Shown: positions 1-64,000 of the stretch, in pieces
How positions within the stretch are numbered: position 1 is the stretch's first letter
How the letters are laid out: every line of letters begins with the position of its first letter
Assembly: GCA_002794775.1 (NCBI GenBank)
Contig: NBAY01000065.1
Span: 1-64,000, forward strand
DNA: 64,000 bases
Direction of reading: 5' to 3'
Origin: Porodaedalea pini
Lineage: Eukaryota > Basidiomycota > Agaricomycetes > Hymenochaetales > Hymenochaetaceae
The notes under the pieces: model-generated
The model's input: only the letters and a program-made list of their open reading frames with translations
The model's database searches: none
What the model was told of the DNA's origin: nothing
Program-made: the position numbers and the translations under genes

Positions 1-1101
1 ACAGATTGATGGGCCTTTGTGGGAAGTCGGATTTGGGGCTGGTGGCACTCTTCACTTACCCGTAGAAATCTACCTCTGAAGACCTCGCCTTGATTGAAAT
101 CTGCTAACATCAGCCAACTTTCCACTGATCAAATTCTTTTTAGACGTAGACTCAGCGTCCTAATGAGAGAAAAGTCGACGCACAAAGCGAGTCCGAGTAG
201 TAGCTAATGGTAGTTTACTATCTGATGTTCCATACACTGTGAGTTCATTAAGCTGCCGAATTCTGTACTTGGATATTGGTCCACGGTGCCCCTGTAATCG
301 GAGGCAACTGCCAAAGGGTGCAAGGAGTCAACCAGATTCTTCGCGTATCATGTGAGAATGTCAAAGCAACGACAAGTTGAGGCCTAGTTATCATAGAAGG
401 AATGATTGGAAAGAGAGGCAGCAGGACGGCTCCTATACAATCTTGCAACACGCCGTGAATCATAGTTGCACATATCTTAGCGTAGGCCAGGACGCACCTA
501 TTGTACCAGACGTTATGGTGAGCCGCCATACAGCCACCGTTTCCCCCACTCCGCTGCACCCTTCTCCCAGCTTCCAACGGTCCGGAATATACCCTCGACT
601 TCCTGGTTCCAGCGGCTTTGCAGCAGTGTGCGCACGGGTGTGTGTGCGACGCGGGTCGCGGCAGGCGGCGGTGCAGTTACAGTCGGTGGAGAGACGAGCG
701 TGTGTGCGAGCGCGTGCATGCTGTTCATGACACGAACGAGGATCGATGAGACCCAATTGCACGTCGTTGTCATAAGATGGTGCTCACTCTGCGCGGTGTA
801 CGTCGGTTTGCGACTTGATCAGATTTGAGAATCCGTAGTAGACCTTTATTTCTGTTCAGCTTTATTCCACAGAAGAGCCAATGTTGATCTACATACACCG
901 CCAGCCACAAGGGCACCAGACAGTGTGCCTACGAGAAACGACATGGCAAAAGCAAGCAAACGGTACCGCGTTAGGCAGGAGGCCTACCTGAAGCATGCTC
1001 TTTCTCACGAATACAAACAGCATAACGGTACAGCTACTTTGTTTACTGTCAATGTCATGGCACCTTCCTTCCTTCCCTTGGTTGAGCGCTGTGATAATTT
1101 C
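1..1101. other. Unassigned left flank of element E1
   Basis: No gene is recognised here. Short open frames overlap on both strands but none shows a domain or a convincing exon pattern. A GTGTGTGCG-type low-complexity run lies near 630-720. The stretch stops abruptly at the E1 terminus. Its last eight bases (ATAATTTC) do not match the eight bases following E1 on the right (AGGCCGGA), so this is probably not the original left flank of that insertion. Confidence 0.5.
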
Positions 1102-1178
1102 CACTTCAGGCCACCCCTTCAAGGAGACCTAATAGGGCAATTCATACACGCAACTAATTGACCTAATAGGTATCATGA
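1102..1178 (+). repeat. E1 left terminus with paired CCTAATAGG motifs
   Basis: Begins CACTTCAGGCCACCCC, mirrored at the right end. CCTAATAGG occurs at 1128-1136 and 1162-1170, 34 bases apart. The same layout with CCTATTAGG occurs in E2. Such paired near-palindromes are plausible transposase-binding sites; that is inference. Confidence 0.8.
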
Positions 1179-1357
1179 CTGGGAGTGCCCAAATCTGCTG
1201 GGTACTCCCAATTGGGCATGCCCAAATCTGCTGGGCACTCCCAATTGGGCACACCCAAATCTGCTGGGCACTCCCAATTGGGCATGCCCAAATCTTCTGG
1301 GCACTCCCAATTGGGCACACCCAATCTGCTGGGCACTCCCAATTGGGTGTTCCCAAA
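1179..1357. repeat. E1 outer tandem array (33-base unit), left copy
   Basis: About five units of roughly 33 bases combine TTGGGCATGCCCAA (a perfect palindrome) or TTGGGCACACCCAA with CTGGGCACTCCCAA. The invariant core is TGGG-N4-CCCA. Open frames through the array (rich in PNWECP-like repeats) are an artefact of the repeat. Confidence 0.85.
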
Positions 1358-1359
1358 TG

Positions 1360-1402
1360 TGTCACTGTCACTGACTGTCTGGGGGACTTTTGGGCACACC
1401 CA
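1360..1402 (+). promoter_or_regulatory. 43-base subterminal block conserved between E1 and E2 (E1 left)
   Basis: Identical over 43 bases to 37975-38017 in E2, and present inverted in both right arms, although the DNA around it differs between elements. It contains GTCACTGTCACTGAC and ends in a TGGG-N4-CCCA core. A bound site needed for mobility or arm maintenance is the simplest inference. Confidence 0.65.
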
Positions 1403-1707
1403 ATTTCATTTTTGCCATAAAATCTGGGACCATTAGAGGCTGTATTTTATTGTTTTTAGCCTTACAATTTAGCACTTTTGCTGTTGATTAGGTTGCAAAC
1501 TACTGGCTGCATGAATTGACCTTTGATCTGAGTTACAGTCATTTGCTGAAGTATTTACAATCACCTTTTTTGCATCTCAGAAAGTGCTCCTTTGGCTTCA
1601 AGAATCAACATTTCACTCAATTCTTCACTAATTCATGTCTAATAAATTGCTAAATACATAGTTTAATTACTGCCAAATATCAATGAGGCAGCAAGTGACA
1701 TGAGAAG

Positions 1708-2104
1708 ATAAAGAGCCTATTCTGTGAAGATTAGGTGTTCAGACAGGCAATATTCTTCCATAATTCTTCCTGAGTTCAAATCTGAAGCTAAAGACATAAA
1801 ACTTGCTAAATAATGATTTATGTAAGCTATTATGATTTTTAGATGTTTCTCTTGGGTGCAGAATAAATACTTAAAGACAGTCAATGCTAAGTAAGTTTGG
1901 CAGAGTTTTAGAGTTTCTGAAGCTAAGACAAACAAGATAGGAAATATACATTTCTATACACAGTCACTGCTTAAAATCATAATAAATCATATAGATCATC
2001 CTTCAGTAAGTTTTATGCCTTTAACTTCAGATTTGAACTAGGGAAGAATCAGTGAAGAATATTGCCTGTCTGAACACCTAAAATTTACAGAATAGGCTCT
2101 TTAT
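1708..2104. repeat. Inverted-repeat (MITE-like) unit, E1 left arm
   Basis: The ends ATAAAGAGCCTATTCTGT and its reverse complement enclose two longer imperfect inverted halves of about 110 bases. No clear target duplication is visible, so it could also be an internally folded part of the arm. Confidence 0.55.
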
Positions 2105-2513
2105 TTTCTTACTTCACTCTTTAATAACCTGTTTAGGAACATTTTTTATAGTATAATAATATGCTTGTACTTGGCTATCATGACATTAGTTATTTGTGTG
2201 TTTAGGTTGTGCTTGTCTTCATAAGAGTGTTACTGAGGTTGTATCACCCTACATTGGCTGCTTGGGTTGACTTGACTAAATGCATATGACATTTTATGAT
2301 AAAATAGTTAATTATTATAGCACTGAATTAGCTCTGTAACAACATCTTCTAGTTATTAGCTGTGCTATTACAAAAGCATTAGCATGTCATTAAAAATGTT
2401 GCTAAAACATTGCCTAAGTTCATAATTATTGCTATTAGTCAAATTATGAATTTAGCTACTTTTCTGATAAGAATTGAGATATTAAAGCCAAAAGAGCACT
2501 CTGTACTTTCCTA

Positions 2514-2843
2514 CAGATGGTTTCAAAAAGTGTTTGGCCCCTCTGCTTTTGGAATTGATTGACATGGCCTAAGCAGGAAGGTGATTTGTATGATTCAAAC
2601 CTCCATTCTGTGCATTCTAACATCTGTCTCCTCATCCTTCAAGCAAAATCAGTCTAGAAAAAAATTATACAGGTATCAATTATATACATACACTCAAGAT
2701 ACATTATTTCCTGTCAAATAATGGAAGAATCATGTATATTCAATGACCAGTGTTTTCTCCCTCATGCTAATCACCTTCCTGCTTAGGCCATGTCAATCGG
2801 TTCCAAAAATGGGGAGGGGCTGAACACTTTTCAGAACCACCTG
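2514..2843. mobile_element. Tc1/mariner-type MITE, E1 left arm
   Basis: Terminal inverted repeats CAGATGGTTTCAAAAAGTGT and CAGGTGGTTCTGAAAAGTGT (right end reversed) are flanked by TA on both sides (2512-2513, 2844-2845). About 330 bases, no coding. A TA duplication with CAG ends is typical of Tc1/mariner-derived MITEs. The mirrored copy is about 320 bases. Confidence 0.75.
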
Positions 2844-3228
2844 TATATATGATATAATATATAATCTTCTATACCATATCATAGGGCTTGTAATACAGAC
2901 TGTACTTTGAGCTAGAAGTTTTAAATATGATTATACCATATACAGTACAGTGCAGAGTGCAAAACTGAAGAGAACAAGAAAAAAAAAATAGATCTGAGGT
3001 CCAAAAAATAGCTAAGCTTGACCTGTGCTCAAATATCAGGTACAACATTTAATGTTCATAAATTTGACTGATGCTTTAGAGACAAGTGTGACAGTATAGA
3101 GACTGCATTCTCAAGTTTATAACTAGAACTGTATATGATAATAATATTGTATATTCTTCTGAGACTAGGTATTACTGAGTGAGACAGAGAAGTTTGATTT
3201 AGTGAGCCTAGAAAACTAGTTTATGGCC

Positions 3229-4003
3229 AGTTGGGAGTGCCCAATCGGGAGCACCCAACTATTGGGAGTGCCCAACTATTTGGGAGTGCCCAACTATTGG
3301 GAGTGCCCAACTATTTGGGAGTGCCCAATTGGGAGTGCCCAACTATTTGGGAGTGCCCAATTGGGAGTGCCCAACTATTTGGGAGTGCCCAATTGGGAGT
3401 GCCCAACTATTTGGGAGTGCCCAATTGGGAGCACCCAACTATTTGGGAGTGCCCAATTGGGAGCACCCAACTATTTGGGAGTGCCCAATTGGGAGTGCCC
3501 AACTATTGGGAGTGCCCAACTATTTGGGAGTGCCCAATTGGGAGCGCCCAACTATTGGGAGTGCCCACTATTTGGGAGTGCCCAATTGGGAGTGCCCAAC
3601 TATTGGGAGTGCCCAACTATTGGGAGTGCCCAACTATTGGGAGTGCCCAACTATTGGGAGTGCCCAACTATTGGGAGTGCCCAACTATTGGAGTGCCCAA
3701 CTATTGGGAGTGCCCAACTATTGGGAGTGCCCAACTATTGGGAGTGCCCAACTATTGGGAGTGCCCAACTATTGGGAGTGCCCAACTATTGGGAGTGCCC
3801 AACTATTGGGAGTGCCCAACTATTGGGAGTGCCCAACTATTGGGAGTGCCCAACTATTGGGAGTGCCCAACTATTTGGGAGTGCCCAATTGGGAGTGCCC
3901 AATTAGGAGCGCCCAACTATTTGGGAGTGCCCAACTATTTAAGAGTGCCCAACTATTGGGAGTGCTCAGGAAGTGCCCAATATTTGGAAGTGCCCAGTTG
4001 GGT
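3229..4003. repeat. E1 inner tandem array (17-base unit), left copy
   Basis: The dominant unit CCCAACTATTGGGAGTG repeats many times, with variants in which TTGGGAGTGCCCAA units abut to form CCCAATTGGG. Core TGGG-N4-CCCA throughout, N4 mostly AGTG. All three frames stay open for over 200 codons, which reflects the repeat and not a gene. The right-arm copy is only about 450 bases long. Confidence 0.9.
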
Positions 4004-4687
4004 CTCCTTTTTATTCCTGCCCAGGAATCTTTTTTATTTTATTTTTGAAATAGAAATCATTATGTCATGAAAATTAGAATATGTCTAGAATAGAAGCCTT
4101 GGTAATTCTACAGAGAATTTCTCAATCTTTCATTCTAGACTCTTATGTCACTGCCTTGCTTTCACTGGTGGCAGGTGGTCTTGACTCATGCATCTCTTAA
4201 GAGGCTAACCCAACTGCTTATATCACAATGTCAAAGCAACTGTTTCACAAGGCCTATTCTCAAGACCACCTGTGGAGGGCACCTGCACATACCACACAAC
4301 TGGGTCTGACACATCGGTGGCTCTTTGCTGCATTTCACCATAAGCTGTGATAGCTCTGCCTCATCCATCTCAGGCATCACCTTGAGCTGTACAAGCCAAA
4401 TGGCTGGTACAAGGTAGAATAATAAAGTAGTTGCATGCATAAAACCTGCTTTCATTTCATTTTGATGATGAGGTTGCTGCCCTGCTCCTCAATAGTGCTC
4501 TGTATCTTCTCAATTGCACACTCAAGATGCTCAGTTGCCATGTAGTGCAAACTCAAAATAAATATAAAGTGAGACAATTACAACAAACACAGTGTACCTT
4601 GTCAGTAGCATGTGTACCCAGCATATAGAGAGGTGGCACAATGAGCCTTTGACGAGAGAGACACCTTGCCTTCCCTCTTATCCAACT
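4004..4687. other. Unrecognised arm segment with a 40-base cyclin stub at its inner edge
   Basis: No gene is identified in most of this stretch. The inner edge (about 4647-4687) matches a cyclin piece that is continuous with the rest of the cyclin in E2 (about 41535-41575), so it is the far side of a cyclin gene split by the XPB insertion. Short frames on the minus strand (4231-4455) look exon-like but match nothing I know. Confidence 0.45.
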
Positions 4688-7361
<2,674 letters not shown>

Positions 7362-7443
7362 TGTTCACCTGCCGTTGTCTGTGACCGATTCTGACTCAGT
7401 GGTAGCTCACGTTTGAACGTTCTTCGTTAAAAAGTCAGTTCGC

Positions 7444-8163
7444 CGGCTCGCCCCTCACTCCCGTGCTGAGCTTCTTCTCCGCGAGCCCCGTCACCTTCCC
7501 TCGCACCACCCCGATGTAGCAGAGCGCCGACTGCAGGACGCTACGTCTCGTGCATGAACGGCGAGGCGAGTGCGATGCAACGCGTATGCGACGAAGTGCG
7601 CAAGCATATTCGGTATCACTGGTGCCCCTCCTGATCCTGCTGTTGCGGTAGCGGGGGAACGCGAGACGACTGCGGTCGAGGACGATGTGGAAGAGGTGGA
7701 GGACGACGGAGGAAGGATCTCGGGGCAGTTGAAGGTATGGCTGACGAAGCGCGCGCAGAGCTTGCTGGTGTCTTCGTGCCCGTAGTAAGTGTCGATTGCC
7801 GGTGGGGGTGCTGCCGGCGTGGGGTGGTGTGAGTGATGTGCGCGCGGGACTGCCGATGACTGTTTTTTTGTCGAACGTTTTCGGCGCAGTCGGAGGAAAA
7901 AAACGTGATAGAGAAAAAGACAGCGATCAACAGCCGCTCATCACTCAAGTATCAGAGATCGGGGGGAAAGAGGGGGGATGCTTACAAAACTCGAGGTAGT
8001 CGCTGCGGCAGCGGCGGACACAGAAGACGATTTCGCAGGTGGAGGGGGGCGTACGTCGCACCACGCGGCGGAAGGGCGAGTGGTTCGAGCTGGCACTCGA
8101 TGATGATATCGAATGCTGATGCGGATGGGGGTGGGGATGGCGCGGTGCGTGGACGATGGCCAT
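7444..8163 (-). pseudogene. Pas1/Pcl-type cyclin fragment, E1 left arm
   Basis: Reads from an ATG at 8163 (MAIVHAPRHPHPHPH) through a Ser/His-rich N-terminus, an intron starting GTAAGC, then a cyclin-box start: YYGHEDTSKLCARFVSHTF, LAHFVAYALHRTRL and, in another frame, SVLQSALCYI. Such cyclins partner Pho85-type kinases. The gene is interrupted at about 7443 by the XPB copy; its continuation is a 40-base stub at 4647-4687. E2 holds a longer, uninterrupted copy. Frame changes show it is dead. Confidence 0.7.
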
Positions 8164-8442
8164 ATTCGCTGCGGCGGGCTCTCTGGCTCTGGGCGTTGAC
8201 GAGCATCTGTGAGCGTCGAAGGACAGGTGGAGTCGATGCGTGAGAAGAGGTCGCTGCGAATGTTTTGATCGGAACGAGATCCTTCTCGGACACAACGGTT
8301 GCGTCGCGTTCGCCGAAGTACTCAATGAGAAGGGCGGATGGGAAAACGGCTGACGTCGATGTTGAAGAGCGTGGATCGTCAAGGGGGGCAGGAGGAAGAG
8401 GCGAGGAACGCGTGCTGTGTGAACAGGGTGAGGGAAGTTGAA
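8164..8442 (-). other. Unidentified captured segment between cyclin and eS6
   Basis: Coding-like composition with one frame reading EYFGERDATVVSEKDLVPI, reminiscent of a PWWP-type reader domain but too short to assign. Present in both E1 and E2 in the same place, so it belongs to the shared backbone. It may instead be upstream DNA of the cyclin. Confidence 0.35.
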
Positions 8443-8673
8443 CCGCACCAGTGCGGCAGAGATGGAGGGAAGAATGACCAGCAGAAAGGAGCACCCTGCT
8501 TCATCGGGAAGCCCTGCTTGTCGTTTCCGCCAGAGAAGCGAAAGACGTAGCCCTTGGACTCATCACCGAGCGAGTCACCGGGGATGCCTGGGACATCTTC
8601 TTGCCGTGGAAGATGCGGTAACGACGCTCATCGTCGATGTCGATCGTCTTTTGCTGGCCCGTCGCCGGGTCAG
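8443..8673 (-). pseudogene. Ribosomal protein eS6 fragment, E1 left arm
   Basis: eS6 is a small-subunit ribosomal protein. The piece reads [26 protein letters not shown], then in shifted frames FKGYVF and [15 protein letters not shown], matching the conserved N-terminal part of eS6. Frameshifts and loss of the rest make it non-functional. Compared with E2, two internal stretches are deleted, but the join that Hsp90 interrupts in E2 is intact here. Confidence 0.85.
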
Positions 8674-9487
8674 CGATGTCAACACTTCATGGCCGGTGGT
8701 GTCTTGAGGAGCTCGTCGTGTTCTGTCCCTTCAGGCAAGCAAAAAAATGCTGAAAAGTAGTTATTAGTATATTTAGATGGGTTTTATGAATATTTTTTTT
8801 GCTTACCTTGAGTGTGTGGCTAGTGGGACACCTGAGCTCGTCGTCGATGGTGAAGACGAAACGATACGAACAACGACGACGCGTTGGTTGTGTTGCCTGA
8901 TTTGGCCGATCGACACGTCTTAAACAAGCAATCAAAGCATTCCGAGTCTTTCGGACATCTCGAAAGACTTAGCTGTCTAGCTCAGAACATTTCTACAGAC
9001 GCGTTTAAAAATACAAAAAAATATGGGATAGTTTTATTATGTATGTATCTCTAGAATAGCCAAGAGTTACGCGTCCAACGCGTTTTTTTATGGTGTTATA
9101 AATACAACAGTAATCCTCACATGTAGCACTAGGCCTCCAGAGGCATACACCAAAGTAAAATATATTCTGAAAGGCCTGACACCTATTCTGTCATGAAGTA
9201 AGTATTACACTTTGTATGTATGCAAGGGTTCAAGCCAATCAGACAAGAATTGACTTCATAATAGAGAAGGAGGTGACTTCATGAGATCTCCTGAATCTGA
9301 GTGTTTTGTATATCCTGTTCCCATTTTTTACTTTGATGGCACATAAAATATTGGGCATATCCAGAATAGATATTTCTATGTTTCTGTAAATTTACAAGTT
9401 TCCAGCCTCAGTGGTTGGAGCTGGGTGAATTGCAAAACATCGAAAATCTTGGGTTTAAGAGGTTCAGAGAAAGCATATATTCATGTT
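8674..9487. other. Inner arm region conserved between E1 and E2 (left copy)
   Basis: No gene is recognised. The segment is similar to 44000-44801 in E2 and includes a short intron-like stretch (GTAAGC...TACTAATAAC...CAG on the reverse strand), repeated ACGCGT motifs around 8999-9085, and the arm end at ATATATTCATGTT. Conservation in both elements suggests it belongs to the element proper and not to recent captures. Confidence 0.6.
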
Positions 9488-9805
9488 GTTGCTTTATTCC
9501 AAACCTCAGGAAGCTCTATAAAATAGATATTAATACTTTATATGACTACAATAAATGTAATCAGGTGCTAGATCTCGGAGTTAGAGGAAAGTTCTGAAGG
9601 GGAGAGGAAATACATGCAAAACTACTCTGTGTTTCTTGGATTTGCGTCGAGTTTCACAAAACATGAACTGTATCACCTCTCATTTCACTCCCCATTCCGA
9701 ACTTTTCCCTCACCCACAAAACTAAGGGTTGGATATCTTTCTTGGACCATACTTAAATACAAATAACTAAATTTGTTGAGCTTCTCATACTTTGAACCAA
9801 CCAAA
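9488..9805. other. E1 central loop (unique 318-base spacer)
   Basis: The only non-palindromic part of E1. No coding is seen. The E2 loop (44802-45120) is nearly the same sequence on the opposite strand, so this short stretch is the only part that gives the element an orientation. Confidence 0.8.
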
Positions 9806-10619
9806 AACATGAATATATGCTTTCTCTGAACCTCTTAAACCCAAGATTTTCGATGTTTTGCAATTCACCCAGCTCCAACCACTGAGGCTGGAAACTTGTA
9901 AATTTACAGAAACATAGAAATATCTATTCTGGATATGCCCAATATTTTATGTGCCATCAAAGTAAAAAATGGGAACAGGATATACAAAACACTCAGATTC
10001 AGGAGATCTCATGAAGTCACCTCCTTCTCTATTATGAAGTCAATTCTTGTCTGATTGGCTTGAACCCTTGCATACATACAAAGTGTAATACTTACTTCAT
10101 GACAGAATAGGTGTCAGGCCTTTCAGAATATATTTTACTTTGGTGTATGCCTCTGGAGGCCTAGTGCTACATGTGAGGATTACTGTTGTATTTATAACAC
10201 CATAAAAAAACGCGTTGGACGCGTAACTCTTGGCTATTCTAGAGATACATACATAATAAAACTATCCCATATTTTTTTGTATTTTTAAACGCGTCTGTAG
10301 AAATGTTCTGAGCTAGACAGCTAAGTCTTTCGAGATGTCCGAAAGACTCGGAATGCTTTGATTGCTTGTTTAAGACGTGTCGATCGGCCAAATCAGGCAA
10401 CACAACCAACGCGTCGTCGTTGTTCGTATCGTTTCGTCTTCACCATCGACGACGAGCTCAGGTGTCCCACTAGCCACACACTCAAGGTAAGCAAAAAAAA
10501 TATTCATAAAACCCATCTAAATATACTAATAACTACTTTTCAGCATTTTTTTGCTTGCCTGAAGGGACAGAACACGACGAGCTCCTCAAGACACCACCGG
10601 CCATGAAGTGTTGACATCG
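9806..10619. other. Inner arm region, right copy
   Basis: Mirror of 8674-9487 with very few differences. No gene recognised. Confidence 0.6.
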
Positions 10620-10850
10620 CTGACCCGGCGACGGGCCAGCAAAAGACGATCGACATCGACGATGAGCGTCGTTACCGCATCTTCCACGGCAAGAAGATGT
10701 CCCAGGCATCCCCGGTGACTCGCTCGGTGATGAGTCCAAGGGCTACGTCTTTCGCTTCTCTGGCGGAAACGACAAGCAGGGCTTCCCGATGAAGCAGGGT
10801 GCTCCTTTCTGCTGGTCATTCTTCCCTCCATCTCTGCCGCACTGGTGCGG
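10620..10850 (+). pseudogene. Ribosomal protein eS6 fragment, E1 right arm
   Basis: Same fragment as in the left arm, reading toward the outside of the element: [20 protein letters not shown] followed by frameshifted [13 protein letters not shown]. Dead copy. Confidence 0.85.
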
Positions 10851-11129
10851 TTCAACTTCCCTCACCCTGTTCACACAGCACGCGTTCCTCGCCTCTTCCT
10901 CCTGCCCCCCTTGACGATCCACGCTCTTCAACATCGACGTCAGCCGTTTTCCCATCCGCCCTTCTCATTGAGTACTTCGGCGAACGCGACGCAACCGTTG
11001 TGTCCGAGAAGGATCTCGTTCCGATCAAAACATTCGCAGCGACCTCTTCTCACGCATCGACTCCACCTGTCCTTCGACGCTCACAGATGCTCGTCAACGC
11101 CCAGAGCCAGAGAGCCCGCCGCAGCGAAT
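10851..11129 (+). other. Unidentified captured segment, right copy
   Basis: Mirror of 8164-8442, with the same EYFGERDATVVSEKDLVPI reading. Not assigned. Confidence 0.35.
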
Positions 11130-11850
11130 ATGGCCATCGTCCACGCACCGCGCCATCCCCACCCCCATCCGCATCAGCATTCGATATCATCATCGAGTGC
11201 CAGCTCGAACCACTCGCCCTTCCGCCGCGTGGTGCGACGTACGCCCCCCTCCACCTGCGAAATCGTCTTCTGTGTCCGCCGCTGCCGCAGCGACTACCTC
11301 GAGTTTTGTAAGCATCCCCCCTCTTTCCCCCCGATCTCTGATACTTGAGTGATGAGCGGCTGTTGATCGCTGTCTTTTTCTCTATCACGTTTTTTTCCTC
11401 CGACTGCGCCGAAAACGTTCGACAAAAAAACAGTCATCGGCAGTCCCGCGCGCACACCACTCACACCACCCCACGCCGGCAGCACCCCCACCGGCAATCG
11501 ACACTTACTACGGGCACGAAGACACCAGCAAGCTCTGCGCGCGCTTCGTCAGCCATACCTTCAACTGCCCCGAGATCCTTCCTCCGTCGTCCTCCACCTC
11601 TTCCACATCGTCCTCGACCGCAGTCGTCTCGCGTTCCCCCGCTACCGCAACAGCAGGATCAGGAGGGGCACCAGTGATACCGAATATGCTTGCGCACTTC
11701 GTCGCATACGCGTTGCATCGCACTCGCCTCGCCGTTCATGCACGAGACGTAGCGTCCTGCAGTCGGCGCTCTGCTACATCGGGGTGGTGCGAGGGAAGGT
11801 GACGGGGCTCGCGGAGAAGAAGCTCAGCACGGGAGTGAGGGGCGAGCCGG
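11130..11850 (+). pseudogene. Pas1/Pcl-type cyclin fragment, E1 right arm
   Basis: Mirror of the left copy: ATG at 11130, His/Ser-rich N-terminus, intron from about 11309, then TYYGHEDTSKLCARFVSHTF and LAHFVAYALHRTRL. It ends at GAGCCGG (11844-11850), exactly where the XPB fragment begins. Scattered substitutions distinguish it from the left copy. Confidence 0.7.
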
Positions 11851-11931
11851 CGAACTGACTTTTTAACGAAGAACGTTCAAACGTGAGCTACCACTGAGTC
11901 AGAATCGGTCACAGACAACGGCAGGTGAACA

Positions 11932-14607
<2,676 letters not shown>

Positions 14608-15291
14608 AGTTGGATAAGAGGGAAGGCAAGGTGTCTCTCTCGTCAAAGGCTCATTGTGCCACCTCTCTATATGCTGGGTACACATGCTACTGACAAGGTA
14701 CACTGTGTTTGTTGTAATTGTCTCACTTTATACTTATTTTGAGTTTGCACTACATGGCAACTGAGCATCTTGAGTGTGCAATTGAGAAGATACAGAGCAC
14801 TATTGAGGAGCAGGGCAGCAACCTCATCATCAAAATGAAATGAAGGCAGGTTTTATGCATGCAACTACTTTATTATTCTACCTTGTACCAGCCATTTGGC
14901 TTGTACAGCTCAAGGTGATGCCTGAGATGGATGAGGCAGAGCTATCACAGCTTATGGTGAAATGCAGCAAAGAGCCACCGATGTGTCAGACCCAGTTGTG
15001 TAGTATGTGCAGGTGCCCTCCACAGGTGGTCTTGAGAATAGGCCTTGTGAAACAGTTGCTTTGACATTGTGATATAAGCAGTTGGGTTAGCCTCTTAAGA
15101 GATGCATGAGTCAAGACCACCTGCCACCAGTGAAAGCAAGGCAGTGACATAAGAGTCTAGAATGAAAGATTGAGAAATTCTCTGTAGAATTACCAAGGCT
15201 TCTATTCTAGACATATTCTAATTTTCATGACATAATGATTTCTATTTCAAAAATAAAATAAAAAAGATTCCTGGGCAGGAATAAAAAGGAG
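14608..15291. other. Unrecognised arm segment with cyclin stub, right copy
   Basis: The inner edge (14608-14648) is the cyclin stub that resumes after XPB. Beyond it are short frames including EHLECAIEKIQSTIEEQGSN (about 14763-14850), which I cannot assign. No complete gene. Confidence 0.45.
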
Positions 15292-15741
15292 ACCCAACTG
15301 AGCACTTCCAAATATTGGGCACTTCCTGAGCACTCCCAATAGTTGGGCACTCTTAAATAGTTGGGCACTCCCAAATAGTTGGGCGCTCCTAATTGGGCAC
15401 TCCCAAATAGTTGGGCACTCCCAATAGTTGGGCACTCCCAATAGTTGGGCACGCACTCCCAATAGTTGGGCACTCCCAATAGTTGGGCACTCCCAATTGG
15501 GCACTCCCAAATAGTTGGGCACTCCCAAATAGTTGGGCACTCCCAAATAGTTGGGCACTCCCAAATAGTTGGGCACTCCCAATTGGGCACTCCCAAATAG
15601 TTGGGCACTCCCAATTGGGCACTCCCAAATAGTTGGGCACTCCCAATTGGGCACTCCCAAATAGTTGGGCACTCCCAATAGTTGGGTGCTCCCAATTGGG
15701 CACTCCCAACTGGGTACTTCCAACTGGGCACTCCCAACTGG
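15292..15741. repeat. E1 inner tandem array, right copy
   Basis: Inverted and shortened version of 3229-4003, with the same TGGG-N4-CCCA core. Unit order differs (runs of CCCAAATAGTTGGGCACT), so the array has been remodelled in one arm since duplication. Confidence 0.9.
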
Positions 15742-16133
15742 CCATAAACTAGTTTTCTAGGCTCACTAAATCAAACTTCTCTGTCTCACTCAGTAATACC
15801 TAGTCTCAGAAGAATATACAATATTATTATCATATACAGTTCTAGTTATAAACTTGAGAATGCAGTCTCTATACTGTCACACTTGTCTCTAAAGCATCAG
15901 TCAAATTTATGAACATTAAATGTTGTACCTGATATTTGAGCACAGGTCAAGCTTAGCTATTTTTTGGACCTCAGATCTATTTTTTTTTCTTGTTCTCTTC
16001 AGTTTTGCACTCTGCACTGTACTGTATATAGTATAATCATATTTAAAACTTCTAGCTCAAAGTACAGTCTGTATTACAAGCCCTATGATATGGTATAGAA
16101 GATTATATATTATATCATATATACAGGTGGTTC

Positions 16134-16453
16134 TGAAAAGTGTTCAGCCCCTCCCCATTTTTGGAACCGATTGACATGGCCTAAGCAGGAAGGTGATTAG
16201 CATGAGGGAGAAAACACTGGTCATTGAATATACATGATTCTTCCATTATTTGACAGGAAATAATGTATCTTGAGTGTATGTATATAATTGATACCTGTAT
16301 AATTTTTTTCTAGACTGATTTTGCTTGAAGGATGAGGAGACAGATGTCAGAATGCACAGAATGGAGGTTTGGATCATACAAATCACCTTCCTGCTTAGGC
16401 CATGTCAATCAATTCCAAAAGCAGAGGGGCCAAACACTTTTTGAAACCATCTG
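16134..16453. mobile_element. Tc1/mariner-type MITE, E1 right arm
   Basis: Mirror of 2514-2843, also flanked by TA, about ten bases shorter. It is present in both arms at the same relative place, so it was copied with the arm and not inserted twice. Confidence 0.75.
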
Positions 16454-16862
16454 TAGGAAAGTACAGAGTGCTCTTTTGGCTTTAATATCTCAATTCTTGT
16501 CAGAAAAGTAGCTAAATTCATAATTTGACTAATAGCAATAATTATGAACTTAGGCAATGTTTTAGCAACATTTTTAATGACATGCTAATGCTTTTGTAAT
16601 AGCACAGCTAATAACTAGAAGATGTTGTTACAGAGCTAATTCAGTGCTATAATAATTAACTATTTTATCATAAAATGTCATATGCATTTAGTCAAGTCAA
16701 CCCAAGCAGCCAATGTAGGGTGATACAACCTCAGTAACACTCTTATGAAGACAAGCACAACCTAAACACACAAATAACTAATGTCATGATAGCCAAGTAC
16801 AAGCATATTATTATACTATTAAAAATGTTCCTAAACAGGTTATTAAAGAGTGAAGTAAGAAA

Positions 16863-17259
16863 ATAAAGAGCCTATTCTGTAAATTTTAGGTGTTCAGACA
16901 GGCAATATTCTTCACTGATTCTTCCCTAGTTCAAATCTGAAGTTAAAGGCATAAAACTTACTGAAGGATGATCTATATGATTTATTATGATTTTAAGCAG
17001 TGACTGTGTATAGAAATGTATATTTCCTATCTTGTTTGTCTTAGCTTCAGAAACTCTAAAACTCTGCCAAACTTACTTAGCATTGACTGTCTTTAAGTAT
17101 TTATTCTGCACCCAAGAGAAACATCTAAAAATCATAATAGCTTACATAAATCATTATTTAGCAAGTTTTATGTCTTTAGCTTCAGATTTGAACTCAGGAA
17201 GAATTATGGAAGAATATTGCCTGTCTGAACACCTAATCTTCACAGAATAGGCTCTTTAT
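16863..17259. repeat. Inverted-repeat (MITE-like) unit, E1 right arm
   Basis: Mirror of 1708-2104, bounded by ATAAAGAG and CTCTTTAT. Confidence 0.55.
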
Positions 17260-17564
17260 CTTCTCATGTCACTTGCTGCCTCATTGATATTTGGCAGTAA
17301 TTAAACTATGTATTTAGCAATTTATTAGACATGAATTAGTGAAGAATTGAGTGAAATGTTGATTCTTGAAGCCAAAGGAGCACTTTCTGAGATGCAAAAA
17401 AGGTGATTGTAAATACTTCAGCAAATGACTGTAACTCAGATCAAAGGTCAATTCATGCAGCCAGTAGTTTGCAACCTAATCAACAGCAAGAGTGCTAAAT
17501 TGTAAGGCTAAAAACAATAAAATACAGCCTCTAATGGTCCCAGATTTTATGGCAAAAATGAAAT

Positions 17565-17607
17565 TGGGTGTGCCCAAAAGTCCCCCAGACAGTCAGTGAC
17601 AGTGACA
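17565..17607 (-). promoter_or_regulatory. 43-base conserved block (E1 right)
   Basis: Reverse complement of 1360-1402, unchanged. Confidence 0.65.
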
Positions 17608-17610
17608 CAT

Positions 17611-17787
17611 TTGGGCACACCCAATTGGGAGTGCCCAGCAGATTGGGTGTGCCCAATTGGGAGTGCCCAGAAGATTTGGGCATGCCCAATTGGGAGTGCC
17701 CAGCAGATTTGGGTGTGCCCAATTGGGAGTGCCCAGCAGATTTGGGCATGCCCAATTGGGAGTACCCAGCAGATTTGGGCACTCCCA
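17611..17787. repeat. E1 outer tandem array, right copy
   Basis: Inverted copy of 1179-1357, with the same 33-base unit and TGGG-N4-CCCA core. Confidence 0.85.
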
Positions 17788-17865
17788 GTCATGATACCTA
17801 TTAGGTCAATTAGTTGCGTGTACAAATTGCCCTATTAGGTCTCCTTGAAGGGGTGGCCTGAAGTG
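17788..17865 (-). repeat. E1 right terminus
   Basis: Ends GGGGTGGCCTGAAGTG, the reverse complement of the left terminus, with both CCTATTAGG motifs present. The following bases AGGCCGGA match an unoccupied related locus at about 32708, which fixes the right boundary. Confidence 0.8.
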
Positions 17866-18420
17866 AGGCCGGAAGCAAATCTGTCTAGTGGACCCCGGAC
17901 ACTCGAACCTTGTGGGACGGCGTAGGTCCATAACGGTCCTAGGCGGGTGCCACGGCCAAGGTTGGTTCGTCATTCTGCTTGACCTCCCATCTGCCGTTGC
18001 AAAGCCTGCACAAGGGGCGTTTTCGAGAAGCTGACCTTAGCGGGAGAGGGTCATGCATTAGGATAGACATGTATGGTTAGATCCTGGCGATTCGTACGAA
18101 ATCGAGCCCCTTACAACGCTTGTTTACCTTCCAGAGTACTAGTGTCTCCAATTTTCAAGCGTGTTACTACGTTTTTCTTCCATGACGGTTACCAAAATGA
18201 CCGCAGTCGGTCCAACCAAGTAATGTAGAGAACAAATATAAAAAACGCTCGCAAAGAGCAGAAACAAAGAAGAATTAGTCATACAGAAGGTCCGAGGTTC
18301 CGACATCACGATTTCTGTCCATAGAAGTCCGTATACGGTATAGATCCTGATCCACTTGCTTCCTCAACAGCACTCGTTTCTCCTCTTCCATTCTGAGATG
18401 ACGTGCGGCTATGAATACTA
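17866..18420. repeat. Segment X (first copy), similar to 32708-33222
   Basis: Clearly similar to 32708-33222, at roughly nine bases in ten by eye, with small indels. No gene is recognised. In the second copy the similarity continues cleanly while the DNA to its left (CGCGATCGTGG) differs from E1, so the E1 right end marks an insertion or rearrangement point. Confidence 0.75.
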
Positions 18421-18617
18421 ATGGCAACAATCACGATGCCCGTTACCCGCTGTCAGTCGCTATGCATCAGTCAACAGAAATTTATTCTTATCATTCTAAT
18501 GATGACTGGCCTGACTAACTACTAAATTGCAACTTGAGCTCCATCCCAACGTTCGCTCAGCCTGCTTCCTGCGTGGACCTCACAGATACACAGCGCATCA
18601 TAAAGAGCAGCACAGTC

Positions 18618-19991
18618 ATGAGTGGAGAAAGCCAGGAGGAAACTCATATTGAAACGATAAGGAAGAGGATTCTTGCAGGTGGCTCAGAAATCTCGTCCCG
18701 AAGTTGTCGTCTTCACTGACTCGTGGCAGAAATTCGACAAGACTGGAATTTTCCGGTTTTGGTTGAATCCGACTTTGCAGTCGACTCTTCAATCTATCAC
18801 GCATGGAGAACATTCGTGCACTTGGGAACCCTTGTACAGTCAGAACAGCCCCAGGTAAGCTCCTTGTTGTACATGACTATAATACGATCTTCCAAACTAA
18901 ATTCCCTGTTATTCAGAGACGTGTCGTTGTAAAAGAGTTTAATAGGGCGACTGCAGTTAAAGTTTTAGATGCACCGGCCAGAAGGGAAAAACTATACCAG
19001 GGGCGCCTCTAATTTCCTTTCTTGCACCCTCTTGCCTTGCTGAACTTATTCTGTAGTATTTCAGACGTGAGTGCGGGATGTGGCGTGAGATAGGTACCCA
19101 CCCTAACATTGTCGAGGTTCTCGGAATCATGGAGAGCTATCGCGGCAGTATCTTTCCAGCCATTGTAATGCCATATTATCCGCTACGAGATCTTCGTTAT
19201 CTGGTGGACAACAGCCCAAGTACGCCGGTAAAGACCCGTGCCAAACTAGTGAGTTTACTTTCCCACATAAGCGTTAATGGCTGATCAAAGGATGCCAGAT
19301 GCACGATGTTGCCAAGGGACTCATGTACTGCAAGCACCGTTCCATTATTTACTCAAGGTTTTGTTATAACTTCATTTCTCAGTGCACTCCCTGTCCCCGC
19401 CTGTTGTACACAGAGATATAAAGGGGGTGCGTATTTCAAGAATATTGTTTTGCAGGCGGGGCGTGTTCTGAGTTCAGTTCTACTAGAACAACATTCTTGT
19501 GAAGGAGGAGGGAAGTCTTCTCACTGCGTGTGTCGCGGACTTCGGCTCTGCAAAATTTTCTTTTGCAAATGACTATGATATCGCGTCAACCACAAAATTA
19601 GGTGCACTAGACTGGTTATCACCGGAGCGTCTCATGGAGAAGGAGGAGAGCGGGTCGGCTTACAGTATACCAACATGCGCTTCAGACATGTGGTCGTATG
19701 CTTGTACTTTTTTAGAGGTGAGAATCAGATTATGTTTGCCCTATTTCCAAATACTTCCTCTGAATCCGATCTGTCGTACAGGTGCTCACTGCACGCAACC
19801 CGTGGGGATTTGATGGTTGCTCCTATGAGCTTCTACTATCGGGTGGACATCCTGATCGTCCAGACGACATTCACATTGATAAGGTGTACTGGTCACTCAT
19901 GTTGAAATGCTGGAGACGCAAGCCTCAGGACAGACCTAGCTCTGAAGATGTTGCAATTTACCTGAAATCGCTTAGATTGAGCGATTCTTAG
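18618..19991 (+). CDS. Protein kinase, tyrosine-kinase-like fold (cassette 1, gene A)
   Basis: Start chosen at ATG 18618 (MSGESQEETHIETIRKR). A 51-base intron (18679-18729) then restores the frame into IRQDWNFPVLVESDF. Kinase motifs in order: RRVVVKEF (subdomain II lysine), HPNIVEVLG, PYYPLRDLRYL, YSRDIKG-NNILV (catalytic loop), ADFGSAKF (DFG), LSPERL, DMWSYACTFLEV, and a C-lobe ending RRKPQDRPSSEDV. The catalytic aspartate is carried by a 13-base microexon (19414-19426). No signal peptide or membrane segment. The downstream gene converges on it, with 147 bases between stops. Paralogue of the gene at 35830-37133. Likely an active Ser/Thr or dual-specificity kinase; substrate unknown. Confidence 0.78.
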
Positions 19992-20138
19992 TGGCCTCCA
20001 TGTGTCGATTGGGTTATCGTTGATCCAGAGTTGCTCCTCACGGGTCTAGTAGACAAGAAAGAAAATAATAACGATTAATTTACGAAATAGCCTGAAATAT
20101 ACTACGAAAACAAAGCTAATCTTCGTACTGTCCATCAG

Positions 20139-23100
20139 CTAAAGAGTCCCGTCCTCACGATCAAGACGGTTTGCAAGGAAGGAAGCGGCCCACGATGCAG
20201 TTGGTCGGTCTCTCGGCATGTATTCCCAACACTTTTCTGCTATCGGCCAATACACATCATTCATTTCAGCTTTCAGGGCAGGGAGCTTTCCTCTCTGTTT
20301 CGCATCGCCATCGCTCCCCGGAGGACAGGCATGATAAGGTTCTTTGCCGAAGGCAACCTTTGAAAATGCAACGGTTCAATGCAAGGGCCGGTCAATACTT
20401 GATATATGCTGTTTTTCAATACTACATACCTCCAAAATGACGCAGCCGAATGCGTACATATCACCCTCACTGCTAACCCGTGCGACTGTACCAGTTCTGG
20501 CAAACATCAACTCCGGTGCCAGCCACTTGTCTGCGGTTTTCTGGTCCTTTGTTGGCTGGTAAAGCCTATCAGCAACTTCCACAAAAAAATCGGATAATCC
20601 AAAATCGCAGATCACAGCCCGAGTTTCTCCTGAAGGTAACCTGTCGACAAGAGTATTTGCCTGCAGTTAACAGTATCAACAATGTTCTTTTTTTAATGAC
20701 AAATTTATTACCGCTCTGAGATCTCCGTGAGACACTTTTCTTGAATGTACTTGAATGAAGCCGCACATCAGAATAGACGACATCATCGAGTACAAGTGAG
20801 CTCACAGTATGCAAGGCCAGATGCAGTTCCATGAAGCTTTGTACAGAAGGCAAACTCTTAGCCACCGAGCTTGTTTTGAGTTTATTGACTTACAAAGTCC
20901 ATCTTCTTTCGGTCGGATACGGAGTGGTCCTGCAGAAACGAGTTCAGACTCCCATCGGCACATACTGGAGTAACCAGCGCAGGATACTGCTCAGTCGGAT
21001 GCATGCAGTAGCCGATGAGAGGCAAGACATTGTCGTGCTTGAGCGTCACCCAAATCGAGGCCTCCCGCTTAACTTTCTGCATGCGGCATGCGGCACTGTC
21101 AGGATTGTACCAATCATCATTTAAGTCACTTACATTCCATGTTGCACTCTTTCCGTACATTTTATTATGCTTTATTGCATACTTTGAAGAGTAAGAGTGA
21201 GAAGATAAACACAAGAGCCCAACTAGAAAAGACGTACCACTTTAGACAAGTCAGTAGGTGAAGCATAAAGGGAAACCACAGAAGATGCGCCATACCCGAG
21301 CATGTCAAGGGGCACGTCCGAAATTAGAATCTCATCGAGTCCGAGGTTTCGTAAAACTACAATAACCGTGAGGAGTGCCTGTTGGTCATGAGTTGAGAGT
21401 AGAAACATACCTGCAAGGTCAAATCCAGGATCTTCTTCGTCTACACAGTCCTCAACGATTCTTTGGGCGACGTTGCCAATTTCTTCGCCCTGGATTTGAT
21501 CAACAGTAACTTTCAAGCTTTCCTCGTCCTTTGCTAGGCCGGTCTCCAGTGCGATGGCTTTAGCCTCATCGGTCAGTTCATCAGGACACATGCTGAATAG
21601 CTGAGCAATAGAAGGCTTCGGCTTGTCTGGCAGGTGATTAGTATTCAGAGTTGCTAGAATGAGGTTGTTATGACATACAGGCAAGGTGGCTGCCATCTTC
21701 CTTTGCTGCTACTGCATATGGGCGATATCTGAGATTTGCACCGAAACGCTAGAGATAGCACAATGTCAGATCCAATTGAGATGCTTGCTGTTTTCATTAT
21801 CATACCTTCAGTAAATTGACGGTTTCTTGCATAAGAGGCTCTAGTTCAGATATGGGCTGAAGAAGGCGTTCTGCTTTGACGCTCAAGAAGGCGTCAGCTT
21901 CTTTGAGTCCTTCCTTTGCTTTATCTGCAATTCTGGAAAGCGCGAAGACCAGTCTAAGAGCAAATATATGCATGAATTTACAAGCATGTCAAAGAAAAGA
22001 TGGTAACTTACGGCGTGCTGAATCCAAACAAAATAGAAATCACTTTTGCTTGTTCAGGATGAAGCGACATTTGTCGCATTAGCTTGACGGCTATCTCCTG
22101 AGACTGGTTTGCGAGCTTCTCTAATCTTTCGATACATGGAAGTCGTCGCATGTACTAACGATTGTGTGAGTAACAAAGCCAAAAGTGCAATTTTCACTTG
22201 GACGGACCTCTGAGCAGATGTCATCACATACAAAAACGACAGATTTGCACAGTGCCTTCAAATCTGCCCAGCTGTCTAAGGGTGGTTCGTGATTTATTTT
22301 AGTATGGCAATCATCTTGGAAACAGTTGAGTGTTTGATACGCACCACCGACTTTTGTCTCCGCCCTCCTTCCCCTCCACCAGGTTTCGAAGCCTTCCTCG
22401 GTATATCCGAGTATACTCCATGTGCGCTCTGGTGATGCAGTCTCAAATACTTGGGCATAAATGAGCACATGAGCACTGCAAATGAAGGAAAACGCTACTC
22501 ACGCTGGAACTCGGTGCGCCAATCTGAGTGAACCACTTCACCCTCGCAAAGAGAGCGCAGACGGTCCTCGGAATGGAACGCAAAAGTGCAAACCTCCCCA
22601 TACCGTCCTCTGTTGCTGGTGGATGACTGGAAATCGGATATCAGCAACTTAGAACTCGACGTGTGAAAACAGACGTACCCGCACACCATACTCGAGTGTA
22701 TCAAGTTGCCTAATTGCCAGAACCCTCTTTTTCATGATAGGAAGAAATAATGGCAGAGGGATACTTCCGATGACCTTCTTGATAATGCTTGGTTTCACAA
22801 AGGCATTACACTGCTGGCTTACGCTGAGAGTATGGGAACGTGTCACAAAGCAACGAAACCTGGTCCAAATCATTCGGCTTACTTGAAAATTCTGTCTTGG
22901 AGATCCCGAGTCACGACGTCACTTCTGTCTCCCTCTTCGAAATATGTGCCCATGTATGGACCGAGATTCTTGTCAAACCCAGTTTTGCATTCCTTGATAC
23001 AATTATCCTAGGTATATGTCAATATTCGAAATCTCCAATGCCTAAACTGACGCACCACTTTATTGACGGATGGGAGCTTGATTTTATTGAGTCTCTTTGT

Positions 23101-23178
23101 GTATACTTTATTGGAAGCCGTAACTGAGGAACCCGTCTGCAGATCCAGTTTTGCGAGTGTTTCGAGTGTAGCGTTCAT
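20139..23178 (-). CDS. Kinase with long helical N-terminal region (cassette 1, gene B)
   Basis: Start at ATG 23178 (MNATLETLAKLDLQ). About ten short introns. A long N-terminal region of amphipathic, mostly helical sequence (VDNCIKECKTGFDKNLG, LMRQMSLHPEQAKVISIL) precedes the kinase domain. The kinase shows a loop GYGASSVV, YAIK, LKHDNVLPLIGYC, SHGDLRA-NTLV (HGD in place of HRD), CDFGLSD, WLAPELM, GDMYAFGCVILE, and a C-lobe CWEYMPRDRPTASWAA ending at a TAG (20139-20141). HGDLR is common among agaricomycete tyrosine-kinase-like proteins and keeps the catalytic Asp. The N-terminus recalls helical-bundle regions upstream of MLKL-like kinases, but that is by layout only. Paralogue of 52507-55328. 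Confidence 0.75.
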
Positions 23179-23482
23179 CCGTGTGGGAGGTCAAATATGA
23201 TAACTTCCGTTTGGCTACAGGTTGGAGCCACATTTTATACGGATAGTCCAAAGCAGTTCCGTCATTGTCAGGTTACCAGAGCGAACAACAAGAAGTGTCC
23301 ACAATACGGAACAGACAGGCCATACGTTGTTGCTAAGTTTGTTGTTCTTTTAAGGTTCATGAGTGATGTGAACAAGCTAAAGGTAACTCCGAGTCGAGTT
23401 CACACGTGTCACAGCGAAATAATGTCTACGTTATTGATCGCCGTGACAACTCATCTTTGACGACCCCCTTCTCCCAACAGCT
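23179..23482. promoter_or_regulatory. Shared divergent promoter region between genes B and C
   Basis: 304 bases separate the start codons of the divergent kinase genes. The second cassette has the same arrangement once its pogo insertion is subtracted, which suggests co-regulation. No specific factor site is claimed. Confidence 0.5.
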
Positions 23483-24893
23483 ATGAGCTCAACCTCGACC
23501 AAGAATGCAAACAGCAGGGCAGGATTTCTCTATGGTCTTGGAGAAAGTGAAATGTGGTGGCGAGACCAGTATGATCTGCTCAAGAAGCATGGTTACGAAC
23601 TTCGCCCACGATTCCGCCCAGGTTGGACACCTTCATGGGTCACGAAGAAGAAAGAACCGCTACTCTGCGAAGATAGTCATCCGAATATCGTACGTTATAA
23701 GTTAGTTTTCTAGCTTCGCTTAGTGCGTCTCTGACCAGACTTGAACGTCGAAGCATCCTAAAGTTATCGATGCAACTCGTGTATCAGATAAGACACGCGT
23801 GGCTATCAAAAAGCTCAGCAAGGGAAGCAATGAACTAGACATTGCCCTATATCTCGCATCCGAGGAGCTGCGTAGGGATCCAAGAAATAACTGTGTTCCG
23901 ATCCTTGACGTATTCAGCGATGAAGGAGAAAATCTGGAGTTCATGGTCATGCCGCTACTGGTCATGTTCAATGAGCCTTCGTTCAATTCTATAGATGAAG
24001 TTATTGATTTTATGAGTCAGACGTTGGAGGTTGGTTGTTCTTCCTCCATTTGCATACCAAAAGCATGACCAATAGGTTGTTCTGTTTCTTCTAGGGCTTG
24101 TCTTTCATCCACAGCAAGGGAGTAGCGCACAGGTGCTGTACAATTTTTGTATCGTTCATCAAACACGCTCACTTTAACCGCAATTATGCAGAGATTGCTC
24201 AATCCTCAACATCATGATGGACGGCGTGCCGCTGTATCCTAGGGGATTCCATCCTGGTGCTCCCGATCTTGACGCTGCAGGAAGGAACTATGCCAATCCA
24301 CGTCGGCGTCGAGACGTTCCTTCGGTTAGGTATTACTTTACAGACTTTGGGATATCTTCTCGATTTGAAGACACAACTAAAAGTTGTCTCGTCACTGGGA
24401 AGGATTGTCAAGATAAGGAGCTTCCTGAGCTTTATCAAGATGATCCGTACAATCCGTTTCTGGTCGATGTCTTCATCCTTGGGAATCTGTTTAAGCACTC
24501 CTTTGTTGAGGTGTATACGTTGCTAAATTTTCAATTATTCCAATGCTTACGTCGTGTTCTTTATAAAGGACTATGAAAATCTCGAGTTCCTTGTGCCGCT
24601 TACTGATGCGATGACTCAGAAGGATCCAAATGCCCGTCCGACTATTGATGCGTCCTTACAGCGTCTCAATGATATTGTCAAGCAGCAATCTCCTCGTTCC
24701 TTACGACGTCTCCTAGTGTTTCGGGATGCAGACAAAGTTGACCGATTTCTCTGCGATATCGGCTCACTGAGGCGTGAAGCAACACTCGCCATCAAGTCAT
24801 ATCTTCGTCCGTTTGATTTGCCGTCTTGTCACACTGAGTTTCATGCTGACATACTGTATTTTTGTTGAATCAGCTTTTTTCGGCAAGAACTGA
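23483..24893 (+). CDS. Protein kinase, WWRD-type N-terminus (cassette 1, gene C)
   Basis: Starts MSSTSTKNANSRAG. A characteristic N-terminal block WWRDQYDLLKKHGYELRPRF precedes the kinase fold: TRVAIKKLSKG (lysine), FMVMPLL, then GVAHRDCSILNIMMD (HRD catalytic loop), YYFTDFGISSRF (DFG) and NPFLVDVFILGNLF. The C-lobe DAMTQKDPNARPTID is followed by a basic tail. A final intron restores an ending GKN-stop at 24893 that parallels the paralogue at 59205-60609. All catalytic residues are visible. A family expanded in agaricomycetes; cellular role unknown. Confidence 0.78.
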
Positions 24894-25644
24894 GCCTTGG
24901 ATGCCGCTGGCTCCTGTTATGATACGACAGCTACATCTTTCGTCTTTCGAGCACGACAATGAGTCCAAAGTGAGCTTGGGTGTAACATTTATCTCGAGCG
25001 TGGTATCGATAGTGGCGAATGCTCTTCAGTATCATAATGTTATGGTCTTTGTTGCTAGCGGAACGTGGATATATTGTATATGATTTTCTTATAATTCAAA
25101 TTCTGGGCACAATAAACTATATTACGAGCTGAATCGAGACACGTCAGGAGTTGGGACTTGAGTAACAGCAAATAATTACGAAAATGTTCGGAGAAGTCAT
25201 AGACATCCTGTGGGAGACCCCGCAAAAACCGTATTTCAAATTTGTTTTAGTCGAAAACCTAAAGAACAAGGATAACACGTGTTCCTTTGTTCCTTCCTTG
25301 ACACGTTGTTTTTCAGAAATTTAGATCATTAATTTGACAGCTTCCACGGCACTAGTACTGCATCGCAGTACAATGACCACGGGATCATTGTAGATTTTTG
25401 TGGGCCCATATAGGTCCTCTGTCTAGCTGGCATCGCATCGCAAGGTTTTACCGTTGGTAGCTCGTCAGTACTCCAACATTCAAACACATTAAGTTAAATT
25501 CTTAACGACGTGCTACATTTGCCCCCTAGTTTTGGTGCACCGTTGATCTAGTTTCCTCCACCACATTGATTGTGATTCTCTTACTGTAAGTAGGTCTATC
25601 AGTGGTTCAGACTTCCTATTGACTTTGAACTAGGCTTTTTGCGC
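24894..25644. other. Intergenic region
   Basis: No gene or repeat recognised; probable 3' and 5' regions of the flanking kinase genes. Confidence 0.5.
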
Positions 25645-27475
25645 ATGGATGTTGCGGCTTTCGTTGTTGGCATACCATCCACTGTGGAAGGTTTCGTCAA
25701 AACTGCTCGTACCGTACTGGCATACAAGGGAATAGAAGCGAAACACGCCGAGCGTATCAAAGACGCTATCTATTACGCTGAAAAACTTCGCTATCTCTCG
25801 CATTTCATCGACGGCGCGTCGCTCGATAGCAAAAGCGGGCAGAACCCTTCTCGGCAGTCCTCAAGTCATAATAAAATTATCGGAAATGCCTCCGCTTCTT
25901 TTGAGGTCGCGACTGAAGCCCAATGTGCCGAAGGGGATAGTTTAAATATCGAATCTCAACGCATCCTCTACGATGTCTTTCAGAACGCCACTTCGGCTCT
26001 CAACGTTGCACAGAAAGTGGTTTTGGAATGGGCCGTACGCCTTGGTCAGAGCAATTCCTCGGCAAGCCGACTGCTTGTTGCGAAGCTTGCTCTTTCTCTG
26101 TCGGATCGACTCGTGACAGTAACTGACAACCAGGGGAAAAAGAGCTCGCTCTCCCAAATTCGAAACAAAACTATGCTCCTCGCCATCGGTTGTGACCAAA
26201 TCAAAGATGCAGTGGGTCGACTGAAGCACTGGCTTACCGAACTTCATGATATCCTCCTGGCCTCCCCAAAATTACACTTGCGCATATCGCTCCCGCATAA
26301 CGCCAGTCCGAGGAGTCCGTCAGATGGAGGTGACGACCTTCTCTTTGTTGTAATAGCTCGAGAAAGGGAGCGACGTCTCCATGCTGTGCGATGGATAAAG
26401 TGCGATCTCCTTACTTCCATGCGCTCTCTGGAGCACTGGAGATCCGATTTACTTCTCGTCGAGGAGGGACCTTTCGAGGGGTGCCTGATCGATCGCAGAA
26501 ATATTTCTCACTTCCTGGAGCAAGGGAAGGAAGCTCAGGTACTCGGCGACACGGAGCGCATTGTCCGCTTATTTGCTGAAGAGCACGACGATCTTGGCCA
26601 TAGCATCACAGCGAGTGTCGGAGTGCTCCCATGCTGCGGCTTCTCTACTTCAGAACAGGAATATCATGATCTTGTCTTCAGATTGCCGCCCAACAGTCGA
26701 AAACCTCGCAGCCTTCGCAGCCTCCTGCTAGAAGAACCTCGACATGCTCTAGATGAGCGTCTTGAGTTATCCATCAAGCTGTCAAGTGCCGTTTTGATCG
26801 TACACTCTCTCGGGTTGCTTCATAAGGATATACGGCCGGACTCGATTATACTGGTTGAGTCCATTTTGACGCAGGACTCGATTCTCTCTCCTCAGAGACT
26901 AGGGGAACCATACCTCGTCGCGTTCAATGAGTCTCGATCGCAGAGCTCGAGGACGGTTCCTCTTTCGCAGGCAGAGCGCGAAGCGCGTAGCGCGTAGCAA
27001 ACTTTGGGCTTCGCTATATCGTCATCCCAGGCATTTATCTACCCGATTGCATCTGCCTTTCGAAACGCGCGACGACATCTACAGCCTAGGTATCTGTCTT
27101 CTGGAGATTGCAATCTGGAAGTCTCTCTTCGTTTGGAATGAAGAAAAGGAGGTCTTCGAATGCGACAAATCCGTGCTCGACTTCACAGACGGCAAATATA
27201 TTGATGAGCTTGCGAGGACCGACGAACCGGCAGGTCGTGTCCGTCCAGGGCTTCGATGGCGTGATATCAAGCGATTTGCTGAGGAGAAGGTTCCAGTTAC
27301 TATGGGTACTGCTTTTAAGGATGTCGTCGTCAAGTGTCTCACTTTTGGCGAAGAGAAGCCGGCACAAGAGGATATGCCGCAGAGACAGCAGACCAATCAG
27401 GAGTTTTTGCAGAACCAAAGTGTCAATTTTGTCAAATACGTTTTAACGAGGCTCAGAAATCTGAAGCTCCACTGA
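25645..27475 (+). pseudogene. HeLo-like N-terminus fused to degenerate kinase fold, frameshifted (cassette 1, gene D)
   Basis: Start at ATG 25645 (MDVAAFVVGIPSTVEGFVK). Residues 1-200 are helical with a hydrophobic start, recalling fungal HeLo/HET-S-type domains (membrane-active in some families); the assignment is by pattern only. A kinase-like domain follows with LVFRLPPN, LLHKDIRPDSIILV (HKD loop) and YLVAFNE where DFG is expected, so it is probably a pseudokinase. The first frame ends at a stop at 26995-26997, and the rest (LYRHPRH, RDDIYSLGICLLEIAIWKS) continues in another frame to 27475. The frames meet at two adjacent AGCGCGT units (26982-26995), so a 7-base duplication explains the break. 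Sequencing error cannot be excluded. Paralogue of 61278-63011. Confidence 0.68.
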
Positions 27476-27744
27476 ACGTGGTGAGTTTTCTCAAGCCCTT
27501 TCCCCGATACAATCAATAATTAACCTGCGTTTTTGATGAGTTTTGGCTACCGGCCTGGGCGACGTTGGTAACGTGGAAAGCAAATATCGTAGATAGAAGT
27601 CGTAAAATATTATCAAGTCTACTATTCCGCGTATTTTGCTTACTGGTATTTTGCATCTGTATCCTTCTAAGTCTGCCTTGTCTTCTTGAGCACAGTGCGC
27701 TTTGTGTTTCGAATCGGATATGTACACTGAGGCCACTGCGGCTG
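27476..27744. other. Short intergenic stretch
   Basis: Nothing recognised; the 3' region of gene D. Confidence 0.45.
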
Positions 27745-28976
27745 TCGCATGTCCGTGGATGTTGATTTCGTTGGCCTTTTTCTTGAGTTCCCCGATCAAA
27801 GGACACAGTACAAGGTCGCCATTTTTTTCTTGAGTTTCGCGTCAATACATTAGATTGTGGACAATCAACTGTTCAATTCCGGGGATGAAATCACGCGGCG
27901 GCAGAGACTTGCATGCTTTCCATATTGGGCGCAAAGTTCGTGCCGGGTCCCCGTCCGGATCCCTTTGTTCTCGACTCTTCCTTTGGTATTGTCAAACCCA
28001 TGTCTTTTGCCTCCGTATCGCGGCCTGGTCCTTGATTTACATATGTGAGTAGTAGCCTTTCAGACAATTATGCATGTATACCAATGACAAATTTAATGCA
28101 GGCTCGTCGACGATATTGGTCTCGTACGATTCCTTTGGAAGTCTATCGAACACGTTCCGTTTGCGAGCTTGGCCTCCGGTCGGTCGGGATATCAAACAAA
28201 AGCAAGTCTGTGTTCATTTTGTACGCGAATGAGCGTTGTCACCTTATCCCGCACAGACTAAAATTCAATATTTCTTGAGTAGAGTGTCGCTTGAGATGGT
28301 AAAATGGTGCCCTAAAGCTCTCGCTGTGCGTCGCGTTCATCATAATCATAACATACTCATTTCTCACATTTAAGATAAGGCCTTTTTGGAAGGATGAAGG
28401 AGATCCGCCAAATGTACAAGCACTGCGGTCGGCACAGCGTTGTTCATCGTGTCCGACATCGATGTCATTACAATCGAGTAACTGGGTGGCCTATATTCGT
28501 ACAAGAACTGTAAGTCGATATTAAGTCTCTAAGCACTCGGCGGCGATGAATATACATTGTACTTAGTGCCGATGGTAGTCCGGCGCTTGTTACAGAGCCC
28601 TTCACCAAGGCACTCTGTGGTCGCTCTATCGCCTTGCTTAGACTCCACAGCCTCAACGCTACTATGTGCCTCGTCATCTGCTCAAATTGCAATCCATGGA
28701 AGGGCGAAGTTCTTATTGCCATGCCGAGTAGCGGACTCGATCTTCGGTGAGAAGCCTGTGATGGTCAATGTGTGTCTTTGAGTCGCTGACTATTACCAGT
28801 GCATGATGAAATTTCTTGACTACTTTGGAGACGGCCGTCGCTCTGGATTGAATTCAGGTCGTTGTAGTATATATTTGCTTTCCAGTACGCCTCATTCACC
28901 ATTGCTAAGTGACCACTCATTTGACGACTCGTTTCGGCTTTTGCAGACTTCCATCAGCGCGATCGTGCACAACATA
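27745..28976. repeat. Segment Z (first copy), similar to 33495-34714
   Basis: Strong similarity to 33495-34714 in the same orientation. It contains exon-like frames such as ITRRQRLACFPYWAQ and, near 28566-28745, LVTEPFTKALCGRSIALLRL with ICSNCNPWKGEV, so it probably derives from a host gene that I cannot identify. Both copies have frame breaks. Similarity resumes at 29624 beyond an inserted TA-flanked element and fades near 29670. Confidence 0.65.
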
Positions 28977-29623
28977 CAGTGTAATAGTACTCCTTGGGAC
29001 ACCAATTCAACTTATGCCTCTGAAGCTTGAGAAACATAACTTTTTTTACTTTAAAAAAAAAACATGAATGGAGACTAGATACATAGTACAATATTAAAGC
29101 AAAAATTTGAGCTCTGTGGTAGTCAAATTAAAATGTTATAGATGAAAGAAAGAAAAGAGTCAATTGTCACAAAAAGCAACTCCTTGGGACACCAAGTGAC
29201 AGTGTCACATGGGTGCATATACTGCGCTTCTACGCACACGAGCATGTGTGGATCGATGCAGCAGTTGTCACACTCAACCACTCATTTGAATTATCTGCCT
29301 TTCTATAATTCAACAAGCAGGCAAACTTGTGTCCAAATTTTATGTATATGCACCTTAGTATATATATTCAATGGATATGTCCTTCACTGGCTCAGAGGAG
29401 TGATTGAAAAAATCAATTTTACAATTTACAAATTGACTATCAGCTAAGTTTTCGCATTTTTACTACTTATTGACCTCTCCTAATTTTAATTTACATCCAA
29501 ATTTCTTCAAACTTCTAGGAAATGTAGGTATCATTCATGCAAAGCTACCTGATTTTTTTCATAATAAAATACTTAAAACTGAAGGAGAAATGGTGCAGTG
29601 TCCCAAGGAGTACTATTACACTG
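28977..29623. mobile_element. TA-flanked DNA element (647 bases, non-autonomous)
   Basis: A perfect 26-base terminal inverted repeat starts CAGTGTAATAGTACTCCTTG at both ends, flanked by TA (28975-28976 and 29624-29625). Segment Z at 34708-34718 reads AACATATCC with one TA and no element, so the empty site is directly visible. No coding is seen. An internal partial copy of the terminal sequence lies near 29180. Ends and TA duplication indicate a Tc1/mariner-derived element. Confidence 0.9.
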
Positions 29624-29689
29624 TATCCTCATCACCTTTCTAGCACTCAAATATGAAGCTGCATATCGGGATCCATTTTTGAACCATGC

Positions 29690-30034
29690 TCTCTTGCTGA
29701 GCTAACTGTACACTGCATATGGTGGAGCAACCTCTCAATAAACTGCACATTCTGTATGTGTTGTAATTCTCTGAATACAGCTCGGAGCTTATATTTGCAT
29801 AGAAGATGGGACTCTGGCATTGGCCGGCTGCATGTCCGGTAGACGTCCTGTAGACCTGGAAATTAATGATCATGAGGTTCCTTGCCTCCAAAAATGCCAG
29901 GTCACCGTGATCTAGTCCGACGTTGATTGGAAACACGAAGAAAGTATTTCCCCTGTCACTGTTGATAAGTCATTTTCATGTCAATGTCATCCAAACAGAG
30001 GCTGTATTGTGCGAAAGCTTAAGCTTTGCAATGA
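29690..30034. repeat. Segment Y (first copy), similar to about 63655-63985
   Basis: Similar to the right end of the window. The reverse strand reads FPINVGLDHGDLAFLEARNL, conserved in both copies but not assignable. The second copy lacks the MITE and hAT insertions that follow here. Confidence 0.65.
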
Positions 30035-30042
30035 ACAAAGGG

Positions 30043-30223
30043 AGGACCCCCAGCAATGCCTATAGAGGCCTCTGACACTTTTATCCAGATTTGAAAACTT
30101 TCCCATGCTATATGAACCCGGATTTGCACGTTTCAGAGCAAGGGGAGCATTTTTTGTAAAACTTTCTTGACCAAAATTATCTGGATTTTGTCAGAGGCCT
30201 CTGAAGGCATTGCCGGGGGTCCT
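30043..30223. mobile_element. 181-base MITE with an 8-base duplication
   Basis: Inverted ends AGGACCCCCAGCAATGCC and reverse. The left duplication is ACAAAGGG (30035-30042). The right one is split: ACAAAG at 30224-30229 and GG at 32530-32531, separated by the hAT-like element that landed in it. No coding. Confidence 0.82.
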
Positions 30224-30404
30224 ACAAAGCAGTATTGTCCAATCCCATGGGGATCCCCCAGGGATGGAAGGGATCCCGCAGGGATCTCACTGGGATTAAT
30301 GGGATAAGATGGGAAGAAGCAATGGGATGCAAAGATTAGTAAGCAGTCCCACTACATGCGCACTGAGCTTCATGCAGTAAATAGTAACCAGCTGAAGTCC
30401 CAGC

Positions 30405-30625
30405 GAAGCTGGGACTTTGCTTCAAATGCAGTGCTTAGATCCGTCCCGGCTTTGCCAGGACTTGTTTTTTTTAAATGCAATGCTTAGATCCATCCTGGCT
30501 TCACCAGGACTTGTTTTTTAAATGCAATGCTTAGATCCATCCTGGCTTCACCAGGACTTGTTTTTTAAATGCAATGCTTAGATCCATCCTGGCTTTGCCA
30601 GGACTTAGTTTTTAAACACCATGCT
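30405..30625. repeat. Tandem repeat, four units of about 50-57 bases
   Basis: Units contain AATGCAATGCTTAGATCCAT followed by CCTGGCTTCACCAGGACTTG and a T run. Inside the hAT-like element. Each unit carries a small hairpin (CCTGGC...ACCAGG). Confidence 0.8.
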
Positions 30626-31221
30626 CATATCTATTCTGGCTTTATCTGAGTTCTATAGACAATATATTATCTTAGTCTGTCTGGAAGAAACTTGAATTTT
30701 ATTATGAAATTCTAATTACACTAAAGCCTCACTAAGTACAATATTGGTTGTCACATTATCTCCTGTATTTCCTTCTGGAGAGAGATCTGTGACATTTGCT
30801 GCACTTGTACATTATAATAAGGCAACATGCAGTTGCCCATGTGTAAAGACATGTGTAGTAAGTTTAATATCAATATGTACAATCCTTTCTTTTGTTCCTG
30901 CACATTCCTGCTTAACTTGCAGCTTCTACAGTTCCAGATAGCCATATTGAATATCTTTCTTCCTCAATGTTTGCCAGAATGATGCTCAGTACTATAGGAT
31001 AGGGTCACATAGGAATACAATGCTTAAATAAATATTTCCCTTGCTGACCTTTTCCCTGAAGGCTCTGACTTACTCAGTCAGAGTACTGCTTTCAACCTTA
31101 TATTGTGCTTCACTGCAATCTTCAGTCTGGCTGCCAGTTATGCTTTCATGTCCTCAGCTTTATGTATCACCTTATTTTTCCTTGGAACATCCATTGGAGT
31201 GAGTCCTAATATAATATAAAG

Positions 31222-31862
31222 TGTAAGTCTGCCAGAGTGTTCTTACTACAGCCAACATGACACCAACTGTCTGGACATTGTGTCATGACTTGGAGTACTG
31301 AATCTACACCATGATACCGAGTCTACACCATGACCATGCCAAGTCTGAGTGTGAGTGCCAAGTCTCATAATCATGCCAAGTCTGAGCCCAAGTGCTGAGT
31401 CTGGCAAACATACTGAGTCTGAGCCTGAAGATCAAGTCTGAGCCCCAAACTTGGTGGCAGCATAGCCTCAGGACCTTCAGAGCAGGGCACATTATATTCT
31501 ATTTATATTCTTTTCATATTCTCTTCACTCCCCAACCCATCTGAAGCTAATGCAAACTTGTCCGATGCTTATATGCACTCACACTGAGTCAAGTGATCCT
31601 TCAGCATTCAAATGCTGAGTTACATATTCCAAGAGTAATTCTCAATGGATTCCTTTCAGACTGGTACTGTATAGTTCATATTATATAATCCTTTCTATTT
31701 GAACCCTTTCTAATGCCTTTGTTGCCTCAGTCTATCTGACAGCAACAAAGGTGAGTAGACAATTTTCCTATATATATTTCCAGTCTATCTGACAGCAACA
31801 AAGATTGTTTTGTCCTGTCTGTCTTGTGGGCTCAAGTGTTGGCACTACCTAGGTGCCTTCCA
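31222..31862. mobile_element. Solo LTR (641 bases)
   Basis: Begins TGTAAG, ends TTCCA, and is flanked by the 5-base duplication TAAAG (31217-31221, 31863-31867), as expected for an LTR retrotransposon reduced by LTR recombination. A related copy of about 527 bases sits in each arm of E2. A short internal duplication of CAGTCTATCTGACAGCAACA lies near its 3' end. Confidence 0.8.
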
Positions 31863-31894
31863 TAAAGGTCCTGTGCTGTCTTATATATGCAAAC

Positions 31895-32183
31895 TATTTT
31901 TTCATCATCAAGAAAGCTCAAATTAGTTGATGTGATGTGGCAATTTATACACCAATACTCATGGGGAAGATGGCATATTAAATTTCTAATTAGATTTTAT
32001 TTTTTAATGATTTTTCCGATTTTGTTTGATAGCAAAGTAAGCAATCTATTCATGCATCATCAGGAAAGCTCAAATTAGTTGATGTAATGTGGCAATTTAT
32101 GCACCAATAGTCATGGGGAAGATGGCATATTAATTTTCTAATTATATTTTTAATTTTTTAATGATTTTTCCGATTTTGTTCAG
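31895..32183. repeat. Direct duplication of about 130-150 bases
   Basis: Two adjacent copies share GAAAGCTCAAATTAGTTGAT and end GATTTTTCCGATTTTGTT. Inside the hAT-like element. No coding. Confidence 0.75.
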
Positions 32184-32531
32184 GTGAGAAATGGGTTGTT
32201 TGAGCTCAAAGTGTTGTGTGTATACTGCCACTTTGAGTGATCTGCGGAGTTGCCGCTTTGGGGGGGGTACTGTGAAAAGCGGCAGGGAGAAGGCTGATTA
32301 ATAGTGACAAATTTTAGTCAGAATTAGTCAGTTTTAGTCAGAATTGGTCAGAATTGGTCATTTCTGATGGTGGCTGTGGTCAAAAGGGCCTTCGTCGGTT
32401 CAATATTAAGATTCTACCGAGTTCATTCCCCTTGTCCCCCGGGGATGCCATCAATCCCGGCGGGAATCCCATGTCCCGCCGGGAATGGGAACCATCAATT
32501 CCCGCCGGGACGACAACACTGCTACAAAGGG

Positions 32532-32707
32532 ATGGACAAGCATTGGACTTTGACGGATCGGGGTTCTTGTAGTCTATGATTAGCTCACTATGAGCATTTG
32601 CAAATTGGGCCTATCCGTGAGTCGCAAGCTACTGAAGCAGGTCGTCAAGACTTTGACCGCGCGGTTAGGTTTAGGGGGTTCTGTCAGATTTCAGTTGTCA
32701 CGCGATC
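32532..32707. other. Unassigned DNA between segments Y and X
   Basis: No gene recognised. It is the undisturbed left neighbour of segment X, which E1 lacks. Confidence 0.45.
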
Positions 32708-33222
32708 GTGGAGGCCGGAAGCAAATCTGTCTAGTGGACCCCGGACACTCGAACCTTGTGGGACGGCGTAGGTCCATAATGGTCCTAGCGGGTGCCACGG
32801 CCAAAGGTTGGTTTGTCATTGTCATTCTGCTTGTCCTCCCATCTGTCGTTGCAAAGCCTGCACAAGGAGCGTTTTCGAGAAACTGGCCTTAGCAGGAGAG
32901 GAGGCAATGAGCGTTGGGGGTCATGGACATGCATGGCTAGATCCTGATGATGTGCACGGCATTGAGCCCCTTACAGTGCTTGTTTGTCTTCCAGAGCGTC
33001 CCTAGGTTTCAAGCGTGTTACTACGGGTTCTTCTTATGATGATTACAAAATGACCGCAGTTGGTCCAACCGAGAACAAATACAAAAAACGCTCGCAAAGA
33101 GCAGAAACAGCGAAGATTTAGTCATACAGAAGGTCCGAAGTTCCGACATCACGATTTCTGTCCGTATACGGTGTAGATTCTGATCCCTCCATTCTGAGAT
33201 GACGTGCGGCTATGAATACTAT
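32708..33222. repeat. Segment X (second copy), similar to 17866-18420
   Basis: Starts AGGCCGGAAGCAAATCTG, as does the right flank of E1. No gene recognised. Confidence 0.75.
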
Positions 33223-33494
33223 CGCCGGGGAGCTTAAGCTTGCTTTGCTACTTGTGCTGGTATTGAAGCTTCGTGCTCGAGGCCCTACAGGCCTGTGAGT
33301 GCGCAGTAGCTGACTAGGAGCTCTCTGCGACTATGATGCGAGGCTCCCGTTCCATGCACTCGGAGGTCCATTGGGCGAGGAAGGCCGCACGTTCTCAGGC
33401 ACCATTGGCATTGGTGGTACACTCTGCGTGAGCCCGATCGATAGACACTCGGACACGGATGGCACACCGGGGTCCATGACCAGAGGTCACCACC
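33223..33494. other. Unassigned DNA
   Basis: No gene or repeat recognised. Confidence 0.4.
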
Positions 33495-34770
33495 TGTCAT
33501 GTCCGTGGATGTTCGTTTCTCTGGCTGAGTTCCCCGATCAAAGAAAATAATACAAGGCCCTAATTTTAATTTTTGTTTTGAGTTTCGCGTCAACACTTTG
33601 TGCGGACGGCAACTGAGTGTTCAATTCCGGGAATGAAATCACGCGGCGGCAGAGATTTGCGTGCTTTCCATATTGGGCGCAGAGTTCGTGCCAGGTCCCC
33701 GTCCGGATCCCTTTGTTCTCGACTCTCCCTTTGGCATTGCCAAACCCATATCTTTTGCCTCCGTATCGCGGCCTGGTTTTTAATTTACGTGCGTGAGCAG
33801 TAGCCTTTTAGGCAATTATGCGCATGTATACCAATGACGATTTTAATGCAGGCGCGTCGACGATGTTGGTCTCGTACGACTCCCTTGGAAGTCTACTGAA
33901 CACGTTCCGTTTGCGAGCTTGACCTCCCGTTGGTCGGGATATCAAATACAAACAAGCCTATATTCATTTTGCACGTGAATGAGCATTGTTACCTTATCCC
34001 GCACAGACTAAACTTTAATATTTCCTGAGCAGAGTGTCGCTTGAGGGGGCAAAAGGATGCCCTAAAGCTCTCGCCGTGCGTCGTGTTCTTCATCATCATA
34101 ACATATTCATTTTCTCACATTTAAGATAAGGCCTTTTCGGAAGGATGAAGGAGCTCAGCCAAATGTACAAGCACTGCGGTCGGCACAGCGTTGTTCATCG
34201 TGTCCGACATCGATGTCAGTACAATCGAGTAACTGGGTGGCCTATATTCGTACAAGAACTGTAAGTCGATATTAAGTCTCTAAGCACTCGGCGGCGATGA
34301 ATATACATTGTACTTAGTGCCGATGGTAGTCCGGCACCTGTTACCGAGCCCGTCACCAAGACGCTCCGTGATCTCTCTATCGCCTTGCTTAGACTCCACA
34401 ACCTCAACGCTACCATGTGCCACGTCATCTGCTCAAATTGCAATCCATGGAAGGGCGAAGTTCTTGTTGCTATGTCGAGTAGCGGACTCAATCTTCGGTG
34501 AGAAGCCTGTGACGGTCAATGTGTGTCTTTGAGTCAGCGCACGATGAAATTTCTTAACTACTTTGGAGGAGACGGCCGTCGCTCTGGATTGAATCCAGGT
34601 CATTATAGTATATATCTGCGTTCCAGTACGTCTCATACATCATTGCTAAGTAACCGCTCATTTGACGACTCGTTTCGGCTTTTGCAGACTTCCATCAGCG
34701 CGATCGTGCACAACATATCCGCATGACCTTTCTAGCACTCAAATATGAAGTTCCATATCGGGATCCTGTA
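33495..34770. repeat. Segment Z (second copy), empty site for the TA element
   Basis: Second copy of 27745-28976 plus 29624-29670, without the 647-base insertion. Exon-like frames are again broken. Confidence 0.65.
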
Positions 34771-35829
34771 ACGTCCATACCATTGCTTGATGCAATTGTT
34801 GTCTTCGTGCTCTGAGTATTGAGGCTCACGATTGCTTCTCGGTGTGTCCGTCCATACAGTTGACTACAGCCATGTTATTTGCGGAATGCGCTCAGACTTC
34901 TTCGGTGTGACTAACATCGAGATTGAACTCAGCCTCGCAAAACCACGTGACGTACGATCCTCGGAACACATAACAATCAGTGGGCGACTCATTATCTCGA
35001 AGCGCACATATCTACTTGCATTGGAACGATGAAGTATTACGCGACATCGTTTTGAATGCTCGATCGCTAACTCCTTCTCAGACCGCTTTCGAGATATTTG
35101 GCTTACTTTGCCGCAGTCGGCTGTATTGCGTGAGTATTCTATGCTCCCTTTTCTGGATGCGTAGTGTTCTTCTTCACCGTTTGTAGGTTTGCTAGCTGAG
35201 CTACAGAATGAGCTGAAGGCGTCGATGGCACTCTAACTGTTCCGAGGACATCTGATTGTTTATCAGCTCTTGTCGTGCGTGCTTGCAATATTTTGAGGAT
35301 CCGTGTTGTCAAGCTCATTAATATTCTGCCTAGAGTAGCCTGCGCCGCCCCATTGCTAGTACTTGATATGCTTCGGCCCTGTTGGATGGTATTGGCCTGA
35401 ATCTCTCAATACTGCAGCGAGCGGGGACTATCTCGGTAGTAAATCCAGTGCGATATTTTCAATTGTAATCTTCAGCTTTCAAATTCGTGTCATCGCCGTG
35501 AAGGGTTGACAATTAGGTAGCGTCTTGTTTTGCTTAGCCCTTGTTGTATGTGCCTGACTTGTGGGAACAGTCCAATGTGTCGGGCCATAGCATTATAGTG
35601 ACTTCGTCAAGAAACAAAGAAAGAAAAAGATCAGGGCCAACGTGTGTTACGTGCCTGCTCGGAAGTGAGATCGCTGGTGTATAAGATCTGCTTCCGTTCA
35701 CTGATCGTACTGCTATCCGCTCTTTCTGTATACCAGGAGACTACCACAGCTGTCGCGCCTCGAGAGTTCACTGCATACCGTCATATTCAGCATGGCTGCA
35801 CTCATGAACTTATCAATTATCGATAGTCA
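34771..35829. other. Intergenic region upstream of cassette 2 gene A
   Basis: No recognised gene. An ATG at 35792 is quickly followed by a stop; an unresolved 5' exon of the next gene may lie here. Confidence 0.4.
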
Positions 35830-37133
35830 GTGACAAGCTGCCGAAATTTGCTGAGTTCTGACGCCTCGAGCGATTTTGAAGAACTCAGAGCCGCTGGAGT
35901 TCCAGAATATAACGAAGCGCAATTCACTGCATCAAAACGCGAATTTCAAAGCTCTGGCCGTTCGACATTAGTAGAGGGCAATCTTACGACGAAAGAGGCT
36001 GGAAGCGCCGTGAGTGTATCGCAATACTATTAAAGAGCCTGACATGTAAAACTACTTCTAGAATGTCGTTCTGAAGTCTCTGAATAAAGCTTTTGCCGTC
36101 GGAAGATTTCACGGGAAGAATACGCAGAACTATAAAGATAAACTACTCGCGGTACGCATGTGATGATCCTGTTAAGAGATCTAGAGTCTGAAATGATTTC
36201 TAAGAAAGTACTTTGAAAGAGAGGCCGATATCTGGATGCGCGCCAGCAATCATCCTAACATCGCAGGCATAAAGGGATTTATGGCTTCCTTTGGAGAAGA
36301 TGTCTTTCCAGTACTCGTCTTCCATTTCTTTCCACTAGGAGACCTGCGCTCGTACGTTGAAGACAATGATCCCGATATGACCGACAAACTTAAACTACAA
36401 CTTGTAAGCGCTCCAGCGGCATCCTGTCTGTGAAACTGTGCTGACTGTTGCTGCGCAGCTACGAGATGTTGCATGCGGTCTGAAACATCGTAAGCTTCTG
36501 CCGCTTTGCCGAGGCAAGGTACTTACGACTTCTGAAAGTGCACAACCTCCAACCTCCCATTATCCACAGAGATCTATCTGCAGTGAGTATTTTGTATCTC
36601 ATACGAGACCAACTCTTTCTTATGCAGAGGTCTGTCTAGTCGAACGTCCTTCTGAAGGCGACATCAACGAGAATGATCGCCTGCATCAGCGATTTTGGCT
36701 CTGCGAAACTGATGGATCCGGCTGTGAACGTTGTCTATAGCTCTACAAAATCGTGCAGTATCGCCTGGGAGCCTCCTGAATATGTGAAATCGAAGACGTT
36801 TTTGGAAAGCTATACGAACCCGAAGCCATCGGGTGATATATGGTCATTTGGCTGCGTATTTCTAGAAGTGCGCATAACTATCATTACTACTGGTTGGAGA
36901 AATTGCTAACATCGCACTTGCAGGTTATGACTGGAAGTGACCCCTGGCCCACAAATTATGATGTTTTGAGTGAGCTCGAGAGAGGGCATCATCCTCCACG
37001 CCCAAAGGATGTCAAGTTCAGCAATGAATACTGGAAATTCCTCAAGGGTTGCTGTAAGTCGCGCCCGAGCTCGCGTCGTACCATAGAGAGGGCAATAACG
37101 GACCTGGACCACTTCGTTCAAGCGGAGGAATAA
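35830..37133 (+). CDS. Protein kinase, tyrosine-kinase-like fold (cassette 2, gene A)
   Basis: The 5' end is unresolved; the first supported exon reads LLSSDASSDFEELRAAGVPE. Motifs after intron removal: VVLKSL (lysine), WMRASNHPNIAGIKGF, FHFFPLGDLRSYV, PIIHRDLSA-SNVLL (HRD loop), CISDFGSAKLM (DFG), WEPPEYV, GDIWSFGCVFLEVMTGSDPW, and a C-lobe ending in TAA at 37133. Looks catalytically competent. Several short introns. Paralogue of 18618-19991 with the same motif layout. E2 lies 541 bases downstream. Confidence 0.75.
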
Positions 37134-37666
37134 TACATTCTTCTTGTTGTTTAAAACTGATTTTGAATGTGTATATGATGTTACATTGTAACCAACTATA
37201 TATTACATCTACAGACCGTTCTGCTTGAAAGATAATTCAAAGCCTGGAGCGATTGAGTCAACGTTACTCTGAGAGCACGCAAGGAAGTCATACAACAAAT
37301 TGTGTGTTACGGGCCGTCTCATGTCCTCATGATAGTGTCTCGGCAGACATTTTATAACTGTTGGCCTATTATTTGTAGCTTCGGTATTCAAGTTGCCTGT
37401 GCCTCAAAGTTGAGCATGACATGTAGGAAGGCGACTCGACGGGAAGTGGAAGCAGAAGGGTTAATGGAGACATGGACTCTACAGAAAAAAGGGTACGATG
37501 GGTGATGAACATGTTCAAGTTGTCAGGATGCCACTGAGGTGTCGTTGTCGAGTACCAACGGAGGTGAAGAAGCAAGAGAAACTTCGCCTATCAGATCTTT
37601 TTCATCATAAACCTCACTCTGCGGTCAAGGAATCAGAATCCTCGGTTGTCTGAAAGTTCATTTATT
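37134..37666. other. Intergenic region before E2
   Basis: No gene recognised; the 3' region of the preceding kinase. Confidence 0.5.
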
Positions 37667-37674
37667 ATCAAGGA
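37667..37674 (+). repeat. E2 target-site duplication, left
   Basis: ATCAAGGA, identical to 52249-52256 immediately beyond the other E2 end. Confidence 0.9.
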
Positions 37675-37750
37675 CACTTCAGGCTACCCCTAAAAGTAGA
37701 CCTATTAGGCTAATTCTTACACACAGATAATTAGCCTATTAGGGGTCAGG
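37675..37750 (+). repeat. E2 left terminus with paired CCTATTAGG motifs
   Basis: CACTTCAGGCTACCCC start, then two CCTATTAGG motifs with AATTCTTACACACAG between them, the same layout as E1. Mirrored at about 52173-52248. Confidence 0.8.
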
Positions 37751-37974
37751 TTTGGGTGTACCCAATTTCCTGGGTGCACCCAGTGGGTGTGAGCTGGGTA
37801 TACCTAATTGTAATTACTGTGGGAAAATTGGGCCTACCCAGTTTCTAGGGCACTCCCAACTGGGCCTCCCCAATGTTCCTAGGTGGGCATGCCCAATTTT
37901 CTGGGTGTGCCCATATGGGCATGCCCAATTTTTTGGGTGTACCCAGGTGGGCATGCCCTGGGAGTACCCAGATA
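37751..37974. repeat. E2 outer array, left copy (degenerate TGGG-N4-CCCA)
   Basis: Irregularly spaced cores such as TGGGTGTACCCA, TGGGTGCACCCA and TGGGCATGCCCA. Less regular than in E1. Confidence 0.75.
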
Positions 37975-38017
37975 TGTCACTGTCACTGACTGTCTGGGGG
38001 ACTTTTGGGCACACCCA
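37975..38017 (+). promoter_or_regulatory. 43-base conserved block (E2 left)
   Basis: Matches E1 1360-1402 base for base. Confidence 0.65.
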
Positions 38018-39087
38018 GAAAATCATCCCTCCCTCCCCTTTTATTTTTTTATTTTCTTCTTCAGCTGTATACTTCTAATGGCTTCATAGATGCATATATA
38101 AATATAGGTTGCATGCTGAATGTGCATCTGCTATTTTAAGCTCTGTATATAGCTTGTAGACATTATAAAGTATGAAAGTCAATTATATTGACATCTGAGC
38201 TTGCTATTGCAGAATACCCATTGTCAAGTGCAAATAGCAAGTTGTTTGATTAAGCTTTGAGCTCAGTTTTGAATGTATCTTGACCTCAATCAAGCTCAAA
38301 TTTTATTTATTTTATTTAGGACTTCATTCTACTTCAAAGTTCAAATCTCAATTCTATTGCTAAAACTTTCTTCTCCCTTAGGTCATAACAATCAAGCTAG
38401 AACCTCATGGTTGATTCTTGAGCTCTACATTCATTCTCAAATTGAGCAGCTTCTGTAAGCCCACCAGAGCATTTTTACCACATCTGACTTAACATCAACT
38501 GGCTGGACATCATGTCATGACTCTGAGGTACTGAGCTGCTGATATTCCAAGATGCACAAACTCCAGAAGGCCACCATACATCCATACCATGACTGCACTG
38601 AGTCTGAGCCTGAAACTTGGTGGCAGCATAGCCTCTGGACATTTGGAGCATAGCACATTATATTCTATTTATATTCTTTTCATATTCCCTTCACTCCCCA
38701 ACCCATCCAAAGCTAATATGAACTCATTCAAAGCTCATATGCACTTGCACTGAGTCAAGTGATCCTTTGGCAGACATATACTAAAGATTTATGCATTCTG
38801 AGAGTAATTCTCAACAGATTCCTTTCAGACTGGTACTGTATAGTTCATATTATATAATCCTTCCTATTTGAACCCTTTCTGATGCCTTTGTTGCCTCAGT
38901 CTCTCTGACAGCAACAAATATTGTTTTGTCCTGTCTGTCTTGTGGGCTCAAGTGTTGGCACTATCTAGGTGCCTTCTACATAGGATCAATTTATTACTGC
39001 AAAGAGAAATAAGATTAGATACTACTGAGATGAAAAGGAGAGCCTGACTGAGAGAGCCTAGATATCTTAGGTATATACAAAGATTTG
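38018..39087. other. AT-rich part of the E2 left arm containing an LTR piece
   Basis: No gene. An LTR copy related to the solo LTR at 31222-31862 occupies 38454-38980 (TGTAAGC start). It has no visible target duplication and was probably captured or truncated. Confidence 0.65.
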
Positions 39088-39500
39088 GAGGTGTCCAGTT
39101 GGATGTGCCTAAAACATTTGAGAGTGTCTAGCTAGGTATTCCCAGATACATTGGGTATGCCCAGTTGGGCACTTCCAATTATTTGGGTATGCCCAGTTGG
39201 GCACTCCCAATTATTTGGGCATGCCCAGTTGGACACTCCTAATTATTTGGGTATGCCCAGTTGGGCACTCCTAATTATTTGGGCATGCCCAGTTGGGCAC
39301 TCCCAATTATTTGGGTACGCCCAGTTGGGCACTCCCAATTATTTGGGTATGCCCAGTTGGGCACTCCCAACCATCTGGGTATGCCCAGTTGGGCACTCCC
39401 AACCATCTGGGTATGCCCAGTTGGGCACTCCCAACCATCTGGGTACACCCAGTTGGGCACTCCCAACTATTTGGGAATACCCAGTTGGGTGTGCCTAGCT
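39088..39500. repeat. E2 inner tandem array, left copy (unit about 35 bases)
   Basis: Repeats of TTTGGGTATGCCCAG plus TTGGGCACTCCCAA. Two TGGG-N4-CCCA cores per unit with alternating N4 (TATG or CATG, and CACT). Open frames here are repeat artefacts. Confidence 0.88.
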
Positions 39501-39793
39501 ACTTATTATCTTTTTTAATTTCTGCCTAAGATTTTTTTTTCGTTTTTTGAGAAGTAAAAACTGTTATGTCATGAAAATCAAATGGGTCTAGAATAGAAGT
39601 CTTGAATATTCTATGGAGAATTTCTCAATCATTTTACTATAGGCTCTGAATCTTAGCTGCCTTGCTCTGAAGACCAATCAATACACTGCAAGCCACTGCA
39701 GGTCAGATGACAATGTTGTTTGATGTGAAAGCAAAAGAAAGTAATGTTTGCTGTGCACTGAGCACTGCATGTTGGTGAGCTACAATGACCATA
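39501..39793. other. Gene-free arm segment (left)
   Basis: Nothing recognised; a short stretch resembles E1 near 4060-4130 (GTCATGAAAATYARA, GTCTAGAATAGAAG), so it belongs to the shared outer backbone. Confidence 0.5.
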
Positions 39794-40840
39794 CTAGAAC
39801 ATGCTCCAAGGGTCAGCAGCATCATACTGATCATGTTGGTACAGAGCATAGCTTGGGGAGTTGGACTGATCCGCCAGGAAAATGAGCGAGTTCATGGTAG
39901 CAGTGTACTTGTTGGGGCCATGGTCACTGTAGTTGAAAAGCAAAGTCACACCCTGAATATACATGTGCAAAAAACCACTGAGGTTCAAGTTTGGGTTGTT
40001 ACTGAACATGCCGAACTCCGAACCAGTTGCTGACACAAGCGAAGAGGTCATCTCAGACTAGCCAGTCATTCCGAAGTACCAATAGTTTTTTAGTTTGCTG
40101 TCTCCACCCACAAACCATCATCTGAGACAGCAAAGCAGTTCTCCTTCGCATTCGCAACAGTAAGAGGAAGAAGCTGCACTGTGTTTCCAGTCATGTCATC
40201 ACTAAGGATGGTGAGAGATGCCAAAGTGAGACCACCATTGCAAACACAGTTCCAGTTACCCTTAATATCAGCATCTGACCACCAGCCATTCGTGCCCTGT
40301 GCCAGAGCAGCAATGCCAAGGGACAGACCATACTGGTTCAAAGTGGACCAGATCATCTCCTTCTTGTCATCAGCCCACATGTCGTAAAGCTAGTTGTAAG
40401 CAATACCAAAAGCGGCGGACATTTCAGCAGTGTCAAGAAAATGAGCAGGACTCCACCTGTCAACAGCGGGATCCCATGAGGTCGAGCCATTGCCAGCAGC
40501 ATTCTGCAAGTACAACATATCAGCATGTATGAGGATGCAAATTATATAATGAGCCAAACCTGGAGCTCTAGCCAGGTACGGTCAACTCACAATGAATCGT
40601 TCGTCATGCGGTAGACATACGCAAAGGCCTTATGCACTCTTTGACTTGACGGCAGGCATCAAGCATACCACTGGCACCATCCATGAAATACGGGACAGGG
40701 TCCATGGCCTTTCAATCAGAGGCATTGCCGAAGATCGTCTGGTTCCAGCTGCTGAAGTAAGGGTCGTGCGCAATAAGGTTAGGCAGCACTTCCCACTTGA
40801 AAGCCGGCTCAATGAGACGCAGCTAGAGCAAAAGTAGCGT
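39794..40840 (-). pseudogene. Heparinase II/III-like protein remnant, E2 left arm
   Basis: Family members are polysaccharide lyases or lyase-like secreted proteins. Readable blocks: NLIAHDPYFSSWNQTIFGNAS, NAAGNGSTSWDPAVDRWSP, HFLDTAEMSAAFGIAYN, GNWNCVCNGGLTLASLTIL and YSDHGPNKYTATMNSLIFLA, ending QYDAADPWSMF. Damage includes TAG where a Trp is expected (AYN-stop-LYD) and a short insertion plus stop after VETAN. An intron is retained. N-terminal part missing. Confidence 0.8.
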
Positions 40841-41159
40841 GTCTTCCTCACAGTCTGGACCTGGTTCTTCTGCATGGTGATGGTGATGTCGATGTGACGC
40901 TCTGGGATAGATGCACGGCCGCGTCATCTGGCAGCGTCGCAGCACATCTAAGTGCCCTGTTTGCCATGCCTGCCTTCGTCCTCACATGACCAAACTCCGG
41001 GCTTGCGCCTGCATCTGACAAGGGTGGACTCGGGAAGTGCATCACGTTGTGCACTGCAGAAACCGGAGACGATCCAAATGCGCTTGCACCCTAGCTTTTC
41101 ATGTGTTGCATGCCGCGTGACTGCTCTTCCTGCGGCGGCGTAGTACTCTTGCCGACCCA

Positions 41160-42268
41160 GAGACGCGGTCCTAGGGCATCGCCCAGTGCGCGTTCGCGGC
41201 GTCCAACCACATGTGATGGGACCGGAGAGATTCACCCATGTTCGATTTGAATAGCATCGATCCTGTAATGATTTCGATACGAGAGTGAGTGCGGCGACGA
41301 AAGTGCGCCGCGGGCGAAGAAGCGGCAATGACAGAGGTGACAGCGGTGTGAGCGGTTTTGCAAGGATCTTACGACGCTTGTCATTAGACTGCCTTTGAGT
41401 CTGCATCTGCTGAGTGGATGGAAGCGAAGCGTCCATCTGGTAGACTGTCGGCACGCGCGATCTGTCGGAGGGGTCCATTGACGTCAGCTCTGTCAGAAAA
41501 CCGCAGGGGTTGGACGTGTCCGAAGAGGTATTCGCCTTTGACGAGAGAGACACCTCGCCTTCCCTCTTATCCAACTCCGGCTCGACCCGTCACCTTCCCC
41601 CGCACCGCCCCGATGTAGCAGAGCGCCGACTGCAGGACGCTACGTCTCGTGCGTGAACGGCGAGGCGAGTGCGATGCAACGCGTATGCGACGAAGTGCGC
41701 AAGCGTATTCGGTATCACTGGTGCCCCTCTTGATCCTGCCATTGCGGTAGCGGGGGGCACGCAAGACGACTGCGGTCGAGGACGATGTGGAAGAGGTGGA
41801 GGACGACGGAGGAAGGATCTCGGGGCAGTTGAAGGTATGGCTGACGAAGCGCGCACAGAGCTTGCTGGTGTCTTCGTGCCCGTAGTAAGTGGCGACTGCC
41901 GGTGGGGGTGCTGCCGGCGCGGGGTGGTGCGAGTGGTGTGCGCGCGGGACTGCCGATGACTGTTTTTTGTCGAACGTTTTCGGCGCGGTCGGAGGAAAAA
42001 AAACGCGATAGAGAAAAAGACACCGATCAACAGCCGCTCATCACTCAATTATCAGAGATCGGGGGGAAAGAGGGGGGACGCTTACAGAACTCGAGGTAGA
42101 TGCTGCGGCAGCGGCGGACGCAGAAGACGATTTCGCAGGTGGAGGCGGGGCGTACGTCGCGCGGTGCACGCGCCGGAAGGGCGAGTGGTTCGAGCTGGCA
42201 CTCGATGATGATATCGAATGCTGATGCGGATGGGGGTGGGGATGGCGCGGGGCGTGGACGGTGGCCAT
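41160..42268 (-). pseudogene. Pas1/Pcl-type cyclin, longer copy, E2 left arm
   Basis: MATVHAPRHPHPHPH start, intron, TYYGHEDTSKLCARFVSHTF, LAHFVAYALHRTRL, SVLQSALCYIGAVRGKV, then LDKREGEVSLSSK and a late cyclin-box segment RRTFVAALTLVSKSLQDRCY. The junction GAGCCGG-AGTTGGATAAGAG is continuous here, whereas E1 carries XPB at exactly this point. Several frame changes; a dead copy. Confidence 0.75.
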
Positions 42269-42536
42269 ATTCGCTGCGGCGGGCTCTCTGGCTCTAGGCG
42301 TTGACGAGCGTCTGTGAGCGTCAAAGGACAGGTGGAGTTGATGCGTGAGAAGAGGTCGCTACGAATGTTTTGATTGGAACGAGATCCTTCTCGGACACAA
42401 CGGTTGCGTCGCGTTCGCCGAAGTGCGCAGTGAGAAAGGCAGATGAGAAAACGGCTGACGTCGATGTTGAGGCGTGTGGAACATTGGCGGGGGCAGAAGG
42501 AAGAGGTGAGGAATGCGTCCCAGGTGAACAGGGCGA

Positions 42537-42860
42537 GGGAAGTTGAACCGCTCGACGGTTTCGGTAGATGTCGCCAGTCCCTCCCTGCCTGACAATGACG
42601 AGAGAGAGGACAGCGACGTTGCGACCGATGATGCAGCCACGGGCCGGCTTGCACTTTCTCACCAGTGCGGCAGAGACGGTAGCAAGAGTGACCAGCAGAA
42701 AGGAGAAGGCGAGCAGTTAGGAATGAGTACACCCTGCTTCATCGGGAAGTCCTGCTCGTCGTTTCCGCCAGAGACGCGGAAGACGTGGCCCTTGAACTCA
42801 TCACCGAGCAAGTCGCTGGGGACACCTGGGACATCTTCTTGCCGTGGAAAATGCGGTAAC
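42537..42860 (-). pseudogene. eS6 fragment, outer part, E2 left arm
   Basis: [34 protein letters not shown] and [19 protein letters not shown], in shifted frames. Longer than in E1. It stops at GGTAACGAC, where the Hsp90 piece begins. Confidence 0.8.
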
Positions 42861-43950
42861 GACCACCTCGCTATGAAGCACTTCTCGGTAGAAGGTCAGC
42901 TCGAATTCAAGGCTATTCTCTACATTCCGAAGCGGTGAGTCTCCTTGCTGGCCTTGCTATGAACCTGTTTCTGACGTCTCTTTTAGCGCACCGTTCGACC
43001 TCTTCGAGTCCAAGAAGAAGCGTAACAACATTAAGCTCTACGTCCGCCCCGTCTTCATTATGGACGACTGCGAGGATCTCATCCCCGAGTACCTTAACTT
43101 CGTCAAGGGTATCGTCGACTCTGAAGATCTCCCGCTCAACATCTCGCGTGAGACGCTCCAGCAGAACAAGATTCTCAAGGTCATCCGCAAGAACATCGTG
43201 AAGAAGTGCCTCGACCTCATCCAGGAGATCTCGGAGGACAAGGACAATTTCAAGAAGTTCTACGAGGCGTTCGGCAAGAGCCTCAAGCTTGGTATCCACG
43301 AGGATGCGCAGAACCGCAGCAAGCTCGCCGAGTTCCTCCGCTTCTACTCGACGAAGTCGACTGAGGAGCAGGTCTCGCTGAAAAAGGGTACGTGTTCAAG
43401 CGGCGGCCCTGTTCCATTATTTGGTTACTGACAGCTTACCGCAGACTACATCACGCGGATGCCTGAGATTCAGAAGTCCATCTACTACCTCACTGGCGAG
43501 TCGCTCAATGCCGTCAAGGACTCTCCCTTCCTTGAGGTTCTCAAGAAGAAGGGCTTCGAGGTACTCCTGCTTGTTGACCCGATCGACGAGTACGCCGTCA
43601 CTCAGCTCAAGGAGTTCGACGGTCACAAGCTCGTGTGCGTGTCGAAGGAGGGTCTGGAGCTCGAGGAGACCGAAGAGGAGAAGAAGGAGCGCGAGAGTGA
43701 GGCCTCGCAGTTCGAGGAGCTCTGCAAGGTCGTCAAGGATGCGCTCGGCGACAAGGTCGAGAAGGTCGTCATCTCGAACCGCGTCGCCGACTCACCATGT
43801 GTGCTTGTCACCGGCCAGTTCGGCTGGTCCGCAAATATGGAGCGCATCATGAAGGCGCAGGCGCTTCGCGACTCGTCAATGTCATCGTACATGGCGTCGA
43901 AGAAGACGCTTGAGTTTAACCCGCACAACGCGATCATCAAGGTCCTTCGA
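42861..43950 (+). pseudogene. Hsp90 middle/C-terminal fragment, E2 left arm
   Basis: Hsp90 is an ATP-dependent chaperone. This piece starts [20 protein letters not shown] and continues through [60 protein letters not shown] and [20 protein letters not shown], ending [12 protein letters not shown]. Two introns (about 42936-42986 and 43387-43444) are retained with intact splice signals, and the exons are open, unlike older cargo. The N-terminal ATPase domain and the C-terminal end are missing, so no chaperone activity is expected. It lies inside the eS6 remnant, opposite in strand. Confidence 0.92.
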
Positions 43951-44801
43951 TGTTGATCGTCTTTTGCTGGCCCATCGCCAGGTCAGCGATGTCGACACTT
44001 CATGGCCGGTGGTGTCTTGAGGAGCTCGTCGTGTTCTGTCCCTTCAGGCAAGCAAAAAAAATGATGAAAAGTAATTATTAGTATATTCAAATAGTTTTTA
44101 TGATTATTTTTTTTGCTTACCTTGAGTGTGTGGCCGGTGGGACAGCCGTGCTCGTCGTCGATGGTGAAGACGAAACGACACGAACAACGACGACGCGTTG
44201 GTTGTGTTGCCTAATTTGGCCGATCGCCGCGTCTCAAACAAGCAATCAAAGCATTCCGATTCTTTCGGAAATCTCGAAAGTCTCAGCTGTTGGCCTCAAA
44301 CAAATTCTACGGACGCGTTTAAAAATACAAAAAAATACGGAATAGTTTTATTATGTATGTATCTCTATCATAGCCAATAATTACGCGTCAAACGCGTTTT
44401 TTTATGGAGTAATAAATACAACAGTAATCTTGACATGCAGCACCAGGCCTCCAGAAGCATACACAAAAGTACAATATACCCTGAAAGGCCTGGCACCTAT
44501 TCTATCATGAAGTAAGTGATACATTTTGTATGCATGCAAGGTTTCAAGCCAATCAGACATGAACTGACTTCATAATAGAGAAGGAGGTGGTTTCATGAGA
44601 TCTTCTGAATCTGAGTGTTTTGTATATCCTGTTCCCACTTTCTACTTTGATGGCACATAAAATATTAAGCATATCCAGAATGGATATGTCTATGTTTCTG
44701 TAAGTTTACAAGTTTCCAGCCTCAGTGGTTGGAGCTGGGTGAATTGAAAAACATCGAAAAGCATGGTTTTTAGAAGTTCAGAGAAAGCATATATTCATGT
44801 T
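43951..44801. other. eS6 N-terminal stub and conserved inner arm region, E2 left
   Basis: The first 50 bases continue the interrupted eS6 (reverse strand GDGPAKDDQ in a shifted frame). The remainder resembles E1 8700-9487, with ACGCGT motifs and the same arm end ATATATTCATGTT. Confidence 0.65.
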
Positions 44802-45120
44802 TTTAGTTGGTTCACAGTATGAGAAGCTCAACAAAATTAGTTATTTGTATTTAAGTATGCTGCAAGAAAGATATCCAGTCCTTAGTTTTGTGGGTGAGGA
44901 AAAAGTTCGGAATTGGGAGTGAAATGAGAGGTGATACAGTTCATGTTTTGTGAAACTCGACACAAATCCAAGAAACACAGAGCAGTTTTGCATGTATTTC
45001 CTCTGCCCCTTCAGAACTTTCCTCTAACTCCGAGATCTAGCACCTGATTACATTTATTGTAGTCATATAAAGTACTAATATCTATTTTATAGAGCTTCCT
45101 GAGGTTTGGAATAAAGCAAC
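44802..45120. other. E2 central loop (319 bases)
   Basis: Non-palindromic and without coding. Closely related to the E1 loop read on the opposite strand. Confidence 0.8.
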
Positions 45121-45971
45121 AACATGAATATATGCTTTCTCTGAACTTCTAAAAACCATGCTTTTCGATGTTTTTCAATTCACCCAGCTCCAACCACTGA
45201 GGCTGGAAACTTGTAAACTTACAGAAACATAGACATATCCATTCTGGATATGCTTAATATTTTATGTGCCATCAAAGTAGAAAGTGGGAACAGGATATAC
45301 AAAACACTCAGATTCAGAAGATCTCATGAAACCACCTCCTTCTCTATTATGAAGTCAGTTCATGTCTGATTGGCTTGAAACCTTGCATGCATACAAAATG
45401 TATCACTTACTTCATGATAGAATAGGTGCCAGGCCTTTCAGGGTATATTGTACTTTTGTGTATGCTTCTGGAGGCCTGGTGCTGCATGTCAAGATTACTG
45501 TTGTATTTATTACTCCATAAAAAAACGCGTTTGACGCGTAATTATTGGCTATGATAGAGATACATACATAATAAAACTATTCCGTATTTTTTTGTATTTT
45601 TAAACGCGTCCGTAGAATTTGTTTGAGGCCAACAGCTGAGACTTTCGAGATTTCCGAAAGAATCGGAATGCTTTGATTGCTTGTTTGAGACGCGGCGATC
45701 GGCCAAATTAGGCAACACAACCAACGCGTCGTCGTTGTTCGTGTCGTTTCGTCTTCACCATCGACGACGAGCACGGCTGTCCCACCGGCCACACACTCAA
45801 GGTAAGCAAAAAAAATAATCATAAAAACTATTTGAATATACTAATAATTACTTTTCATCATTTTTTTTGCTTGCCTGAAGGGACAGAACACGACGAGCTC
45901 CTCAAGACACCACCGGCCATGAAGTGTCGACATCGCTGACCTGGCGATGGGCCAGCAAAAGACGATCAACA
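45121..45971. other. Inner arm region, E2 right
   Basis: Mirror of 43951-44801. Confidence 0.65.
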
Positions 45972-47061
45972 TCGAAGGACCTTGATGATCGCGTTGTGCG
46001 GGTTAAACTCAAGCGTCTTCTTCGACGCCATGTACGATGACATTGACGAGTCGCGAAGCGCCTGCGCCTTCATGATGCGCTCCATATTTGCGGACCAGCC
46101 GAACTGGCCGGTGACAAGCACACATGGTGAGTCGGCGACGCGGTTCGAGATGACGACCTTCTCGACCTTGTCGCCGAGCGCATCCTTGACGACCTTGCAG
46201 AGCTCCTCGAACTGCGAGGCCTCACTCTCGCGCTCCTTCTTCTCCTCTTCGGTCTCCTCGAGCTCCAGACCCTCCTTCGACACGCACACGAGCTTGTGAC
46301 CGTCGAACTCCTTGAGCTGAGTGACGGCGTACTCGTCGATCGGGTCAACAAGCAGGAGTACCTCGAAGCCCTTCTTCTTGAGAACCTCAAGGAAGGGAGA
46401 GTCCTTGACGGCATTGAGCGACTCGCCAGTGAGGTAGTAGATGGACTTCTGAATCTCAGGCATCCGCGTGATGTAGTCTGCGGTAAGCTGTCAGTAACCA
46501 AATAATGGAACAGGGCCGCCGCTTGAACACGTACCCTTTTTCAGCGAGACCTGCTCCTCAGTCGACTTCGTCGAGTAGAAGCGGAGGAACTCGGCGAGCT
46601 TGCTGCGGTTCTGCGCATCCTCGTGGATACCAAGCTTGAGGCTCTTGCCGAACGCCTCGTAGAACTTCTTGAAATTGTCCTTGTCCTCCGAGATCTCCTG
46701 GATGAGGTCGAGGCACTTCTTCACGATGTTCTTGCGGATGACCTTGAGAATCTTGTTCTGCTGGAGCGTCTCACGCGAGATGTTGAGCGGGAGATCTTCA
46801 GAGTCGACGATACCCTTGACGAAGTTAAGGTACTCGGGGATGAGATCCTCGCAGTCGTCCATAATGAAGACGGGGCGGACGTAGAGCTTAATGTTGTTAC
46901 GCTTCTTCTTGGACTCGAAGAGGTCGAACGGTGCGCTAAAAGAGACGTCAGAAACAGGTTCATAGCAAGGCCAGCAAGGAGACTCACCGCTTCGGAATGT
47001 AGAGAATAGCCTTGAATTCGAGCTGACCTTCTACCGAGAAGTGCTTCATAGCGAGGTGGTC
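45972..47061 (-). pseudogene. Hsp90 middle/C-terminal fragment, E2 right arm
   Basis: Exact mirror of the left copy, with the same introns and junctions. Two identical copies at mirrored sites imply that the arms were made from one another after Hsp90 was acquired. Confidence 0.92.
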
Positions 47062-47385
47062 GTTACCGCATTTTCCACGGCAAGAAGATGTCCCAGGTGT
47101 CCCCAGCGACTTGCTCGGTGATGAGTTCAAGGGCCACGTCTTCCGCGTCTCTGGCGGAAACGACGAGCAGGACTTCCCGATGAAGCAGGGTGTACTCATT
47201 CCTAACTGCTCGCCTTCTCCTTTCTGCTGGTCACTCTTGCTACCGTCTCTGCCGCACTGGTGAGAAAGTGCAAGCCGGCCCGTGGCTGCATCATCGGTCG
47301 CAACGTCGCTGTCCTCTCTCTCGTCATTGTCAGGCAGGGAGGGACTGGCGACATCTACCGAAACCGTCGAGCGGTTCAACTTCCC
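47062..47385 (+). pseudogene. eS6 fragment, outer part, E2 right arm
   Basis: Mirror of 42537-42860. Confidence 0.8.
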
Positions 47386-47653
47386 TCGCCCTGTTCACCT
47401 GGGACGCATTCCTCACCTCTTCCTTCTGCCCCCGCCAATGTTCCACACGCCTCAACATCGACGTCAGCCGTTTTCTCATCTGCCTTTCTCACTGCGCACT
47501 TCGGCGAACGCGACGCAACCGTTGTGTCCGAGAAGGATCTCGTTCCAATCAAAACATTCGTAGCGACCTCTTCTCACGCATCAACTCCACCTGTCCTTTG
47601 ACGCTCACAGACGCTCGTCAACGCCTAGAGCCAGAGAGCCCGCCGCAGCGAAT
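47386..47653 (+). other. Unidentified captured segment, E2 right arm
   Basis: Matches E1 10851-11129 (HFGERDATVVSEKDLVPIK frame). Its mirror is 42269-42536. Not assigned. Confidence 0.35.
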
Positions 47654-48762
47654 ATGGCCACCGTCCACGCCCCGCGCCATCCCCACCCCCATCCGCATCA
47701 GCATTCGATATCATCATCGAGTGCCAGCTCGAACCACTCGCCCTTCCGGCGCGTGCACCGCGCGACGTACGCCCCGCCTCCACCTGCGAAATCGTCTTCT
47801 GCGTCCGCCGCTGCCGCAGCATCTACCTCGAGTTCTGTAAGCGTCCCCCCTCTTTCCCCCCGATCTCTGATAATTGAGTGATGAGCGGCTGTTGATCGGT
47901 GTCTTTTTCTCTATCGCGTTTTTTTTCCTCCGACCGCGCCGAAAACGTTCGACAAAAAACAGTCATCGGCAGTCCCGCGCGCACACCACTCGCACCACCC
48001 CGCGCCGGCAGCACCCCCACCGGCAGTCGCCACTTACTACGGGCACGAAGACACCAGCAAGCTCTGTGCGCGCTTCGTCAGCCATACCTTCAACTGCCCC
48101 GAGATCCTTCCTCCGTCGTCCTCCACCTCTTCCACATCGTCCTCGACCGCAGTCGTCTTGCGTGCCCCCCGCTACCGCAATGGCAGGATCAAGAGGGGCA
48201 CCAGTGATACCGAATACGCTTGCGCACTTCGTCGCATACGCGTTGCATCGCACTCGCCTCGCCGTTCACGCACGAGACGTAGCGTCCTGCAGTCGGCGCT
48301 CTGCTACATCGGGGCGGTGCGGGGGAAGGTGACGGGTCGAGCCGGAGTTGGATAAGAGGGAAGGCGAGGTGTCTCTCTCGTCAAAGGCGAATACCTCTTC
48401 GGACACGTCCAACCCCTGCGGTTTTCTGACAGAGCTGACGTCAATGGACCCCTCCGACAGATCGCGCGTGCCGACAGTCTACCAGATGGACGCTTCGCTT
48501 CCATCCACTCAGCAGATGCAGACTCAAAGGCAGTCTAATGACAAGCGTCGTAAGATCCTTGCAAAACCGCTCACACCGCTGTCACCTCTGTCATTGCCGC
48601 TTCTTCGCCCGCGGCGCACTTTCGTCGCCGCACTCACTCTCGTATCGAAATCATTACAGGATCGATGCTATTCAAATCGAACATGGGTGAATCTCTCCGG
48701 TCCCATCACATGTGGTTGGACGCCGCGAACGCGCACTGGGCGATGCCCTAGGACCGCGTCTC
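47654..48762 (+). pseudogene. Pas1/Pcl-type cyclin, longer copy, E2 right arm
   Basis: Mirror of 41160-42268. Confidence 0.75.
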
Positions 48763-49081
48763 TGGGTCGGCAAGAGTACTACGCCGCCGCAGGAAGAGCA
48801 GTCACGCGGCATGCAACACATGAAAAGCTAGGGTGCAAGCGCATTTGGATCGTCTCCGGTTTCTGCAGTGCACAACGTGATGCACTTCCCGAGTCCACCC
48901 TTGTCAGATGCAGGCGCAAGCCCGGAGTTTGGTCATGTGAGGACGAAGGCAGGCATGGCAAACAGGGCACTTAGATGTGCTGCGACGCTGCCAGATGACG
49001 CGGCCGTGCATCTATCCCAGAGCGTCACATCGACATCACCATCACCATGCAGAAGAACCAGGTCCAGACTGTGAGGAAGAC

Positions 49082-50128
49082 ACGCTACTTTTGCTCTAGC
49101 TGCGTCTCATTGAGCCGGCTTTCAAGTGGGAAGTGCTGCCTAACCTTATTGCGCACGACCCTTACTTCAGCAGCTGGAACCAGACGATCTTCGGCAATGC
49201 CTCTGATTGAAAGGCCATGGACCCTGTCCCGTATTTCATGGATGGTGCCAGTGGTATGCTTGATGCCTGCCGTCAAGTCAAAGAGTGCATAAGGCCTTTG
49301 CGTATGTCTACCGCATGACGAACGATTCATTGTGAGTTGACCGTACCTGGCTAGAGCTCCAGGTTTGGCTCATTATATAATTTGCATCCTCATACATGCT
49401 GATATGTTGTACTTGCAGAATGCTGCTGGCAATGGCTCGACCTCATGGGATCCCGCTGTTGACAGGTGGAGTCCTGCTCATTTTCTTGACACTGCTGAAA
49501 TGTCCGCCGCTTTTGGTATTGCTTACAACTAGCTTTACGACATGTGGGCTGATGACAAGAAGGAGATGATCTGGTCCACTTTGAACCAGTATGGTCTGTC
49601 CCTTGGCATTGCTGCTCTGGCACAGGGCACGAATGGCTGGTGGTCAGATGCTGATATTAAGGGTAACTGGAACTGTGTTTGCAATGGTGGTCTCACTTTG
49701 GCATCTCTCACCATCCTTAGTGATGACATGACTGGAAACACAGTGCAGCTTCTTCCTCTTACTGTTGCGAATGCGAAGGAGAACTGCTTTGCTGTCTCAG
49801 ATGATGGTTTGTGGGTGGAGACAGCAAACTAAAAAACTATTGGTACTTCGGAATGACTGGCTAGTCTGAGATGACCTCTTCGCTTGTGTCAGCAACTGGT
49901 TCGGAGTTCGGCATGTTCAGTAACAACCCAAACTTGAACCTCAGTGGTTTTTTGCACATGTATATTCAGGGTGTGACTTTGCTTTTCAACTACAGTGACC
50001 ATGGCCCCAACAAGTACACTGCTACCATGAACTCGCTCATTTTCCTGGCGGATCAGTCCAACTCCCCAAGCTATGCTCTGTACCAACATGATCAGTATGA
50101 TGCTGCTGACCCTTGGAGCATGTTCTAG
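49082..50128 (+). pseudogene. Heparinase II/III-like remnant, E2 right arm
   Basis: Mirror of 39794-40840, with the same stops and insertion. Confidence 0.8.
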
Positions 50129-50422
50129 TATGGTCATTGTAGCTCACCAACATGCAGTGCTCAGTGCACAGCAAACATTACTTTCTTTTGCTTTCACATC
50201 AAACAACATTGTCATCTGACCTGCAGTGGCTTGCAGTGTATTGATTGGTCTTCAGAGCAAGGCAGCTAAGATTCAGAGCCTATAGTAAAATGATTGAGAA
50301 ATTCTCCATAGAATATTCAAGACTTCTATTCTAGACCCATTTGATTTTCATGACATAACAGTTTTTACTTCTCAAAAAACGAAAAAAAAAATCTTAGGCA
50401 GAAATTAAAAAAGATAATAAGT

Positions 50423-50835
50423 AGCTAGGCACACCCAACTGGGTATTCCCAAATAGTTGGGAGTGCCCAACTGGGTGTACCCAGATGGTTGGGAGTGCCC
50501 AACTGGGCATACCCAGATGGTTGGGAGTGCCCAACTGGGCATACCCAGATGGTTGGGAGTGCCCAACTGGGCATACCCAAATAATTGGGAGTGCCCAACT
50601 GGGCGTACCCAAATAATTGGGAGTGCCCAACTGGGCATGCCCAAATAATTAGGAGTGCCCAACTGGGCATACCCAAATAATTAGGAGTGTCCAACTGGGC
50701 ATGCCCAAATAATTGGGAGTGCCCAACTGGGCATACCCAAATAATTGGAAGTGCCCAACTGGGCATACCCAATGTATCTGGGAATACCTAGCTAGACACT
50801 CTCAAATGTTTTAGGCACATCCAACTGGACACCTC
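50423..50835. repeat. E2 inner tandem array, right copy
   Basis: Mirror of 39088-39500. Unlike E1, the array length is the same in both arms. Confidence 0.88.
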
Positions 50836-50942
50836 CAAATCTTTGTATATACCTAAGATATCTAGGCTCTCTCAGTCAGGCTCTCCTTTTCATCTCAGTA
50901 GTATCTAATCTTATTTCTCTTTGCAGTAATAAATTGATCCTA

Positions 50943-51469
50943 TGTAGAAGGCACCTAGATAGTGCCAACACTTGAGCCCACAAGACAGACAGGACAAAAC
51001 AATATTTGTTGCTGTCAGAGAGACTGAGGCAACAAAGGCATCAGAAAGGGTTCAAATAGGAAGGATTATATAATATGAACTATACAGTACCAGTCTGAAA
51101 GGAATCTGTTGAGAATTACTCTCAGAATGCATAAATCTTTAGTATATGTCTGCCAAAGGATCACTTGACTCAGTGCAAGTGCATATGAGCTTTGAATGAG
51201 TTCATATTAGCTTTGGATGGGTTGGGGAGTGAAGGGAATATGAAAAGAATATAAATAGAATATAATGTGCTATGCTCCAAATGTCCAGAGGCTATGCTGC
51301 CACCAAGTTTCAGGCTCAGACTCAGTGCAGTCATGGTATGGATGTATGGTGGCCTTCTGGAGTTTGTGCATCTTGGAATATCAGCAGCTCAGTACCTCAG
51401 AGTCATGACATGATGTCCAGCCAGTTGATGTTAAGTCAGATGTGGTAAAAATGCTCTGGTGGGCTTACA
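50943..51469. repeat. LTR piece in the E2 right arm
   Basis: Mirror of 38454-38980; related to the solo LTR at 31222-31862. Confidence 0.65.
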
Positions 51470-51905
51470 GAAGCTGCTCAATTTGAGAATGAATGTAGAG
51501 CTCAAGAATCAACCATGAGGTTCTAGCTTGATTGTTATGACCTAAGGGAGAAGAAAGTTTTAGCAATAGAATTGAGATTTGAACTTTGAAGTAGAATGAA
51601 GTCCTAAATAAAATAAATAAAATTTGAGCTTGATTGAGGTCAAGATACATTCAAAACTGAGCTCAAAGCTTAATCAAACAACTTGCTATTTGCACTTGAC
51701 AATGGGTATTCTGCAATAGCAAGCTCAGATGTCAATATAATTGACTTTCATACTTTATAATGTCTACAAGCTATATACAGAGCTTAAAATAGCAGATGCA
51801 CATTCAGCATGCAACCTATATTTATATATGCATCTATGAAGCCATTAGAAGTATACAGCTGAAGAAGAAAATAAAAAAATAAAAGGGGAGGGAGGGATGA
51901 TTTTC

Positions 51906-51948
51906 TGGGTGTGCCCAAAAGTCCCCCAGACAGTCAGTGACAGTGACA
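51906..51948 (-). promoter_or_regulatory. 43-base conserved block (E2 right)
   Basis: Reverse complement of 37975-38017, unchanged. Confidence 0.65.
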
Positions 51949-52172
51949 TATCTGGGTACTCCCAGGGCATGCCCACCTGGGTACACCCAAAAAATTGGGC
52001 ATGCCCATATGGGCACACCCAGAAAATTGGGCATGCCCACCTAGGAACATTGGGGAGGCCCAGTTGGGAGTGCCCTAGAAACTGGGTAGGCCCAATTTTC
52101 CCACAGTAATTACAATTAGGTATACCCAGCTCACACCCACTGGGTGCACCCAGGAAATTGGGTACACCCAAA
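51949..52172. repeat. E2 outer array, right copy
   Basis: Mirror of 37751-37974. Confidence 0.75.
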
Positions 52173-52248
52173 CCTGACCCCTAATAGGCTAATTATCTGT
52201 GTGTAAGAATTAGCCTAATAGGTCTACTTTTAGGGGTAGCCTGAAGTG
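52173..52248 (-). repeat. E2 right terminus
   Basis: Ends GGGGTAGCCTGAAGTG; mirror of the left terminus. Confidence 0.8.
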
Positions 52249-52256
52249 ATCAAGGA
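52249..52256 (+). repeat. E2 target-site duplication, right
   Basis: ATCAAGGA, identical to 37667-37674. Confidence 0.9.
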
Positions 52257-52506
52257 CGCCGTATCCAGACGCAACTTCTGCTGTGCTATGCCACGTGTAC
52301 AAGACACATTTAAGACTATTCTTGCCTGTCCTCAACCTATCCAACATATCTACGTGAGAACTAATGGAGAACTCCATGTATCAGATTTTTATAGTCGACA
52401 CCTCACTCTATTGCATATAATAGTGCATTGTAAATAAAAGCTCAATTTCAGCCGAGCACAAGACTGCATATTACAGAAAACGATCTCGTCTTGTGAATAG
52501 TGAAGC

Positions 52507-55328
52507 CTACCCGCAAACAGGGGATGAACGGATCACGATGATAAACTTTCTAAGAGTACCAAGAACGCCCGATGCTGTGAGGCGTTTTTTTGGATTTTTG
52601 TCCCAGAGGTTACATAACAATCGCCAATATTTCTTGTCTGACACATTTTCGCTCGCAACCGGAAATTCACCTCTTTCCTTCAGTCTGCGCACTCTGTTTT
52701 GAGCCTTTTCATAAAGGACTGCCTCACACACAACCTGGCGTTAATAGGTCAGTTCGCATCGACAAGTAATATACTGAGTAATGTGCACTCACGACTGCGA
52801 ATACGCACCCGAAGGCATACATATCTGCTTCAGTTGAAACCTTTGCAGTGCCGTCGGATAAGTCCATACAGAATTCCGGTGCGAGGTACACTTCTGGGGC
52901 TTTCTGACCATCTGTACTAATGGATATGCGATTGAGGACGATCTCTGTCATATCAGCGACACCAAAGTCGGTTATAACAGCAAAAGGGCGTAGCGCCGAA
53001 CTTGGACATTTGATGAGAATATTTTCCTGTCAAAATACATGCTCAGATAATGCAGGATTAACATTCGAAGGATGTTCTTCGCACTGGTCTGAGATCTCCG
53101 TGCGCATAACGCCTCTCATGGACATGGACTAAAATAAGTTTATAGATAAATGCTCAAATACATGTCAAAGTCACTTACGGTAGTTTAGCCCAGAAGCCAC
53201 ATCGAGCATCTGTAATGTAACACTTAGGATAAACAGAATCCTTTTCTATTTAAAATAACAAGACTTGCCAGATTCAACCTGTCCTCGACACTCGATGAAT
53301 GTATGCTACAATACTCGCTGAGGTTCTCCTCACATACATCCATCACGAGACCTGGATATACGGAATCACTGAACGTACAGAAGCCAATGAGCTTGTTAAT
53401 GTTCCTGTGATCAGCGAAGCGCCAAATCTCAGCTTCGCGAATTATATGCTTGGATCGAAAGCTTCAGGATTTGCTACAGAGCCGTGAGCGATGAGGTCTC
53501 ACATTCCATATACGTTCCTCATTATAATTCTTATCTGATCGAGTAAAAATCTTCACAGCATACTGCTCATGCGATGTTAAGACTCATTAAACAGTTTCAT
53601 AAGTACATAGACAGACCTGACGAATGAGATCTTGCGAGTTGTACTTCCGAATTAGGCCAAAAGATCCACGTCCAAGAAATCCGCAAGACTTTCCTTCCAG
53701 CTCGATTTTATCCAGACCAAGTCGTTTCATGTCTGTTGAAGTTTTCTTATGTCGCAGAAGAGTAGATAAGTCATAACACACCTTGAATGGAGTGAATAGG
53801 GTGATCTCTTTTCTTTGCAACCACTTCACGTGCCCGCTTTGAAATATCGTCATCAGTTCTCTTTAGAGTCTCGTCAAGCTGCGAAGGGTCTTGAATAAGC
53901 CCAGAAGCTAATAATTCTGATCTCCCATGCTGAGAGATCGGGTGTCCGGCAAGTACATCTGAAAGGGCATAATCAGCGAGGTCAACAAGGGTGTTACTAA
54001 CCACTTGCCTTCACTCAGCGTACCATCATGCTCAAGAGCGTCTAGCTGCTGATTTGCTAAGAGTTTTCCGCCCAAGTACTACGTGCAAATAGACATTAAA
54101 AGACAATGCGTCCTTTTACTAGAGAAAGCACTTACGTCGACAATGTTCTTTAAATGATGGACTACCGGAGTAAGCACGTCTAGGACTTCAGATCGACAGC
54201 ACCTAAGGCCTTCCGTACATTCAGAAAGAACAAACAGAACACTGTAATAGGATGAACATGTAGGCAAGCTTGGGAGCGAAGAATAAAGTGTAACATACGG
54301 GACAAACAACTCTACACAAGGGCGTATCTTCTCCATCTTGTTCGGATACAGATCAATGAGCCTTATGATAGAAATTGCGGTCCGCTGTCCTTCTGCTACG
54401 CATTCACAAAAGGCATCGAAATCAGGCTCCACCATGTTCGCCTTTGACAATATGATGAGAACATCCAGTAAATATATATAGGAAGACACTTACAACATCG
54501 ACACAATAATCCAACATGAATACCACTTTCCTTGCCATCGCCCTCATATCGTTCCAGACAACAGTCTCTATGAAAATAGCTTATTGTCAATTGGCGTGCC
54601 GACTTTGTACGTTTAATGACAAAAGTACCTCGACTGTGCTTATCCAGATGATGATCACGCCACCACTTGGTTAGAGCGTGGTACGTAAGGCCAAATTCTT
54701 TCAAAAGTGAAGCAATGGCAACAGAAATGGTATCTGTCCCATTAGCATGACGTGAATCAAATGATATGCCACTTGAGGAGGCGTCTTCCTCGTTGAAGTC
54801 AACTACCCATGTCCCCACAAAGGAAGAAGCAGTTGTCAGCTCGGGAATCGAGGAGAGGTTCGATCTAAAAGCAAGTGGAGCAAGAAGCTTGTGGTCTCCA
54901 CATTGCTGAGTCGTCGTCTAATGAATAGGCTTAAACCATATCTTTGATCACAACAGAGATAATTAATCTTACCGTAAGGAGGTCCAATATTCGCTCAATA
55001 GTGCGCATGAGTTGCTTTGCTTCATCTGAAATTCCACTTCTTCCCATGAAACGCCTTACTCTCGCTGAAGAGCTTGAGCTACATGCAGCCAAGTAACTTT
55101 TGTACTCGCCACGGATTCTGATGGCACAGTATTAGATTTCGCAGTAAAATATGCAAAGGAGTCGAAAGTGCACTGTTTGATGCCTTTATGTATCTCCTTC
55201 GTCTTTGGATCATTCGAATCAACGAAAAGAGTGTCAATTCCTATGCCTTCTGAGTCCTCGCACATATTGTTGAGCCTTTTGTAACTCTCCTGAAGCAGCT
55301 TTTCGTTACTCTGCAAGGGTTGAGGCAT
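52507..55328 (-). CDS. Kinase with long helical N-terminal region (cassette 2, gene B)
   Basis: Start at ATG 55328 (MPQPLQSNEKLLQESYKRLN), directly abutting the pogo insertion. N-terminal helical stretches (IHKGIKQCTFDSFAYF, KEFGLTYHALTKWWRDHHLD, IRLIDLYPNKMEKIRPCVEL) precede the kinase domain: LGRGSFGLIRKY (glycine loop), YAVKIF, YLHVHERRYAHGDLRP (HGD loop), ENILIK, ITDFGVADM (DFG), EVYLAPEFC, ADMYAFGCVF, and a C-lobe LWDKNPKKRLTASGV ending at a TAG (52507-52509). Multiple short introns. Paralogue of 20139-23178. The insertion has replaced its promoter-proximal DNA, so expression may be altered. Confidence 0.73.
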
Positions 55329-55330
55329 TA

Positions 55331-58300
55331 CTGTCCGTTAGTGTATGGCCCCAACCGGACGAGATGCGTTACGGGCACCTTTTGGACAACCGGATGCGCG
55401 TTCGCGTGATGCAACCAGCTTCGGGCAACCCGGCCTTGACCCAGACCGCGCACATATATTTAGCAAATAAATTTCTAAATGTACTCTATGTTTGACAGTC
55501 GGAATGATTACAATCAAGAAAATTCAAGGAGGTCAACAGGCCATGATCGTTAAAAAAAATTCCCCTCTCTTGACTGTCTGGCATGTCTCTGCTACGAGAA
55601 AAAAAGGAAAAAAGGAAGCCGGGTGCAAGTTCAGATCTCGTCGGGAAGATAGACTATCTGCACAAGATACTAAAGAATCTACCAGACACGTTGCCGCTTG
55701 ATCCACCGGAGTCGACATTTCATTTCAGGTTCGATGCAGATGATCTGGAGGATGGTGGGCATTGGATGGCACTCAACAGAAATTTGGAAAGTTGTTTTCA
55801 AAGGCATTTGCATGCCAATGAATATACTCTTACAATCAAATATCGGTCATCAAATTTTGGTGCTTTGATTAAAATGCTCAAGGAGGCGGTGAAAGAGGAG
55901 AATGAGAATTACCGAAGTTTAATTCAGGACCGCTGGATTAACCGGATTCTTGACGCGGCCAGAGCCGCAGGTGGAACAAAGTAACTATTGAATTATATTT
56001 ACCATGTACTAATCAAGACTGATCGACACTGTGCTAGGAGTCCCAGTGAACCTTCGACTCGGACTTCCGCAGTGCCGGAACGGAATGTACGGGCTCGCAA
56101 AGCCTCCTCCCCCACTTCACCTGTGCTCATTGAAGATGACGATGGCGACTCTGATGTTGAGCTAATCAATGCAATACCAACCTCTTCCAAATCCATCAAA
56201 GTGAATGCGCACCAGAGCAAGATCACTTTTCCAAAACTAACGAAAGCAGCATCTATCGAGCAAACCAAGAGCGAGTTTGAGTACAGTCGCAAGCGCACAG
56301 GATGGCTAAAGGAATATAAACAGAAGGAGGAGGCAGCAAAGGTAGCCAGAACTCAGGAGCTGGCTAGACTTCGTGCACTAAAATTTCGGGCTTTAAAGAG
56401 AGAGGGAAGGAAAGGAAAGGAATCTGGATGTTCGGTGAGTTTTCTCTATCACTATTTCTTTGCTTTCTTATAACTCATGTTCTTTCTTTCCTTAGGCGAC
56501 TCTTGTACTAGATGCAAGTGGCTTACAGGTGCCCGAAACAACATTAAATGTTGCAGCAATATCTCGCGAAGTGTCAGGAAGCTGGAAGTCCAAGCGAAAT
56601 GGCAAGAAAGGTGGAACGGTTCAGCAAGCACACAAAACAACGAACTACTACCACCCATTTCTGTGGCAAATAATACAACAATTCGCGCCAAGATACCAAT
56701 ACTCTGCAGCACGTACAACAAAAGCACTCCTGCAAGAGTTTCCAATACTGTTCAGCCGCCTTAATAAAGGTATTTATCTTTTTTATTTCAATAATGAGAC
56801 GGAAACTAATTCAACAACAAATTAGGTACTATGCACAGGTGGCTCAATCATGATACGGTTCCCGCAAGCTGGAATGAAGTGACGTTGAAGAATGTGGAAC
56901 GGCACCGCACACTTGCATATAAAGGGCGTGCAGGAGTGCTTGCACAGTACCCAGAAATTGTTGATACGGCAAAGACAACATTCACTGGCCTGAGGATTAA
57001 CGGAATACCACTGTCAATTATTTTGGGCCGCGCTGTTCTCATTTGTCTCATCGAAACAAAGAATCCAGAGATCTTTGAAGGGAACTTCAAGTGTAGCGAA
57101 GTAATATATTACTTTATTCATTTATAAACATACTGACTTGTCTTTACAGTGGTTTGTACGAAACTTCTTTGCAAGCATTCTGGACATGACACCGCGCCGT
57201 GCAACTCGGGCAGCCGCTCATATTCCTGCAAATGCCGATGAGATATGCGAGCGAACGTTCTTCCGGCTTGTCAATGTCATCAAAGTCTTTGATATTCCAC
57301 TTTCAGTGAGTCTTGTACTAATTATCACACAAATCTATTTGCTGAAGACCATCTTCGGCAGCTCGTTATCAATATGGACCAGACCGGTGTACTGTATATC
57401 CCGGGATTCAAGCATACTTACGAGACGAAGGGTGCCATGCAAGTCAGCATCATTGGCAAAGATGAAAAATGCGGCTTTACTCTTTGCGTATCAAGCACAG
57501 CGGATGGGCAATTCCTCCCATTCCAGCAAGTGTGCAGTGGAAAGACAATGCGCAGCAGTCCAGATGCAAAGGCAGATGGTATGGAAATGGCCCTTTCCCT
57601 CGGCTTTCACTTTACAGTCGCCGCAAGTGAAAAGAACCCAACAAGTCATTATAGTACACTTGAAACAATGAAGCAAGTAAGTTGAACTCCTGCTCTGAAT
57701 CAAAGTCACTTTCATTGACTACTTCCAACTCGCCATCTTTATCATTATCTTTTAGTACATGGACAAGATATTTAAGCCACATTATGAGCAAGTTCTTAGC
57801 GACAATCCAAGGCTACCAAGGAACCAGCGTGCTGTCCTCTATCTCGATGCATACCCTGTCCACCTGAGTGCGGGATTTTTGGCCTTTCTTGAAGAAAAGT
57901 ACCCTTATGTCTTCCCGATCTTCGTTCCAGCCAATTGTAAGTTACTCTTTTATTCACGAAAATCTGCATACCACCACGCAGACGGCAGTTTGCTAAACTG
58001 CTTTTCTTTAGGCACAGGTGTTTTCCAACCTGCAGATGTCGGACTTCAACGGGTCATCAAGCACACGATCAAGCAATATTTTCTGGAGGAGCTTGTGAAG
58101 TCGCAACGTCAGCAACTTGCAGAGGGGGTCTCTCTAGAAAGCATCAAGTTTACGAACTCCATTACTGTTCTTCGCAACGCATCTGTTCAAGCTCTCATCA
58201 ATGTTTTTGAGTATATGACTGCGTTCAATGGCCGGGAAATCATTAAAATGGTATTCTCTAATATATTGTCACATTTTAATGTTATCTTTCTTACTTGCTA

Positions 58301-58894
58301 TGATGTCTAGGCCTGGAGAAAATGCGCGGTAAAGAAGTATAATCTATCTGCAGATATGCTAACAGACCCAAGTATTCGCCTCAACGACCTTGACACATAT
58401 CTCGAGACAGACAAGGTGCTATCTGACGAGATAGCGACACGAAAAAAAAAGCAGATTATTATCGGTCAAGATGTCGAGGGAGAAAAATGCGATGATGCAT
58501 ATGACGAACCAAACGAAGACGATTCGGCGGTCCCTCTTGAATCAGTTATCGCCAGCGCTTTGAAAATCAAGATTCCGGCACGTTGTTCTCGCTACTGTAC
58601 TCACGAAAGTAGCGTCAAGGAGTCTGATACAGGTCTTGCTCTTGTTCCTACCGCCGTTGAAGAGGATATATTGGCTTTCAATAACGATGGTCAGGCTTGG
58701 GGAGAAGATAATTTGCCTACTACGACGTAATTTCACAGCATATTTTTGTATTTCTTGGAATTAATAGTTTGGGATTTTTTTTTTTGCGTAACGCTACATA
58801 TACATGCAACCGGACCCCCCGCGTTATGCGTTACGCCAGCAACCCAACCCACCCAGCGTTCGCATGACGGTTGGGGCGATACACTCACGCACAG
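55331..58894 (+). mobile_element. Pogo-like (Tc1/mariner superfamily) DNA transposon
   Basis: Terminal inverted repeats of 27 bases match at 24 positions (they start CTGTCCGTTAGTGTAT and CTGTGCGTGAGTGTAT), flanked by TA at 55329-55330 and 58895-58896. The interior encodes one multi-exon DDE transposase. The complete ends and long open exons suggest a young, possibly active copy. Confidence 0.9.
55583..58730 (+). CDS. DDE transposase of the pogo-like element
   Basis: About nine exons with short introns. The first exon is taken from ATG 55583 (MSLLREKKEKRKPG). The N-terminal half has a charged, helical region (EYSRKRTGWLKEYKQKEEAA) and a probable DNA-binding part. The catalytic core: NMDQTGVLYIPG (first Asp), VLYLDAYPVHLSAGFLAFLE (second Asp) and TGVFQPADVGLQRVIKH (third Asp), with 37 residues between the second and third acidic residues after removing an intron. 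This is a DDE_1/CENP-B-type endonuclease arrangement. The acidic C-terminus ends at TAA 58728-58730. Catalyses cut-and-paste transposition at TA; no break in the core was seen. Confidence 0.82.
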
Positions 58895-58896
58895 TA

Positions 58897-59204
58897 GTAC
58901 TAGCGTAAGCTTCTTTAAGGACAAAAGATTTTCTTAGCCGTACAGTACCGATTTTCATCCTTCCTGAGGTAATAAGCTAAGACAACGAGTGAGGATGTTC
59001 TCTGCAAGATTTTTGGGACAAAGGGAAGCCCTTGAATCCTTATAACATTGAAAATGAGTACCCATTTTCGGGGATCAAACGACGATGGCGACCGTAAAAC
59101 AACAAGTTCCTATTGTCGTTTTACTGTGCGAAGCGTGAGAGAATGATCACGTGCAATCTGCGTTCACATGGTGAGCGCAATGACTACCTCTCACCCTAAC
59201 CTTT
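58897..59204. promoter_or_regulatory. Divergent promoter region split by the pogo insertion
   Basis: Without the transposon, the start codons of genes B and C of cassette 2 would be about 310 bases apart, almost the same as the 304 bases in cassette 1. This DNA is therefore probably the common promoter, now next to gene C only. Confidence 0.5.
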
Positions 59205-60609
59205 ATGGCTGCTAGTGTCGTCAACCAGGATAAGTCTCCACAAAACACTGACGAGGATGAAGAAGAGCTTCGTGACTCTGAGAAATGGTGGAGGGATCAC
59301 TACGAGCTACTTGAATCCCGAGGATACCGGTTGCGTCCTCGATATCGACCAGGCTGGATTCCATCTTGGAGACACACAGGGAAGAACCCACTTTTCTACG
59401 AGGATCACATCCCCAGCATAGTATGTCTCTCCTGTCCTGTTTCTAGACTTTTAAATACTATACTTAACTATCTAGACAGACTACGTGATGGACGCGACCC
59501 GAATTGCCGACAGGACAATCGTCTCGATCAAGCGCATCAGCAAAAGATCCAAAGAATTATCTATCGCACTTTTCCTATCCCCAGAAGAAAGCCCAAGAGA
59601 TGCCATGAACCATTGCATACCAATTTTTGATCATTTCAGCGATGCTTCCATACCCCAGTTTACATTCCTCGTTATGCCCCTACTACGGTGGTTTGATGAC
59701 CCGCCATTCTTTGCTGTTGATGAGGTCATCGATTTTATTCGGCAAACGTTGGAGGTAAATTTGTCTCTCATAATTGACTGTCATACCCTGAATACTTTCA
59801 GGGCTTGTTGTACATGCATAGTCGAGGTGTGGCTCACAGGTGCGTCTCCAATATTCTCTAATTTATCTGAGCTTCTGATGTGCTGAGGCACTCTCAGGGA
59901 CTGCGCTGCGCTGAATATTATGCTCGATGCCTCATCGATGTATCCGCACGGCTTTCATCCCGTTGCTAGCCTAAAGTACCCGTCAGGCAGAAAGCTCGCT
60001 CCTGTTCGTCGCCGGCGTGATGTGCAGGGGATCAAGTATTACTTCATTGACTTCGGCATCTCTACTCGCTTTGAAGATGATGTGAAAGGAGATGATAGAG
60101 TAGTGACCGGAATTGATGGGCAAGATCGTGATGTACCGGAACTTTCTGCTCATCTTCCATATAACCCATTCGCAGTCGATGTTTTCATCCTTGGTAACGT
60201 GTATCGGAAGAAGTTTCTTGACGTGAGTCTATGGTTATCCTGTTGTATATGAGTGCAGACTAAGTGTATTTGCTCAATGCAAACAGAAATACTCAAATCT
60301 CGCGTTTCTGATGGATCTGGTAGCTTCTATGACTGCTGCTTTACCTGATGATCGGCCATCCGCTGATAAAGCGTTGGCTCACTTCAACAATCTTGTTGCC
60401 AATCAGGCCAGCTTTCGCCTTCGTTGGAGACTAAAACAGAAAGATGCAGGATTTGCTAGACGTATCTTTGAAGACATCGGCTCTGTTGCGCGTGAGGGAG
60501 TATATGTTTCAAGGAGTATCATCAGTAAGGCTGTTGTTACCTTCCAAGCATTTTGCATGCTAATGTGTTCTGTTTTTCAGCACTTCCGATGATGTTGCTG
60601 CGAAATTAA
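59205..60609 (+). CDS. Protein kinase, WWRD-type N-terminus (cassette 2, gene C)
   Basis: Starts MAASVVNQDKSPQNTDEDEE. WWRDHYELLESRGYRLRPRY leads into the kinase fold: TIVSIKRISKRSKELSIALF (lysine), LVMPLLRWFDDPP, GVAHRDCAALNIMLD (HRD loop), YYFIDFGISTRFEDD (DFG), NPFAVDVFILGNVY and MTAALPDDRPSADKAL. The last intron leads to an ending LRN-stop at 60609. All catalytic residues are present. Close relative of 23483-24893. Confidence 0.8.
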
Positions 60610-61277
60610 GGTCACAATTTTCCCGGGTCACTCAGGATGGATCATCTTGTTTCAGCTTTGATACGCATTCATGTCATTGGTATATATTTTTGCACTCAAT
60701 GTGATTTATCACCTGTGCCATTTTTAATCCGATACATTCCCACAAACTACTTGTCTCGTACTGTACTCCTTGCTCACACTAGATGTGGCCACGCCGTGCG
60801 ATGGTGTACTCTGAGCTATTTTTTCTCGTGCTGTAATAGCTTGACGGCGTCTCGTCAGCCTAGTTACTTGCTTCTGTCAAACATTGTAGGCTGTAGTTCA
60901 TTGTGCTCTCATCGCAAAGGACACCAAGCAGTCTCCTAAGATTGATAGATTGTGAGACTTCCTATTGTTCTTGCTATTTGAATTAGACACCCAGTGAGAA
61001 GCACAAGCCGGCCTCGACGAGTCGCCTTGTTTTCTCCGTTTCTAAGTATGTTTGAATTGCAGCCCTTTGACCACGTGTCATCCTAGAATGGAAAATGTGG
61101 GAACGTGTAGAAGTTTGTGGGACCACATGCTTGCCGATCAGAAAATCATTTTGTTCCAGGTCATCGTAAATCATTCGGTGGAAGACGCTCACCTCCCCTT
61201 CAGCTCAAACTTGTAAGCATACAAACTCCCTTCCAGCGTGCCCGTACTGACAAGAGACTTTACTCATTTAGTTCACC
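60610..61277. other. Intergenic region
   Basis: No gene recognised. Confidence 0.5.
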
Positions 61278-63011
61278 ATGACAGATATTGCTTCACTGGT
61301 GTTAGGCATACCATCCTACGTTGAAGGGTTTGTCAGAATTGGAAGAACCGTCATGAAGTACAAATCGTTGGCGAGCGACCATATCAAAACCGTCGAGGAT
61401 GCAATTTTCTGTGCTGGGACATTACAGTACTATACTGGATTCGTGAATGTGAAGGACCCAGATACTCTCAACCATCCATCACGCCCACTTCTGGAAGAGG
61501 CCCTCGGCCATGCATCCGATGCCCTTGATACAGCGCGAGGCATTCTTCACAGCTGGACATTGCGTCTCAACCCTGATACTAAACCCCATGGACGAATGAT
61601 ATTGGCTAAGCTGGCAAGCTCGGTCGCCGAGAGGATTATTAGCAGTAAAGGTGATGGGCTCGAAGCTATCCCAAGGCGAAGTCACATGGCCAATCTGAAG
61701 CTGGTCTCAGAAGCCTTGTTTCTTGCCTTCGGCTGTGTAGAAATAAAGGAGGCTATGGCGAGGCTTAATAAATGGATAACCCGTCTTGGACAGCTCCTCC
61801 TCACGTCGCCAAATTTACGAGTAATTCGCAGAGATGCCTTGGGTACCAGAGAAAGGCACAAATAAATAGCGGATGATGTCGCCTTTGTTGCTTGTGCTCG
61901 TGAACGTGTAACCACGGAATGCAAAGTCTCCGTTCTGGGTGCTGCACACTTGGAATCTATGTTTGACATCGATCCCGACCACAAGTCCAAGATATATCAC
62001 TTGGTGGACGGCGACTTCTCTGGCTATATAGTCGACATCCGCGATCTCAATCTTCGACGGTCAAGAGCAGTATTCAAAGCTGAGAAACGCGACACGCTGA
62101 AGATATGTCGGCTTTTCGCTGAGCTACCATCTGATAGCGAGACCGGAGCTCGAGCTAGTGTCAGGATCTTACCATGCACCGAATATGCGATCGCAGATGC
62201 AGGGAAAAAACATTATCTCCTTTTCCGCCTTCCACCTGATACGGGAATGCCTTGCACGCTTCGTAGCCTACTAATTTCCGGCCCTGCCCAGCACTCCCTC
62301 AACTCTCGTCTCGAGTTTTGCGTCAAACTCAGGACATCGGTTCTCATAGTCCACTCGCTCGGACTGGTTCACAAGAATATACGTCCTGAGTCTGTCCTTG
62401 TTACCAATAGCCTTCATTCCGGCCTCCTTCCTGAGCAGCTCTGGACACCCTACTTGATTTCATTCGGCCAGGCTCGCTTGTCGGCAGGGCCCTCCGATTT
62501 GACATCCTACGTCGGAGCCGCTCTGGCACGGACTCTGTACGTGCATCCGCGCCATACCTCGTCGACCAAGAGAAAAAAGTTTCAAATGCGCGACGATATC
62601 TATAGCCTTGGCCTCTGCTTCCTCGAGATTGCGATTTGGAAATCTTTGTTCAAATGGGACGCCGAGAAAGGTGGCTTTGTATGCGACTTCAGCCTCCTGA
62701 AAATTTCAGACGATCACTATGAGCAGGTATTGCGGAGCAGAGGCCGATCGATACACCATGACAAGTGCTGTATTCGTCGCTACGATATCATAGAGTTCGC
62801 GAGAAAACAAGTCCCTGCCACGATGGGAGATACCTTCAGAGATATCGTGGTTGATTGCTTACTCTTTGGAGATGCCGATACTATGTCGTATGATGCGACT
62901 CTGGACAAAACTCACGAGGTGGACTCAGAGGATGATAAAGCCAATTTGCAGAGCGTTATGTTCGTGCAGAAGATATTGGTGAAGCTTCGTACTCTCGTAC
63001 TTGCTTTCTAA
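61278..63011 (+). pseudogene. HeLo-like N-terminus plus degenerate kinase fold with in-frame stop (cassette 2, gene D)
   Basis: MTDIASLVLGIPSYVEGFVR begins a helical domain of about 190 residues parallel to gene D of cassette 1. A TAA at 61863-61865 ends it after RERHK. The same frame then reads on (DDVAFVACARERVTTECKV, then a kinase-like domain to 63011). The latter has LVHKNIRPESVLV (Asp of the catalytic loop replaced by Asn), LISFGQARL (DFG to SFG) and RDDIYSLGLCFLEIAIWKS, so it is a pseudokinase. No splice sites obviously remove the stop. Either a pseudogene, or a gene now making only the 195-residue N-terminal domain. HeLo assignment is by pattern. Confidence 0.7.
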
Positions 63012-63650
63012 CAGTACGCGAGATGGAGCACTCTTTTTACCCTAGAGATTATGATCATGTTCATACTCAAGAGTCAGTAGTAACGGACGTTCTTACTTGA
63101 ACTGATTCAGAATGTTTCAACGAACTTGGAGTAACGTCAAAGACTTTTAGTGCTCATGTGTGTGTATGTATTTGACATTTGTATAAGCGATAAGTGATGT
63201 GTCGTGAGCTTGGAGAATCTGGTTTTGTCTCACTGAGGTCCCTAGCTCGCCGCTTTAAGTGAACCGTCTTACTGTGAGTCGATTTCGAACAATATTAATA
63301 TGAAACCGGATGGAAGTTTAGCCCATTCTCCACAGCCCAGAAGAAGCTTTAACATTCGAGGCACGATCGGGTGGTGATAAGACACGACACGGAGAAGCTA
63401 GCAGTGTTGATAGATGTATTCATGAGCATGATGCCATGCCTAGGCTGGTCTGCAAGTTTGCGAACTAACCAACAACAATAAGCTCCAGCCCTCCCCCGTT
63501 GATCCGTGATCTACTACTGCCATGCTCTAACATGCATGGTTGGATCTATTTGAACTTCACGGATCCGAAGCCGCCATTATTTCCTTACAGCTAATTCATC
63601 TCAGTTTTGGGTGTCGAGTTGGCTGACGACAGAGCCTCCACTCAATCTTA
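63012..63650. other. Intergenic region
   Basis: No gene recognised; the 3' region of gene D. Confidence 0.5.
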
Positions 63651-63654
63651 TATC

Positions 63655-64000
63655 TTCACGTTGCTGAGCTAACTGTACACTACATATGATGGGGCAACTT
63701 CTCAATAAACTGCACATTACGCATTCGTTATACTCCTCTGAATGCATCTCGGAGCTTATATTTGCATAGAAGATGGGACTCTTGCATTGGCCGGCTGCGT
63801 GTCAGCTAGACGTCCCGTGGACTTGGAATTAATGATCATGAGGTTCCTCGCCTCCGAAATCGCCAGGTCGCCGTGATCTAGTCCGACGTTGATCGGGAAC
63901 GCGAAGACAGAATCGTCCCTGTCACTGTTGATAAGTAATATTCATGTCATCCAAACGGAGGCCGTCTTGTGCGAAAGATTTGCAATGACAAAAGGATGGT
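63655..64000. repeat. Segment Y (second copy), pre-insertion state
   Basis: Similar to 29690-30034. Near the window end it reads TTTGCAATGACAAAAGGATG, corresponding to the site that in the first copy took up the MITE and then the hAT-like element. Confidence 0.65.

Follow-up and report, generated by a model that had tools for sequence, protein, structure and literature searches.

Two palindromic elements in one contig

The window, by which we mean the whole stretch of Porodaedalea pini DNA that was analysed (64,000 nt, contig NBAY01000065.1, positions 1 to 64,000), holds two large palindromic elements, E1 at 1102..17865 (16,764 bp) and E2 at 37675..52248 (14,574 bp), neither assigned to a strand. 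Inverted-repeat detection within the window gave E1 arms of ~8.1–8.4 kb each, the left at 1102..9502 (plus strand) and the right at 9791..17865 (minus strand), around a loop of 288 nt (9503..9790, plus strand). The repeats fall into an inner segment (5569–9502/9791–13724, 3,934 nt, 100% identity), a further one (3889–5573/13722–15406, 99%) and an outermost one (1102–2987/15980–17865, 100%). With tandem arrays excluded, the two arms differ at 21 of 7,418 aligned sites; the main disparity between them is a tandem array of the unit TTGGGAGTGCCCAACTA, which occupies 3231..3965 (plus strand) in the left arm and a shorter mirror, 15330–15695, in the right. A short subterminal array of TGGGCA-type repeats lies at 1186..1358 (plus strand; mirror 17609–17781).

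In E2 the same method placed the left arm at 37675..44813 (plus strand, ~7.1 kb) and the right arm at 45109..52248 (minus strand), with inverted repeats at 39532–44813/45109–50390 (5,282 nt) and an outer segment at 37675–39548/50375–52248 (1,874 nt), both at 100% identity. Once the tandem array (32-bp unit, 39151..39489, plus strand; mirror 50434–50772) is set aside, its arms agree at all 6,773 aligned sites. The loop (44814..45108, minus strand, 295 nt) is in the opposite orientation to that of E1 and 96% identical to it. E2 is flanked by two copies of a target duplication, atcaagga (37667..37674 and 52249..52256, both plus strand), and E1 has no matching duplication. Repeats of such length and identity are not due to chance, and the initial annotation of two giant foldback elements with 7–8-kb arms is upheld; the loops are conserved as it stated, at a size slightly smaller than its ~318 bases (288 and 295 nt by inverted-repeat limits, ~304–313 nt by BLAST borders).

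The two elements have in common a core of ~2.03 kb, comprising inner arm, loop and inner arm, which matches at 91.9% identity in the BLAST comparison (8634..10659 in E1, 43947..45975 in E2). A second common block, GC-rich and 967 bp long, matches at 93% (7487..8446 in E1, mirror 10847–11806; 41586..42551 in E2, mirror 47371–48336) and is also present, at 95%, in elements of a third type. The first 60 bases of E1 and E2 are alike when compared by eye, and apart from core, GC-rich block and ends the arms have subterminal tandem repeats in common at ~73–80%. Common termini, subterminal motifs, inner arm and loop had all been proposed from the first reading, and all were recovered here.

Captured gene fragments

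The cargo differs between the elements, again as first described. E1 carries fragments of XPB/ERCC3: a C-terminal helicase fragment with stops (4685..5335, minus strand; mirror 13960–14610, plus strand) and N-terminal fragments (6154..7301, minus strand; mirror 11992–13139, plus strand), of which 6154–6678 was matched and 6867–7301 gave a weak match only, below cut-off. Judged from its sequence, this XPB cargo is decaying. E2 carries an HSP90 fragment with two introns (42861..43946, plus strand; mirror 45977–47062, minus strand) that is 95.6% identical to an apparent host gene at C3:769757–771424; the host gene was compared with a single E2 copy in the case of HSP90 and with four arms in that of XPB. 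Rfam models gave no match across the window at gathering scores, and a Pfam search covering five frames (four within or beside the GC-rich block, plus an adjacent one in E2) gave a sole match, to MASE2, below cut-off (E 0.012).

Six elements of the E1 type and six of the E2 type were read, with uniform cargo in each type, and among third-type elements HSP90 was found in those of contigs C3, C25 and C46 and was absent from the scored matches for the others (40 of 44 candidates scored); this uniformity and patchiness suggest that capture is rarer than copying. The description of these elements as cargo-collecting thus holds at the DNA level, in that the HSP90 and XPB pieces have host counterparts, and needs tempering as to how often collecting occurs. 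Host gene fragments captured at the DNA level (HSP90 with introns, and XPB) are what characterizes Pack-TYPE transposons, a likeness of behaviour and not membership of that plant lineage.

A dispersed family with target duplications

The initial annotation had made its proposal depend on further genome copies with these termini and loop, and such copies are numerous. A query including the E1 loop found 40 genomic places (those scored among 52 candidates) at 94–100% identity, and terminus matches in the assembly numbered 123, vs. 2 in the control. Of 21 places matched by an HSP90 probe (40 of 44 candidates scored), 19 showed exactly one plus-strand match followed by one minus-strand match, as did 18 of 22 for an inner-arm probe (40 of 219 candidates scored). 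In E1, E2 and parts of the third-type element C35, inverted repeats make up nearly the entire element around a short middle, which is the foldback structure. E1 and E2 are therefore members of a dispersed, multi-copy palindrome family.

We examined 33 terminus-bounded elements (including C2 and C28, below) for target duplications. Exact duplications of 7–8 bp flank 22 of them (16 with 7 bp, 6 with 8 bp); among the other 11, two have one mismatch, one has 6 bp and eight, E1 included, have none. The palindrome core occurs with all three types of end, at 92–95% identity, which indicates that ends and core are separate modules.

Relationship to KDZ transposons

Two larger elements in the assembly encode KDZ (Kyakuja–Dileera–Zisupton) transposase domains. 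The C2 element (501266–530822) has CxC1 and KDZ domains (E 3.5e–6 and 8.1e–54), terminal inverted repeats (TIRs) of ~4 kb and an 8-bp target duplication; C28:3533–25584 contains a KDZ match (E 6.6e–59), with TIRs of at least 2.5 kb and likewise an 8-bp duplication. The terminal ~343 bp of E2 (37675..38017, plus strand; mirror 51906–52248) is 95–96% identical to the C2 end (94.8% over 252 bp and 96.1% over 102 bp, ~95% across the terminal ~340 bp), and the sampled third-type element C35 matches the C28 ends at 96.5–97.1% over 229–239 bp. Between E2 and C28 the ends are ~75% identical, except for one 71-bp stretch at 91.5%. By eye, no KDZ-containing element with E1-type (CCACCCCTTCAAG) ends was seen among the ~100 of 123 terminus matches listed.

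The elements had been described as lacking a transposase, and a KDZ search of the whole assembly agrees, giving no match inside the window (C65:1–64000) and hence none in E1 or E2. Target duplications are 7 bp for Kyakuja and 8 bp for Zisupton (PMC12730594), and 8 bp for KDZ1 and 4–8 bp for KDZ2/3 (PMC12810828). The occurrence of E2-type and third-type ends on KDZ-containing elements, together with the 7–8-bp duplications, ties the palindromes to KDZ transposons. What had been called a distinct family thus stands as a set of multi-copy, gene-carrying palindromes without their own transposase, and loses its orphan status. CACTA/EnSpm/Plavaka elements were considered on account of ends starting CACT and ruled out by the 7–8-bp duplications, those of that group being 2–5 bp (PMC12730594); Helitrons and Starships were set aside, as terminal inverted repeats with target duplications suit a cut-and-paste element. 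From sequence comparison, E1 and E2 are probably foldback-form, non-autonomous DNA transposons of the KDZ superfamily, with arms kept alike by copying.

Similarity between arms

Arms of 12 sequenced elements were compared in alignments with tandem arrays masked. Along the full arm, 5 of the 12 elements had a pair of arms less divergent from one another than from any other copy sampled; for the inner half this was so in 7 (with two ties and three against). E2, C37, C49, C51 and C86 have 0–1 arm differences in ~6.7 kb vs. 4–16 to the nearest other sampled copy (C49 and C86 have none within, vs. 13 and 16); between the inner arms of C30 there are 9 differences in 4,385 sites vs. 62 or more (at least 17.5 per kb) to every other sampled copy. 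Arms nearer to each other than to other sampled copies imply arm-to-arm copying. Other elements behaved differently: E1, C83 and C24b have 21, 15 and 25 differences within the element vs. 2 to the nearest other arm, C105 has 5 vs. 4, C122 has 1 vs. 0, C44 is tied between its own partner arm and other copies, and the whole arm of C30 (12.8 per kb within vs. 10.8 to another copy) speaks against arm copying. Several of the counts favoring arm copying are small (inner halves 0 vs. 1–5). C83 retains an exact target duplication despite differing arms, so a move need not be accompanied by copying. The inner half diverges less than the outer within copies, but also in most between-copy comparisons, so we claim no gradient of conversion outward from the center.

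Near-identical arms could also arise if the palindrome were rebuilt at each transposition, e.g., when a hairpin end folds back to prime synthesis, with all arm differences post-dating insertion. Such rebuilding would fit the 0–1 arm differences in five E2-type elements that are distinct from one another, and foldback priming at breaks has been proposed as an origin of inverted duplications (PMC10622511). We nonetheless regard it as rather unlikely, in view of C83: this element has an exact target duplication, but its arm variants recur in E1 and C24b, as if older than the insertion.

Doubtful to a greater degree is a scenario in which a small number of master palindromes spread recently and their arms are alike through youth, with no arm-to-arm copying. 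Divergence is low overall, C122 and C44 being almost identical in all arms, and in 6 of the 12 elements own arms were not the closest over the whole arm. But recent spread predicts arm differences within elements at least as great as those between elements, which C49, C86 and the C30 inner arms break, and in the HSP90 search scores were equal for both arms in 15 of 19 elements while varying between elements.

Chimeric copies and the assembly

E1 begins beside a half target duplication, ataatttc (1094..1101, plus strand), matched by a second half at the right end of C24:176814–193792; the E1 left flank and the C24b right flank together make up one site, and a C76 site matches them at 96.9 and 100% identity, respectively. 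The E1 right flank (aggccgg) and the C24b left flank (cgtgtcg) do not match, which argues against E1 and C24b having traded parts in one simple reciprocal exchange and indicates a more complex history. The joining pattern had 10 further matches with 2–3 mismatches (including C24b's own junction) vs. 1 in the control, so this site may be in repeated DNA. E1 looks like a chimera formed by exchange with another copy, or like an assembly misjoin.

Assembly artefacts, from fold-back reads or from joins between near-identical copies, seem to us an improbable source of the palindromes as a whole or of the chimeric subset. Such an origin would account for the eight of 33 elements without matching target duplications and for E1, C24b and C83, which resemble arm swaps via a nearly identical center; a fold-back read would not leave exact duplications on two different flanks, as in 22 of the 33. 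Furthermore, array length between fixed alignment columns differs between the arms of C49 (708/740), C51 (708/644) and C105 (389/421), as do single sites, indicating that the arms of single elements were resolved separately.

Another foldback type, Mutator-like or P/Galileo-like with KDZ resemblance limited to the ends, is very improbable. In its favor, Galileo duplications are 7 bp long and some Galileo copies are chimeric, with duplications that do not match (PMC3573991); the Mutator group, too, includes a foldback family, Tm1, whose duplications are of 9 bp (PMC3169594). Against it, the assembly has no match to the MULE domain (found by the same search in 3 of 14 control genomes) or to P-type RNase H (a search without positive control, no control genome matching either), and KDZ-containing elements bear E2-like and third-type ends.

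Discussion

In the reading that we consider probable, KDZ transposases from elements such as C2 and C28 would bind the terminal ~240–340 bp and the TGGGCA-type arrays and, judging by the common ends, would mobilize the palindromes in trans. By gaining the ends of another KDZ family, a core would become able to draw on the transposase of that family. Pieces of host genes were taken in as DNA, with introns retained. One arm would serve as template for the other, through gene conversion set off by a hairpin or a break or through foldback-primed repair, so that cargo captured in one arm is doubled and the pair evolves jointly. The long common arms may also promote exchange between copies, from which elements without matching target duplications, E1 included, would follow. 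More tentatively, we propose that these elements are self-homogenizing palindromic carriers, in which a core of ~2.1 kb, its loop conserved, copies between arms so that captured genes are doubled and remain identical, and exchanges its outer ends so as to use transposases from different KDZ families. Mirror arms containing HSP90 exons and KDZ ends could be a source of putative long double-stranded RNA damping host genes or rival transposons.

Foldback transposons and gene-capturing DNA transposons are already known. The literature searched contained no foldback elements of the KDZ group with comparably long arms, and to that extent the initial annotation's view that there is no described equivalent holds, tempered by those known groups. 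The likeness to fungal KDZ transposons lies in the KDZ and CxC1 domains of C2, CA..TG termini and 7–8-bp duplications; however, the Laccaria Kyakuja families are reported to have no TIRs (PMC12730594) and Cryptococcus KDZ1–3 to have TIRs of 139–241 bp (PMC12810828), against ~4 kb in C2 and at least 2.5 kb in C28, and E1 and E2 consist of arms and loop only. Galileo, of the P superfamily in Drosophila, resembles them in long TIRs with tandem repeats, transposase-less two-TIR copies and chimeric copies, but its longest TIR is ~1.26 kb (D. mojavensis), it is of another superfamily and gene cargo is not described in the relevant sections (PMC3573991). Tm1 (Mutator/Foldback, root-knot nematodes) likewise has foldback TIRs, groups with and without transposase, and the Cg-1 gene in one member, but differs in its 9-bp duplications, Mutator-like transposase, an element of 1,080 bp and TIRs averaging 93% identity (PMC3169594). 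Pack-TYPE elements (Pack-MULE, Pack-CACTA and others) are also non-autonomous DNA transposons with host gene pieces, but belong to plant superfamilies; the main text of their description mentions neither KDZ nor fungi, and inverted double cargo is not described in its relevant sections (PMC8903248). Sex-chromosome palindromes have long arms held alike by gene conversion (PMC7023750), but are immobile, whereas the relatives of E1 and E2 are dispersed, with common ends and target duplications.

If the proposed model is true, DNA transposons can keep 6–9-kb near-perfect mirror arms through time in many copies, something elsewhere considered in connection with sex-chromosome palindromes. Gene capture would then be coupled to automatic inverted duplication, and end-swapping would be a route by which a parasite of transposons switches helper. 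The many copies of varied age in one genome would offer a natural data set for arm-to-arm conversion and inter-copy exchange.

Two palindromes and their dispersed family

An inverted-repeat search of the window found two near-perfect palindromes, E1 (1102-17865) and E2 (37675-52248), which the initial annotation had read as related giant foldback elements. With tandem arrays left out, the 8.1-8.4 kb arms of E1 show 21 differences over 7,418 aligned sites and the 7.1 kb arms of E2 show none over 6,773. Their loops, of 288 and 295 nt respectively according to the repeat finder, are about 96% identical in opposite orientation. E2 is flanked on both sides by a perfect 8-bp target duplication, atcaagga; the flanks of E1 have no matching one. 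Outside the palindromes, a sequence of about 318 bp (31435-31749) resembles part of the E2 arm (38601-38918) at 87% identity, and DNA overlapping that part of the arm also matches the KDZ-containing element C2 (below) at 81%, near both of its ends. A minisatellite with a 47-bp unit lies at 30424-30644. Gene stretches beside the palindromes (24178-27475 and 59184-63011) encode proteins that look alike by eye, and one stretch matches a protein kinase weakly, short of the cut-off.

Family searches were run over the whole assembly (53.3 Mb in 201 contigs). With the E1 loop as query there were 52 candidates; each of the 40 that were scored, among them E1 and E2, proved 94-100% identical to it. A terminus pattern, searched with up to three mismatches, had 65 forward and 58 reverse matches, and its reversed control had one in each orientation. 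When inward-facing termini were paired by eye around loops, many elements proved to be about 12.6-17 kb long with a nearly central loop; asymmetric ones reach up to 28 kb. Terminus variants are mainly of three types: E1-type (CCACCCCTTCAAG), E2-type (CTACCCCTAAAAG) and a third type (CTACCCCTCTGAG), whose symmetric elements have arms of about 6.3 kb. In the third-type element on contig C35 (elements are named here by contig), the outer 2.5 kb of the two arms are 99.96% identical, and the palindromic centre matches the E1 and E2 cores at 92-95% identity (core meaning inner arm, loop and inner arm, about 2 kb). Exactly one plus then one minus match was found at 19 of the 21 places hit by an HSP90-segment probe from E2 (40 of 44 candidates scored) and at 18 of the 22 hit by an inner-arm probe (40 of 219 scored). 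Loop, HSP90 and inner-arm probes combined gave at least 49 family places; of these roughly 49 elements, 12 were read nearly in full.

Target duplications were surveyed for 33 terminus-bounded elements, including the KDZ-containing C2 and C28. Exact duplications flanked 22 (16 of 7 bp and six of 8 bp), two had 7 bp with one mismatch, one had 6 bp, and eight had no duplication. Because such duplications are present, the elements are transposed DNA and not host inverted duplications.

Ends shared with KDZ elements

KDZ transposase lies within two terminus-bounded elements. C2:501266-530822 (29.6 kb) encodes CxC1 and KDZ domains and has inverted repeats of about 4 kb at 94.9-98.5% identity; in C28:3533-25584, which has a KDZ match at 19200-19916, the inverted repeats extend over at least 2.5 kb at 97.3%. 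Each has an 8-bp target duplication. A Ty3-like gag frame occurs within C2 (L037:6949-8127), so a retrotransposon may sit there, which would inflate its length. As a protein query, the KDZ exon of C2 matched 613 proteins with E values of 0.001 or lower; the best 120 of them are 59-72% identical and all carry a KDZ domain. The assembly has 77 KDZ matches in total, none within the window; two pairs of KDZ matches with near-identical scores (C65:69976-70766 and C65:123065-123855) are separated by 53 kb on the contig that includes the window. A domain search of the assembly gave no MULE match, and a search for P-type transposase, run without a positive control, gave none either. At 57105-58730, open frames resemble by eye a remnant of a DDE-type transposase or endonuclease; two pieces tested from this stretch had no Pfam match.

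The palindromes share ends with these KDZ elements. The first 252 bp of E2 are 94.8% identical to the C2 end and the adjoining 102 bp 96.1%, while the first 229-239 bp of C35 are 96.5-97.1% identical to the C28 end. The ends of E2 and C28 are about 75% identical, apart from a single stretch of 71 bp at 91.5%. Even so, the E1, E2 and C35 cores are 92-95% identical to one another; ends and core therefore have different histories, and we infer that palindrome carriers acquired ends from different KDZ families. Among the terminus matches listed, comparison by eye identified no KDZ-containing partner with E1-type ends.

Captured host gene segments

A 1.09-kb segment of HSP90 (42861-43946 in E2) is present in E2 and its relatives. 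Two introns are retained, and identity to the apparent host gene (C3:769757-771424) is 95.6%; the segment was therefore taken up at the DNA level. In the E2 copy, 284 codons could be compared, leaving aside a 3-bp insertion and an altered base of a splice donor; against the host gene they show 26 silent and six replacement changes and no stop; in the genome-wide search, stops fell within the HSP90 match in some other copies (e.g., C116, C125 and C121). This excess of silent changes is compatible both with capture from an HSP90 copy that had diverged beforehand and with some constraint.

E1-type elements instead carry pieces of XPB helicase, whose apparent host counterpart (C6:1203209-1203946) lies in a locus 94% identical to the cargo DNA over 2.2 kb; the probe also matches elsewhere at 83-89%. 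The C-terminal stretch in four cargo arms (E1 left, E1 right, C122 left and C30 left) is 90.8-90.9% identical to the counterpart; silent codon changes number 27-28 and replacements 20-24, one to three of the latter being stops; some of these changes are not coding, since the stretch contains a short intron-like insert. Many of them are such as C-to-T change would produce. The XPB cargo is decaying, in contrast to the mostly silent change in the HSP90 cargo of E2.

Copying between arms and probable exchange between copies

We aligned six E1-type and six E2-type elements, tandem arrays masked. Under plain inheritance, divergence between an element's own arms should be no smaller than that between arms of separate elements. 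For whole arms, the own partner was closer than any other sampled arm in five of the 12 elements, with own versus nearest other differences of 0 vs. 4 (E2), 1 vs. 4 (C37 and C51), 0 vs. 13 (C49) and 0 vs. 16 (C86); C44 was a tie, and six (E1, C83, C24b, C122, C30 and C105) do not fit. For the inner half, that is, the part nearer the loop, the own partner was closest in seven: all six E2-type elements (no own-arm differences vs. one to five to the nearest other sampled arm) and C30, whose inner arms have nine differences over 4,385 sites and lie at least 17.5/kb from every other sampled copy. Two were ties (C122 and C44) and three went against (E1, C83 and C24b). Both arms scored equally with the HSP90 probe in 15 of the 19 elements with both arms listed, and with the XPB probe in four of eight (C54, C122, C44 and C21); the C21 arms score alike, yet both are 5% from E1. 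Tandem-array lengths are unequal between arms of elements almost or wholly identical otherwise (708/740 in C49), so the arms are separately assembled sequences. These alignments and probe scores indicate that copying between arms occurs, presumably by gene conversion or foldback-primed repair, which the data do not separate.

Exchange between copies also appears likely. The E1 left arm and the right arm of C24b (C24:176814-193792) differ at only two sites, the E1 right and C83 left arms at five, and the C83 right and C24b left arms at two; own-arm differences in these three elements are 15-25 sites each. The E1 left and C24b right flanks have in common the 8-bp ataatttc, and both are united in one uninterrupted site (C76:2340-2359, one mismatch), which matches the former at 96.9% over 255 bp and the latter at 100% over 252 bp, the matches overlapping by those 8 bp. 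This site has no match to the E1 right or C24b left flank. E1 and C24b thus appear to have arisen by exchange that followed insertion at a site such as that on C76, and more than one event is needed because the remaining two flanks do not pair; an assembler misjoin could possibly give the same pattern. The C30 right outer arm resembles C122 (3/kb) and its left outer arm is 30/kb away, as if one C30 arm had been replaced. The left flank of C105 (L035, C105:149-1148) is 99.8% identical over 1 kb to the right flank of E2 (52249-53248), which suggests that the assembly includes either a second haplotype or a duplicate of the E2 insertion whose far side differs.

Comparison with known systems

Kyakuja elements of Laccaria lack TIRs, end in CA..TG and are flanked by duplications of 7 bp, and those of Zisupton are 8 bp long (PMC12730594); Cryptococcus KDZ1-3 have TIRs of 139-241 bp and duplications of 4-8 bp (PMC12810828). 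Galileo TIRs in D. mojavensis reach at most 1.26 kb (PMC3573991). The words KDZ, Zisupton and 'palindrom' do not occur in a review of giant eukaryotic transposons, and literature searches among open-licence papers turned up no KDZ foldback family. The family of E1 and E2 is a foldback architecture on a KDZ base, set apart by its unusual size, shared core, differing ends and arm copying.
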